A stretch of DNA of 64,000 nucleotides from Stomorhina lunata (Eukaryota; Arthropoda; Insecta; Diptera; Rhiniidae). The position numbers and the translations under genes were made by a program. Below the pieces are notes generated by a model that was not told the DNA's origin, did not search any database, and saw nothing but the letters and a program-made list of their open reading frames with translations. This document shows positions 1-64,000 of this stretch, in pieces (position 1 is the first letter of the stretch; each line of letters starts with the position of its first letter). Where the stretch lies: assembly GCA_933228675.1 (NCBI GenBank), contig OW121741.1:18341510-18405509 (forward strand). The letters run 5' to 3'.

Positions 1-250
1 GTTTGGACTACAGTCAAGTGATTTCGTTGAAAGATTCGATCGTAATATTGATCATAGTCATATTCTGAATGGAAGCTATAGTTTTGATCTTCTCTTGATC
101 TTAATAATGGTCTCAATTCCAGTTTCACAGTTTCGTACTTAGTAGTAATTATTGTTCTGATTTTAGCCCATACAAATTGATAATTGCAGCGATCATATCA
201 CCGATATTACAATAGTCTCGACATTTTCAGATCAGGGTTTCGATAAAAGG
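1..250. repeat. Degenerate GATC-rich minisatellite
   Basis: Short motifs of the type GATCATAGT and GATCGTAAT recur every 10-20 bp with heavy divergence. The same style of sequence returns at 2160-2300 and 5860-6340, so these stretches look like one decayed simple-repeat family. No coding signal is visible. Confidence 0.6.
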
Positions 251-259
251 CTCGTTTTC

Positions 260-1735
260 AAAAACTACTTCGAGATCATTGTCTTTGCTAAAGCATAGAT
301 GCGATAAATTCAATAAAACTATTGCAAAATCCCCAAAATAATAAAGTGGTCGTGCCTAAGATCTATACTGCGATCTTCACCGCTCACCCTATATTTTGAA
401 CTAATTAGAGATCATTGGTTTTACTACAACATAAATACGATCATTTCAAAAAATCTATTTCAAAATCCCCAAAATAATTAAGTGATCGTGTCTAAGATCT
501 ATAATGCGATCTTCACTGCTCACCCTTTACTACGGCGCAGATACAATATTTTCAAAAAATCTATTGCAAAATCCATAAAATAATAAAGTGATCGTATCTA
601 AGATCTATACTGCGATCTTCACTGCTCACCCTATATTTTCCACTAATTAGAGATCATTGCTTTTACTACAGCATAAATACGATCATTTCAAAAAATCTAT
701 TTCAAAATCCCCAAAATAATAAAGTGATCGTGTATAAGATCTATACAGCAATCTTCACCGCTCACCCTATATTTTCAACTTATTAGAGATCATTGTCTTT
801 ACTACAGCGCAGATACGATATTTTCAAAAAAATATATTTCAAAATTTCTCAAAATAAGAAAGTGATCGTGTCTAAGATCTATACAGCGATCTTCACCGCT
901 CACCCTATATTTTCAACTAATTAGAGATCATTGTCTTTACTACGGCACAGATACGATATTTTCAAAAAATCTATTTCAAAATCTCCAAAATAATTAAGTG
1001 ATCGTGTCTAAGATCCATACTGAGATCTTCACCGCTCACCCTATATTTTCAACTAATTAGAGAGAATTGTCTTTACTACAGCACAGATACGATATTTTCA
1101 AAAAAATCTATTTCAAAATTTCTCAAAATAAGAAAGTGATCGTGTCTAAGATCTATACAGCGATCTTCACCGCTCACCCTATATTTTCAACTAATTAGAG
1201 ATCATTGTCTTTACTTCAGCACAGATACGATATTTTCAAAAAATCTATTTCAAAATCCTTAAAATAATTAAGTGATCGTGTCTAAGATCCATACTGAGAT
1301 CTTCACCGCTCACCCTATATTTTCAACTAATTAGAGATCATTGTCTTTACTACAGCGCAGATACGATATTTTCAAAAAAATCTATTTCAAAATTTCTCAA
1401 AATAAGAAAGTGATCGTGTCTAAGATCTATACAGCGATCTTCACTGCTCACCCTATATTTTCAACTAATTAGAGATCATTATCTTTACTTCAGCACAGAT
1501 ACGATATTTTTAAAAAATCTATTTCAAAATTCCCAAAATAAGAAAGTGATCGTGTCTAAGATCCATACTGAGATCTTCACCGCTCACCCTATATTTTCAA
1601 CTAATTAGAGATCATTGTCTTTACTTCAGCACAGATACGATATTTTTAAAAAATCTATTTCAAAATTTCTCAAAATAAGAAAGTGATCGTGTCTAAGATC
1701 TATACAGCGATCTTCACCGCTCACCCTATATTTTC
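260..1735. repeat. 137-bp tandem satellite array, about 11 units
   Basis: The phrase GCTCACCCT, preceded by GATCTTCAC, recurs at about 381, 517, 623, 759, 897, 1033, 1171, 1307, 1445, 1581 and 1718. Spacing is 136-138 bp, except one 106-bp unit that has lost about 30 bp (517-623). From about 760 onward two unit types alternate. One has CCATACTGAGATC and a 136-bp spacing; the other has CTATACAGCGATC with TTTCTCAAAATAAGAAAG and a 138-bp spacing. This gives a dimeric higher-order unit of about 274 bp. The right edge is sharp, near 1735. Confidence 0.93.
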
Positions 1736-2340
1736 ATAATCATTAATGTCCAAGCATTTTTTATGTGTACGAGTATTTTTTTTGATATTTTCTATATGAA
1801 ATTCGGTTAAGGTTATTGTACCTTTAATTTATTGGTATTTATTTCATTTTTTTTTTTCAATTTTTGTCAGTTTTTATTTTTAATTCATTAGTATGCTGTT
1901 TTTTCCAACTGTTCTTTTGGTTTTCTTTTTTTTTTTCTTATTTATGTATAATTTTATTTTCGTATACAAATTTTTATATGTTATATATAAAAAATGATAT
2001 GTATTTTTATATTATTGTTACTTTTTGGCTGCTTTTTTTTAAATTAAATACTATATTTTATCTGTTAGGTCGTTGACATTTTTTTCTTTCTTTTAATGAT
2101 TATTGGAATATTTTGGCGTATTGGTTTGGTTGGTTGGACTATTGTTCGAAATAGTTATGGCTACTTAGTTACGAGGGGAGTAGCGATCGTATTGAAAATG
2201 AATGTTATGAAATAATAAATGATTTAATTATTGAAATGTCACGATCGTAGTTACAATCTTGGCGAAGATCATGGTCTTGATCATACACTCTAACATAGAT
2301 ATGATCTGTTATGTTTATAGAATAATATTTTCTTACTTCG
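1736..2340. other. T-rich intergenic stretch, no gene seen
   Basis: AT-rich DNA with many poly-T runs up to about 2100, then a few degenerate GATC motifs (2180-2300) like those at the start of the window. The open frame at 1864-2076 is a phenylalanine-rich read-through of T runs and is not supported as a gene. Confidence 0.5.
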
Positions 2341-2344
2341 ATTA

Positions 2345-2990
2345 ATTTTTCTTGCCCACTCAAAAAAAAATCCGGCCTATTTTATCCATCCGTCACACCT
2401 TAATATACTGCCAAAATTTCAGAAAAATCGGGCCTCTCGGTCACCTATATTTGTAATTTTTAATATATGAGTTATATGGCAGGGGTCACGCCCCCTTGAG
2501 ATTTCAAGAAAAAACCTAGCCTATCTTAACCACCGGTCACACCATACCTCACTGTCAAAATTTCAGGAATGTTAGTATAACTTTATTTACATTTCGAAAA
2601 TCATCAAAATCAATTTACCCAGTCATAGGTATTGTATTTGTAACGGGGAAGGGGCCATCCCCTGCTCCGATCCTTTTAATTTTTTTCTGAAGTACGGCCA
2701 TTGGTAGTGAATTTACTTTCGTTAAGTTTGAAGTTTATAACTTTTATGGTTTATCAAATTTAATGAAAAATACTAAATTTTGCACCATTCGGTCCACTTT
2801 TTACGCTATTTGGGCCCTTTCTGGACCACCTTAAGGGAATGATCTATCTAATTTCAAAATTTCATCAAAATCGGTCAAACCGTTTAGGAGGCAACCTCTT
2901 TCAAACAAACAAATAAACCAATAAACAAATAAACAAACAAACTTACAAACACATTTATAATATATATATATATAGATATATAGATAACTA
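2345..2990 (+). mobile_element. Decayed dispersed retroposon with 3'-tail-like end
   Basis: The segment has the look of a dispersed insect repeat. Two paragraph-like copies of 'CCGGTCACACC...CAAAATTTCAG' lie at about 2390-2420 and 2530-2570. It ends with TTCATCAAAATCGGTCAAAC (about 2860-2880) and CGTTTAGGAGG, followed by AAACAAATAAAC repeats and a TA tract. From general knowledge, 'TTCATCAAAATCGGT..A.CCGTTT' followed by simple repeats is common at 3' ends of insect non-LTR elements and their SINE-like derivatives. No coding part remains, so the clade cannot be assigned. Confidence 0.5.
2905..2990. repeat. AAACAAATA / TATATAGA simple repeats
   Basis: Imperfect AAAC/AAATAAAC repeats (about 2905-2950) run into a short TA/TATAGA tract (about 2958-2990). 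This fits the simple-repeat tail of the preceding retroposon-like segment. Confidence 0.75.
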
Positions 2991-3039
2991 GCTATACACT
3001 GAGCGCGTTGCTGTGGCTCCAGCTAAAATAAATTAGAAG

Positions 3040-3485
3040 GAATGTGATTAGAAACCTTGCTAAAGATCATAGCATGATCAAATGCACAATTTACGACTCA
3101 ATTAATTTTGACTCAATTAATTAAGATTTGGCGCCATCTGGCGAAAATTTGTCGCACCAACTTAAAACCTTTGTCGACTCATGCTTAACAACTTTGGAAA
3201 AGATAATATCATGATCAAGTGCACAGTTTATGATTTAATTAATTTTGAGTAATTTTCGGTGGCGCCACCTGTTGGGAATTGGTCATACGAACTTAGAAAC
3301 CCTAGTCGGCTCATGCGAAACAACTTTGCAAAATATCGCAGCATGATCAAATTAATAGTTTACGATTAAATTCAATTTGAGTAATTTTCAGTGGCGCCAC
3401 CTGTCGGAACTTGGTCATACCAACTTGGTAGTGTTCGTCGGTTCATGCGCAACGACTTTGATAAAGATCATTATAAGATCAAATT
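3040..3485. repeat. Minisatellite of about 135 bp, 3.5 copies
   Basis: CATGATCAA recurs at 3073, 3210 and 3342, with a decayed version near 3470. Each unit also holds a GGCGCCA(C/T)CTG motif, a 'GGTCATAC(G/C)AACTT' segment and 'CGGCTCATGCG.AACAACTTTG'. Unit spacing is about 137, 132 and 128 bp. The GGCGCCATCT motif appears once more at 5271, beside the DUF7869-like fragment. Confidence 0.8.
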
Positions 3486-4252
3486 TTCATATATATAGAA
3501 GAAGATAATTAATAGAGTGCATACAATATATGGAAACTGTTTTATATTTTATATAAAAAATTTCCATGGATTTTGGAAAAAAGACACTAATTTGTTGAAA
3601 AAAAATAGGATAAATGAAGAACCACTTAAACGATTTTGAGCAAACTTCACATAAACCATCTACTAAATAGTCCAAACAAAGTCTAAACATTTGGTTTGGA
3701 TAGGTGAGCCCGTTCTTGAGTTTTAGAGTTACAATGAAAAATGACATTTTTCATATCTGTGGTAATATGGAAGAGCAGCTTAAGTCGACATAAGAGAGAA
3801 TTGAGTTAAGGCGTTTATTGCATTGCCGAACCAAAGGCGCTTAAATTTGTTAAGTATTAAAAATATCGGATGTTTTTATGTTATGTACGTTTACTTTTTA
3901 TCTTAAGTTTTCTGAAGCAATAATGCATTGATCAAATCAACTTATGTACACATATTTTTGTGTACATATTCATATTTGTCTTTCATCATATAATGATTTC
4001 GCTTAACTTTACTTAAGCTGTTTGAAAGTTGACCTTAAAAAAGATCCTTATTTTCAAACAACTTTTGTTTACACAAAACTACACAATATATACAGAACCG
4101 CTTACAGTTACTTAAGGTCCAGTTCAACGCAAATTTCAGTTTCGAAAAAGAGTTTAAGTAGAAATAACGTAAAACCTTCTAAATTTAACAATATATATTT
4201 TTTTAATATTCATTCTTTTTCTCCAATAAACATGTTACGAATATATTAATTC
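3486..4252. other. AT-rich stretch with no recognised feature
   Basis: Unique-looking AT-rich DNA between the minisatellite and the TIR element. The minus-strand frame at 3487-3747 shows no domain or codon signal that I recognise. Confidence 0.4.
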
Positions 4253-4294
4253 ATATGAGGGGCTTGGAGCACAAGGGATCTAAGTGACTTTTTT
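4253..4294 (+). repeat. Left terminal inverted repeat
   Basis: Begins ATATGAGGGGCTTGGAGCAC and pairs with 5721-5762 over about 42 bp. The two mismatches lie in the ACAAGGG(A/G)TCTAAGTG(A/C)C segment. Confidence 0.85.
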
Positions 4295-4576
4295 CTAATA
4301 ATGTGAAATGAAAGGTTAAAGTTAAATTGCAATAAAAAATGTTGGATGCTGTGTGGATTATTATTTTTTAATGAGTAGAGATCTTGAGATATATTTTTAA
4401 CTGATTATTTAAAAAAATACCATATTCTGCATTTGCAAATATCCAAAAATTACTCTTGAATTACTCCAACTTTTTTTTAATTTTTAAATAATTTTACTTG
4501 TACCCCAAAATAATGTTATATGTTATATGTAACGTCTTAAAAGAAAACAACAAGGATTTAATTTTTAAAACAATAT

Positions 4577-4582
4577 TTTATT
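4577..4582 (-). other. Poly(A) signal AATAAA
   Basis: AATAAA on the minus strand lies 35-40 nt beyond the TAA stop of the DUF7869-like frame. That is a normal place for a 3' end signal and supports the frame having once been expressed. Confidence 0.5.
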
Positions 4583-4616
4583 AAGAAACGTATTTAAGGT
4601 TGCTTTGTTAGATTTT

Positions 4617-5222
4617 TTAGTCATCATAGTCAGATTCCATAACATCATCCGGCTCATCTTCATCCTCACTTATGCTTTCGATGCTTTCCGGATTTACATC
4701 CATTCCATCATGAGGAAGTGCTTTGAACCATTCGTGGTAAACTGGTGGTATATAGCAAAGAAGATCTTGAAGGTTCTTGAACTTATTAAATTTGATAGGT
4801 TTAACACTTTGTTTTGCAGGAAGTTGTGGGAGTAACTGCATGTCTCGGCCAACATTTTTAGCTTTTAAATTTACTGTGGTGAAGTCTTCTTTCGAAAGAT
4901 CATCTTTGTATGAGAGGTTCCAGGGGTCATCCTTTTCAAAGTGTAACCATTGCATTTTTCGGATACCCGGAACGCTTTTTGTGAAATATCTTTGAATTGG
5001 CTCAAGAGATATGAAGTCCTCATTTTGCATTGGTACTACAGTAAATTTTTTACTTGATTTAGCTACAAGCTTCTCCCAATCTTGAGGTACATAAACCAGA
5101 GAGTTCATTCTTTTTGTAATTTCTATAATTCCAAAATTTTGGTCACATTCCATAAATGAGTGCCCAGAGAGTAAAAATGTATGATCTACTTTTTTGATAT
5201 GGGTATTTCTAATAACATACAA
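4617..5222 (-). pseudogene. DUF7869-like protein, C-terminal part (N-terminus missing)
   Basis: The frame is open for about 200 codons but has no ATG at its 5' end. It opens at a TTG just after an in-frame stop, so what remains is a last exon or a truncated copy. A possible splice acceptor AG is at 5209-5210 (minus strand). Visible landmarks are KVDHTFLLSGHSFMECDQNF (about residues 11-30) followed by GIIE, then YVPQDWEKL (about 44-52), then DLLCYIPPVYHEWFKAL (about 153-169), and an acidic tail ending DYDD. From memory of the family, a GH[ST]...D..FG.IE block, a YVPQDW block and an 'LL.YIPP..H.F' block mark a multicopy family of uncharacterised insect and other animal proteins with DUF7869. 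Complete members carry an upstream SDNC..QNKN motif, absent here. I infer an RNase H-like fold, possibly transposon-encoded. The surrounding TIRs support mobility. Confidence 0.6.
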
Positions 5223-5270
5223 CAGTTACATACAGCAGTTACCGCTCAATTGACCAATATGTAGAACTTT

Positions 5271-5420
5271 GGCGCCATCTATCGAACGAAAATAGAACTC
5301 CACACAAACGCTGCTCACGTCATATATAATACACAGGTTAATTTTGGTCCAATTCGGTGCATTAGTTTTTGAGTTTACTTATTAGAAATAAACATGATTA
5401 ATTTGTTAATGTAAGTAGAT
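5271..5420. other. Short dispersed-repeat-like segment upstream of the DUF7869 fragment
   Basis: It contains TTGGCGCCATCTATCGAACG and a following 'TTTTGGTCCAATTCGGTGCATTAGTTTTTGAGTT' style segment that reads like a dispersed insect repeat. Its abrupt junction with the coding frame at about 5225 suggests the 5' part of the gene was lost or replaced here. Confidence 0.35.
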
Positions 5421-5534
5421 TTAATAATGAATTAATTTACAAATTATCTTATACAAAGTCCAGGTAAATTTTAGCTCAAAACTTTTCTTTGACCCAAGTA
5501 CATAGTCCATGTGAAACATTAATTTTAAAATTTT

Positions 5535-5582
5535 GTTGGAGCACAAGGGGTTCAAGTGCACATATACCCCTTGTGCTCCAAC
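5535..5582. repeat. Internal inverted repeat of the TIR motif
   Basis: GTTGGAGCACAAGGGG (5535-5550) and its exact reverse complement (5567-5582) are separated by 16 bp. The same GGAGCACAAGGGG motif forms the outer TIRs, so this is probably a junction between two related element ends facing each other. Confidence 0.85.
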
Positions 5583-5720
5583 CAAAACAGGTATTTTAGT
5601 TGGCAAGTTTAGATATGGTCGCCATATCTCACTATTGGATGGCAATCTCACTTCCACCTTTTATGCTCCAAATTTCCCTGTACTTCACGAACTAATTCCA
5701 CATGCTAACTCAATTTTTTT

Positions 5721-5762
5721 AAAAAAGGCACTTAGACCCCTTGTGCTCCAAGCCCCTCATAT
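5721..5762 (-). repeat. Right terminal inverted repeat
   Basis: Reverse complement of 4253-4294 with two mismatches. It ends CCCCTTGTGCTCCAAGCCCC then TCATAT. Confidence 0.85.
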
Positions 5763-5859
5763 ATTATTCGCAGAAATCAAGCAGAAGAAAACTTACACAA
5801 AATTGATGATATCCCTAAACTTAAATTTTTGACTTAAGCTATTCTTCCATATTGCCACA

Positions 5860-6340
5860 GAATCATCTGGATCACTGTTTCGATCATAGTTTTGTGTTTT
5901 ATATTGATGATAGTTTCATAGTTTCTATAATTGCCTCGATCATATTCTTGATCACAGCCTCAATCATTATATCGTTTTTAGTATATATTTTATTCGCTAT
6001 CATAGTTTTCATATCAGACAATGTTCTGTTTAATATACTTAATCATGAGCTATGGCATTAACTCGATCATAGTCACCATAAGCCACCTGACCAAAGACAA
6101 GAGCATAGTATTCGTCATAATCGCAGTTTCACTTGTAATCATGATCTTGGTCTTATTTATAGTTTGATCAATTTCCTAGCGATCGTGGTCTTAATCACAC
6201 CTTGATAGAGTCTCGGTTATTCTTTTGATTATATTATTGTTTATAATTAATTGATTATAATTTAAGATAGGACTATTATCTTACTCTCGATCGTAGTCGA
6301 GATCATAGTCTAGATTATAGTTTCGATTACTATAATATGG
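5860..6340. repeat. Degenerate GATCATAGTT/C minisatellite
   Basis: Units such as TCGATCATAGT, GTAATCATGATC and GATCGTAGTCGAGATC recur with strong divergence. This is the same simple-repeat style as 1-250 and 2160-2300. It abuts the retrotransposon fragment at 6340. Confidence 0.6.
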
Positions 6341-7470
6341 TCTAAAGCCACAAGGTTTCCTTGGTCGTCCATGAAGTAGAAGATGCAACTGCCAAAACCT
6401 TTCAATTGGTATTTAACTTTTTGGTAAAATTTACGCACTTCATTACGACTCTTATACATCTCAATTTCCTCAAACTTACGTTACGTTTCTCTTCGCTCTT
6501 TTTCCCTCGATATCTCTCTAAAATTCGACGAGTAACTACTGACTGCAGAGTTGCCCTGTATTCTGCATTTTTCTCAGCAGTGGCATTTCGGCACTCCTCG
6601 TCATATTAAGGGTTTTTATGAAGAGGGGTTTGAACCCTATTACAGATTTTTCAGCAATTTTAATGGAGTTGCCAACATGTTACCATAGAGTACTGATGTG
6701 GTTGGAACTAGATATATTTCCTCCGTGTAATTGAGATGTTCGTTGCGAGTAATAAGTGGCAATTTGATGAGATTGTAGCTTGGTGATGTTTTATTTCGTT
6801 TGCACCTTCATCTGTATGTTCCGCGACATACTCAGACGTGTTCTTATCTTGACTGCAACAAGGTTATGATCGGAGTCCATATTGGCTCCTCGAATTCTAC
6901 GTACGTCCAATGCACTTAATGAGTGCCTTCCGCCAACTTCAATATGGTCTATCTGATTTTTTTGTTATTTGTTCGCTTTGTGGATTTAAAGGTGTCGAAA
7001 CCTGGTACTGCTCACTACCAAATCAACCTTAAACCATGTTACGTTGTGGAGGCTGAATTTTCCAACAGTGGGCTCAAAGTCACATTTCCACCCAATATTT
7101 TCCTTAATATCAGCCAGTATTATTTTGCTTGATCATAAAAGGCTTCTTTTGTATCATTATCTTTCTCCTCTGTGAGAGCGTGAGCACAAATCAGGTTCAG
7201 ATGGAAGTACTTTGCTTTGATTTGTATTGTCGCTATAATTTCGTTTACTGGAATAAACCTGGAAACAAGATTTCGCATTTCTACTCCTACTTCCCAAGCA
7301 CTCTAATGACAATACCTTTTTTGGCTACGCCGTGGCCATTACATCTCAATTCCTAGACAACAGTCATCACACTTACATCACACTTATATACATCAAAAAT
7401 TTTCATCAACTCGATCAAATCACCTCCCCTGTAAAGGGTCTTTGGCCCTACTGTATCAGCAAAAAGCATT
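6340..7470 (-). pseudogene. Non-LTR retrotransposon fragment: endonuclease domain and linker (RTE/'craniofacial development protein 2'-like)
   Basis: Read on the minus strand, with frameshifts, the order is that of an EEP endonuclease. At about 7450 comes a DLIELMKIFDVYKCDV-like start. At 7200-7260 comes IPVNEIIATIQIKAKYFHL and a CAHALTEEKD strand. At 6840-6970 comes NQIDHIEVGGRHSLS followed by RGANMDSDHNL, the C-terminal SDH block. At 6340-6600 comes a basic linker with YDEECRNATAEKNAEYRATL and SRNEVRKFYQKVKYQL, usual between endonuclease and reverse transcriptase in this group. The reverse transcriptase would lie below 6340 but is replaced by minisatellite. Many stops and indels make it non-functional. 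The clade is judged from remembered family resemblance. A second copy of the same element is at 9860-10805. Confidence 0.8.
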
Positions 7471-7660
7471 TGTCGCTTTAATATTTACGCCAGCTTTATC
7501 GCCTAAGTCTGCAATGAAAGAGTCCATGAAATCCATAGTGTTACCACAGAAGCAAAAAGCATCAGTCGCTTTAATTTAAGCTTCTAAGTCGGCTAATATG
7601 TACGTCAGTCTTATCGCCTAGGTCTTTAAAGAAATAAGAGCCCAGAGTTAGTCTCCTACT
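7459..7660. repeat. Tandem duplication of about 93 bp
   Basis: GCAAAAAGCA followed by GTCGCTTTAAT and TACG(C/T)CAG(C/T)(T/C)TTATCGCCTA occurs at 7459 and again at 7552. This is a two-copy diverged duplication just upstream (minus-strand sense) of the endonuclease fragment, and possibly part of its 5' region. Confidence 0.65.
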
Positions 7661-8230
7661 ATACGAAAGAGCACAAGTAACTCTTATCAACCTATCCTTC
7701 GAAGTAGAAGCTTGCAAGTGGCTCTAATTCTTTCGAAGTTTCGAAGATAGTATTGCTAACATAGCAGACTTTGCAGGTATGTTTCTGTGGCCCGGTATCC
7801 ACTTACATTCATAAAAGGCATTAATATAGAACTGCGATAATCCAGAGCTAGTGCGAAAGATAGAATCCAAAGACTAAGGGGCAACTTGTAATACTGATGT
7901 GAGGACATTACGTCTCAGCCAATTATTCTACTTTCTTAATGATCAGAATTTTAGCCTGAAAACACTGAAATGATATGTTGACCTTTAACCGATATTTCGA
8001 TCACATTCACGAACCTTAAAAACTCCTTATATTGATCAGTTTTGATCTTCCTATACACTCGGTATACTCTCTCTTGTATGGGACTTTTCAAAACGACCAT
8101 ACGGCCAAGCAATGTATGGAAGTGCAACATCTTTATATCATAGAGTCTTTGCTTCAAGTGACCCCAAATCCCACCTGCCTAACCTATTGACAAATAAAAT
8201 GTAACCCCTAATCTCATATGAGCAAACAAA
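7660..8230. other. No recognised gene
   Basis: Mixed-composition DNA that may be more decayed transposon. The minus-strand frame at 7951-8157 has a plausible-looking composition, but I recognise no family in it. Confidence 0.35.
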
Positions 8231-9280
8231 AATAAAAAAAAAAAACTATGTTTAGAATCTCCCAAAACAATAGCGAATAAATTAAACGAAAACTAGCAAT
8301 AAATTATTTAGCCCAGCAACAACAACAAAGCCCACGATGTCGATGATAATGAAGACGACAACAATAATTTTTATTATACGAGAAATATTTAATAAATAAA
8401 AGTAGACAATGAATCAAACAAAAAAATGTGAACAATTAATAATAAAAATTAAAACCAGACTAAACAACGAGACCGAGAAGGAAAACAAAGAAGAAGAAAT
8501 ATCAACCACCAACAACAAAACGCTAACGACTTTGACGACGATAACAAAATCGTCATCATTATCATCTTTTTGTATTTTTTGAATAGCGAACGACGACAAT
8601 GATGAAAGCAACGTCATAATCTTCTTTCAAGTCTTGTATGTATTTTTGCTCCCTCTATTTATTTGAAAATCGAGTCATAGCCGAGCACAAAGACCCAACA
8701 ACAACAATAGCAACAACCACAACAACGAAATCATCATCATCAGCAGCCGCAGCCGAGACACAAAAAAAGGACGACCTTCAAGTAATGTTGAATTTGTGTA
8801 CGCAAACGACCTTGCTAAGGAAACAAAAACATACACTCGCACACATTCGTAAAAATACAAAACAAACAAAAAAATAAAAAAACAACAAATCTAAAACACG
8901 AAGTCAATTCGGTTCTCTAGAATGGGATGTGTACAATAAGAACAACAAAAAACATACATACGAGTATATCAAGTGTTAGAATGAGGGAGTATGAGTAAAA
9001 GAGATAGATAGTCTTATATAGGCAGACAGACAGACCTACTCACCGATAGACAGACAGACAGAAGACAATAAGGGAAGAATAAAAAGAATGAAAGAATTTT
9101 ATTCTTCGTGGTCTTTAAGAAATTATGACGAAGCTTTCAATGCTCCCCCAAAACAAAAAACATGCAAAATTACCAAAACGAAATCGCAGCAAAGTGCGCA
9201 TTGAATTTTTTTAAACAGATTAAGAGCACGAGAAAAGAATATTAAGAGAAAATACAGAGAACACATTTTCATAAAGAGTT
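8230..9280. other. CAA/GACA microsatellite-rich stretch, possible unique regulatory DNA
   Basis: AAC/CAA, GAA and CATCAT triplet runs (8310-8560 and 8690-8760) give long frames on both strands (for example polythreonine/alanine forward and polyleucine reverse), which are composition artefacts. A GACA/CAGA tract lies at about 9020-9065. The texture resembles non-coding host DNA rather than transposon. Confidence 0.45.
9022..9066. repeat. CAGA/GACA microsatellite
   Basis: Interrupted CAGACAGACAGA runs at about 9022-9036 and 9048-9062. Confidence 0.85.
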
Positions 9281-9391
9281 GTCAACTTAGTGCTTTTAAA
9301 TTTTTTTTAGCGATTAAAATTGAATCAGTGCTTTTTTTGCACTGACTGTCCGGTCACTTGAAAAAGCTCTTAAGTCGATCATTATCTACAT

Positions 9392-9502
9392 ATGTCAGCC
9401 ATATATCCCATGGACAGGGCAAGTGTTTTATGGACTCCCCTCGGCGTCCAGCCAGTCCAGCCTTACAATCAGACAGTGTTCTGCCATGACGGACGCAAGT
9501 AA
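9392..9502 (+). CDS. Doubtful short first coding exon ending in a strong splice donor
   Basis: An ATG at 9392 opens 36 codons with unusually balanced composition for this window. The peptide starts MSAIYPMDRASVLWTPLG and continues with a Gln/Pro-rich VQPVQPYNQ and a CHDGRK end. The frame closes at once in AAG TAA, but that same spot reads GTAAGTAT, a near-ideal donor (GT at 9499-9500). If the donor is used, the exon is 9392-9498 with two bases carried over. An in-frame stop at 9371 means the ATG would be the start. The -3 base is C, not the preferred A. I recognise no gene from the peptide and no partner exon is visible, so this rests only on codon texture and the donor. Confidence 0.25.
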   Translation: MSAIYPMDRASVLWTPLGVQPVQPYNQTVFCHDGRK

Positions 9503-9525
9503 GTATACATCTGGCCTTGAAAGGT

Positions 9526-9553
9526 TATATAAAGTGTGATAGTCTGGTAATCA
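9526..9553 (+). promoter_or_regulatory. Weak core-promoter candidate (TATA plus Inr-like)
   Basis: TATATAAAG at 9526-9534 is followed 27 bp downstream by TCAGCC at 9551, a loose match to the insect initiator TCAGT. Both are short and such pairs are common by chance in AT-rich DNA. It competes with the exon reading just upstream. Confidence 0.15.
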
Positions 9554-9559
9554 GCCTCA

Positions 9560-9859
9560 CTTAGACTAAAGAAAGTAACAGACTTGTTGCAGACTTTGAA
9601 GGGATGGGAGTTTTTTGCTAGCCAAAATCGGAAAACTCCGATCCAATGTATTCCTTGTGGAGAGTTTTTATATTTAGGGATTCATGCTTATTTTCTTGCT
9701 GGGTCTTTTGAATGTCTAAAAGGTAGGAATGAAGTACAGATCGATGTAGGAATATATGGTTTTAAACTGTTTTAGAGTTCTTATCGAGTCTTGTGGCCAA
9801 TCTTAGGTGCAGTATGTGGTTATCCTAAAGAAAATTCCTTTGTTATAGCATTCTTTAAG
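9560..9859. other. No recognised feature
   Basis: The frame at 9584-9775 begins at TTG rather than ATG. I recognise no family in it. Confidence 0.3.
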
Positions 9860-10805
9860 GAAAAATAAGACGTAGTCTGAAGATCTGGTCAGTGAAAGAA
9901 CTAACTGGCCCAAAGCCACATTGGTAGGTCCGAATTATTTCGTTAACGTTGCGCTTTAGCCTTTCACACGATAGGATCTTATATGCAATTAAAAGGAGGC
10001 TTATATGTTCCTCTATAATTAGCACTTACGTTTTTATCACCTTTTTGTGCACTGGGCACAAAGACTTCAATCGTCTGGCATTCGTTCTCCTATCCATATG
10101 GTTTCTATAAGCTGAGACATAAGTCAAATCAACTCATGACCTTCGGACTTAAAAATCTCTGCTGGCTTAGTACAGATTTTGCAGCAGTTTTCATGGAGTT
10201 GGAAACTCAATAGAGTGCTGATGTCGTTAGAACTAGAAATATTTTCTCCGAGTAATTTAGCCGTTCGTTGCGAGTAATCGGTGGCAATTTGATCGAATAA
10301 AGATAATGTTCGGAGTCCATATTGGCGCCCTGAACTGTACGCACAACTAATACACTTGATGAGTGCCTACCGTCAACTACAATATGGTCCATTTGATTTT
10401 TTGTTATTTGATCGGGAGATACCCATGTCGCTTTGTTTAACTATTTCAAGGTGTTGAAACCTGATGCTACTGACTACCAGATTGCGAGCCGCCGCAAATG
10501 AGATCAACCTGATAACATTGTCAGATGTTACGTTGTGGAGGCTAAATTTACCAACAGAGGGCTCAAAGCAACATTTCCGCCCAATCTTTGATTTAAGATC
10601 ACCCAGTAATATTTTGACGTTATGCTTGGGGCAGCTATCGTAAACTTTCTCGAGTTATTCATAAAAGGCATCTTTTAAATCTTCATCTTTATTTTGTGTG
10701 TGAGCTTGAGCACAAGATTAACACAGATCGAAGTATTTTGCTTTGACATATATTGTTGCTAATCTTTCGTTGACTGGGGTGAATCTGGAGACTAGGTTTC
10801 GCATT
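9860..10805 (-). pseudogene. Second copy of the non-LTR retrotransposon: endonuclease plus start of reverse transcriptase
   Basis: On the minus strand the endonuclease shows VKILLGDLKSKIG (the LGDFNAKIG block, about 10590-10630), then RLISFAAARNLVVSS (about 10460-10510). An intact 61-codon stretch at 10207-10392 follows, with MDHIVVDGRHSSSVL and GANMDSEHYL, an altered SDH motif (SEH). The reverse transcriptase beginning follows at 9860-10140: HELI, IWIGERMPDD, and a segment resembling 'GPYQCGFRPGKST..DQIFTLRQ' (here with QCGFG and DQIF-like remnants). The linker present in the copy at 6340 is largely missing, so this copy has an internal deletion. Stops and frameshifts abound. Its sequence matches 6620-7340 closely over the endonuclease, so both derive from one family. 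Confidence 0.8.
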
Positions 10806-10955
10806 ATTTTACTTACTTACTTAAATGACCTATATTAACATGCGCTTCGATCTTGTGCGAATATTCTCCAAGCCAAGCTTTGAAAATTTTTCCTCTACTT
10901 GGTCTTTCCATCGAAGTTTCGGACGACCTCTTCTTACATTAAGGTGTTCGTTTTA
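10806..10955 (-). pseudogene. 3' end of a non-LTR retrotransposon with TAAG tail repeat
   Basis: The minus strand encodes RRPKLRWKDQVEEKFSKLGL and then ENIRTRSKRML, the basic 'GRP..RW.DQV..DL..LG' tail typical of this retrotransposon group's last ORF. It is followed by TTAAGTAAGTAAGTAAAA (about 10806-10826 on the plus strand as ACTTACTTACTTAA). It sits immediately 5' of the second endonuclease copy in minus-strand order, giving a head-to-tail join of two fragments. Confidence 0.65.
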
Positions 10956-10989
10956 ATTTTAATTTTAGCTTTTCAATAGTAATTATTTT

Positions 10990-12365
10990 TTCCAGTAAAG
11001 GGTTACTAGACCGACGTCCGACGCCCTAAACCCATATTTGTATCTTTCCTATAGGAGAAATCGCGACACTTGTTAGTTCACTACATTAACGGGTGTTAAC
11101 GTAGTTCCCCGGGTGCTACCACGAGAAGGTCAGATTGGTCTGGGCTTATCAGGTAAATACCAATCTGAAACGTTGCTTGGTAGGCAACATCCCCTACATC
11201 ACAATATTTTGATAACTATAAATCCGCAATTAAATTTTCATGGCAGTTTCTTCGATGTTTCGACAACTACGACAGCAGTCATGTCGTTAAGGGTTAAGTC
11301 TTCTGGCATACAACCCAAAAATGAAATGACCTGTTAAGGTTGATATTAGGTTGCGGAATCTGTGGCGAGGTAGAGATATCAAGCATTTTGAACCTTTATT
11401 GTTGTAGGTGGGCCATGTTTGTCTGGCTATTAAACAAGTGGTTTCAAAGGACCAAGTGTTCTCCCGGATTACTGATTTGCAGGTGGATAGCGGTAAGCCC
11501 GTAAATTGTTCAATGTTATCCTGACTCATTAGAGCACCGAATTAAGCAAGTTTGTCCGCAGTGGAGTTACCAGATATGTTGTTCTGCCCGGGTACCTAAA
11601 AAAATTCGATATTGCAATGTCTCACCATCTCGCTAAGAGAATGTCCGGCATTAGCGGGTAAGAACTGATGTCGTGTGGACATTGGATAGGGATTTTATGG
11701 CAGCCTGACTGACGATACAGAAACGAATATCCCTGTCTCGAATTGAAGAACTACATTGATCAGGGAGCCTTAACCCATATTATCCTACTGTTCCATTTTT
11801 GGAACGTTACTAAAACTTAAGAATGGGAAGCTGATTTTAGTTTTTCGATATATACATTTGATCAAGATGGTTTGAATATAACGTCTTATTATTTTTTCGA
11901 AATTTGATGACCGGAAGGTTGCTTAGGAAGATATGGGTTAAACTAATTTCCTTTCCTAATAGTGGGATGAAGAAGCCCTCCAAGCCTAGCTTTGACTTGC
12001 ATCCGTCCGTGTATACCTCTAGACAACCGTCTTCAAGGGATGAGGGGACCCAGAGACAGTTACAGTAACGAATTTATCAAAGAGAGCTGTGGATATGCAG
12101 TAGACAATGTTGTCAGGGATATTAATGATTTTATCCAGAATCGTGGAGTGTTCAGCTTGTGAGTGAGACCTGGTTCCAATAGTGCTAAGCCGAGTTAAGG
12201 GTAATTTGTTGTGTCATTAGCACGACTGGGAGCCAGTTAAGCATGACAAAGAGCGCCTTAGATGGTGTAGTTTTTAAGGCTTCAAAACCAAACCAGCGGA
12301 CCTTACATTAGTATAGGCTTGACAACCATGTCGAAGAGCGTGCAGTGGTTACTAGCCCGACATCC
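10990..12365 (-). pseudogene. Degenerate I/R1-type non-LTR retrotransposon: end of reverse transcriptase and RNase H
   Basis: Reading the minus strand from 12365 downward, remnants of the RT C-terminus (PILM, GPLVWF, KNYT, KALCHA-like) lie at 12230-12340. EVYTDGCKSKLGLEG (about 11970-12030) is the first catalytic motif of RNase H (the Asp in YTDG). IRFCIVSQAAIKSLSN (about 11680-11740) and a WVPGQNNISGNSTADKLA-like block (about 11540-11600) complete that domain. An 80-residue frame at 11287-11529 ends with SLPRHRFRNLISTLTGHFIF and GLYARRLNP, the C-terminal 'TGH' tail of such elements. Frameshifts are frequent. A fused RNase H places it in a different lineage from the two endonuclease copies nearby. 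Clade from resemblance only. Confidence 0.75.
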
Positions 12366-13489
12366 TAATGAAAAGCACATACATATATGTACTAAAAAAA
12401 TAATAAATTTTAATATTTCAATCTAAATTGAAAATCTAATAAAAATCCTGGTAGGAATAAGTTACCCATTGACTCTCAGCTTAATTACTTGGCGGCAGCA
12501 AAGTGGACATTACTACTTACAATGTATTAAAACTAATACATTTATTCTTAATTTGTGGCTTAGCTAAATCTTCTAAGACCTTCAATTAATAAAGAAAGAG
12601 CATCAACCAAACCAAGAGCTCTTAAATAAAGTAACCCTCTACTTTGCTCATTACCGAAAACCCAATTCGTGGCCACAAATTCTCTTTAACTAAAGCATAA
12701 CTCTTTGAAATAATGACATGCTCTTTCACTCTCTTATTAATCGAGTACCCGATGCGTCATAATAGTTTTGACTAAAGAAAAGGTGTTAAAACAAGCCAAT
12801 TTTTACCGATTCGTATTGGTTTTGAAAATCATATATAAAAAATATTGAAATGAAAAGAAAACAAATCAAAAAAAAAAGTAACGAACGAAGAGAAAAAAAA
12901 TATAAATAAAAAAAATCATAAAACAAGTGGTGAAACTAGTTTAAGAATAAACTACACAAAAATATTACTTTTTCCAAGTGCCTTTCGAGCAACTCAATCG
13001 TTTAAGAGCAGCAGCAGCTTCGATGTATGTATGTAGTAAAGTACTAAAGTCGTAAAGTAAAAGAATCAGGTAAGGTAGCGAGTATATACCCAGTCAGTGG
13101 ATATATCCATAAATTCCCTTAGGCACTTTTTTTGTTATGGGATTGTAGGTAGTAGCTGTTGTTGTTGCTTGTTCGAACAATTTTTCAATGTGTGAGTTTG
13201 AATTTGAAAAGTAATAGATGTTAAGAGATCCAAAAGATACAATAAAAGAAGTTTAGAATGGGTCAGGGAATGGGAATATTACGATGGAGTTTTAACAATC
13301 TGTAATAGAGGGCTACTTGGTTGTAACATGAATGAAGATCGAACAGGTCATCATCAACACGCCACCGATGTAAGATAAATAAAATTGGCTTTAGAACCAA
13401 AAAAACAGGTTCTAATAATGAACATGACATGCAATTACAAAGTTACCATACTGCCGTATTAACCTTATGAATTTTAACGTTTCTCAAGT
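12366..13489. other. AT-rich stretch with no recognised gene
   Basis: Unique-looking DNA with A-rich runs (12840-12930) and a short GTT/GTTGTT run near 13155. It forms the left shoulder of the palindrome array. No GCAACATGTTGC occurs here. Confidence 0.4.
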
Positions 13490-16440
13490 CTAAGCAACAT
13501 GTGGCTAAGGTCCTAAAACTAATATATTATTATAAATTTACTCAAAAATTACATAAAAATCTAACTTGTATTCATTTAACCATTTATTTTTTTTAAATAG
13601 ATTTTAAATGTTACTCAAGTTTTGGCAACATGTTGCTAAGGTCTCAGATACTAATATATTGTCATAACTTTACTCAAAAAGTATAAAAAATATTCCTGGA
13701 ATTGTTTTATCCTAATGATTTCTTAGCAACATGTTGCTAAAATATTTTAATGTTGCCAAAGTATCAAATTAAATGTAAATGTGAAATAAACATAAATTTT
13801 GATTTAAAATCCTCTTGAAAGATTTTCAAACTCCATGAATTTGATTATGACTATACGAGCTCTTTAGCAACATGTTGCTATAGTCATTTATAGCAACAGG
13901 TTTCGAAAGTTTCAAACTATCCAAAAATGTAAAATAAATGCAAATTGGAAGTTTATGAACCTCTTTAAAAATTTTAAAACATCATAAGATCGAGCCTGAC
14001 TGAGCAATATAGCAACATAGCAACATGTTGCCAAGGTTTCAAATTACTTAAATATAAATTATTAAAGTTTTTTAAACGACATGACTTCAATAATGCCTTT
14101 CACTATGAATTCATCTATAACATTTACTACTGTTTTTTTTATGATATTACTATTCGACTATAACATTTACTACTAGTTCCTTAGCAACATGTAGCTATAG
14201 TCTTTCAGCGCAACATGTTTCTAAAGTCTTCAACTACCCAAAAGTGGAAGATAAACGCGAATTTAATTTTATGAACTTTTAAGATTTTCAAAACACAATA
14301 AGATCGAGCTTAACTTTCATTAGGATTTTGGCAACCAGTATAATATTTACTAAGAGTTCCTTAGCCAGATGTTGCTATAGCAACATGTTGCCAAGATCTC
14401 AAATTACCTAAACATACCTATTTAAAGTTTTTGAAACCATATGACTTCGATAACTATGAAATCGTTAATAACATTCACTACGAGTTTTTAGCTGCTGAAA
14501 TCTTTTGATAGCAACATGTTGCCAAAGTCTTAAATTACCAAATATTTTAAAATAAACAAAAAATTTACTTTGAAATTTTGGCAAAAGAGTGTTTTGATCA
14601 TGACTTTTACTATGATTTTGATCTTACGTATTTCTACGACTTTTTTAGCAACATTTTGTTAATTTTTTTGTATAAACATGTTGCCAAAGTCTCCTATTAC
14701 CTAAAATTTTGAACTAAGTTAATATTTTGCTTTTATAACATTAATTATGAATTTTATTATTTCAACAAGTAGTTTAGCAACATGTTGCCTAAATCATTTC
14801 ATAGCAACATGTTGCCAAAATCTCAAACAAACTATAAGTTTGAAATAATCTAAAATTTTACTTTAAATTATGATTCTGACTAGTATTTCGTCCAAAATCA
14901 TGACTTCAACTGTGATTTTGACTTTGCTTATTTTTACGACTTCTTTAGCAACATTTTGTTTGATACTTTTTGCAGCAACATGTTGTCAAAGTCTCCTGAT
15001 ACCTAAAATTTTGAATTAAGCTAAAATTTGTTTTAATAAAAGTCGTTTTACTATTTCAACGCGTAACTAAGGAATATAATGCAAAGAATATTTAATAGCA
15101 ACATGTTGCCAAAGTCTCAAACTAACAAAATATTGGAAGTAATCCAAAATTTAAATTATAATTTTCACCAAGACTTTGACTAAGGCTAAAAAGAATTTCT
15201 ACTTCACTGATAACTTGGACTACATATTTCAAACCACTCTCAAGTCTAAGCAACATGTTGCCAAGGTCTTTAACTTAAGTTGACTTTAATTCTTTAAAGA
15301 TTTTGAAATGCTATGACTTCGATTGTGACAATTGAATAGACAATAATATGTACGAGTTCTTAAGCAAGATGTTGCTAAAGACTTTTTATAGCAACATGTT
15401 GCCCAAAGTCTCAAGTGGCCTAAAAACTTGAAATAATCCAAAATTTTATTGAAAATTATGATTTCGACCAAGACTTTGACAAGAATTAAGACTACGATTT
15501 TCTCTGAGACTTTGTTTAGGACTTTACTGATAACTTAAACAACATATTTTCACATTTCTGAGTCTAGGCAACATGTTGCCAAGCTAAAACACAAATAAAT
15601 TGCTATAACTTAATTCAAAAATTATATAAAATCTCTCTGTTATAAATGTATCTCAACGATGTTTCATTTTTGCAACATTATCCATGGCAATATGTTGCAA
15701 AACTTTCCATGGCAACATGTTGCTAAAGTCAAAATTATCAAAAAATTTTAAATAAGCGAATAATTTTACATTAATAAACCTCTTTAAAGAAATTGAATAT
15801 AACTTCCAAATGTCTGATAATGTCTTTGGCAACATGTTGCCAAAGTCTCACATTACCTAAAATTTTGAAATATACGAATATTTTTATATCAATAAACCTT
15901 TTCAAAGATTTTGAAATGCTATAACTTTGATTTTGACTTTCACTATGAAATTGGCTATAACATTAACGAGTTCGTATGCAACATGTTGCTAAACACTTTT
16001 TATATTTTGCCAAAGTCTCAAGTAGTCTAAAAATTCGAAAGAATCTAAAATTTTACTTAAAACTATGATTTCGACCAAGACTTCGACTATAATTCAGCAA
16101 CATTTTCCATGGCAACATGTTACCAGAGTCTCAAATTATCTAAAATTTTGAAATACACTAATATTTTTATATTAATAAACCTTTTCAAAGATTTTGAAAT
16201 GCAATGACTTCGATTGTGACTTTCACATTGAAATTATTTTAAAATTTACGAATTCGTAAGCAACATGTTGCTAAAGTCTTTTCATAGCAACATGTTGCTA
16301 AGATCTCAAACTGTCTAAAAACTTGAAATATTTTAAAATTTTACTTAAAAAAATTATTTCGACAAAGAATTCGGACTAGAATTTCGACTTCCTTTATGAC
16401 TTCTTTGATAAAACTTGTACGGCATATGTGTTCGAATATT
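13490..16440. repeat. Array block A (type 'GCTAAAGTC / GCCAAAGTCTCAAA')
   Basis: About 17 perfect palindromes. Typical contexts are TAGCAACATGTTGCTAAAGT and GCAACATGTTGCCAAAGTCT, alternating along the block. Spacers carry recurring phrases 'GACTTCGATTGTGACTTTCAC' and 'AAACCTCTTTAAAGATTTTG' in decayed form, so the unit was once longer than the box. The copy at 15834-15855 extends to a 22-bp perfect palindrome. Confidence 0.9.
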
Positions 16441-17725
16441 TGAATAAATTATTGAAATTTATAGTTTTTGTTTAAGTTTTCAAAATTCCTTTTAACACCT
16501 TACAGCAATTCTAACATAGTTCCATTTCAAATAGTTTTTAAACTCTACAAAAAAATACTTGCAAGGCAAAAAATGGTCTCATATACAGGGAGTGCCTTTG
16601 TCAGTTTCAGAGTTTTTGCTGCAAACTCAATAATATTAGCATTTAAATTATGGGGGTTTTTAAATAAAATTCTTTTAAAATAACTCTTGGCAAACAAAAT
16701 GGATGTCAATTTGAAAAGTCCGTCCGGCTGTAAGTCTGTCCTGCCATACATCTGTCTGTCTGTCATTCCGTCCGTCTGTCCCTCCGCCGTCCGTCTGTCT
16801 TAGACAAAGCTTTTAATTCTAAAACTTATAGTTCATTAAAAAAAAAAACTCATTGTTTGATTTTAATTTTTTATGAATTGAATAATTTTATTATTTAAAC
16901 TTCTTAAGCTTGATTTTCAATTACATTTAACCATGCAATGATATTCTTTTTTTTTTTTTTTGCTAAGTCTATATAAGATAGTTTGTCTGTCCATCAGTCT
17001 TTCCAGTATTCTGTCCGTCTGTCCACTCATTTAGGTGAGTGTAAGCCATGCAGTCAATAAAAAGTATTAAACTTACATTTCCTGTTGTTAGTATTTAAAT
17101 AAAATAAAAGAAAAAAATTAAAAATAGTTAGTATATGTTTGACAAGTTTAGCTTTATTTTATTTTTTTCTAAAATATTTTGCATATTGACATAATAAACT
17201 GAACTTTGTATTATTGTAATGCATATTTGCAAGTGGAAAAATGTTGTATTGTTGTATATACAAATAATTCAAATAGAGACAAAAAAAAACTATTTATCCA
17301 CAAGACACGATTGTGGCACGAAATTCACATTAGAAAATCATTTGTCATACTCAAAACTATTTATGCAAAATACTTGTAGAAATATGGAAAAAAATACAAT
17401 ATAATAAATAAAACTTGGAAATTGTTTTAAAATTTATATGAAAATATCGTAAGACAGAGATTCATGGTAAAATCCCATGAATAGAAAAAAAAATGCAATT
17501 TGTTGCTTAAACCCTTAACGTTTGAAAGAAATATAGAATTTTAAAATATGTATAACATTATGACATGACAGGTTGGTTAAATGGTGGGCAAATTAAACAT
17601 AGGAATAAAACCTTGTAATATTTGGTTTCTTTCTTTTTAAATAGACAATAAACATTTATAAAACCAGAAATACTTAAACAAATTTGTAATTTTTTTACAT
17701 AAAAACTGATTTAATTGAAAAAATT
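16441..17725. other. Repeat-free island with CTGT/CCGT microsatellites
   Basis: There is no palindrome for about 1.3 kb. CTGTCTGTC/CCGTCCGTCTGTC tracts lie at about 16715-16805 and a weaker one at 16980-17030. No gene recognised. Confidence 0.6.
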
Positions 17726-19400
17726 TTGGTTTCAGATACATGTTGCCGCAACATTGTTTAGATACATGTTGCTATAACTCTGAAAAGCTTGCAAATTTAC
17801 TTTAATTAAGAAAATCTTGCTTTATTTTCAATTTCAATCACTTGAAAGGTTTCAGATACATGTTGCCTTAATTTTCATAAATGAGAAAATATCAGATATA
17901 TGCTGCAGCAACATTGATTAGAAACATGTTGCTAAAACTTCAAAAAAACTTGCAAAACTACTTTAATTAAGATGATGAATCATGTTTTTCTTCAATTTAG
18001 AATTAATCACGTGAATGTTTTCAGACACATGTTGCCTCAACATTGATTAGGAACATGTTGCTTTAACTTTAAAACATTTTTAAAAACATTTTTTTTTCTA
18101 CATGAATAATAAAAAGTTATTAAAAGCTCTTAATTTGTATAAATTTGTAATAAAATATGTTAATAGAAACTCAGCAACATGTTGCAGAAGCATTTTGCTA
18201 AGATACAAAAATTTTTGTAAGTCATTAACTTACTTTTACATAAAATCAGCTCAATTTTAAATATTATTAGTTAACTAGCAACATTTCACAAGCATTTGAC
18301 AAGGTTTTAGATGCATGTTGCGTCGACAATTATTAGAAACAAGTAGCTACAACCTTAAAAAATAATGAAATATCTTAACAATAAGAAAATACTAAAGAAT
18401 TGTGTAATTATTTCACATAAAAAATGCTTTAATTAAGAAAATGTTAGTTTCTGAAACATGTTGCCACAAAATTGATTAGCAACATGTTGCTACAACTTTG
18501 ACAAAGTTGCAAATTTACTTTAACTAAATAAATCATGCTTTTAGAATTAATCAGGGTTTTAGATACATGTTGCCTCAACATTGATTAGGAACATGTTGGT
18601 ACAACTTTAAAATATTTTAAAAATATATTTTCGCTACATGAAATAAAAAGTTATTAAAAGTTGTAATAAATTTGTATAAAAAACATATTAATAAAAACCC
18701 AGCAACATGTTGCAGAACTTAAAAAACATATTTTCGCGTTAACAATATTAAAAAGTTATTAAAACTTCCAAATTTGTATAATAAAACATGTTGACAGAAG
18801 CCCAGCAACATGTTGCAGAAGTATATTTCTAAGATACAAACATTTTTGTAAGACCTTAACTTACTTTTATATAAAATTAGATAATTTTAAATGTTGATAG
18901 TAGGCTATCAACATTATACAAACCTAGCAACATGTTTCAGAAGTATATTGCTAAGATATAAACAGTTTTGTAAAATTGCCTCAATTTAAAATTTTAATAG
19001 TAAGCCAGCAACACTTTACAAACCTGGCAACATGTTGCAGAAGTATATTGCTAAGATACTTACATTTTTGTCATTAGCTATTTTGATTGTAAGTTAGCAA
19101 CATTTTAGACATTGGTTTGGTTTCAGAAAGAAGGTTTCAGAAACATGTTGCCTCAACATTAATTATAAACATGTTGCTACAAAATCAAAAAGCTTTTAAA
19201 TGTTTTTTACAATTGAAGAACAATTAATAGTTATTCGAAACCTTCTATTTGTATAATGAAACATGTTGATAGAAACCTAGCAACATGTTGCAAAAGTATG
19301 CTGCTAAGATACTAATATTTGTTTTCATTTGAGAGGGAATCATTTTGAAGGTTTCAGATACATGTTGTCTCAACATTCATTGGAAACAACGCTTAAAAAC
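17726..19400. repeat. Array block B (paired ACATGTTGC half-boxes)
   Basis: Only about six perfect boxes (near 18172, 18478, 18700, 18806, 19027, 19280). The common element is a pair: TTTCAGATACATGTTGCC, then CAACATTGATTAG, then AAACATGTTGCTA, in which one half-box has lost its GCA. Another recurring unit is CCCAGCAACATGTTGCAGAA followed by 'GTATATTGCTAAGATAC'. This is the most decayed of the larger blocks. Confidence 0.85.
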
Positions 19401-20990
19401 TTTTGAACAATTTTTAAAAGTTACTTAAGTCTTATCAACATGTTGCTAAGGCCGGAAATCGTAATAAATTTTTTAAACATTATTCAAAAATGATATAAAT
19501 TCTAGCTGGTTTTTCATCTTTGATGATGTTTTTTTCTTTCTTAGCAGCATGTTGCCAAAGTCTTAAATTACTTTGAAAGATTTTCAAAAGCTAAAGTCGA
19601 GTTTAAATGTTTCTAAATTCTTAGCAACATTTCGCAAAAAACCTTAAGTTAAGTTAAAATTTTAAAGTTAAAATATATATATTTTACTGCTTTAAGTCTT
19701 TAAAGTAGATTTTAAGAGTTGCTGAAGTCTAAGCAACATGTTGCTAAGGTCGGAAAAAATAATAAATTTTTCTTAGCAAGATGTTGCTAAAGTCTGAAAT
19801 TACTTAAAATAATAAATAAAGTGGGAACTTTAGTTTAATAAACCTCTTTAAAGATTTTCAAATGCTGAAGTAGAGTTTAAATGTTTCTAAAGTCTTAGCA
19901 ACATGTTGCAAAATCTGCAACTTTTTTAAAATATTAGATTAAGTTAAAATTTCATAGTTAACATTTTATAGTTAAAATATATTTATTTTACCGCATAAGC
20001 CATTGAAGTAGGTTTTAAAAGTTGCTCAAGTCTAAGCAACATGTTGCTAAGATCGGAAATCGTAATATATTTCTAAAACATTATTAGAATTTTTTTAAGC
20101 CTTTATTTTATTACAGAAAATAACAATAAGTAATCAAATCTTAATCTAACGGAAGTTATATAGAGATTGCCAGTGCAGTTCTATTTGTTAGTTATTCGAA
20201 ATAATAGGAATTATTAGAAAATGATATAAATTCTGCCTAGTATTCATTTATGTTAAAGTTTTTTTCCTTCTTAGCAACATGTTGCCAAAGTCTGAAATTA
20301 CTTATAATATTAAACAAAGCCAAAATGTTAGTTTAATAAACCTCTTCAAATAATTTTCAAAAGCTGAAGTAGAGTTTAAATGTTTCTAAAGTCTTAGCAA
20401 CATGTTGCAAAACCTCTAAGTTCTCTAAAATATTAGATTATGTTAAAATTTTAATGTTAAAATATACTTATTTTACCGCATAAGCCATTGAATTAGATTT
20501 TAGAAGTTCATCAAGTCTATGCAACATGTTGCTAAGGTCGGAAAACGTAATATATTTCAAAAAAAAATATTTGAAAATTATATAAATTCTACTTTAAATT
20601 CTACCTTCATATATGTTGGTGCTTTTATTTTCTTAGCAACATGTTGCCAAAGTCTCAAATTACTTTAAATATTAAATAAAGCCAGAATTATAGTTTAAAA
20701 AGCCTCTTTGAAGATTTTCAAAAGCTGAAGTAGAGTTTAAATGTTTCCAAAGTCTTAGCAACATGTTGCTAAGGTCTTAAATACTAATATATTGTTAGAA
20801 ATTTGCTCAAAAATTACATAAAATTTTTCTGGTAGATAAATTCATAAATTTGTTTTAAAAGCTTGATTTTCTTAGCAACATTTTCGTAAATTTTGTTCCT
20901 GGCAACATGTTGCCAAAGTCTCAAGTTATCCAAAATATTGAAATAATCAAAAATCTTACTTTAGTAAACCTTTTAAAACATGTTTAAACA
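19400..20990. repeat. Array block C (type 'AAGTCTTAGCAACATGTTGC')
   Basis: About nine perfect boxes between 19733 and 20911. Three contexts rotate: TCTAAGCAACATGTTGCTAA (then GGTCGGAAATCG), TTAGCAACATGTTGCCAAAG and TCTTAGCAACATGTTGCAAA. They form a higher-order unit with the shared phrases 'GATTTTCAAAAGCTGAAGTAGAGTTTAAATG' and 'AAATGATATAAATTCT'. At 20754-20773 the box extends to the 20-bp perfect palindrome CTTAGCAACATGTTGCTAAG. Confidence 0.9.
20080..20219 (-). mobile_element. Short retroposed insertion in the array with 10-bp target duplication
   Basis: ATTATTAGAA flanks the insert on both sides (20080-20089 and 20210-20219). The 120-bp insert (20090-20209) starts with a T run on the plus strand. 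Read on the minus strand it ends AATAAAATAAAGGCTTAAAA, a poly(A) signal followed by an A tail. The unit at 19477-19500 in the same block shows the uninterrupted version (ATTATTCAAAAATGATATAA), so the empty site is known. It is a short 5'-truncated retrocopy of an mRNA or LINE 3' end; the source is not recognised. Confidence 0.75.
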
Positions 20991-21975
20991 CTTTTTCTTC
21001 CCTCAGTCATTTCATTCGTAACTGTGATATTTCTTTGTTCTTTTCTTTCTTTATGATTTTGCTTTCCGTTTCTATAAATGTCAATGTCATCAGCATTTAT
21101 TGTTTGCTAAAGCTGAAGTAAGAATAAAAATAAGAAGAAACCGTCCGTATATAATATCAATACCCTTTAAAAAGTTATTGACATTTGGGAAACTCTTGCA
21201 GGAATTGGAAAAAAAGGGATTGTTAATAATCTATGGAAAAGCGTTTAGTACTGCAAAAATATTTGCTTAAAATCGTAGTAAGAGAAGAAGCTATAAAATC
21301 AATAATAAATTGAAAATGACCACCAGCATGTAAAACATTTATTGTAAAAGTGGATATTAACACCCCCTTTTAAGCAGAGACAATTGAACTTGACAACAAG
21401 TGCTGGAAAGTTTTAGAAATATTTAAAGCAAAACTTTTTTAATGAAATACTTGCACTTGGCTTCATTAGGGGATTTTTTAAAAGGACACAGATGTTTATG
21501 AGTCCCCAAAGAAAGGGGATTTTTAGTGTTACACACATAATTGAAAGAAAAGTGGTTGAACTTATTTCAATCGATATTTGTTTTATGGTTTTTATTGAAG
21601 GTTAAACCCTTTTCGCTTTCGAAATTTTAACAATTAGGGGAATTGCTATACATTATACACATTTCGCAAAAAGGGTGTGTTCAAAATTTGCAAAATATCA
21701 ACTGAGGGGGGTTTTTGTTTATTTTAACTTTGTTAAAAAATTATAGTATAAACATATCAATCATTTTGTTGAGTTTATTATAAATAAGTTTTTTGTTGGC
21801 TTAAGCAAAAAATAAAACTTTGATTCGTTGCGTTTATATTAATAATTAAACTGATAACAATAACAAGGTCGTTTGAAAATGTAGACATTATTGAAATGAT
21901 AACAAAGGAAAATTGAAATTTTGGAATTAATAGTTTTTGAAATTTTTAAAATAATCAAAAAAAATAAGATTCCTG
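20991..21975. other. Repeat-free island
   Basis: About 1 kb without the palindrome, AT-rich with several G-run phrases (GGGGATTTTT, GAGGGGGG). No gene or element recognised. Confidence 0.5.
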
Positions 21976-23190
21976 AAGTCGGCAACATGTTGCTAAGAAT
22001 TAAAAATCCTAGCAACATTCTTAAATCCTTCCATCAACTTTTCAAAATTGATTTAGCTACATGCTGATCATAATTTTAAGATAAAAGTTATATTTCAAAA
22101 TTCTTAGATTTTATCTTCCAAATGTTTTGGCATGTTAATGTTAATTCATAAATCACTAACTTCAACATATTTTTTAATATAATAGGAGTCTGCAACATGT
22201 TGCTAAGTACTTTAAATTCTGGAAATATTTCGTCCTTAGTTTTGAGTTTTTATTTTACAGAGAAAATTGAAATTTTGAAATAAATAATATTAAAAATGTT
22301 TAAAATAATAAAAAAAAAAAATATTTCTAAAGTCAGCAACATGTTGCTAAGAACTAAAAATCCTAGCAACATTTTTAAATCCTTTAATTGCATTTCAAAA
22401 TTGATTTAGTTACATGTTGCTTATAAATTAAAAATAAAATAATATTTTTTTCAAAATTTTAAGAGTCTGCAACATGTTGCTAAGAACTTAAAGTTCTAAA
22501 AATATTTTTAAGTTCTTTGATTTTGTCTTCCAAATATTTTGGCAGCATATTGCTTTATAAGTCACCAACTTTAACATATTTTTTAACATAATAAGACTCC
22601 GCAACATGTTGCTAAGTACTTTAAATTCTGTAAATATTTCATCCTTAGGCCTTAGTTTTTATTTAATAAAGGAAAATTAAAATTTTAAAATTTATAATAT
22701 TAAAAACGTTTAAAATAATCTAAAAAATATAAGATTTCTGAAGTCAGCAACATGTTGCTAAGAATATTAAAACTCTAGCAACATTCTTAAATCCCTTAAC
22801 TACATTTCAAAATCTATTAAGCTGCATGTTGCTAATAAATTTAAGATAAAAGAATATTTTTAAACAATATTTAAAAGTCTGCAACATGTTGCTAAGAACT
22901 TAAAGTTTTAGAAATATTTTAAAGTTCTTGGATTTAATGTTACAAATGTTTTGGCAACATATTGCTTTTTAAATCATCAACTTCAACATATTTTTTAACA
23001 TAATAAGAGTCAGCAACATGTTGCTAAGTACTTTAAATTCTGGAAATATTTCGAAATTCTTAGTCTTGATTTTACAAATGTTTCAGTAACAAGATGTTAC
23101 CTTAAATTAAATTTAATAAAATTTGTAAAAATGTGTTGAAAGTACTGCTGGCAACATGTTGCAGAGGTTTTAAAGTGTATCAAAAAATTC
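21976..23190. repeat. Array block D (dimeric, 'GTCAGCAACATGTTGCTAAGAA')
   Basis: About nine perfect boxes (21981 to 23151) in alternating settings. One is AGTCAGCAACATGTTGCTAA, then GAA and 'CCTAGCAACATT'; the other is TCTGCAACATGTTGCTAAGT (or GAAC), then 'ACTTTAAATTCTG.AAATATTTC'. Neighbouring phrases 'CAACTTCAACATATTTTTTAACATAATAAGA' repeat about every 400 bp (22155, 22570, 22980), showing a unit with three boxes. Confidence 0.9.
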
Positions 23191-23658
23191 GACAAATGTT
23201 AAAAAATTGAATATATTTTGTAGCCTGTTTATTAAATTTGGCTGAAATAGAGGTTAGTATAACTTTCTAGGCCACTTATTAAGCAACCTTTTATAAAGAC
23301 ATCACTTTTGAGCACTTCTTTGTAGCTAACTTAGCATGTATCAGCCGCATTTTTATTTCTTATATATTAGCAACAATTTAATAAAAATATCTTTGAAAAG
23401 AAACCATGTTCTTGATACAAATACTTCTCTTTGAATAGTATTTGGATATATGTTGCAGCAACATGTCTCAATAAATGCTTTGTTTATGAAAAAATAAGGA
23501 CACCAAAGTTTTTTCTAAGAAAATATTTTGCACAACATCGACAGCTTAGCCAGCAAAATGTTTCTAAACACTTTTTGGAAACAAGCTTCTTCTGTTATGT
23601 TTTAACAAAATAGTTTAAAAAAAATACTAAAAGCGAAAATAGATCTCCATTTTCAATG

Positions 23659-23660
<2 letters not shown>

Positions 23661-23726
<66 letters not shown>
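23661..23726. repeat. (AT)n microsatellite, about 66 bp
   Basis: Uninterrupted AT dinucleotides inside the array, directly before a diverged box (CTACATGTTGC). Confidence 0.97.
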
Positions 23727-23727
<1 letters not shown>

Positions 23728-23759
23728 TGCTACATGTTGCTGGAGATTTTAAATGTTAA

Positions 23760-25095
23760 TAGAAACCATGTAGTCAGCAACATGTTGCTACAAAGTTTTT
23801 GTAACAACTTCTCTTTCGTAGGTTTTATTAAAAACTTTCGCAAATATAAAAAATAGTTTCCATGACTTAATAGAGATTGGGCAACATGTTGCTAGGAATT
23901 TTAAATGTTTCGATAGTATAGGAAAAGTGATCCAGTTCCACTTCCTTTCAGCATTTAAATTATCCCTTTTGCAACATATTTTAAAATATAAATATTTATC
24001 AATATATATCAGCAACATGTTGCGAATCAATTATTCTTAAAAGTAGGACTTTCATTAAATAGTCGGGCATTAAAATTGTTAAAAAATAATCTCAATAATA
24101 TAATTATAAAATTGTTTGCTTATTTGGCAACATGTTGCAGCAACATTTACATAAAAAACTGTTATTTTAGCAACATGTTGCTAAGAAATATGGTCATATT
24201 CATCAAATTTTTAGTGATTATAGTTATTTCAAAATATCTTAAAGATATAAATAAAATAGTTCCAGATTTTTTGGCAACATGTTGCACAAACATTTATAAA
24301 CATATTGTAAAGCATTCCCCGAAAACAAAAAAATCTGCTTAATATATTTAAGGAACGCGTTGTTAGAAAGCTATTCAAATTAAACCAAATGTTGCAGCAA
24401 CATGTTGCTGACCCAATTTCTATTAGAACCCTCTAGTTTTTGCTTTCACCAAATTTGTGGGCATTAAAATGAATTAAAAAATATATCAATAATATAAATA
24501 TAATATTCAGCTTATTTTGCAACATGTTGCAGCAACATTTGCAACAAAAAACTATTATTTTAGCACTATGTTCCTAAACATGGTCATAAATATATATTCA
24601 TAAAATTTTCGAGGACTATAATTATTTAAAAATTTCTTCAAGATATTAACAAAATAGATACAGGTTTTTTGGCAACATGTTGCAGTAACATTTATTAAAA
24701 AATCACAAAATATCTCCTTAAACAAAAGTTCTGCTTAATATATCTCCAGAACATATTTTTAGAAAACTTTTTATATATATTCAAATGTTGCAACGACATG
24801 TTGTTGAGTCAAATTTTAATAAAAACCGACTATTTCTTCTTCTATTTGATTCAAAAATTACTTTCATACAATTTATCTTTCTCTACAAATTCAATTAACC
24901 ACCGTGACATACAAATTCTACTTAATATATCTCAAGAACATGTTGTTAGGAAGATGTTCAAATCAAACCAAATGTTGCTGCAACATGTTGCTGAACCAAA
25001 TTTCAATAAAATCCCACTATTTTTTTCTTAAATTTTATTTTAAAATTCCTTTTAAACAAATTATCTTTCTCTCCAAATTGTATTGGCCACCATGA
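23760..25095. repeat. Array block E (396-bp higher-order repeat)
   Basis: About ten perfect boxes. GGGCATTAAAAT followed by 'TTAAAAAAT', 'TCAATAATATAA' and 'GCTTATTT(G)GCAACATGTTGCAGCAACATTT' recurs at 24065 and 24461 (396 bp apart). The end of the unit, AAATGTTGCAGCAACATGTT then GCTGA, recurs at about 24393, 24783 (decayed) and 24969. Composite boxes with the direct half-repeat TGCAGCAACATT are typical. Confidence 0.88.
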
Positions 25096-25785
25096 CATAA
25101 CCTCTTTGGAATTTCATTAGATTTTAATCAAGCAACCATGTCCATGTAACTGTCACTATTCATTGTCCCACCTACTGTTGTTTTGAACGAGAATTTTTGT
25201 AAAGTTTAAATACTTCACAGAGAAGTTAGATAAAACTAGCATTTTGTAAAATTTTATTAGATACATTTTTATTTTTACTTCGATGTTGATTATTTCTTGG
25301 TTGGGATTTTTGCTAGTTCTTTACACTGGAACATACATTATATGTATGTAAGGAAAAAACAGAAACATGTATTTCAACAGGTGCGTCCATTACGGTCAAA
25401 TCAAGTTTCCACATTTTAGTCATACATTCTCATAGTCTTATACATTTAAAAAAGACTTGAACTTTTTTCTTTTTGTTTTTTTGCTAAAACAGCAAATATG
25501 TGTGTACATTTGAAATGTGTCTCCTCTTAATAGAATTAAATAAATAAAATGTAAAAACCAACTTTAAAGCTAGAAGAAAAAAGACTATGATATCTGGCCT
25601 CAAGCATTATAATTTGATTTCTTGTTTCTGGTGGAACGAATGGAGACAGGAGGTGATGGGAGTAGAAAATGCAACTGAAATCGAGACAAGAAATAACTGC
25701 AAAATTGACAGAAACAAAAAAAAGACTGGAGACAGCGATGACTTTAAAAACTGGTAGGTTTTTTAATAAATATAGTCATTTAATG
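25096..25785. other. Repeat-free island
   Basis: About 0.7 kb without the palindrome. Ordinary AT-rich DNA with no gene recognised. The frame at 25669-25857 runs into the next block and is not supported. Confidence 0.5.
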
Positions 25786-27030
25786 CTCATTCTAGCAACA
25801 TTTTTTATCTTAACAACTTTTTGCAAGACAATTTTTGTATTATCAACATGTTGCTAAACTTTAAAAGATTAGCAACATTTTGAAATGTTTATGAGTTTTC
25901 AATTAAAGATACTTATGAATTAAATGCCAAGAATTTAAAATAATTCCAGCAATATTTTGGTTTCAGCAACATGTTGATAGATCATTTCAGCAACATGTTG
26001 CAAACATTTCCTTTTCAAAATATTTTCATTTATGCTATTCTATATCTTCATTATTGTGTTAGTTTAAAAATATTTGTATTAGTATTAGTATTAGCTTAAA
26101 AATATTTTAGCAACATTTTCTTAAACATTTGCTAATCAACATGTTGCAAAACTATTCATAGCAACATGTTGATAATAATATTTCTATATTCCTATGATTT
26201 TTTGTCTTTTTATTTTATTCTTATTTTATTCTAGCAACATTTTTACTGTAGCAACTTGTTGCAAGGCAATTTTTATAATATCAACATGTTGCTAAACTTT
26301 TAAAATTCGGCAACATGATGAAATGTTAAAAAAAATATTTATAAATTAAATGCTAATAATCTTGACTAATTCCAGCAACATATTGATTTCAGCAACATGT
26401 TGACAGAATTAATATTATCAGAATCATTTCAGCAACATGTTGCAAACATTGTCTTATCAAAAAGTTTTCATTTATGTTAATTTATATCCACATTTCGTTA
26501 TTTTGTATAAGTTTAAAAATATATTTGCAACATTTTCTCAAATATTTCCTTATCAACATTTTCCAAAAATATTCATAGCAACATGTTGATGATAATATTT
26601 ATACACTCCTATGATTTTTTTGTAATTGCAACATTTTCTCAAATATTTCCTTATCAACATTTTGTAAAAATATTCATAGCAACATGTTGATGATAATATT
26701 TATACACTCCTATTATTTTTTTGTAATTACTTTCGACCTTTTTTAGCATTTTTTTTCTTTAGCAACATGTTGCCTGAAATTCCTTAGCAACATGTTGCCT
26801 GTAATATGGTTGATAATCTATAAAAAGAATAAATACTTAAATTATTTTTTTCCAAGACTTTAAATATATTATATGAAATTTACAAATACCAAAATTATTA
26901 GCACATTTTATCAATATATTCATCTCAGCAACATATACATTTCCTTAGCAACATGTTATCAACATGTTGCAATTAAATTACAAAAAAATGTTGCTGAAAT
27001 GTTTATTTAATTCTGAATTTATCTTAACAT
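25786..27030. repeat. Array block F (mostly one-sided boxes, GCAACATGTTGA / TCAACATGTTGC)
   Basis: Only about four perfect boxes (25990, 26430, 26760, 26786) among many that have lost one end base in a shared way: ATAGCAACATGTTGATAATA, TATCAACATGTTGCTAAAC, TTCAGCAACATGTTGACAGA. A unit with 'ACACTCCTATGATTTTTTTGTAATTGCAACATTTTC' is directly duplicated at 26600 and 26700. Confidence 0.85.
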
Positions 27031-27049
27031 GTTTTTCTAAAATTCTTTA

Positions 27050-27890
27050 GGCAAATTATTTTCTTGGCAACATGTTGCTAAGAATAAAATCCGCAAAATT
27101 TTTGTATTATATTTTGTCAATAAAGGTTTTACTAATTCATCTTTTTAAATATTTTGTATAAAAATAATTTTAGAATCTTTTACAATATTTTAGCAACATG
27201 TTGCTAATTAAATACTAAACATGTTGCAGAGACATTTTTTAACATATTGCTTAAATATTAAAATTCTTTTGATTTATCTTTAAAAATCCTTATATGTTTC
27301 TCACATAATTTCAGAATAATTTTCTCGGCAACATGTTGCTGGGAATAAATTCCTATAATATATGGAAAGTTTTTATATGTCCACCTTTTTTAATTTTTTG
27401 TATATAAGTATTAATATAAACCACATTATCATATTTAGCAACATGTTGCTAGGCTTAATGCCCTTTTTTCATAGCAACATGTCTATGAGAATAAAATCCG
27501 CTAAATTTGGTGTTATATTTTGTCAATAAAGCTTTTACTTATTCATCTTTTTGAGTATTTTGGTTAAAAAAAAAATTTAGAATCTTCTACTATGTACATT
27601 TTAGCAACATGTTGCTAATTTAATACTAAACATGTTGCAGATAAATTTTTCAATATATTGCTTAAATATTAAAATTCTTTTAAATTATCTTTAATAATTT
27701 TAATATTTTTCTCACATATTTTCAGAATTATTTTCTTGGCAACATGTTGCTGGGAATAAATTCCTATAATATAGGGAAAGTTTTAATGTGTAAAGTTGTT
27801 ATATTTCCAACTTTTTTTAATTTTTGGTATATAACTATCTATATAAATTACATTAGCATGTTTAGCAACATGTTGCCAGACATTAAAGCT
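27050..27890. repeat. Array block G1: 407-bp higher-order repeat, two copies
   Basis: AGAATAAAATCCGC followed by 'TTTTGTCAATAAAG.TTTTACT.ATTCATCTTTTT', a TTTTAGCAACATGTTGCTAA box, an ACTAAACATGTTGCAGA half-box and a GGCAACATGTTGCTGGGAAT box starts at 27081 and again at 27488. The two copies are strongly alike over the full unit, indicating a fairly recent duplication. Confidence 0.88.
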
Positions 27891-28019
27891 TGTTTTTCCA
27901 TTATTTTTTCGCCAATTCTATTCAATTTTCTGCTCTTTTTATTTGCTAGTCATTTAAGTGCAGTTCGATCACCTTTTTAGATTATTAATACTTAAAAAAG
28001 TTCATGATTGTGTAGAGAG

Positions 28020-28700
28020 TAAACTTTATTTTCTTGGCAACATGTTGCTGAAAATAAATTCCACCAGTTTTAACAATTTTAAAATCTTCAAACACATTTT
28101 CGGACTTTGCAACATGTTGCTAAACATGTAAATAGCAATATTGTATTCTTAAACATCTTTTCAAAGCAACATTTACAAAAAAATGTTTCTTAGCAACATG
28201 TTGCCAGCTACTAAAACTCATTATTTAATTTTTTTAAACCTTCTAACACATTTTTAGACTTAGCAACATGTTGCCGAACATATAAATAGTATTGTTGTAT
28301 TCCTTAACATCTTTTTAAAGCTTCATTTGTAAAAAAAATGTTCCTTAGCAACATGTTGCCAGCTACTAAAACTCATTATTTCATTCTTGAAATCTTCTAA
28401 CACATTTTCAGACTTAGCAACATGTTGCCGAACATATAAATAGTATTGTTGTATTCCTTAATATATTTTCAAAGCAACATCTGAAAAAAAATGTTTCTTA
28501 GCAACATGTTGCCAGCTACTTAAACTCATTTTTTTCATTTTTTAAAGCTTCTAACACATTTTTAGACTCAGCAACATTTTGCCAAACTTATAAATAATAT
28601 TGCTGTAATCCTAAACCACTTTTCAAAGCCGAATTTCAAAAAAATGTTCCTTAGCAACATGTTGCCAGCTACTAAAACTCATTATTTCATTTTTTTTTTG
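28020..28700. repeat. Array block G2: 154-bp tandem, about four copies
   Basis: TTAGCAACATGTTGCCAGCT followed by ACTAAAACTCATTATTTCATT occurs at 28190, 28345, 28498 and 28651 (spacing 153-155 bp). Between them lies GACTTAGCAACATGTTGCCG followed by 'AACATATAAATAGTATTGTTGTATTCCTTAACATCTTTTCAAAGC'. Each 154-bp unit therefore has two boxes of different type, and the fourth copy's second box has decayed. Confidence 0.92.
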
Positions 28701-29340
28701 CCTTGTTCTATTTTATTTTTTCCACTTTTTTCTGTGTGCTGCCTATTTGAGTGTCATTCGAGTCCAGTTTTATCACGTTTTTAGATTATTGACACTTGAA
28801 AAAAGTCTATGACTGGTAAGAAAACAAAATTTATACTGTGATTAAATTCTGCATAAAGTGGGTGTGGTTGGTGGTGGTTTGGTTTGCTTTGGTTCAATAT
28901 CAGCAGCCAGTGGCTGAGTATTTTTCATATCAATTGAATATTTTTGTTTTCTGTTCATACTTTTTATATTCAATAAAGATAAAATATTTAAAAATTTTGC
29001 CATAAAGTTTAGTTTTATTTAAATTTATTAAAGAACAAATTCTTATCTTGAAGTTTACGTATTATTTACGTATTTTGCCAGTTATCTGTAATTGAATAAG
29101 CATTTGTCTGGGTTATGAAAAGGTATAAGTTTAAGTTTGTATTTTGTGTTTTTTTTTTTTTTTTGGTATTCAAGTCAAGGTCTTCCTGTTTTTGCTTTTA
29201 GCATTTTACAATGTCTTTTTTTTAATTTTTTTTATCAGCAGCTGGTGAGAATTTTAAGATTATTGAAATATTGAAAATTATAATAAATTATGGAAAATTA
29301 ATAGTTATTTAAGGGTATTAATTTTTATGAAAAATCAAAC
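28701..29340. other. Repeat-free island
   Basis: About 0.64 kb without the palindrome, with T-rich runs and a GGTGTGGTTGGTGGTGGTTTGG segment near 28860. No gene recognised. Confidence 0.5.
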
Positions 29341-32300
29341 TTTGATACATGTTTCAGCAACATGTTGCTAAACAAATTAGGACCTAAATCGGAAGGAAAA
29401 GCTTAACAGAAATAAAATTACAACTAAATCAATAATTTTAAGCAAAACTAAGTAAAAATCTGTAACGAATTCAATCGATAATTTTATCTAGAACCAATTT
29501 AAGAACTGTAGCTAATATCTTAAAAACATATTCATAAACATGTTTTAGCTTAACTTTTAAAATTTATTTTATTTAGTTTCTTTAAAATCTTGTTTTTATT
29601 TACCTCTTGTCTTTTATATGAAGAAACCATCAAAGATGTTGCAGAACTTTAACACTAAAGTTTTATTTTCTCTAAAAACATCTGGAATAAAATATAAATA
29701 AAAGCAATTTTAATTAATTAACATCAGTCAGTCTAATCTTAAAAGTATTATGCTAATTCAAATTAGCAACATTTTGCTAATTCAATAAAATAAATCAAAA
29801 AATCTTTTTCTTATATAATTTTCTTATATAAAAATGTTGTTTAACATTGCCGGCAACATGTTGCCAGGACAAATGCCTACATTTATACATCGATAGAATT
29901 GTCTTCCCAACATCGAAACAATGTAATCTAATAAATTTTATATAACCCAGTTAAAGATCCTGTTCAGCAACATGTTGCTAAGAGTTTTAGTTTAAAAATT
30001 AGGCTTAGCAACATTTATGTAGAAAATAAATTATTTTTTGAAGTTTATAATTTAAGCAACATTTCCTTTTTATAATTTTTTAATAAATTTGCTTCAAATA
30101 TTGATAAGCAACATGTTGCTGGGTAATATGTTGAGTTCATTGTGATTAGTTTAAAGTTAAAAATTATCAGTATTTTTCATAGCAACATTTTCATTAAATC
30201 AAATTAAATATCTTAACATCATTTTTCAGTAAAGTTGAACAAAATGTTGCCAAGCCCAATATTGCGTAGATACCCAATTGTAAGTATGGGAAAATACATA
30301 TCAACATTTTTGTTTTCCCTCTACAATTTTTAAACTAGGTTTCGCAACATGTTGCCAAACAAAATACATAAACATAACATTGATAAATGTTGCGCAACAT
30401 GTTGCCAAGAAATATATTGCATATTTTATGCACAAAAATAGTTTCTGATATTTTATTTCAACAAAAGGTTATACTATTAGTTCAATATCGCCAATATAGA
30501 GGAAAACATAACTAGACTTTATTGCGCAACATGTTGCCAAACGAATTATTAAGTTTATTAGCAAAAATTTTGAGTTTAAGTAACTCTTATCAAGTAACAT
30601 TGGTTTTTAAAACAAATTGATATCTTTCCTTAAATAAATTTTTTAAATCTTCGGCAACATGTTGCTAAGAAATTTATTGCATTTTGTATACAAAAATTTA
30701 AGATTTTTAAATTCTTTTTTTAATTTTAAACCCATTTCCGTTTATTTTAAAGTCATCAAAATTGGCAGCCAAACTTTATTCTGGTTCTGCAACATGTTGC
30801 CAAGCTAAATATTGAGTTTTTTATTTTGATTGTTTTAAAATAAAAATTGAAGTTTTTACTAAAAAAATATTTTTGATGAATGTTGTGCAACATGTTGCTA
30901 GGAAATGTATTGCACTTTTTATGCTACAAAAGCCGTTTCTCAAATTTCTTTTTGAATAAAAGTTTTTATTTTTTGTACACATATTGCCAATATAGCGGAA
31001 AACTTGACTAGACTATGTTGCGCAACATGTTGCCAAATGAAATATAATGTTTATTAAATAGCAAAATTTTGGGTTTAAGTAACTCTTAGCAACATTATTT
31101 TTTTAACACAAATTGATGTCTTTCGTTAAACAAAATGTTTTCTAAATGTTGCGCAACATGTTGCTAAAAAATATATTGTATTGTTAGGCTTAAAATGAAG
31201 TATTTCAAATTCTTTTTTAAGTTAGAAACTTTTACTGTTTATTTTAAAACCATTAAAATTAACAATCAAATTTCCTCTTGGTTTTGCAACATGTTGCCAA
31301 GCTTAGTATAGAGTTTTTTTTACCAAAATTTTGTTTTAAGCAACTCTTAGCAGCTTGTTCTCAAATGAAAGTTGAAGTTTTCCCTTAAACACAGTTGATT
31401 ATCAATGTTGCGCAACATGTTTCTAAGAAAAATATTGTATTTTTTATACAAAAAAGTAGTTTCTCAAGTTTTTTTTTTTTTTAATTAAAAAAAAGGAAAA
31501 GTTTATAATATAAAATAGCACAAAACTTGGTTTCTATGTTTCGCAAAATGTTGCCAAGCTAAAAAATTGTTTTTATTACCAAAATTTTGTATTTAAGTAA
31601 CTTTAAACAAATTTTTTTTAAATACAGTTGATATCCGTCATTACACAACTTATCAACAATGTTGCTCAACATGTTGCTAAGAAAAATATCGAGTTTTATC
31701 CGTCAAATTTCAGGTTTAAGTAACTATTACTTTGACTATAAGTGGAGATATCTTTCCTAAAAGACAATTCATATTTGTGTTGCGCAACATGTTGCTTAAC
31801 AATATATTGCATTTTTATACAAAAAATTAAGTTTTTCAAATTCCAAATATTGAGTTTTTACCAACACTTTGGTTTTAGAATAAAAATTAAAGTTTTTCTA
31901 AAAAAAATTTTACAAATGGTGAGCAACATGTTGCTAAGTAATATTTTGTATTTTTTATGCAAAAAAAATAAGTTTTTTAGTTATTTCTCTAAATAAAATT
32001 TTACATTAACTGAAAACTTGATATTCAATGTTGCGCAACATGTTGCCAAGCAAAATATTGTGTTTATTATTGAAATTTTGGGTTTATGTAATACTAAGCA
32101 ACATTGTTTTTGAATACATGTTAATGTCTTCCATTAAACATCTTATCAACAATGTTGCGCAACATGTTGCTAAGAAAAATATTGAGTTTTATCTGGAAAA
32201 AATATGTTTTTCAACTTTTTTCTTTTTAACTATAAACGTTTTCCGTTTACTTTAATGTTGCGCAACATGTTGCCAAGCTAAATATTCTATTTATTGGTAA

Positions 32301-32580
32301 AATTGTAGTTTAAAAACTCTTAGCAACATTGTTTTTGAATACATGTTAATGTCTTCCACTAAACATCTTATCAACAATGTTGCGCAACATGTTCAATTTT
32401 TTTGTTCTAAATAAAATTTTATATTATCTGAAAACTTAATATTCAATGTTGCGAAACATGTTGCCAAGCAAAATATTGTGTTTATTATAGAAATTTTGAT
32501 GTCTATCATTAAAAATCTTATTAACAATGTTGCGCAACATGTTGCAAAGAAAAATATCGAGTTTTATCTTTTAAAAATTA
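29340..32580 (+). repeat. Array block H (compound 'TTGCGCAACATGTTGC', dimeric)
   Basis: About 19 perfect boxes. From 30389 on, the typical form is ATGTTGCGCAACATGTTGC, which fuses a TTGCGCAA palindrome to the main box. Two monomers alternate roughly every 100-135 bp. One continues TTGCCAAGC and 'AAATATTG.GTTTATTA'; the other continues TTGCTAAGAAA and 'TATATTGCATTTTTTAT'. Examples are 30524/30651, 30788/30887, 31021/31156 and 32036/32160. Spacers share 'AAAATTTTGGGTTTAAGTAACTCTTAGCAACATT'. The block is the reverse complement in kind of the block at 34.38-36.61 kb. Confidence 0.93.
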
Positions 32581-32584
32581 AGTT

Positions 32585-34380
32585 TTTCAAATATTTTTTT
32601 TTTAATTAGAAACGTTTCCCTTTTACTGTAAGGTCATTTAACATAATTATTATGACCTTCCTTGTAATTAAGCAAAACAATAGCCGAAAAAAATTTCACT
32701 TTGCATTTAACCGTTTATATAATTCTAAAATAATTAACGCATTTTTTTTTTTTTTTTTCAACAGCAAAATTTTCAACAATTCAATATAAAGTTTATAAGA
32801 AAAAAGTTGCAAAGTTGAAAAATCGAAGCATAAAAAATCAAGCAAAATAACCTTGTCCCAAAACAACTTTTTTAGTTGTAAAATGCAGCAATTTTAATGT
32901 AGTTTTTTTTTTAAACAGTTTTCTTGAGTGCAATTTTATTTTTTCTTAATTAAAGACACGCAACAACTTGAAATTGCAAGACTCGTAGCCAACAATGTTG
33001 CCAGTTAAAGCTGACTGAGTTGTTTGGTTAAGTGGCAAAAGGCAAGACAGGGTTTTTTTTGCTTTTTGGCTTAAATCAGTTACAAAACATATGAATATGT
33101 GAACCAAGAAGAGAAATATCTTTTAACTAGAGTTTTAGACGGAATACAAAAATCTAAAGTGGCCAAATGGAGTAAGACTGAAGGTAGCAGCACCAGCAGC
33201 AGCTGGAGCAGTAGTAAATACTACAAACAAAAAGCCACCCATTGCATTAGTTTTATTAACCAGTTTTTCTTATTTAAGTAACAAGACAGACAGACGGATG
33301 GAAAGACAAGACTGGTTGTAAGACCAACTTACCATAATACAATATAGCATAAAGCCAAATGATTGGGTCTGTCTTTTTCATCCGCTTCTGTGTCTGTCCC
33401 TCGTTAAGTCCATATATGCAGTTTGGCTACAAACAAAGCCTGTGTGAGATCTAAACGACGCATACGTTTTGCTGACGGAAACCTAAAACTCTAAAAAGAA
33501 ATGTTACGCATGCGCGATTTAACAACGAACTCTATATGAGTTAGACGTCCAAAGTTTAAGACAAAACCCATTGAAAATGTAGAGAAGGGGAGGGTATAAC
33601 CGTTCAGCAGTTGCAGTTGGTTGCATTTTCCATCCACCATAAACGACCCTTCACCACAACCTCTCTTGCCGTACTTTTGAAACAGCTTTTCAAATTGTCT
33701 AAAGGGAGTGACAGGGGTGAGGTGTAGAGTCAGGTCTGGGTTCACAACCTGCTTTGCATGCTCTATTGATTGGTGCCTGTTGTCTCTGGTGTTGAATGCA
33801 ACATGGTTTTTAGCACACCATCAGAAATTATACCAGAAAGTCTTTGTTGAAAGTCTAAGCTTTGTTTAAAAAACAAACTTTCAATCTTTGTGAAAAGTTC
33901 TTTAAGTCTTAAAAGACTTTATTATAGAAACATTTTTTTTCTCTAAAATCATTAACAATAAACCAGAAGGGTCTCTGCGAGTCGTTACAACCGACTTTAA
34001 ATCCATTTTTATTTTTGTTAAACGATTGCGTATGACTTTTATTTAAATTTAGAAAGAAAAAAATGTGTTGGCGTTAGTGGTAGATGCTGGTGGTTGGTTG
34101 TCAGTAAGTGGTTAAAAAGAGTTAAACAATTTATTTAAATAAAATTTTATTATACAATAAAAAATAATTAAAACAAAATGGGTCAGTTACACAAAAAAAA
34201 AAACATACAAAAAGACATAAAAACACATAAAAACTAAACAAAATTAAAGAAAGGCGGACAGAAATTTTAGGACAAGACAGACCGATACTATTCTATGCAA
34301 AAAGATGGACTCAAATTTATCTAGATATATTTTCCATGAAAACTTGCTAATTAAACCCAAAATTATGTTAAAAAAAAATC
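32585..34380. other. Repeat-free island at the axis of an inverted block pair
   Basis: About 1.8 kb with no intact palindrome (a single AATGTTGCCAG remnant at 32994). It contains triplet-rich DNA (GCAGCACCAGCAGCAGC near 33186), a GACAGACAGACGGA tract at about 33283 and ordinary AT-rich sequence. Frames at 33099-33281 and 33491-33745 show no family that I recognise. Blocks H and I on its two sides are inverted relative to each other. Confidence 0.6.
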
Positions 34381-36615
34381 AAAATTTTTCTTGGCAACAT
34401 GTTGCGAAACATTAAGTAAAATATGGTGCGCAACATTAATGAAAACATGTTGCGTAATATTTATGAAAATTGTACAAGACAAAACCTTTAGTTGTTTTTT
34501 TTTTTCAAATCAATATTGCTAAAAGTTACTTAAAACTAAAATTTAGCTAATAAATACAAAATTTGCCTTAGCAACATGTTGCGCAACATAGATAAATACC
34601 TAATTTGTAATGTAAAATATAATGTAAAATCAATTTTTTATTTAAAAAAGAATATGATTTTTTTTTGCATCAAAACCCTATATATTCCTAAGCAACATGT
34701 TGCACAACATTCAAGCAAATTGTATAAGAAAATAACTTTAACTTTTGTTTCAATTCAATATGGCTAAAAGTTACTTTAAACTAAAATTTTGTTAATATAT
34801 ACAACATTTGGCTTGGCAACATGTTGCGCAACATTTTAAGTCCATGTTGAGCAACATGTTGCTAACAACATGTTGCTCATTTGCAATGTAAAATGACCTT
34901 AAAACTAACGAAGAAAGTTTTTTATTTAAAAAATCATATGAAAAATATATTTTTTTTTTGCCGAAAAACACAATATGTTTCTTAGCAACATGTTGCACAA
35001 CATTCATGAAATTTGTATAAGAAAAAACTTAAACTTTTATTTCAATTTAAAATTGCTTTAAGTTACTTAAACCTAAAATTTTGCTAATTAATGGCACATT
35101 TGCCTCAGCAACATGTTGCGCAACATTGATTAAAAATTGATTTGTATTATAAAATGTTCTTAAAATTAACCAAGTTTTTTATTTAAAAAGAATATAAAAA
35201 ATTAATTTTTTTTTTCTGAAAAACACAATATGTTTCTTGGCAACATGTTGCTCAACATTCACGAATATTTGATAAGAAAATACCTCAAGATATATTTAAA
35301 AAAAAACTCAAGTTTTATTTAAATGTTGCTAGAAGTTATTGAAACTGCAAGTTTTGCTAAAAAAAATAATATTTTTGCTTGGCAACATGTTGCGCAACAA
35401 AAATTAAAATCAAATCTATAATGTAAAATATTCTTAAAATTGACCAAGAAAGTTTTTTATATATTAAAAAGAATAAGAAAAACTTGTTTTCTGCATTAAA
35501 ACCCTATATATTTCTTAGCAACATGTTGCACAACATTCATGCGAATTGTATAAGAAAAAACTTTAACTCTTATTTCAATTCAAAATTGCTTAAAGTTACT
35601 TAAACCTAACATTTTGCTAAAAAATACAATATTTGACTTAGCAACATGTTGCGCAACATTATTAAATCCTGATTTGTAATATAAAATGTTCTTAAAATTA
35701 ACAAAGAAAGATTATTTTTCTTTAAAAAATAATACGAAATGTATTCTTTACAGCAAAACACAATATATTTCTTAGCAACATGTTGCTCAACATTCAAGAA
35801 AATCTTTTAAGAAAAAAAACTTAAGATTTATTTTAAAAAAATCAAGTTTTATTTCAATGTTGCTAAGAGTTACTTAAACCTAAAAAATATAACATTTTGC
35901 TTGGCAACATGTTGCGGAACAAAGATAATAATTAAATTTATAATGAAAAAATGTTCATAAATTAACTAAAAAAGTATTTTTATTTAAAAAAGAATATGAA
36001 AAAAACATATTTTTTGCTGCAAAATAAAATATATATCTTAGCAACATGTTGCACAACATTCATGAAAATTGTATAAGAAAAAAAAATTTACTAATATTTT
36101 AAATAAATAATGCTAAAATTTACTTAAACTTAAAATTTTGCTAAAAAAAAAACAACATTGCTCAGCAACATGTTGCGCAACATAAATGAAAACTTAAGTT
36201 ATGACGAAAAATGTTCTTAAAAAAAACGGAAAGACTTTTTTTAGCAAAAAAAACTGAAACTAATATTTTTGCAGTCAAAACTTAATATATATTTCTTAGC
36301 AACATGTTGCGAAGCATGATTGAAAACTTCTAAAATTAAAAATATTTTCCTTTATTGAAATATAATGTTGTCAATAAATTTTAATTTAATATAAAAAACT
36401 TATTACATTTTCTTTGGCAACATGTTTCGCAACATAGTTGAAAACCTAAAGATATTTCTTTGCAACATGTTGCTGACAAGAATTTTTTAACTTGCTTACA
36501 ATTTTTTGCTATTGAATGACAAATAAAAGTCCAATACAAATGTTTTCGGTAGTATTAAGACAATTTGTATAATATCAACATGTTTCTAGCAACATGTTGC
36601 TTAAGAAGTTTTTGA
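34380..36615 (-). repeat. Array block I (inverted relative of block H, 'GCAACATGTTGCGCAACAT')
   Basis: About 18 perfect boxes with mean spacing near 130 bp. Typical forms are CTTGGCAACATGTTGCGCAA, CTTAGCAACATGTTGCGCAA and CTTAGCAACATGTTGCACAA followed by CATTCATG. The GCGC type and the GCAC/GCTC type mostly alternate. GCTTGGCAACATGTTGCGC at 34811-34829 is the exact reverse complement of 32033-32051 in block H. Spacer phrases such as 'AAGTTACTTAAACCTAAAATTTTGCTAA' are the reverse complement of block H's 'AAAATTTTGGGTTTAAGTAACT'. Confidence 0.93.
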
Positions 36616-37505
36616 GCTATATGAGTAAAAGGCAATTGCCTATTTATATTTTGTCCGTCCAATTTGAATGTTTTATTTGAAGTTTGTGTAAAATTTCTTA
36701 ATTAATCTAAAAAGTTGACTCATCCTCCAATAAATTGTTTAACCACAAAGAAAAAAAAATAAAAGAAAGAACTAAAAATAAATTTTTAACATGAAAAAGT
36801 TCATCAAGAGAAATAACCTTGAAACTATTTCTAAAACTCAACATAAAAGTTCTTGTGACTCTTGTCCGTCTTCTTCCACAGGCATTTTTAAATAATAAAA
36901 CAAATCTGTTTTCTCATCTGTCGGTTTTTATTTTGTTCTTAACAAAAGTTAATACTTCTTTTTTTTTTTTTTTTTGTTTGTTAAAAACTCTAACAAACTC
37001 TCGTACAAAACATGAAGACATTGAAAACAAAATGAAATCAGCAAAAACTAAGACATAAATCCTTGAAATTGATTTCTTTTGGTTCGCTGAATTTCTTGCG
37101 AAACGCTAACGTTCTCAAGTTTAACATTTTCAGATCAAGAATATTGATTGTACATTAAAGGAATCTTCGTCGTCATTGTCGTTGTGGCAGCAACTTTAGC
37201 AACAGAAGCAGCAGCAACATCATCATCATCAACGGCAAACATTGAGAATGTAAGATCATTGATCATTTATAACGAAGTTCGAAAGATAAAGAACATTTTA
37301 CATAAACTAATGCTGAAGATAATTATGTTTTTAATTTAAATGTTTATTTATATATTGAACTTTTTCAGGGTCGAAATCAATTTAAGACAATCCAATTTTC
37401 TTTCTATACCAATTTTAGACAAAAATTAGCTCCATAAGTCCGAAAGGACAGTTTTGTATTAGAAAATAAAGATAATATTTGAAAATATTTTCTTAATACT
37501 TTAAA
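36616..37505. other. Repeat-free island with CAG/CATCAT triplets
   Basis: About 0.9 kb. GCAGCAACTTTAGCAACAGA and AGCAGCAGCAACATCATCAT at about 37187-37230 look like host microsatellite. Frames at 36819-37058 and 37148-37339 are not supported by any recognised family. Confidence 0.45.
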
Positions 37506-39835
37506 TGTAAATATGTTTTGTAGTACTTGGCAACATGTTGCTGAAGTCAAATTTGTGAAATATTTAATAACTCTAACTTTTAGAACTCAAATAATCGATT
37601 ATTTATTGTTTTTCTTAAAATTACATGCCAGCAACATGTTGCTAAACATTTTTTATAATTTTCTGCAACATGTTGCTTTAGTCAAAATCTTATATATTTA
37701 TAAATTTATTCATAATGAAGCCACTTAATCACATTTTTAATACATTATATGTAAATTAAGTCCTACCAACACGTTTAATATTCTTTAGCAACATGTTGCA
37801 GGAATCCAAATGTTATTTATCTAAAAACATGTTGCGCAATATATCTTTAAGTTCTTGATTTGTTACAAGAAAAAATATAATTTGCTGAAAAATTTTGAGG
37901 TTTTTTTGAAAAATGTATCTGCAACATGTTGCTAAACATTTTAGAAATATTTTTTTTTATTTACTTAAAATTGACTTTTTTATTAAAAAGTTCTTTAAAA
38001 AACGATAATTTTTATGTTGGTGGTAAAATTTTAATGTTGACTTCGTAAATTTTTTTATCAACATGTTGCGCAACATTTTTTCATCTTTTTGATTTTTTAC
38101 ATAAAATTGTCTTTTTCATCGAAAAATTCTTAAAAAAAAATAAATTTCTTAGGTTGGTGATAAAATTTGAATATTTACTTCTTAAATTTGTTATAAATAT
38201 GTTGCGCAACATATTTATTTTTTTAACATGTTAAGCAACATTTTGTTATTTTTTATTTTTCCACCAGAAAAACTTATTCAAACTTATTCAAAACACTTCA
38301 AGGGAAGTAAAAAATTATATTTTCGTAAAAATTTTTTCTTAGCAACATGTTGCTAGACATTATTTTTGGGGATTTTGAATAGAAATTTGGCTTATTTATG
38401 ATGTTTTTCCTGTTCTTTTTTTATTTCTTAGTTCAGGCTAAAATTTTCCAAAATAAAATCAAAAATTGCTTATCAACATGTTGCGCAACACTTGCAACTT
38501 TTAATTTTTTCACAAAAAAAGCTGTTTTTTATTAAAAAAAAACTCTTAAAAAAAGTAATAATTTGTGTTTTCTTTTTAGCAACATGTTGGTAAGCATTGT
38601 TTTTAAGGATTTTGACCGAAAATATGTTATATGTGCTTGTTTATATATTTTTTTTTTTTTGTTCAGGCCAAAATTTTCTATAAGAAAATCAAAAATTGTT
38701 TATCAACATGTTGTGCAACATTTTTTAAACTATTGATTTTTTACCAGAAAAATAGTTTTTTATTAAAAGCTCTACGAAAAAAGTAAAAATTTATGTTTTC
38801 GTGAAATTTTTTTTCTTAGCAACATGTTGCTAGACATTATTTGTAAGAATTTTGACTGAAATTTGCCTTATTTATGATGTTTTTGTTGCGCTTATTTATT
38901 TATCTTTGTTTAGAACGAAATTTTCTTTAAGAAAATTAAAAATTGCTTATCAACATGTTGCGCAACATTTTTTCAATATTTGATTTATTATCAGAAAAAA
39001 TGTTTTTTGTTAAAAAATATTTCAAAAAAAGTAAAAATGTGTGTATTCGTGAACATTTTTTCTTAGCAACATGACTTATTTTATAGGATTTTGACTGAAA
39101 AATAGTTATAAATCATGTTTTTCTCAAGCTTCTTTAGATAAATATCTTTTTTAGGCCGAAATTTTCTATAAAAAATTAAAAATTGCTTATCAACATGTTG
39201 CGCAACATTTTGCAACACATTGCAACATTTTATTTTTTCACCAGAAAAACTGTTTTTTATTAAAAACACTTAAAAAAAAGCAAAAACTGATGTTTTCGTA
39301 AAAAATTTTTCTTAGCAACATGTTGCTAGACATAATTTTTAAGAATTTTGACTAAAAATTTGCATTATTAATGATGTTTTTCTTGTGCTTATTTATTTAT
39401 TTTTGTTTAAAACAAAATTTTCTTTAAGAAAATTAAACATTGTTTATCAACATGTTGATCTTTTGATTTTTTTTACCAGAAAACTATTTTATTAAAAACA
39501 CTTAAAAAAAGTAAAAATTAATGTTTTCGTGAAAAAAAATTTCTTAGCAACATGTTGCTAGTGATTATTTTTAAGGATTTTTAAAGAAAATTTCACTTAT
39601 TAATGATGTTTTTTTTATCTTTGTTTAGAACGAAATTTTCTTTAAGAAAATCAAAAATTGTTTATCAACATGTTGCGCAACATTTTTTCAACTTTTGATT
39701 TTTACCAGAAAAAACTTTGTTTTATTAAAAGCACTTTAAAAAAAGTAAAAATTTATGTTTTCTTGAAAATTTTTTCTTAGCAACATGTTGCTAGACATTG
39801 ATTTTAAGGGTTTTGTTTTGTTTTTCTTATATAGG
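37506..39835. repeat. Array block J (240-bp dimeric tandem, about seven copies)
   Basis: From 38200 on, CTTAGCAACATGTTGCTAGA occurs at about 38338, 38575 (GGTAAG variant), 38815, 39062 (truncated), 39311, 39542 and 39776, spaced 231-249 bp. Between successive copies lies TTATCAACATGTTGCGCAAC followed by ATTTTTTCAACTTTTGATTTTTTACCAGAAAAA. Each unit therefore has one two-sided and one one-sided box of fixed type. About ten perfect boxes in the whole block. The earlier part (37506-38200) has simpler contexts. Confidence 0.92.
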
Positions 39836-41365
39836 ACAAAGTTTTCTATAAGAAAACTAGGTTTTTCTTTACAATAGTCCCGTTTTAGCCCTAATTCTTA
39901 AAGGTTTCATTTCTTCCTCAAGCAACATTTGGGTACTATTAAAGAAAAGAAAGCCTGAAATATGAACACACACTTTTATTTCTTCTATACAAAAAAAAAC
40001 TAATACTTAAACTAAATTATTTTAAAGAATGGTAAGGCAAAGAAGAGAAGCCAAGTAAAGAAAAAAAAGAAGAGGTTATTTGCGGTTATTGACTTTGTCT
40101 CGTTTAAATGACCTTGCCCGAAAAATAGCATGAATTGTACTCGTAAAAAAAGTAAAACATGAAATAAAAACAGAAGAAGAAAATGCACACACACTCACAA
40201 TCTTTGGGGTTTGAGCGAGAAAGAGGATGATTGTGTGTTTGTATTTAGGGAAAAACGGGAAATTTTCCTTAATTTTTATATGAAGAGATTGGGGAGATTT
40301 CAGTTGATTCTGGAGAATTTTTTTCTTTTTTTTTTTTTTTTTGAAAAATAGAAATCTTAGGAGAAAAGAAATTGTACTCATATTCAGATAAGAGAGATTT
40401 AAGTAAGAAACTGGTTTTATGATTTGGTAGAATTTTTTGAATATAAAGCAAAAGTCGGGAGGTTGTGGTCATTTGTTTTGGACTTTGGATTTTCGACTTT
40501 CTTAACTGTCAAGTATTATTTTGACAACTTTTCAATTTTTGATGGAAAAATGTTTGTAAATTATAGAAAAAGTGAAGATGCATTAATCATTGTCAATGTT
40601 TAAAAAATGATAGAAAGATGTTCTAATGGAAGGACGGATGAAAATCTGAAATGACAGAAGGACAGACCCTAAGATTGTATGTTTTTAAGTTTTATTTGAA
40701 CTCCTTGGACCTATAAAATGAAGGCATAGAGAAAAATTTATGTTTTTATAGACAAGCAAACACGCAATAAATAGATAAGAGGCTGGCAACATTTACACAG
40801 CCTCGTCAACATGTTGCAAATGCACATACTCATACGATAATAAAAAAGGGCCATTTGCTGCAAAGATGAGTCGCATATAACGCTGAGGCTAAATGCGGAC
40901 TATATGGCTATCCAATAACAACATAATTTTTCTTTTGCGTTTAATATTATTCCCTCTTGATACTACTCGGCAAATGGATGACGATCAAGAGAATGTTAGC
41001 CTTTTTTCTACTTTTCAGCTTTTGTTGTTGTTACAATAGACATGTTTCTTGTTGTTGCTTTTATTTTTTTTTTTTTTTTCCTATAAAAGTAGTGCAATGA
41101 CATTGACATCATTATTATAAAGTAGTATTAAATTGTTGTTTTTGTTGTGGTTGCTGGTTATCTTAGCAGCAGCTTTCTTTATATTGCTCGAAAACAGAGG
41201 GTTGCTGTTGTTGTTGGATAGTCAAAGTATAAAAAATTAAAATAAAGTCAATGTCAGTGTTAATTAGTGAAAAAAATGACTTTAACTGAACAAAGAAAAA
41301 TAAATGAAGACGAGAAAAACATAATTAAAAATGTAAATTTTCACTTAAAATTCTGAAAACTAATG
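39836..41365. other. Repeat-free island
   Basis: About 1.5 kb with one isolated TCAACATGTTGC at 40806. Mixed AT-rich DNA, A-rich runs, GTTGTTGTTG runs at about 41030 and 41210. The minus-strand frames at 40012-40472 come from T/A runs and are not supported. Confidence 0.5.
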
Positions 41366-41369
41366 AAAA

Positions 41370-44160
41370 TAATGTCCAGCAACATGTTGCTAGGAACATT
41401 TTTTCACGAAAACATTAAACCCTATATCTTTAAAGATTTTTAAACAAAGAAAACATTTTTAAAGTAAAAAATCAAAAGCCTAAAAAAATGTTGCGCAACA
41501 TGTTGATACAAAATTTTTTATAATAACATCATTATTTTACCATTAACATGAATTTTAATCTTTTTGAAGAATTTTTTGATAAAAAAAGACGATTTTTGTT
41601 AAGCAAAAAAATTTATAAAATGTTTCGAAACATGTTGCAGAGAAAAATTTTTCAAAAAAAACATAAGAATTTTTCATAAAAATGCATTATGGAGCTTTTT
41701 AAGGATTTTTTTAAATAAAAAAACGTTATTTCTGGCCAAAAGTTAAAAACTTTAAAATATGTTGCACAACATGTTGATAAAATATTTTTAAATTTTCTAC
41801 TTCTTCTGTTATCCTTGACTTCCAGTGGGGCATAGGGCCTTTACTTTAAATTTTACCTAAAATAAATTATGTTTGAGAAATTTTAAATGAATACGACAAT
41901 TTTTAGCAAACCACCAAAGATTTTCAAAATGTTTCGCAACATGTTGCAGAGAAATTTTTCAAATAAACATACAAATTTTTCATAACAATACATAGTTTTA
42001 GGTTTCTAGGGATTTTTTGCCAAAAAAAAAAAGATTTTTCTGGCCAAAAATTAAAAACTTTAAAATATGTTGCGCAATATGTTGATAAAACATTTTAAAA
42101 TTTTTTTCTTCTTCTGTTATCCTTGACTCCCAGTGGAGCATAGGGCATTTACTTTAAATTTTACCTAAAATAAATTATGTTTGAGAAATTTTAAATGAAT
42201 AAGACAATTTTTAGCAAACCACCAAAGATTTTCAAAATGTTTCGCAACATGTTGCAGAGAAATTTTTCAAATAAACATACAAATTTTTCATAACAATACA
42301 TAGTTTTAGGTTTCTAGGGATTTTTTGCCAAAAAAAAAAAGATTTTTCTGGCCAAAAGTTAAAAACTTTAAAATATGTTGCGCAACATGTTGATAAAACA
42401 TTTTCAAATTTTAAATAAAATAAATTATGTTTGAGAAATTTTAAATGAATAAGACAATTTTTAGCAAATCACCAAATATTTTCAAAATGTTTCGCAACAT
42501 GTTGCAGAAAAATTTTTCAAGTAAACATAAGAATTTTTCAAGTAAACATAATTTAAGATTTAAAAAAAAAACGATTTTTCTGGCCAAAAGTTAAAAACCT
42601 TAAAATATGTTGCGCAACATGTTGATAAAACATTTTCAATTTTTACCACTAAACCTAAAATAAATCACTTTTTGAGAAATTCTTAATGAAAAAGACAATT
42701 TTAAGCAAATCACCAAATATTTTCAAAATGTTTTGCAAAACGAAAATTTCTCAAGCAATTACAAAATCTAACATTTTTATAGAAATTTTAATAAAAATAA
42801 ACATGTTTCAAGTAAAAATAAAAAATTGTAAAAATGTTCCCCAACATGTTGATAAAAAAAAATAAAACTAACATCAAAATTTTACTATCAATATTAAAAT
42901 TTTATCGTTTTCTAAAAGTAGTTGATAAATTCAGTAAATTCTAAAATGTTTTTAAAATGTTTCGCAACATGTTGCAGAAAAAAAATTTCCAACAAACCTA
43001 AAAATTTATCACTCGAATAAAAAATTTTATGTTTTTAAATAAATTTTATCCAAAATAAAAATTTTTCTGATAAAAAATCAAAAAGTTGAAAAATGTTTCT
43101 CAACATGTTGATAAAAAAAAAATCACGAAAACATTAAAATTTTACCATCAAAATTAAAATTTTATCGTTTTCTAAAAATAGTTGATAAATAAGACAATTT
43201 TTAGTAAATTTTAAAATATTTTTAAAATGTTTCGCAACATGTTGCAGAAAAATTTTTCGAACAAACACGAAAATTTATCATGTGAATAAAAATTTTTACA
43301 TTTTTAAGTAAATTTGATCAAAAATAAGAATTTTTCTGATAAAAAATCAAAACTTTAAAATTTTACCAGTTTCTGGTAAAAAATTGAAAAATGTTGCTAA
43401 ACATTTTAATGAAAAAAAATTAACAAAATTATTAAATATTTACCACAAACATTAAAACTAATAGCTTTTAGAGAATTTTTTGATACAAAAATATAATTTT
43501 TAGTAAATAATAAATATTTCTAAAATGTTTAGCAACATGTTGCAGAGACATTTTTGAAGCAATCACGAAATTTTATCAGGCAGTTATAAAATTTTAAAAT
43601 TTTTATAGAAATTTTAGCAAAAAATAACCAGTTCCTTTAAAAAAAAAAAAGTAGAAATTTGAAAAATGTTGCGCAACAACATGATCTTTATGACCAAGTT
43701 TTCAAATATGTTAAAATTTTGACCAAAGAAACATGTTGCCAAGTGTTATAAACATGTGTTTAACAACATGTTGCTAGTATCTGATTTTGAGAAAAATAAT
43801 AAAAAATAGGTTCAGTTGCTTTATATATGTAAGACTGAGCTTATTGATACATCAGAAATTAAACTTTATCAACGTTTTAACTCTGCAACATGTTGCTGGG
43901 ACTGGATTTATGATGATTTAGGCTTCCAAATATCAGAAATATATGATTAATCAGTTCTATACAATTGAGTTTTTAACTATTTTTCAAATTAGACATTAGC
44001 AACATGTTGCTAAACATGTTTAACAACATGTTGCTGGTACCTGATTTTGAGAAAAATAATAAATTAAAAGTTAGATGAGTTTTATAAGACTCAGTTCTTT
44101 GAGAATATGCAAAAGTTGACTTCCGCAACATGTTGCTAAGTGCTACAAAACATGTTTACT
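41370..44160. repeat. Array block K (alternating 'TTTCGCAACATGTTGCAGAG' and 'TTGCGCAACATGTTGATAAA')
   Basis: About ten perfect boxes. Between 41.6 and 43.3 kb the two monomers alternate strictly. A 308-bp unit with both starts near 41931 and 42239, nearly identical, and again near 42489 (250 bp, lacking a segment of about 58 bp). The extra segment carries 'TGTTATCCTTGACTCCCAGTGG', which looks foreign to the array. From 43720 a different context appears: TTAACAACATGTTGCTAGTA (43753) and TTAACAACATGTTGCTGGTA (44021), 268 bp apart. Confidence 0.92.
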
Positions 44161-45230
44161 ATATCATATACTTAAATTATTCGACTTTTCTTCGCTATAA
44201 ATTAAAGTTGTTCATATTTTTTGTTGGTGAAATTTTATGATCTCTATAATTATTTCTCTGCCTGCTCCAATTTTATTTTAACAAAATTCAGATTTTACAA
44301 CAATGACTCATCAACATAAGGCATTGTTAAGCTTATTTTTTTTTTTTTTTTTTGAATAAATTATTTTATATATTTCTTTTTTTTTGTATTTATTTGTTAA
44401 ATATCAAACACAATGACAATAAATTTTAAATGTAAATTTAATGCAAAAGTGCAAAATTATTTTATTCGTGTTGCTCTGTTATTATATGGCTCTGGCAGTT
44501 GTAAATATTTCCTCATTGTTTTTGTTATTTTCATAAGGATCCATTGAAACAAAAAAAGCCAAAAAAAAAAAAAGAGATGAACAACTGACAAACTGAGTGA
44601 GCACAATAAAACCCACAACCTCGGAACAACAAAAATTCAACTTTAATGTTGCCTCAACAACAGCAACAAAAAAAATTGTAATGAATAATGTCGCCTGACA
44701 CTAAAACCATGCCAGCAACACGGCAACAAAAAATCTGAAAATAAAAAAAAATTGCACACGAATTTTTATTGTTTTTTGTTTTTAATTTTTTCACTGACTT
44801 CAATATGATGACTCTGGCTTTAAAGTTTATTCGTGCAATTTGTTGTGATTTTTTTGTATCTTATAAGCAGCAACACGCATTTGTAGCCGAGATCTGAACT
44901 GAATTGCAATTCAGTTTTTGTTTGAAGAAGAAACTGGAGAATGAAGTTGACTGGAAAAAGAAACCTGGCTGGTTGGCAAAGTGTAACTTTTTCGCTAAAA
45001 ACATCGGAAAAAAAAACTAAATGTTTGTGTACATGTTGCTGTGAACATTACAATGTAGTTGTTGCTTTTGTTGCTGAATAACTGTTTATTTCATTGTTGT
45101 TGTAGTTTTCTGTTTTTAGGTTAGTTTCCTCTTTTTCCGCTACATTTTTTCATCACAACGTCATACTTGCCAAAAAGAGTAGAAAGAAACTGGTTTTTGT
45201 TGCAAAAAAAAGCTAATTTTTTAATGTTGC
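44161..45230. other. Repeat-free island
   Basis: About 1.1 kb without the palindrome, with poly-T and poly-A runs and several isolated ATGTTGC halves (44645, 45030). No gene recognised. Confidence 0.5.
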
Positions 45231-48200
45231 TTTAATTTTGCAAGAGAATGCAACATGTTGCAAATGAGTTTTAACAAAATATTTATTTTGAAATAAACAA
45301 AAACTCAAATTTTTAATAAAATTTACTAGTTTTTGCTTAAAAATATGATATACAAGAAGTCTAGCAACATGTTGCTGGCAAAAAATTTATAAAATAGCAA
45401 AAATATTGAGTTCAAAACATATTCTAGCAACATTTTGCAGCATTTTTAAAGCAAAAAAGGCACTTTTTAGTTAATAAGAAAATATTTCTAAAATGTTTCG
45501 CAACATGTTGCAGAGGAATTTTTCAAAACAAACATGAAAATTGTTCACAAAAATGTAAATGCAACATGTTAGGACATTTTATAAGCAAAAAATACACTTT
45601 TAAGTACATATGAAAATTTTTCTTAAATGTTTCGCAACATGTTGCAGAAGAATTTTTCAAAACAAACATGAAAATTGTTCACAAAAATGTAAATGCAAAA
45701 TTTTAGGATATTTTATAAGCAAAAAATACACTTTTTAGTACATATGAACATTTTTCTTAAATGTTTCGCAACATGTTGCAAAGGAATTTTTCAAAAAAAC
45801 ATCAAAATTGTTCACAAAAATGTAAATACAACATGTTAGGACATTTTATAAGCAAAAAAGGCACTTTTTAGTTAATATGAAAATATTTCTAAAATGTTTC
45901 GCAACATGTTGCAGAGGACTTTTTCAAAAAAACATAAAAATTGTTCACAAAAATGTAAATGCAACATGTTGTGACATTTTTTAAGCAAAAAAAAAATACT
46001 TTTTAATAAATAAGAAAATATTTCCCAAATGTTTCGCAACATGTTGCAGAGGACTTTTTCAAAAAAACATGAAAATTGTTAACAAAAATTTAAATGCAGC
46101 ATGTGAGGACATTTTATAAACAAAAAAGGCACTCTTTAGTAAATATGAAAATATTTCTTAAATGTTTCGCAACATGTTGCAGATAAATTTTAAAAAAAAA
46201 ACATGAAAAATTCTTCACATAAATGTTACATTTTTAAGATATTTGTTAACATAAAACCATTTTATTAGTGAAAAATCAAGAAGTTTAAAGCAACATGTTG
46301 CTAACAATTGTTTAATAAAAACATTAAAATTTTACAATAATTGTAAAAATTAATAGTTTTTTCGAATTTTTTTAATTAAAATGACAATTTTTACTTAATA
46401 ACAATAAATTTCCTAAATGTTTCGCTACATGTTGCAGAGAAATTTTTCAAACAAACATACAAATTTTTCGCAAAAATGTAAAATGCTACATTTTTAAGTT
46501 TTTTTTTTATCTTAAAACCATTTTTTTTTAGTGAAAATCAACAAGTTAAAATTATGTTGAGCAACATGTTGCTAACAATTGTTTAAAACCAATATTAAAA
46601 TTTTACCATTAATATAAAAATAAACAGTTTTTCAGAATTTGTTTAATGAAAAGGACAATATTTACTGAATATCAAATTGTTTCCAAAATCTTTTGCAATA
46701 TGTTGCAGAGGAATTTTTCAAACAAACCTGAAAATTGTTCACAAAAATGTAAAAAAGTTAAATTTTTAAGGTATTTTTAATTTCACAACATTTTTTATTG
46801 AAAAATTAAGAAGTTAAAGTTATGTTGAGCAACATGTTGCTAACAATTGTTTAATACTAGCATTCAAATTTTACCACAATTGTAAAAATTAACAGTTTTA
46901 GGGAATTTGTTTAATGAAAAGGACAATTTTTACTGAATATCAAAATGTTTCGCAACATGTTGCAGAAATTTTTTTTAAACAAACACGATTCTTTTAATAC
47001 GAATATAAAGTGCTACCTTTTTAAGGATTTTTTTAACTTTCCCCGATTTTTCTGCTGAAGTTAAAGTTAAAATTATGTTGGGCAACATGTTGACAACAAA
47101 TTTTTAACACCAACCTTTAAATTTTTCCTAAAAATGGTAGTTTGTAAAGAATTTTCTGATGAAAAATGAGATTTTAAGTATATAACAAAACATTTAAAAA
47201 ATGTTTCGCAAAATGTTGCAAAGAAATTTTTCAAAAAAACATGACGTTTTCACTCAAATACAAAATTTTAACTTTTCAAGGATTTTTTAATTAAAAAAAT
47301 AAAAATATTTAAATTATGTGGTGCAACATTTTTACAAAAATTGTTTAAGACATTCATTAAAATTTCACCTTCAACATAAAAATGTATCGTTTTTTAAGAA
47401 TTTTTCGATGAAAAAGACAATTTTTATTAAATAACCAAAAATTTCTAAAATGTTGCGCAACATTTTGACAAACACCTTTTAAAACCTGTATTAAAATTTC
47501 ACCTCCAACATAAAAATTTATGTTTTTTTAAGAATTTTTCGATGAAAAAAACAATTTTTATTAAATAACCAAATATTTCTAAAATGTTTCGCAACATGTT
47601 GCAAAGAAATTTTTGAAATAAACATGAAAATATTTCACAAAAATATAAATGAAGGATTTTTTTTTAAAGAAAAAGAACATTTTCTGGTAAAAAAAATCAA
47701 AATTTTAAAAAATATGTTAAGCAACATGTTGACAAAAATATTTAAAAACATTATTAAAATTTTACTACATACATAAAAATCAACCGTTTTTAACAAATTT
47801 TGATAAAAAAAAATACAATTTTCAGTAATTAATAAAAAATTCAAAAAGGCTTTGCAAACAACCATGAATATTGTTTACAATAATACAAAATTTTTTAAAC
47901 AGAAAACAAAATTTTCTAGTAAAATAATCAAAATTTTGAAATTATGTTGCGCAACATGTTGACAAAAAAATTTTAAACTCATTTTTAAAATTTTAACACC
48001 AACAGAATTTTTTGACGAAAAAGACAATTTTTAGAAAATGAAAAAAATATAAATGTTTAGCAACATGTTGTAGAAAAATTGTCCAAGTAAACATTAAAGT
48101 TATTCAAACAAATATAATATTTCATATTTTAAAGGACTTAAAATAAAAAAAAAACTTTTTTTTGGTAAAAGTTCAAAGAGTTAAATTGATGTTGCGCAAC

Positions 48201-48500
48201 ATGTTGATAAAAAAATCGAAAAACACTATAAAAATTATATCACCAACATAAAAATTAATAGTTTTTAAAGAATTTGTGCAAAAAAGGCAATTTTTAGTAA
48301 AAACCAAAATTTTTCTAAAATGTTTCGCAACATGTTGCTTATAATTTGTATTAAAGAAATCTCTAAAAAAAAAACGATATATAGATTCATGTATTCAAAC
48401 CAAATTTAGTCAGTAACTTGTTTCTTTTTGTCTGAAATGTTTATAAACAAAAATTTCGCCTAGCAACATGTTGCTAAGAATTTTCATTAAAGAAATCTTT
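45231..48500. repeat. Array block L (same monomers as block K, with a 134-bp tandem)
   Basis: About 15 perfect boxes. ATGTTTCGCAACATGTTGCA followed by GAGGAATTTTTCAAAACAAACATGAAAATTGTTCAC occurs at 45495, 45629, 45763, 45896, 46031 and 46164, spaced 133-135 bp: a regular six-copy tandem. Further on the dimer with TTATGTTGAGCAACATGTTG (46560, 46827) or TTATGTTGCGCAACATGTTG (47945) returns. Block L therefore resumes block K after the island. Confidence 0.93.
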
Positions 48501-49445
48501 TGAAAAATCTCTTCATTTCTCAAATTTCCGGCTATTTCTAGTTCATTTTTGTTCAATCTGTCTTTAATACATATTTTCGTATCAATATTCTTTGATGACT
48601 AATATCATTGTGGTACATTAACAACTTTTTCTATACTTTTTCAATAGCTACGTTGACTTTTTGTTCAACTTCACAAGCTATTCTGTTTTTCATACCTTAA
48701 ACATGGCAACCTGAACCCATTAAAGGTTTTTTTGTTTCCAACAACTTTTTTTCTTTTAATGTTTCCAACAACAGAAGCTGTAAAGAATGGCAACAACCAT
48801 AAAAGAAAAAATCGCAGACTACAGGCAACACAGCCAACAAAAACAAAAAAAAACAAAGCAAACGTGTTTTTGTTAGAAAATACTCGTAGTTATATGTAGA
48901 AATAGAAGTCTAATGCTCCAAACAAAAGACTCAAGAAAAATGTTGCTAGCAAAAATAAGAGTCCAAAAAGTGGCTGAAAGAAGTTTATTTGTATGACTTG
49001 TGCTAAACTAGTTTGTTGTATAATTTCAAGTGCTGCTGTTTGGTGCCTTTTTTGTTGTTGCTGTTCTATTCTATTTCTAATTTGTGTAATTAAATTTGTG
49101 TTCTTTTATTTTAAGTTTTTTTTCCCTAAGTTTCTTTATTTTAGTTCAAGTCAATACTCTAGACTTTTTAGTCACTTAAAAAGTTTATCTTTTTGTTGTA
49201 TTTCAGTGTTTGATTAACTTATCAGCTTTGATAATTTATGGCAACATTTGTTTCACACTGTCACTTATTTCAACAAAATCAAACAAACGGTCAAGGGTTT
49301 TTGTTGTAGTTGTTCGAATAAATAATACATTTTTTGTTTTATATTAAAAAAATTGCTTTGAATCAGGAAAAATTTAACCTTGAATTGAAAATTCTTTGGT
49401 GACAGAAGTGTTTGAAATGAAGTAGAATGTAGTTTTTATTAAAAT
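48501..49445. other. Repeat-free island
   Basis: About 0.95 kb. AAC/CAA-type microsatellite DNA at 48790-48860. Frames at 48671-48856 and 48993-49217 are not supported by any recognised family. Confidence 0.45.
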
Positions 49446-51250
49446 ATTACTTCAAATGTTGCTGCAACATGTTGCTAACAATTTGTTTTTATTAAACATA
49501 TAAGAAAGTTTTGTATAATTTTAAAAAACTGACCATATTTACATGTTTTAAGCTAATGCAACATGTTTTACACTTCTGCAACATGTTGCTAAACATTTTT
49601 TAAAAATCAGCTCAATTTGAAATACGAACTGGTTATTACAAATACGGAGTAATAACGTTTTTCTGCAAAACTGTTCAACAAAATGTTGCTGCAACATGTT
49701 GCAGTAGTGTGAAACATGTTGCATTAGTGTGAAACATGTTAATATCATCGAATTTAAGAAATTTCTCAAAAGTTTCTCATATTTGTTAAACAAAATGTTG
49801 CTGCAACATGTTTCTAAACAATTAATCAGTAAAAAATTTAAGAAGTATTTTAAAACTTACGATATTTGTTCGCAATGCAACATGTTTTGTGTTCTTGCAA
49901 CATGTTGCCAAACATTTGTTGTTTAATAAAAACAACTTTAAACTCGAACTGGTCCTTACAAATACAAAATATACACGTTTCATTATAAAAACTTCAAGCT
50001 AAATGTTGCAGCAACATGTTGCTAAATAATGATTCAACTAAAAATAACAGACAATTTTAAGTATTTTCTTCAAAATCATGATATTTACGTATTCCACACT
50101 AATGCAACATTTTAAATGCTGTTGCAACATGTTGCTAAGCATTTTTGGTTAATCAAAACCACTTAAAATTCGAACTGGTTATTGGAGATACATAATAAAA
50201 ACAATATTTTCAAAAATGTTACCTAAAATGTTGCTGCAACATGTTGCTAATCAAACTATCAGACTTAAAAGTTATATTTTCAACAATTTTGTCAAAGAAC
50301 TTGAAGTTTCTTTATATTGTATAAAAACTGAACAACATTTTATACCATATTAACCTATAGCAACATGTTGCCAATATAAAATTTTTAAAGTTTTACATTT
50401 TTACAACGTTTTAACAAATTCAAAATGTTGCTAAACACTTTTTGATAAATCAAAAGCTTCAAATTGAAACTGATACAATAATATTAAACAAAATGTTTCT
50501 GCAACATGTTGCAAGGAAGACACAAAATCTATGATTCCGACAATTAAGTTAAATAATTATATGTAAAGTAACTGGGAAACATTTGTTACAATATTAATCA
50601 TTAAAAAACGATACAATATTAATCTTTAGCAACATGTTGCCAACAGAATAACATTTTATTTTGTCTTATTATATTTAATTTTTAACAATTTTGTCGTATA
50701 ATTAGTAGTTGTTTAATATGGCATAGAAATAACTAAATAACTTTTGATACATTATTAACCTTTAGCAACATGTTGCTAATAGAAAATTTTTAAATTTATA
50801 TTATTTTATACCATTTGCTTTAAAATGTTGCTAAACACCTCTTGATAAATAAAAAAGCTTCAAATTGAAACTGATACAAAAATAATAAGTAAAATGTTTC
50901 TGCAACATTTCGCCAAAATGCCAATTATATGAAATATTAATCTTTAGCAACATTTTGCCAATAGAAAACTTTTTATCTTTTAAATTTTACACCGTTTTTA
51001 CTGCTGTAAAATGTTGCTGTGCCCTTGTTAATAAATCAATAGCTTTAAATTAAAACTGATACAAAAATTTCGTACAAATTCTTTCTGCAACATGTTGCAA
51101 GGTTGACAATATGTCATAAAAGTTATATTTCTTACAATTAAGTTAAATATTTAGATGTATAGTAAATGCAAAATGTTTGATACATGATTAATTATTGAAA
51201 AAAAAGACATAATATTAAACATTAGCAACATGTTGCCAGCAGAAAATATT
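49446..51250. repeat. Array block M (type 'AATGTTGCTGCAACATGTTGCTAA')
   Basis: About 13 perfect boxes. The composite ATGTTGCTGCAACATGTTGC (49456, 49684, 50230 and decayed forms) holds a half-box separated by CTG from the full box. A second type, TAGCAACATGTTGCCAA (50358, 50625, 51222), alternates. Spacers repeat 'TCAATTTGAAATACGAACTGGTTATTACAAATAC' and 'GCTTCAAATTGAAACTGATACAA'. Confidence 0.9.
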
Positions 51251-51820
51251 ATTATTTTTTCCCGGTTTTGCTCCTTTTGAAATATTTTCTAATAATTAAT
51301 TATATATGTTTTCCTATGCCATAAATTATCTATACATTTTTTTGACTCCTCCACATTTTAAAATTGTTTAAACCAATTTTAATTATGATTTCTTTTTTCA
51401 TTCAATTCATTTTGTCTAGAAGACAGCTTATTTTGTTTTTCATAAGTTTGTTTGTATCTTAAACAAATTCTATAATTTTTAATATGACAGCCCCATTATA
51501 AAACAATTATTTGTGTTTATTATTAATGCCTTTAAAGATATTTTTGTATTACTTCCAAAAATAACCGCCCACAAAATATTTATCTGGCTTTTTTACCACG
51601 TGCTTTATTTAAAAGTAGCAAATTTCGTTAAAATTATTATGTGTTTTTTTTAGTTTGATTTTAGATAATAAAGTATTTGATTTCACGGAATTTGATTAAT
51701 TTGGAAATCTTATCTTTGGATTTTGAAGGTAAAGAAAAAAGAGGCCAAATACATGTTTAAAATTAGAACTTTATAAATTTATAAAAAACCAGTTAAATTT
51801 TGAGATGTTTTCAATGCCAT
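51251..51820. other. Repeat-free island
   Basis: About 0.57 kb of AT-rich DNA with no palindrome and no recognised gene. Confidence 0.5.
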
Positions 51821-52500
51821 AAAGTGTTTAGCAACATGTTGCAGCAACATTTTTTTAAATAATGCGATTTTTTTTTTCTTGAAATAAAATTATAATTTTC
51901 ATTGTGTTTAATTTTGTGATATTTTTAAGAAATTTGTTATGTTTGAGACAATTTTTCATACAAAAAATGTTTAGCAACATGTTGCAGCAACATATTTTGA
52001 ATGATTTTATTCAAGAATGTGTGGTAGCAACATTTTGTTTTAAATTTTATGAAAAACTAGTTATATTTGTTGGGGTTTTCATACAAAAATGTTTATCAAC
52101 ATGTTGCAGCAACATATTTTTAATGAATTTTACTCAAGAATGTGCGGTAGCAACATTTTGTTTTAAATTTTATGAGAAACAAGTTATATTTGTTTGGGTT
52201 TTCATACAAAAAATGTTTATCAACATGTTGCAGCAACATATTTATAATGAATTTTTTCAAGAATGTGTGGTAGCAACATTTTGTGTTAAATTTTATGAGA
52301 AACTAGTTATATTTGTTTGGATTTTCATACAAAAAATGTTTATTAACATGTTGCAGCAACATATTTTTAATGAATTTTACTCAAGAATGTGTGGTAGCAA
52401 CATTTTGTTTTACATTTTATGAGAAACTAGTTATATTTATTTAGGTTTTCATACAAAAAATGTTTATCAACATGTTGAAGCAACATATTTTTGTGCTTAG
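51821..52500. repeat. Array block N1: 123-bp tandem
   Basis: AAAAATGTTTATCAACATGT followed by TGCAGCAACATATTTTTAATGAATTTTACTCAAGAATGTGTGGTAGCAACATTTTG repeats with ATG at 51967, 52089, 52213, 52337 and 52460 (122-124 bp). The unit length near a multiple of three keeps a frame open (51904-52422, 172 codons), which is a by-product and not a gene. Confidence 0.93.
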
Positions 52501-53775
52501 CAACATGTTGCAGCAACATTTTTTTAAATAATGCTTTTCTACTTGAAATAATATTCTCATTGTTTTAATTTTGTGATATTTTCAATACAAAAAGTGCTTA
52601 GCAACATGTTGCAGCAACATATTTTTAATTAAAAAATCCAGGTATGAGTTGCAGCAACATTTTGTGTTAAATTTTATGAGAATCTTGTTATGTTTGAGAG
52701 GATTTTTCATACAAAGAAATGTTTGTCAACATGTTTCAGCAACATTTTTTGTTTAGTTATGGGCAAGCAAATACCTAGAAAACATAGATTTTAAAATAAA
52801 GAATGAAAATTTGTTAAACATATAAGCTTTAAAATATTTACAAATGTTGAGCAACATGTTTCAGCAACATTTTTTATTTAACTATATGTAAGCAAACACC
52901 TAGAAAATAAAGATTTTAAAATAAAGAGTGAAAATTTATTAAATACATAAGTTTTAAAATACTTAGAAATGTTTTGCAACATGTTGCAGCAACATTTTTT
53001 GTTTAGTTATGGACAAACAAACACCTAGAAAACATATATTTTAAAATAAAGAATGAAAATTTGTTAAATACAAAAGTTTTAAAATATTTAGAAATGTTTA
53101 GCAACATGTTGCTGCAACATTTTTTGTAAGTATGGGTAGCAAACACCTAGAAAACAAAGATTTTTAAATAAAGAGTGAGTATTTATTAAATACATAAGTT
53201 TTAAAATATTTAGAAATGTTTAGCAACATGTTGCAGCAACATTTTTTTGTTTCATTATGGGTAAGAAAACACCTAGAAAACATAGATTTAAAAAAAGAGT
53301 GAGAATTTATGAAATTTATTTCATTTAATGTTAAGCAACATTATAGTAGATAAGTCTTAAAATATTTTTTTATTTTAACAAATATTTATTAACATGTTGC
53401 AGCAACATCCACGGTCTTATTGTGTTTAAAAAGCACAAGATTAATGAAATTTATGAAACTTATGTATATTAAATAAAGCTAAATTTATGTAATGTTCAGC
53501 AACATGTTGCAGCAACATCATGTACTTAATTAAAGTACAAATACTGAGCAATTAAGCATTTTTTGTTTCAAAATACATATAAAATCTTATTCAATTTTAA
53601 CGTTTTTTAATAACATCTCCCAGCAATATGTTGCAGCAACATCCTGTACTTAATTAATGTAAAAATATTGAGCAATTAACCATTTTTTTTTTTGTCAAAG
53701 CACGTATAAAATCTTGTTAAAATTTCAATTAATTCATAACCTTTCCCAGCAACATGTTGCTAAGCTTAAGATATC
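52500..53775. repeat. Array block N2: 125-bp tandem with 'GCAACATGTTGCAGCAACAT'
   Basis: ACACCTAGAAAA(C/T)A occurs at about 52771, 52896, 53021, 53143 and 53269 (122-126 bp apart). Each follows TTAGCAACATGTTGCAGCAA then CATTTTTTGTTTAGTTATGGG and a run of AAC(A/C). Later copies (53500 and 53635) change to 'CATCCTGTACTTAATTAATGT'. About nine perfect boxes in blocks N1 and N2 together. Confidence 0.93.
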
Positions 53776-54815
53776 TTATATTTTTGTCTACTTTTTCAAA
53801 GCAAAACATTAAAATAACAACAATTTATTGTTTATTTTTTTTATAGTGTTTTCTTTTTCTGTAAATTTTTATGAATTTGACCTACAAAATCAAGGGACGG
53901 CTGCCGCCGACGAGCAGCAGAAAAAAATATCATAATTTAGTTAAAGACATAACAAATTTTATTTAATGATTTTTGCGGTTTTTGTCTTTACGATGACACC
54001 AATGGTGGCTGGCGATAAAGTTAATGATGAAAACTATAAATGAGGAAAAATAACGTAAGGAAACGTATCTCGATCTTCTTGAAGTTAAGAAGTTTTTAAA
54101 ATTTAAATTATGTATATGAAGAAGACGGCTATAATAATGATGGTCTTAAAGAGCAGGGACAAAAAACCTGCGGCTTTTAAAGCGAATTCTCTGTTTTTTA
54201 TGAGACGTCATTCAAGTATTCACGAAAATAAATTTTGTATTTCAGCAAAATTTTGGTGAAAATTGATAATTTTAAGCTCAGCAACAAAATTTAAAATAGT
54301 TCTTTACTTTCCTTTAATAGGTCCGGCTCAACATTTTTTTGTTAAATCTAATCAAATTAACACAATCGTCTTGATTGTTATTTAAGCTACAATATATGTT
54401 ATTTTTTTATTGATTGAATAAATAAGCTTCTTCAGTAATCAAATATAATTTATGATTTCTTTTTGCTATAAGCCAAAAGCTAAATCAACTAATCATCTTA
54501 ACAACCATCAGGTTCGCCATAGTAGTACCAGCAACATTTGAAGCTAAAATCTGTCAGTTTGAGTGTTTTTGCAATTGATTCATTTGAAATCGTAAAATCA
54601 AACAATAACCATTATTTAGAATTGGCTATAATGGCGTCTTGGTTATAATAATGTTAAATAAATGAACTAAAAATAAATATAAATAAATTTTCAAAGACTT
54701 TAGAAGACAAAAGATTAAATGGCGAAAAAAAATATTACAAAAAAATTCCAATTAAATGATTTTTTATTTAAATGGAATTTAATAAAATCGTTTTAGATAA
54801 ATTTATTAAAAAAAT
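53776..54815. other. Repeat-free island
   Basis: About 1 kb. A short GC-richer patch, GGGACGGCTGCCGCCGACGA, lies at about 53893-53912, the most GC-rich stretch within the array. No gene recognised. Confidence 0.45.
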
Positions 54816-55790
<975 letters not shown>

Positions 55791-55829
55791 TTATTGAAAA
55801 CTGAAAAAAAAAATTCATAAAAAATCTAA

Positions 55830-57790
55830 GAAATAATGTTTAGCAACATGTTGATAAAAAAATATTAGCAACATGTTGCGAACATTTTTTTTTTTTTTCA
55901 AAATTAGACAATTTATTGAAAATTTTATAAAAATAGTAAATAATGTTGTACTAACAAAATAATTATGTTTAGCAACATGTTGCTTAAAATCAAGCAACAT
56001 GTTGCAAAGAATTTTTTATTAAAAATTGGACAAAATGGCTAAAAACGTTAAAAAAAAGTAGAAAAAGTAAAAAAATCTTAAGTAAAAATATTTGGCAAAA
56101 TGTTGATAAAAAAACATATTAGCAACATGTTGCAAACAATTTTTTTCTAATAAAAACTAGACAATTTATCAAAAAAATTCATAAAAATCGTAAATAATGT
56201 TGTATTAGAAAAATAATTATGTTTAGCTACATGTTGCTTAAAAACAAGCAAAATGTTGTAAAGATTTTTTTATTCAAAATTGGACATTTACACCAAATAT
56301 TCAAGTAATAGCAAAAAATCGTTAAAAACGCTAAAAATTTAGAAAAATCTTAAGCAATAATGTTTAGCAGCATGTTGATAAAAAATATTAGCAACATGTT
56401 GCAAACAATTTTTTATTAAAAACTGAACAATTTACTAAAATGTTGCAAATATTTTTTTATTTAAAATCGGACATTTTCACTTAATACTAAAATAATACCA
56501 AAAATCGTTAAAAAAAAGTAGAAAAATCTTTAGCAATAATGTTAAGCAACATGTCGATAAAAAAAACTAGCAACATGTTGCAAAGAATCTTGTATTAAAA
56601 ATTGGAAATTTACACGAAGTATTAAGATCGTTAAATATCTTAAAAATGTAGAAAAAACTTAAGCAAGAATCTTTAGCAACATGTTTATAGAAAATATTGG
56701 CAACATGTTGCAAACAATTTTTTATTGAAAATTTGACAATTTATTAAAAAAAAATCCATAAAAATCGTAGATAATGTTTTAATAGAAAAACAAGTATGTT
56801 AGCAACATGTTGCTGAAAAAACTAGCAACATGTTGCAAAGAATTCTTTTAAAACATTTTTTTAAATTTATAAAAATCTAAGAAAATATCGTTTTCCTTTA
56901 ACATTTCCATTAAAAAATTAAGACAACAAAGATAATGACTAGAATGTTGAGCAACATGTTGATAAGAAATTTAAGAATCAAAGTGGTTTTTATGAAAATG
57001 AACACAAAATAAAAAAAAATATCTGCCAAAAATACATATGTTGCAAAGTAAAAAAAAAAAACTTTAGCAACAATGTTGGGCAACAAAAATGTTTAGCAAC
57101 ATGTTGATGAAAATATTTTTAAAATCTATCTTTAAATATTAAAAAGCTTAAAAATTATTTTTGCATAAAATAACAATTAAACTGAGTTGCTGAGACATGT
57201 AAATATTTAGCAACATGTTGATAATAAACTTCAAAAAATGCCATGTGTGAATTTTGTAAAATTATACCAATAAAAAATTATAGCAACAAGCAGTTACATG
57301 CTTCTTGCATTCTTCAGCAATAATATTGGGCAACATGTTGACAAAAAAAATGCTTAGCAACATGTTGCAAAGAATTCTTTATTAAAATTTGGACAATTTT
57401 TTGAACAATTTATAAAAATCAAAGAAAATATTGTTTTCCTTTAACATTTCCATTAAAAATTACAAAATTGTGTCTTGCTAAGACAACAAAGAGAATGACT
57501 AGAATGTTTAGCAACATGTTGATAAGAAATCTAAGAATCAAAGTGGTTTTTATGAAAATGAACACAAAATAAAACAATATTTGCAAAAATTCATATGTTG
57601 CAAAGTAAAAAAAAAAAACTTTAGCAACAATGTTGGGCAACATGTTGATAGAAATATTTTTAAAGTTTATCTTTAAATATTAAAAAGCTTAAAAATTATA
57701 TTATAAAATAACAATTAAACTGAATTGCTGAGATATGTAAATGTTTAGCAACATGTTGACAAAAAAATGTTTAGCAACATGTTGCCGGAA
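55830..57790. repeat. Array block P (one-sided plus two-sided box pairs, 545-bp duplication)
   Basis: About 11 perfect boxes. A fixed pair recurs: TTTAGCAACATGTTGATAAA and, about 20 bp on, TTAGCAACATGTTGCAAACA followed by ATTTTTTATTAAAAACT. A long unit holding 'TTTTCCTTTAACATTTCCATT', 'GACAACAAAGA.AATGACTAGAATGTT' and 'AGAATCAAAGTGGTTTTTATGAAAATGAACACAAAAT' is duplicated at about 56891 and 57434 (543 bp apart). The array stops abruptly after the box at 57775. Confidence 0.92.
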
Positions 57791-58680
57791 ATTTTTAGTT
57801 TCACATTTTAATGCAAAATTTATGAAAATCCAATAAAATTTTTTTTTTATTTTATAATTTCTTTTAAATATCAAAAAATATTAAAAAAAAAAACGTCAGT
57901 CTATGGTTTCCAATAAACGAGACATTGAAAAAATTGTATTTGAAAAACCTTAAACCTTAACAAGAAAGAAATCAATGCTATTGATGTTGAAGATTTCTTT
58001 TCTTCTTTCATGGCCCTAGAATTACTAAAACAACTCCATCCATGGCCTCTGGAGCAGAGCAGATAGAGCAACATAAACATTTGTGTGTTGGAGTATGATG
58101 AAGGTTCTTTAGGTTTGAAAAGACATTCACACATACCTACAACTTCTTTCTTACCTTTTCAAACACTTAATACAAAAGAAGAAGAACGAAAGAAAAACAA
58201 GAAGAAATATAACAACAAACATACATAGAGGAAAGCCAACATTATTATCATTAACAACAACAACAACAATAATAATAAACAGCACAACAAACATAAGAGT
58301 TTATTGACATTTGAAATAAAATTACTACCAGAAAATAAAAGATGACGAAGGAAACACACAAACAAAATAATAACACCAACAACAACAACAAAAAGAAGAA
58401 AGAAAATAAGTATACAACAAAAAGAGAAACACACACACACACGCTTTACCGATGATTATCACAAAATCAAAGTGACAAAAAGAAGAACAAGAGAAATAGG
58501 TAATAAGAAGCAGCAACAAAAGAAATTGTCAAAAACAGTGTTGTTAACTTAGTGCTTTTTGGAAATTGTTGGAACCTTTGCGGCAGAAACACTTGCATAC
58601 AAAAAGAAATTAATTTAAACTAGATATTAACCCCCGTATTCATAAACGAAAAATAAAGCTATGAGCAAATTTTCCATAAA
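57791..58680. other. Right flank of the array: microsatellite-rich, no gene recognised
   Basis: No palindrome. AAC/CAA runs at about 58248-58280 and 58375-58395 and a CA tract at about 58430-58442 create long leucine/cysteine-rich minus-strand frames that are not credible genes. GTTGTTAACTTAGTGCTTTT at 58540-58559 closely matches 9278-9297. Confidence 0.5.
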
Positions 58681-58688
58681 AAATTTCT

Positions 58689-58696
58689 ATTATAGG
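58689..58696. repeat. Target-site duplication, left (ATTATAGG)
   Basis: Exact 8-bp match to 59808-59815, directly abutting the CAGGGCTGCC terminus. Confidence 0.93.
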
Positions 58697-59807
58697 CAGG
58701 GCTGCCAGATTTGGGGTTTTGGCCCCAAAGTTGGGGATATTCAATCTTCGAAAAGGCGAAAAAAAATTGATTTGGGGCTTGGGGATTTTGTTGGGGATTC
58801 ACTCAAATTTGTTGGGGAAATTTTAACTTGTGAATTTCATATTTTATTAATAAAGGAAAATATTTTTGTAATAAAGAATGATTTGTTGCTTGATATTAAA
58901 ATTGCATCCCATTATGGGTCAGAATTCGAAAAAGAACTACCAAACTATAATCTGTCAAGTCAAGAAAGGTACATATAAAAATGAATAATTTAAATATTTT
59001 CAAGCAGCAAATACTTTGACATGCTAAAATGTATAAACCCAATATTTCAACCAAAATTCAGTGAACGAGAATACTCCCAATTGATGTCTACGAAACTCAA
59101 TGGAATAAAATTTCTTTTACAAATTGGAATACCATGTTTGAAAATTTAATTTCAGCCAAAAGTTTATAAATTTCAAGATGTTGCCTGTACACATCACTAT
59201 AAAGGTTCCTACAAGCAATGCCTATGTAGAACGAGTATTTTCAGTTATGAGTTTAACAAAAACAACAAAACATAATAATAACAAAATTTGTTGTCAAGAA
59301 TTTCAACCGACAACTGAAATGTTAACAAATTCAATTCAAAAAGTTAGTCCTTTGCTATCACAAATCTTTTAAATATGCATCCCCGTTCACACACGAACAT
59401 TTGCTTAAACAGTTTCCATTTTATTTTCCTCAAATTTTATACAAGTTTTCAATATTTTCGTAAGCTTATTATCAATTTCAATTCCATAAATTTTTTCTGA
59501 TACAAATTTAAGACTTCATGAGCCAAACTTGACTGGTGTGAAAGTAGACCTATTTATAGTTTTAATCATCTAATTATCAAAAATTTAATGATTCTGAAGT
59601 TTATGAAATATTAGATTTCTCATATTTTATTATTTAAATTTGTAATGACTGAAAGTATACAGAACTATTTTTATGTTAATAAAATCGATCTCTTCATTTA
59701 ATTGAATAAAAAATGTAAGCAAATACGCTTTTTTATGAATTGGGGATTTTATGGGCTACAAATTTTAAAATTTGGGGATGGTGACCAAAAAGTATCTGGC
59801 AGCCCTG
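58697..59807 (+). mobile_element. hAT-superfamily DNA transposon, decayed, 1111 bp
   Basis: Both ends carry a perfect 14-bp terminal inverted repeat, CAGGGCTGCCAGAT (58697-58710 and 59794-59807), flanked by identical 8-bp target duplications ATTATAGG. Eight-base duplications and CAGGG-type ends are hallmarks of hAT. Subterminal TTGGGGA/TTGGGGT motifs crowd the left end (several within 120 bp) and recur at the right end, as expected for transposase binding sites. Inside, a hATC dimerisation-domain remnant is recognisable at 59178-59372. At 1.1 kb it is far shorter than an autonomous hAT (commonly 2.5-5 kb), so it is an internally deleted copy. Confidence 0.95.
59178..59372 (+). pseudogene. hAT transposase, C-terminal (hATC) remnant
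   Basis: The frame shows VPTSNAYVERVFSVMS at about residues 10-25. It matches the hATC dimerisation core 'P.SNA..ER.FS.M'. The Trp and RN.L segment that normally follows has been replaced by a Thr/Asn-rich stretch, and no zinc-finger or DDE part is visible upstream. It is a fragment inside a deletion derivative, not a working transposase. Confidence 0.85.
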
Positions 59808-59815
59808 ATTATAGG
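59808..59815. repeat. Target-site duplication, right (ATTATAGG)
   Basis: Exact copy of 58689-58696. Confidence 0.93.
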
Positions 59816-61640
59816 CCTTTCATAAAATACGTCAACAAGATTTTTCGGTACGAGATGTGTTGACTAATCCAAGTGACTATTGTCTCCTAAATCCGAAAGT
59901 GATATTAGTTTTTCCAAGTTGGCTTTAGTTTTTGAGACATACTTTTTTCTGAAAAAAAAAGGTTTCTGTTAATATAACTCCAAATTACGAAAAAAAAGTA
60001 GTTGTTCAAAAACATTCTTTGGTGGCTTCACAAAAAAGGTCGTCAAAAATCCATGTTTTCGAAGAATTCAAAGATTTTTGATTTTTTTTGTTACATAGGC
60101 GTGTTTAGAAAAATACAAAAATTTAGATTTAAAATTCAGTATTAATTCAGTAATGTTATGTAGAATACAATTTTGACGTTTTTGGTTTATTTTTATAAAT
60201 TTGCCAAAGGGTCTAAATGATAAATTTTGCATTTTACATGCCTATAACATGTAATTTGTTTGATATTAAAACAGCTTTAATGATAAAAAACATAATTAAA
60301 AAATAATTGAAATCGGGCAAAATCGGTTCATAGTTGACCATAGCTCCCGTATAACCTCGTCTAGGCTAATCGCTTATTTGCTAATAAATGACAAATTATT
60401 ACAGTTATGATGATAAAATTTAGTATATATAAGTTTTACATAAGTTCTAGGCAGCATAAAAAATTTCTTCAAAATTGGTTTATATTTAGCTCCCATACAA
60501 AAAACTTGCGGAAACAGCCTTAATTTTGCCAAAAATACACTTAAATGCCAATTATCCTAAAATTATGACAGATATAGCTACTAAATTTGGCACAAGAAAG
60601 TCTTATGTCAATGTCAACCAATGTGCACAATTTTGTCACAATCAGTCACCATTTGACCATAGCTCCCATAGAAAAAACTTACAGAAACACAAAATTACAA
60701 AAAGAAAAGGGGCTTTCTGTCCGTCTATCCGTCAGATAAAAGCGCGATAGCACCTTAACGAAAAGAGCTAGAGGAACAAAATTTTACAAAAGTATTTGGG
60801 ATGTCTTGAAAAAGTTGTGTATTGAAAATTGACATATTCGGTTCACATTTAGTTAGAGCTCCCATATAACCCCGATCCGGGAAACACATTAATGCCGATA
60901 AATTGAATACAATTCATGACGACTAAATTTGGAATAGAGAAGTTTTATGCAACTATCGGTCAGTATATCAAATTTTATAGGAACCGGTCCATATTTGACA
61001 ATAGCTTTTATATAAAAAACACTCCCGGAAACTAAAGAAAACCGGAAACTATAGAAACTATGACAGCTATGGCCACTTAATTTTGCAAGAATAAGCTCTA
61101 TATATGTGCCAGCCAGTGTGTAAAATGTTGTTACAATCAGTCACCATTTGGCTATAATTCTTATATGTATATATATAACATCCCCTTTTTATATCTACAA
61201 TCAAAAAGATTCGGAGGTACAAGAAGCATATTAAGATTGTATCAATGTCCTGGCTTTATATAATGTAGATGCATTAGGAACTCCTAACAAAATATGTGGA
61301 TCTGTCGTATTAATATCAGCATGTTTATTCTAACTAAATATTAAGCTAAACGAAAAGTATTTAACAGCTTATTAATGTTAAACTATACCTGGTTATGAGA
61401 CTAGATTTTGTGCAAAGTAAATACTAGCTAAACCACTTAGATACTCTTAAACGTTGAACTATAAAGCTCCTACAACCGAATTCAGTCCAAATAGCTTAAC
61501 AAATTTTCGAATTTAGTCCACATTTTGAATCAGCTGCACCCTCGTAGATATATGAAATATATTTCTAAATGTAACACAACTTGATGGTGGGTATATAAGA
61601 TTCGGCACAGCCGAATATAACACTCTTACTTGTTTATGCA
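59816..61640 (+). mobile_element. Dispersed dipteran repeat with internal subrepeats, ending in a hairpin
   Basis: AGCTCCC(A/G)TA(T/C)A and related phrases recur at about 60342, 60489, 60660, 60856 and 61003 (spacing 147-196 bp). They alternate 'ATAACCTCG/ATAACCCCGATCCGG' and 'AAAAAACTT.C.GAAAC' contexts, so the interior is a degraded subrepeat array. The right end is GGTGGGTATATAAGATTCGG, then CACAGCCGAATATAACACTC and TTACTTGTT. I remember this kind of ending from dispersed fly repeats, but cannot name the superfamily with confidence. No coding capacity. Confidence 0.5.
61600..61616. repeat. Terminal hairpin of the dispersed repeat
   Basis: ATTCGGC and GCCGAAT (7-bp stem) flank a 3-base ACA loop. 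A small GC-rich hairpin near a 3' end followed by CTTACTTGTT could suggest a Helitron-like end, but no clear CTRR terminus is identified. Confidence 0.7.
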
Positions 61641-62150
61641 GTGGAATCATTATTATTGAAATTAGTCAAACCAGGTCTATTATTCGAAAACTAGGGCTTG
61701 TAGCCAAATTTTTCATTTAACATTTTCTGTTCAAAATCATCCATTCTACCTGCTAATTTTTTTAAAACTTTAGAAGTTCATAGCTCGAAAACTATGCCTC
61801 GCCGCCAAATTTTGTATGTCTTTTTTCTATTCAAAATCACCCATTCTACCCCCTAAACATTTTTTAGATCAGCTTGAATAAACTATATTTGTTCCATTAT
61901 TTGTATCTTAATATAATTTCACGACTAAGATATAGGTTAAGCTCTGGACACATCTAATGTCCATCATAACATATAGCCATTTATATCAGTTACCTCTAGT
62001 TATGCTCGCACAATTAAAATATCAATTTTTTCGCTAATATTCTGCAAAAGTGCGATACCCTTCACCACTAAGGTCAAAGGTGTTATTTTTCCTGTATAGA
62101 GACAAATATTTGCTAAATTTTGCCATCATACAAACATTTTCTCAAAACTT
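61641..62150. other. Probable further dispersed repeat, unassigned
   Basis: Two diverged direct copies of 'GAAAACTA(G/T)G(G/C)CT(T/C)G..GCCAAATTTT' with 'TTCAAAATCA(T/C)CCATTCTACC' lie at about 61685-61760 and 61787-61860 (about 105 bp apart). No gene. Confidence 0.45.
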
Positions 62151-62154
62151 ATAT

Positions 62155-62840
62155 ATTTAAGCAGTTTCCGTCATTTGGACTTATGAGAGCTAGGGTCAAA
62201 TATGGACCGATTATCTCGAAATTTAGCAAATTGATTACAGTTGTTAGAAAAATTATGTGTGCAAAAATAAACTTCTCATTGTCTTTGGATTAACGAGCGT
62301 TTTAGTGATTTTTGTCTCAGTGCGTTTTTAAAGAAGAGTTTATATGGGAGCTATGGTCAAATATGGACCGATTTCAACAAAATTTGGTACAGTAATTTTA
62401 GTTTACATTAGCAGTATTTGTTTTAAGTTTCATGAAAAAATATTTATATTTGTGGCCAATATATCAATTCCGGGAAGTGGGACCTATGAGAGGTACTATT
62501 AATAATATACCGATTTTGACGAATTTCAATAGCCATGGTCCCATTATCAAAAAATGATATGTTCCAAATTTCATCAAATTATCTTTAGAATTGTGACTTG
62601 TAGTTTAATTACAAGGTTTACATGGGGATCCAGCCAGCCAGCCAGCCGTCCAGCCAGACGGACGGACATCGCTAAGTCGACTCAGAAAGTGATTCTAAGC
62701 CTATTGGCATGCTAAAAGGTGGGTCTAAGACTATGTTGGGCAAAGTCTCTCTGAATTTATATTTTGCTAACCCTAGGGGTAGCAAAATACAAAATAAGAG
62801 AGAATCAGAGAGACTTTGCCCAACATTGGTCTAAGACAAA
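62155..62840. mobile_element. Dispersed fly repeat ('GGTCAAATATGGACCGATT' family), interrupted by a MITE
   Basis: GGTCAAATATGGACCGATT occurs twice (about 62192 and 62355), with 'GAGAGCTA/GGGAGCTA' in front, and there are CCAGCCAGCCAGCC and GACGGACGGACATC tracts at about 62630-62670. It is followed by TCGACTCAGAAAGTGATTCT, a phrase I associate with dispersed repeats in flies. The MITE at 62732 is inserted into it. Confidence 0.5.
62732..62827. mobile_element. 96-bp hairpin MITE with 22-bp perfect TIRs and 10-bp target duplication
   Basis: The TIR at 62733-62754 begins ATGTTGGGCAAAGTCTCTCT and is exactly complementary to 62805-62826. GGTCTAAGAC flanks it at 62722-62731 and 62828-62837. A second near-palindrome centred on CCCTAGGGG (about 62757-62790) makes almost the whole element one long hairpin. 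The 9-10 bp duplication would fit a Mutator-like origin, but the family is not assigned. Confidence 0.85.
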
Positions 62841-62852
62841 TATTTCGGTTTA

Positions 62853-64000
62853 AGTCTAGTTCAGCTGAACTGCACCGATCCTAAAATTTTTTATAGCCCA
62901 TAAAGAACTTTTAATTTTAAGAATAATAGTGTAAAAATTTTTTGTCGGAAATTTTTGGTTTAGGAGATATAGTGCTTTAAAGTTCCGAAATACAAATCGA
63001 TATATCTCTCTTATTTTCGTACCTATAGTTGCAATAAGTTTATCATGTGAAAGTGGTCCGAAATATCTTTCAGATGAGATATCTTAATCGGCTTTTTATT
63101 AATCCATTAAGGAATTATTAACAAAATGGTTAAATTTTACCCTAGGTTTTTGTACAAAAATGCCCATATCTCGAAAACTAGCAGATATGACGTAAACCAA
63201 TGGTATATATACGTAAGTATAAAACCTTTTCAGCTTTCATTTGGAACCAATGATAAGCCAAAATCTTTAAACATAACAGAGATATCGAGGGTTAAAGTTG
63301 ATTTTTTGTATCTTTCAGTTCCAAAGTCTAGTTTAACTGAACTGCACCGATTTTAGTAATTTTTATTGCCCATAATAAACTTTTAATTTTAAAAATGATA
63401 GTATAAAATAAAATATGAAAAATTATTTTAAAAAATTCGCGCGATTTTTTTGAAATCATTTTTCGCCTGCGGCGCGAATTTTCATTCCCATTCCTGCGGA
63501 GCTTCCTTCATTTTTATTTTATCATTAAAAACTAATGTCAAATAAAAATTCATAATGAAAAATTATTTCCAAAAAATCGCTTGCAAACAATTTTAACACT
63601 ACTATCTGAAAATTAAAAGTTTTTTATGGGCCATAAAAATGATTAAAATCGGTGCAGTTCAGTTAAACTAGACTTTGAAACTGAAAGATTAAAAATAAAA
63701 ATCAAATTTAAGCCTCAATATTTTTGTTATCTTTCAAGATTTTGGCTGACTATTAGTACCAAATGAAACCTTGAAATGTTGACTGCTTACTTCTGTATAT
63801 TATTGGTTTATGTCATATCGAACAGTTTTTGAGATATGGACATTTTTGTACAAAAACCAAGGGTAAAATTTAACATTTTTCTCTATAAGTCCTTAATGGG
63901 TTAGTTAAAAGTCGATTGAGATACCTCTTCTGAAAGATATTTCGGAACACTTTTACATGATATACATAATGTCACTATCGGTGGAAAAATAAGAGAGAAA
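62853..64000. repeat. Long inverted repeat (foldback-like), right arm runs off the window
   Basis: The left arm, about 63006-63380, and the right arm, about 63600-64000, are reverse complements with moderate divergence. TCTAGTTTAACTGAACTGCA (63328-63347) pairs with TGCAGTTCAGTTAAACTAGA (63652-63671). 'GATATGGACATTTTTGTACAAAAACC' on the right pairs with 'TTTTTGTACAAAAATGCCCATATC' on the left. The axis is near 63490, around a GC-richer loop (CGCCTGCGGCGCGAATTT). The left arm also has a direct partial copy of the AACTGCACCGAT segment 472 bp earlier (62853 and 63325). No coding part is recognised. Confidence 0.85.

Follow-up and report, generated by a model that had tools for sequence, protein, structure and literature searches.

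A palindromic 12-bp box with Doublesex-like half-sites recurs in many dispersed repeat arrays of the Stomorhina lunata genome

The DNA analyzed here, a stretch of 64 kb that we call the window, carries a 44-kb array of the perfect palindrome GCAACATGTTGC (the box). Many such arrays are dispersed through the genome, this span being one of them, and the box is common to spacer families that have no recognizable relation to one another. The box is kept above the spacers, it is shared by arrays with unrelated-looking spacers, and the geometry of its half-sites is restricted. Judged from these features of the DNA, the arrays resemble clustered binding sites for a protein, not ordinary junk repeats.

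An exact-word search of the window found 175 copies of GCAACATGTTGC, all between positions 13625 and 57785, where an order-1 Markov model predicts 0.006 for the span, and none in either flank. All 81 one-mismatch boxes likewise lay within 13490-57790. The preliminary description, which had put the number at about 175 perfect copies with none in the flanks and well under one expected from composition, was thus accurate on each point. Half-sites (GCAACA/TGTTGC) numbered 629 in the array when those internal to boxes were counted, with 279 lying outside exact boxes, giving a density of 14.2/kb compared with 0.67/kb in the flanks (13 in 19.5 kb). The bases flanking GCAACATGTTGC showed a symmetric, graded preference that extends the dyad. 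Neighboring boxes were mostly 100-150 bp apart, in the window and in the other arrays alike, in a distance test that presupposes an exact query box and so overstates the contrast.

The span had been taken for one array. Self-comparison showed instead that it is pieced together from local tandem families, of which several are unrelated and some inverted, all with one common box (Table 1). Head-to-tail copies of a monomer family, the classical mark of a satellite, were present block by block, but the array as a whole combines several unrelated families around its one box. Searches of the window for Rfam families and tRNAs found none, and none of the reading frames of at least 90 aa in the array was convincing; the longest (172 aa, 51904-52422) runs through repeat units. 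The array has an NR5 nuclear-receptor gene on one side and a Rab9-like gene on the other; this neighborhood is a single case, since the flanks of two other arrays (L040-L043), inspected by eye, gave no recognizable gene.

Table 1. The array in the window and its sub-blocks (column-test values are box vs spacers)
Feature	Position	Strand	Evidence
Whole array	13494..57785	.	175 exact GCAACATGTTGC, 81 one-mismatch boxes, 629 half-sites
Exact box, first	13625..13636	.	
Exact box, last	57774..57785	.	
Sub-block A, local repeat family, TTAGCAACATGTTGCTA / TGGCAACATGTTGCCA boxes	13490..21500	+	self-comparison; 13200-16000 read; column test
Sub-block B, 412-bp higher-order tandem family	21800..23200	+	column test, 1.0 vs 0.933
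Sub-block C, short tandem families	24000..28900	+	units too few for column test
Sub-block D, abutting half-sites TGTTGCGCAACA; orientation opposite to 34400-36500	30300..32700	+	self-comparison; column test, 0.986 vs 0.889
Sub-block E, inverted relative of D	34400..36500	- (relative to D)	6/6 units exact
Sub-block F, inverted relative of 40.5-48.4 kb families	37800..39900	-	self-comparison; column test
Sub-blocks G + H, ~133/268-bp and ~308-bp tandem families	40500..48400	+	self-comparison; column test
Sub-blocks I + J, composites half-site + 1 bp + half-site (TGTTGC n GCAACA)	49000..53630	+	
Sub-block K, the array's final families	54000..57785	+	7/8 units exact

We compared box and spacers with a column test, which is symmetric and without exact-query bias and is fairer than the tests that start from an exact box; in 5 of the 20 blocks the units were too few for it. 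In 11 of 15 repeat families the box was better kept than any other 12-column window; it tied in one family and fell below in three. The earlier observation of an exact box preserved in drifted spacers is supported. Within the window, the box exceeded the spacers in sub-block H (0.972 vs 0.917, with 8 of 12 units exact), equaled the best spacer window in F, and fell below it in A (0.852 vs 0.926), G (0.907 vs 0.926) and J (0.940 vs 0.988); sub-block I had too few units. In this DNA of ~25% GC, G/C columns were kept at 0.80-1.00 in the box and at 0.70-0.87 in the spacers. With the box masked, homologous spacers of 70-75% identity had an exact box at 60% of positions (n=133), compared with 0.8% for control 12-mers (n=261), a contrast overstated by the choice of an exact query box. 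Units of one array are related, so that counts are not independent. Of 167 one-mismatch variants, 113 had their change at the two outermost positions, and the most tolerant position was 6 in the window and 5 in other arrays, with a chi-square inflated by the relatedness of units.

Across the 728-Mb assembly, GCAACATGTTGC occurred 5,071 times and its reversed word 3 times. The copies are clustered in other arrays as well, so the motif is neither confined to 13490-57790 nor equally dense genome-wide. The 20-bp extension CTTAGCAACATGTTGCTAAG was present at 34 places (0 for the reversed word), a complete list, on five contigs of 119-187 Mb; on contig C1 (186.7 Mb) they run from 3.1 to 155.8 Mb. 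We read fourteen further loci, which with the window make up a set of 15 arrays. Loci L022 and L023, with one box each, were left out of this set, and L004, L005 and L007-L018, which overlap or adjoin the L006 neighborhood, were left out of the pooled counts.

Once boxes were masked, matches between the spacers of different loci hardly exceeded those of reversed controls. At E 1e-6, blastn of 11 arrays (the window and 10 loci) returned three spacer matches, at flanking repeats. Among all 15 arrays there was 1 cross-array match with the low-complexity filter (3 for reversed controls) and 27 matches without it (17 for reversed controls), and a lax unfiltered search aligned an AT-rich stretch of L022 to 38-48 kb of the window at 57-61% identity. 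The best cross-locus match in a profile search had an E value of 0.0019. In that search, weak cross-locus matches outnumbered those of reversed controls (at E 0.1, 9 vs 0; at E 1, 49 vs 11), an excess that may reflect a remote common origin of the spacers or degenerate unmasked sites.

The half-site TGTTGC(T/C)A is the probable unit of these arrays. Half-site arrays read AAATGTTGCTAAGA, and the one at L028 holds 87 half-sites and one box. The arrays at L030 and L031 carry the 13-mer GCAACAATGTTGC, which occurs 379 times genome-wide (6 for the reversed word), again often 110-170 bp apart; L030-L033 were chosen for holding 13-mers and so show that such arrays exist, not how frequent they are. 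Over the 15 arrays, converging half-sites were separated by 0 bp in 389 cases, 1 bp in 22, 2 bp in none and 3 bp in three (8 for spacings of 2-12 bp together), and in the window all 175 boxes had a spacing of 0, none a spacing of 1. Diverging half-sites stood 0 bp apart in 31 cases, 1 bp in 88, 2 bp in 16 and 3 bp in none. The half-site 6-mer was kept at 0.924 in L028 (spacers, 0.722; n=24 units) and at 0.944 in L027 (spacers, 0.713; n=12 units). In L028, 12.5% of spacer windows were as well kept as the 6-mer; for a half-site motif lengthened to 13 bp, conservation in the column test was lower than in the spacers (0.750 vs 0.820). The 13-mer of L030 fell below the best window (0.942 vs 0.962) in a column test with only 4 units.

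Binding of a protein, a conversion bias centered on the palindrome and repeated spread of the box had all been proposed as explanations. Protein binding fits best, because there are non-palindromic half-site arrays (L028), because half-site 6-mers are on average better kept than the spacers, and because the flank preference is symmetric and half-site spacing is nearly limited to 0 or 1. A palindrome-centered bias leaves the half-site and 13-mer arrays unexplained, and repeated spread may be the route by which new arrays arise. The three families that fall below their spacers, and the one that ties, count against a binding constraint. The reader would be a sequence-specific protein recognizing TGTTGC(T/C)A(A) and binding as a dimer or higher oligomer, the 12-bp box being two directly abutting half-sites in head-to-head orientation. 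Selection on binding would keep the box while unit turnover and mutation alter the spacers. Speculatively, each array might gather many protomers into a local chromatin or enhancer platform; alternatively, it might act as a sink and so control how much of the protein is free.

We think it quite possible, at a little short of an even chance, that the arrays are binding sites for a protein that reads the half-site and dimerizes, the likeliest candidate being a DM-domain protein of the DSX/DMRT type. This identification is suggested by the half-site, which is the same as in the DSX consensus GCAACAATGTTGC and fits the MAB-3 site AATGTTGCGA, and by the arrays that carry the DSX 13-mer itself. In published accounts, the DSX consensus is a 13-bp sequence, GCAACA[A/T]TGTTGC, with one central A/T base pair, the MAB-3 site is AATGTTGCGA(T/A)NT, and DMRT1 binds DNA as a dimer, trimer or tetramer. 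The 6-bp half-site GCAACA/TGTTGC is identical here and forms an inverted repeat in the window, exact 13-mers form arrays in this genome, and half-site arrays match the MAB-3 site over AATGTTGC-A. As in DSX/DMRT sites, the edges tolerate more change than the core. Counting against a DM-domain reader, the spacing in the window is 0 where DSX has one central pair, which is missing from all 175 window boxes; elsewhere it is present in 22 of the 411 sites whose spacing is 0 or 1 (15 arrays, four of them picked for 13-mers), and 12-mers outnumber 13-mers genome-wide (5,071 vs 379). Arrays of tens to hundreds of sites do not figure in the accounts of DSX sites consulted here. The genome has four DM loci, of which L036 is closest to Doublesex (1lpv, 4e-23), and DM genes are not expanded. 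A fuller version of this reading, in which thousands of DSX/DMRT sites and half-sites in many independently evolving satellite-like arrays would be selected for binding and serve as a sex-specific sink or scaffold, seems to us doubtful.

The dominant spacing of 0 rather than 1 also favors a different kind of reader: a satellite-binding protein of chromatin, unrelated to DSX (of zinc-finger, MADF/BESS, CENP-B-like or another type), that would use the box to package or cluster the AT-rich arrays, the DSX likeness being a 6-bp coincidence. The arrays are indeed AT-rich, long and repeat-like, their common 100-150-bp spacing resembles satellite organization, and the CENP-B boxes of differing satellites in different species provide a precedent. 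Coincidence would not, however, predict an exact DSX 13-mer, MAB-3-like half-site arrays or a spacing of 110-170 bp, and we regard such a protein as a real possibility rather than a probable one. That the arrays recruit a meiotic pairing protein, like the C. elegans pairing centers, is unlikely. The C. elegans centers do carry many repeats of a 12-bp motif, but they lie toward one end of the chromosome and employ more than one motif, and here the 20-bp form is spread along C1 and the same word is found on five large contigs.

We consider two further explanations very unlikely. The palindrome might keep or spread itself through cruciform formation, a repair or conversion bias, or a cutting or copying enzyme, with no selection on binding; its dyad symmetry is perfect and local tandem amplification clearly occurs. 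Against this stand the retention, on average, of the half-site 6-mer in the non-palindromic arrays L027 and L028, the 13-mers without perfect symmetry, the graded form of the dyad-extending flank preference and the constrained spacing of adjacent sites. The arrays might equally be an ordinary young satellite whose box is identical through recent common ancestry, since the window array is largely made of tandem-repeat blocks, some of them mutually related, three of 15 families show no box-specific constraint and there is a weak cross-locus excess over reversed controls. We disfavor this because spacers of different loci are at most marginally similar, yet the box is identical, and G/C columns are better kept in the box than in the spacers.

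A search of the open-licence literature found no description of an exact box kept in drifted spacers, in agreement with the preliminary description, which knew of no such element. Protein-binding boxes in satellites are known mainly from centromeres. One box recurring at many places of a single genome, in unrelated-looking spacer families and with fixed local geometry, makes a binding constraint unusually separable from ancestry. If a DM-domain protein reads the box, the sex-determination pathway would gain a genome-scale DNA target that, to our knowledge, is not regarded by anyone as regulatory, and a role of the arrays as sink, scaffold or enhancer would be directly testable by deleting one.

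RFX X-box, C/EBP and p53 sites contain TTGC or AACATGTT subwords. We rejected the X-box, in which GTTGC and GCAAC face inward ~4 bp apart, since diverging spacing 4 was seen once in 15 arrays; C/EBP, since the TTGCGCAA geometry is a minority (31 cases); and p53, since the CATG core is mostly missing from half-site arrays. We also rejected a viral homologous-region origin, given the lack of Rfam families and tRNAs in the window, of a convincing reading frame in the array, and of any hit to a two-box pattern in viral contigs. Bacterial contigs with two or three boxes contained unrelated hairpin repeats, such as AGACGCAACATGTTGCGTCT, as judged by eye. The CENP-B box differs in sequence from GCAACATGTTGC. 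It is a short site for a protein, retained in satellites with monomers that differ from species to species; here the variation lies within one genome, and the many places in the interior of each contig argue against one block at a centromere. The C. elegans HIM-8/ZIM pairing-center motifs are also 12 bp long and many times repeated, but ours is palindromic and internal, one motif is found on five large contigs, and its 20-bp form (34 places) is neither at one chromosome end nor chromosome-specific. The dispersed euchromatic satellites of insects, such as Drosophila 1.688 and Tribolium TCAST1, share with our arrays the scattering of tandem repeats over chromosome arms. Those are named sequence families, whereas here the box alone is common and the spacer families are not recognizably related.

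A script count places exactly 175 copies of the 12-bp palindrome GCAACATGTTGC (the box) in the window, all between 13625 and 57785 and none in the rest of the window; an order-1 Markov model of the array span predicts 0.006. The preliminary description, with its hand count of about 175, its expectation of fewer than one and its empty flanks, was therefore accurate, and the 81 one-mismatch copies likewise all fall within 13490-57790. Half-sites (GCAACA or TGTTGC, two of which form a box head to head) number 629 in the array span, those inside boxes included, giving 14.2 per kb, whereas the parts of the window that flank the array have 0.67 per kb. The bases bordering the box show a symmetric preference, approximately (C/T)TTA 5' and TAA(G/A) 3'.

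The same box runs throughout what had been described as one array of one palindrome, but Tandem Repeats Finder and self-comparison resolved that array into a mosaic of local repeat families. Their units are often about 100-155 bp or multiples thereof; several families are unrelated and some are inverted. Related blocks occupy 30.3-36.5 kb and, as a separate set, 37.8-48.4 kb. In the window, 55% of neighboring boxes are separated by 90-155 bp (mean 127, s.d. 14, taken over the range 85-160), compared with 58% in nine other arrays pooled, and a second mode at 260-280 bp, present in the pooled arrays, is weaker in the window. No RNA families or tRNAs were found in the 64-kb window, and, of the reading frames listed for the array, the longest (172 aa) runs through repeat units.

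Features of the window, its gene neighborhood and other loci
Feature	Coordinates	Strand	Description
Separate tandem array	window 263-1736		136-bp unit, 274-bp higher order; unrelated to box
Left flank	window 4617-11541		looks like decayed transposon relics (judged by eye, hAT-like and LINE-like pieces in the two flanks together); weak DUF7869 match only for ORF 4617-5222
Right flank	window 58661-63998		looks like decayed transposon relics (judged by eye, pieces as given for the left flank); inverted repeats 63005-63998
Gene left of window	L038 1-1824	-	open frame with nuclear-receptor zinc finger, closest to NR5A2/SF-1
Gene right of window	L039 6589-6801	+	Rab9-like exon
Array L028	C10:59702500-59708500		non-palindromic half-sites TTAGCAACATTT, both orientations
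Array L030	C2:8101800-8106300		ten 13-mers, no 12-mer; diverging half-sites 2 bp apart
Array L031	C2:6172500-6174700		five 13-mers, one 12-mer
C11 array (L043, L029, L042)	C11:98866500-98889500		20, 23 and 10 boxes in three neighboring stretches, longer than first read; long simple-repeat run also in L042
Bacterial MAG contigs	L001 2032-2160; L002 3689-3826; L003 4316-4532		12-mer centers longer hairpin repeats, e.g., AGACGCAACATGTTGCGTCT; unrelated origin

With the box masked in the search, spacers at 70-75% identity kept the exact box in 60% of cases (n=133) and control 12-mers in 0.8% (n=261), a contrast repeated in other arrays. Since the queries in this search carry an exact box by choice, we redid the comparison as a column test, in which units gathered by spacer similarity were aligned and each column was scored against its own majority. 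Five of 20 blocks had too few units, leaving 15. The box topped all other 12-column windows in 11 of these and tied in one (37.8-39.9 kb), but it fell below the best spacer window in three (13.5-21.5, 40.5-43.8 and 51.7-53.4 kb); the earlier claim of greater spacer divergence stands for most of the 15 blocks rather than for all. Column conservation was 0.85-1.00 for the box versus 0.79-0.93 for the spacer, and 0.80-1.00 versus 0.70-0.87 for G/C columns alone. Combining the window with 11 loci yields 167 one-mismatch boxes, of which 113 were changed at the outer two positions.

The window corresponds to C2:18341510-18405509 in a 728-Mb assembly of 104 contigs. The genome-wide exact count proposed in the preliminary description returned 5,071 boxes versus 3 for the reversed word (the places listed being the first ones, on C1); the box is thus not limited to the window array. 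The 20-bp palindrome CTTAGCAACATGTTGCTAAG occurred 34 times (reversed word, 0), on contigs C1, C2, C7, C10 and C11 (119-187 Mb each), and the 13-mer GCAACA(A/T)TGTTGC occurred 379 times (reversed word, 6). Among the first 100 13-mer matches listed, many on C1 and C2 are isolated, far from the next listed one. We read 14 further array loci, 10 picked via box or 20-mer places and 4 via 13-mer clusters, and excluded two stretches (L022 and L023) with one box each. The box arrays are a real, strong genome-wide system.

When boxes and half-sites were masked, a blastn comparison of the first ten loci and the window with one another at E 1e-6 gave three cross-locus matches, each lying at a flanking repeat. 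Across the 15 arrays at E 1e-5, there was 1 match versus 3 in reversed controls with the low-complexity filter on, and 27 versus 17 with it off. The best cross-locus match in a profile search with unit models had an E value of 0.0019; 9 matches reached E 0.1, compared with 0 for the reversed controls, and 49 compared with 11 reached E 1. From these searches we conclude that spacers of different loci have no recognizable kinship; the weak excess may reflect either a remote common origin or degenerate unmasked sites.

The unit of the arrays is probably the half-site. Array L028 (C10, 59.70 Mb) contains 87 half-sites and one full box, and L027 contains 68 and 5; outside boxes, the half-site consensus in the two is AAATGTTGCTAAGA (142 sites). 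L032 and L033 combine four 13-mers with eight 12-mers and three with nine, respectively. The 8.5 kb on either side of L030 (C2, 8.10 Mb) held no 12-mer or 13-mer, and 5 and 8 half-sites. Converging half-sites in the window are spaced by 0 bp in 175 cases and by 1-7 bp in none, and diverging ones by 0 bp in 29, 1 bp in 24 and 2-9 bp in only 2. Across the 15 arrays, whose counts include related units and so are not independent, converging spacings were 0 (n=389), 1 (n=22), 2 (n=0), 3 (n=3) and 4-12 (n=5), and diverging spacings were 0 (n=31), 1 (n=88), 2 (n=16) and 3-9 (n=5).

The window array sits between NR5-type and Rab9-like genes, both transcribed away from it, and we take the former to be Hr39-like. 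Drosophila Hr39 acts in female reproductive glands (PMC5427495). By eye, no gene was seen in the flanks of two other arrays; given this and a single neighborhood case, we claim no association between arrays and genes.

GCAACATGTTGC is present in a cloned Drosophila fragment (PMC11469670), we think by chance, and was also matched in PMC10184743. Extended forms of the box had no match in the open-access literature outside bioRxiv. The same literature, as far as titles and opening lines of abstracts show, yielded no comparable system under dispersed satellites, DSX with satellites or conserved satellite boxes, in keeping with the earlier statement that no described element is known to have this signature. 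As far as these searches go, the system is undescribed.

Three explanations had been offered earlier: protein binding, a conversion or repair bias, and spread of the box. To judge from the sequence, a protein-binding constraint on the box and half-site arrays is likely, and we hold this view with good confidence. The leading, if unproven, candidate reader would be a DM-domain protein. Four DM-domain loci lie above the Pfam cutoff, with no expansion of the family, and the closest PDB match of one (L036) is Doublesex (E 4e-23). The 13-mer is the published palindromic Doublesex (DSX) consensus (PMC4652034). The DSX site is described as a six-base inverted repeat around a central A/T pair, with no strong preference at position -6 (PMC1931443); the MAB-3 site is given as AATGTTGCGA(T/A)NT (PMC6736625), and DMRT1 is reported to bind as a dimer, trimer or tetramer (PMC9713387). 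The DSX consensus has a central base pair, whereas the dominant box form here lacks one, and for that reason, supposing that a protein does bind, we only lean toward a DM-domain reader.
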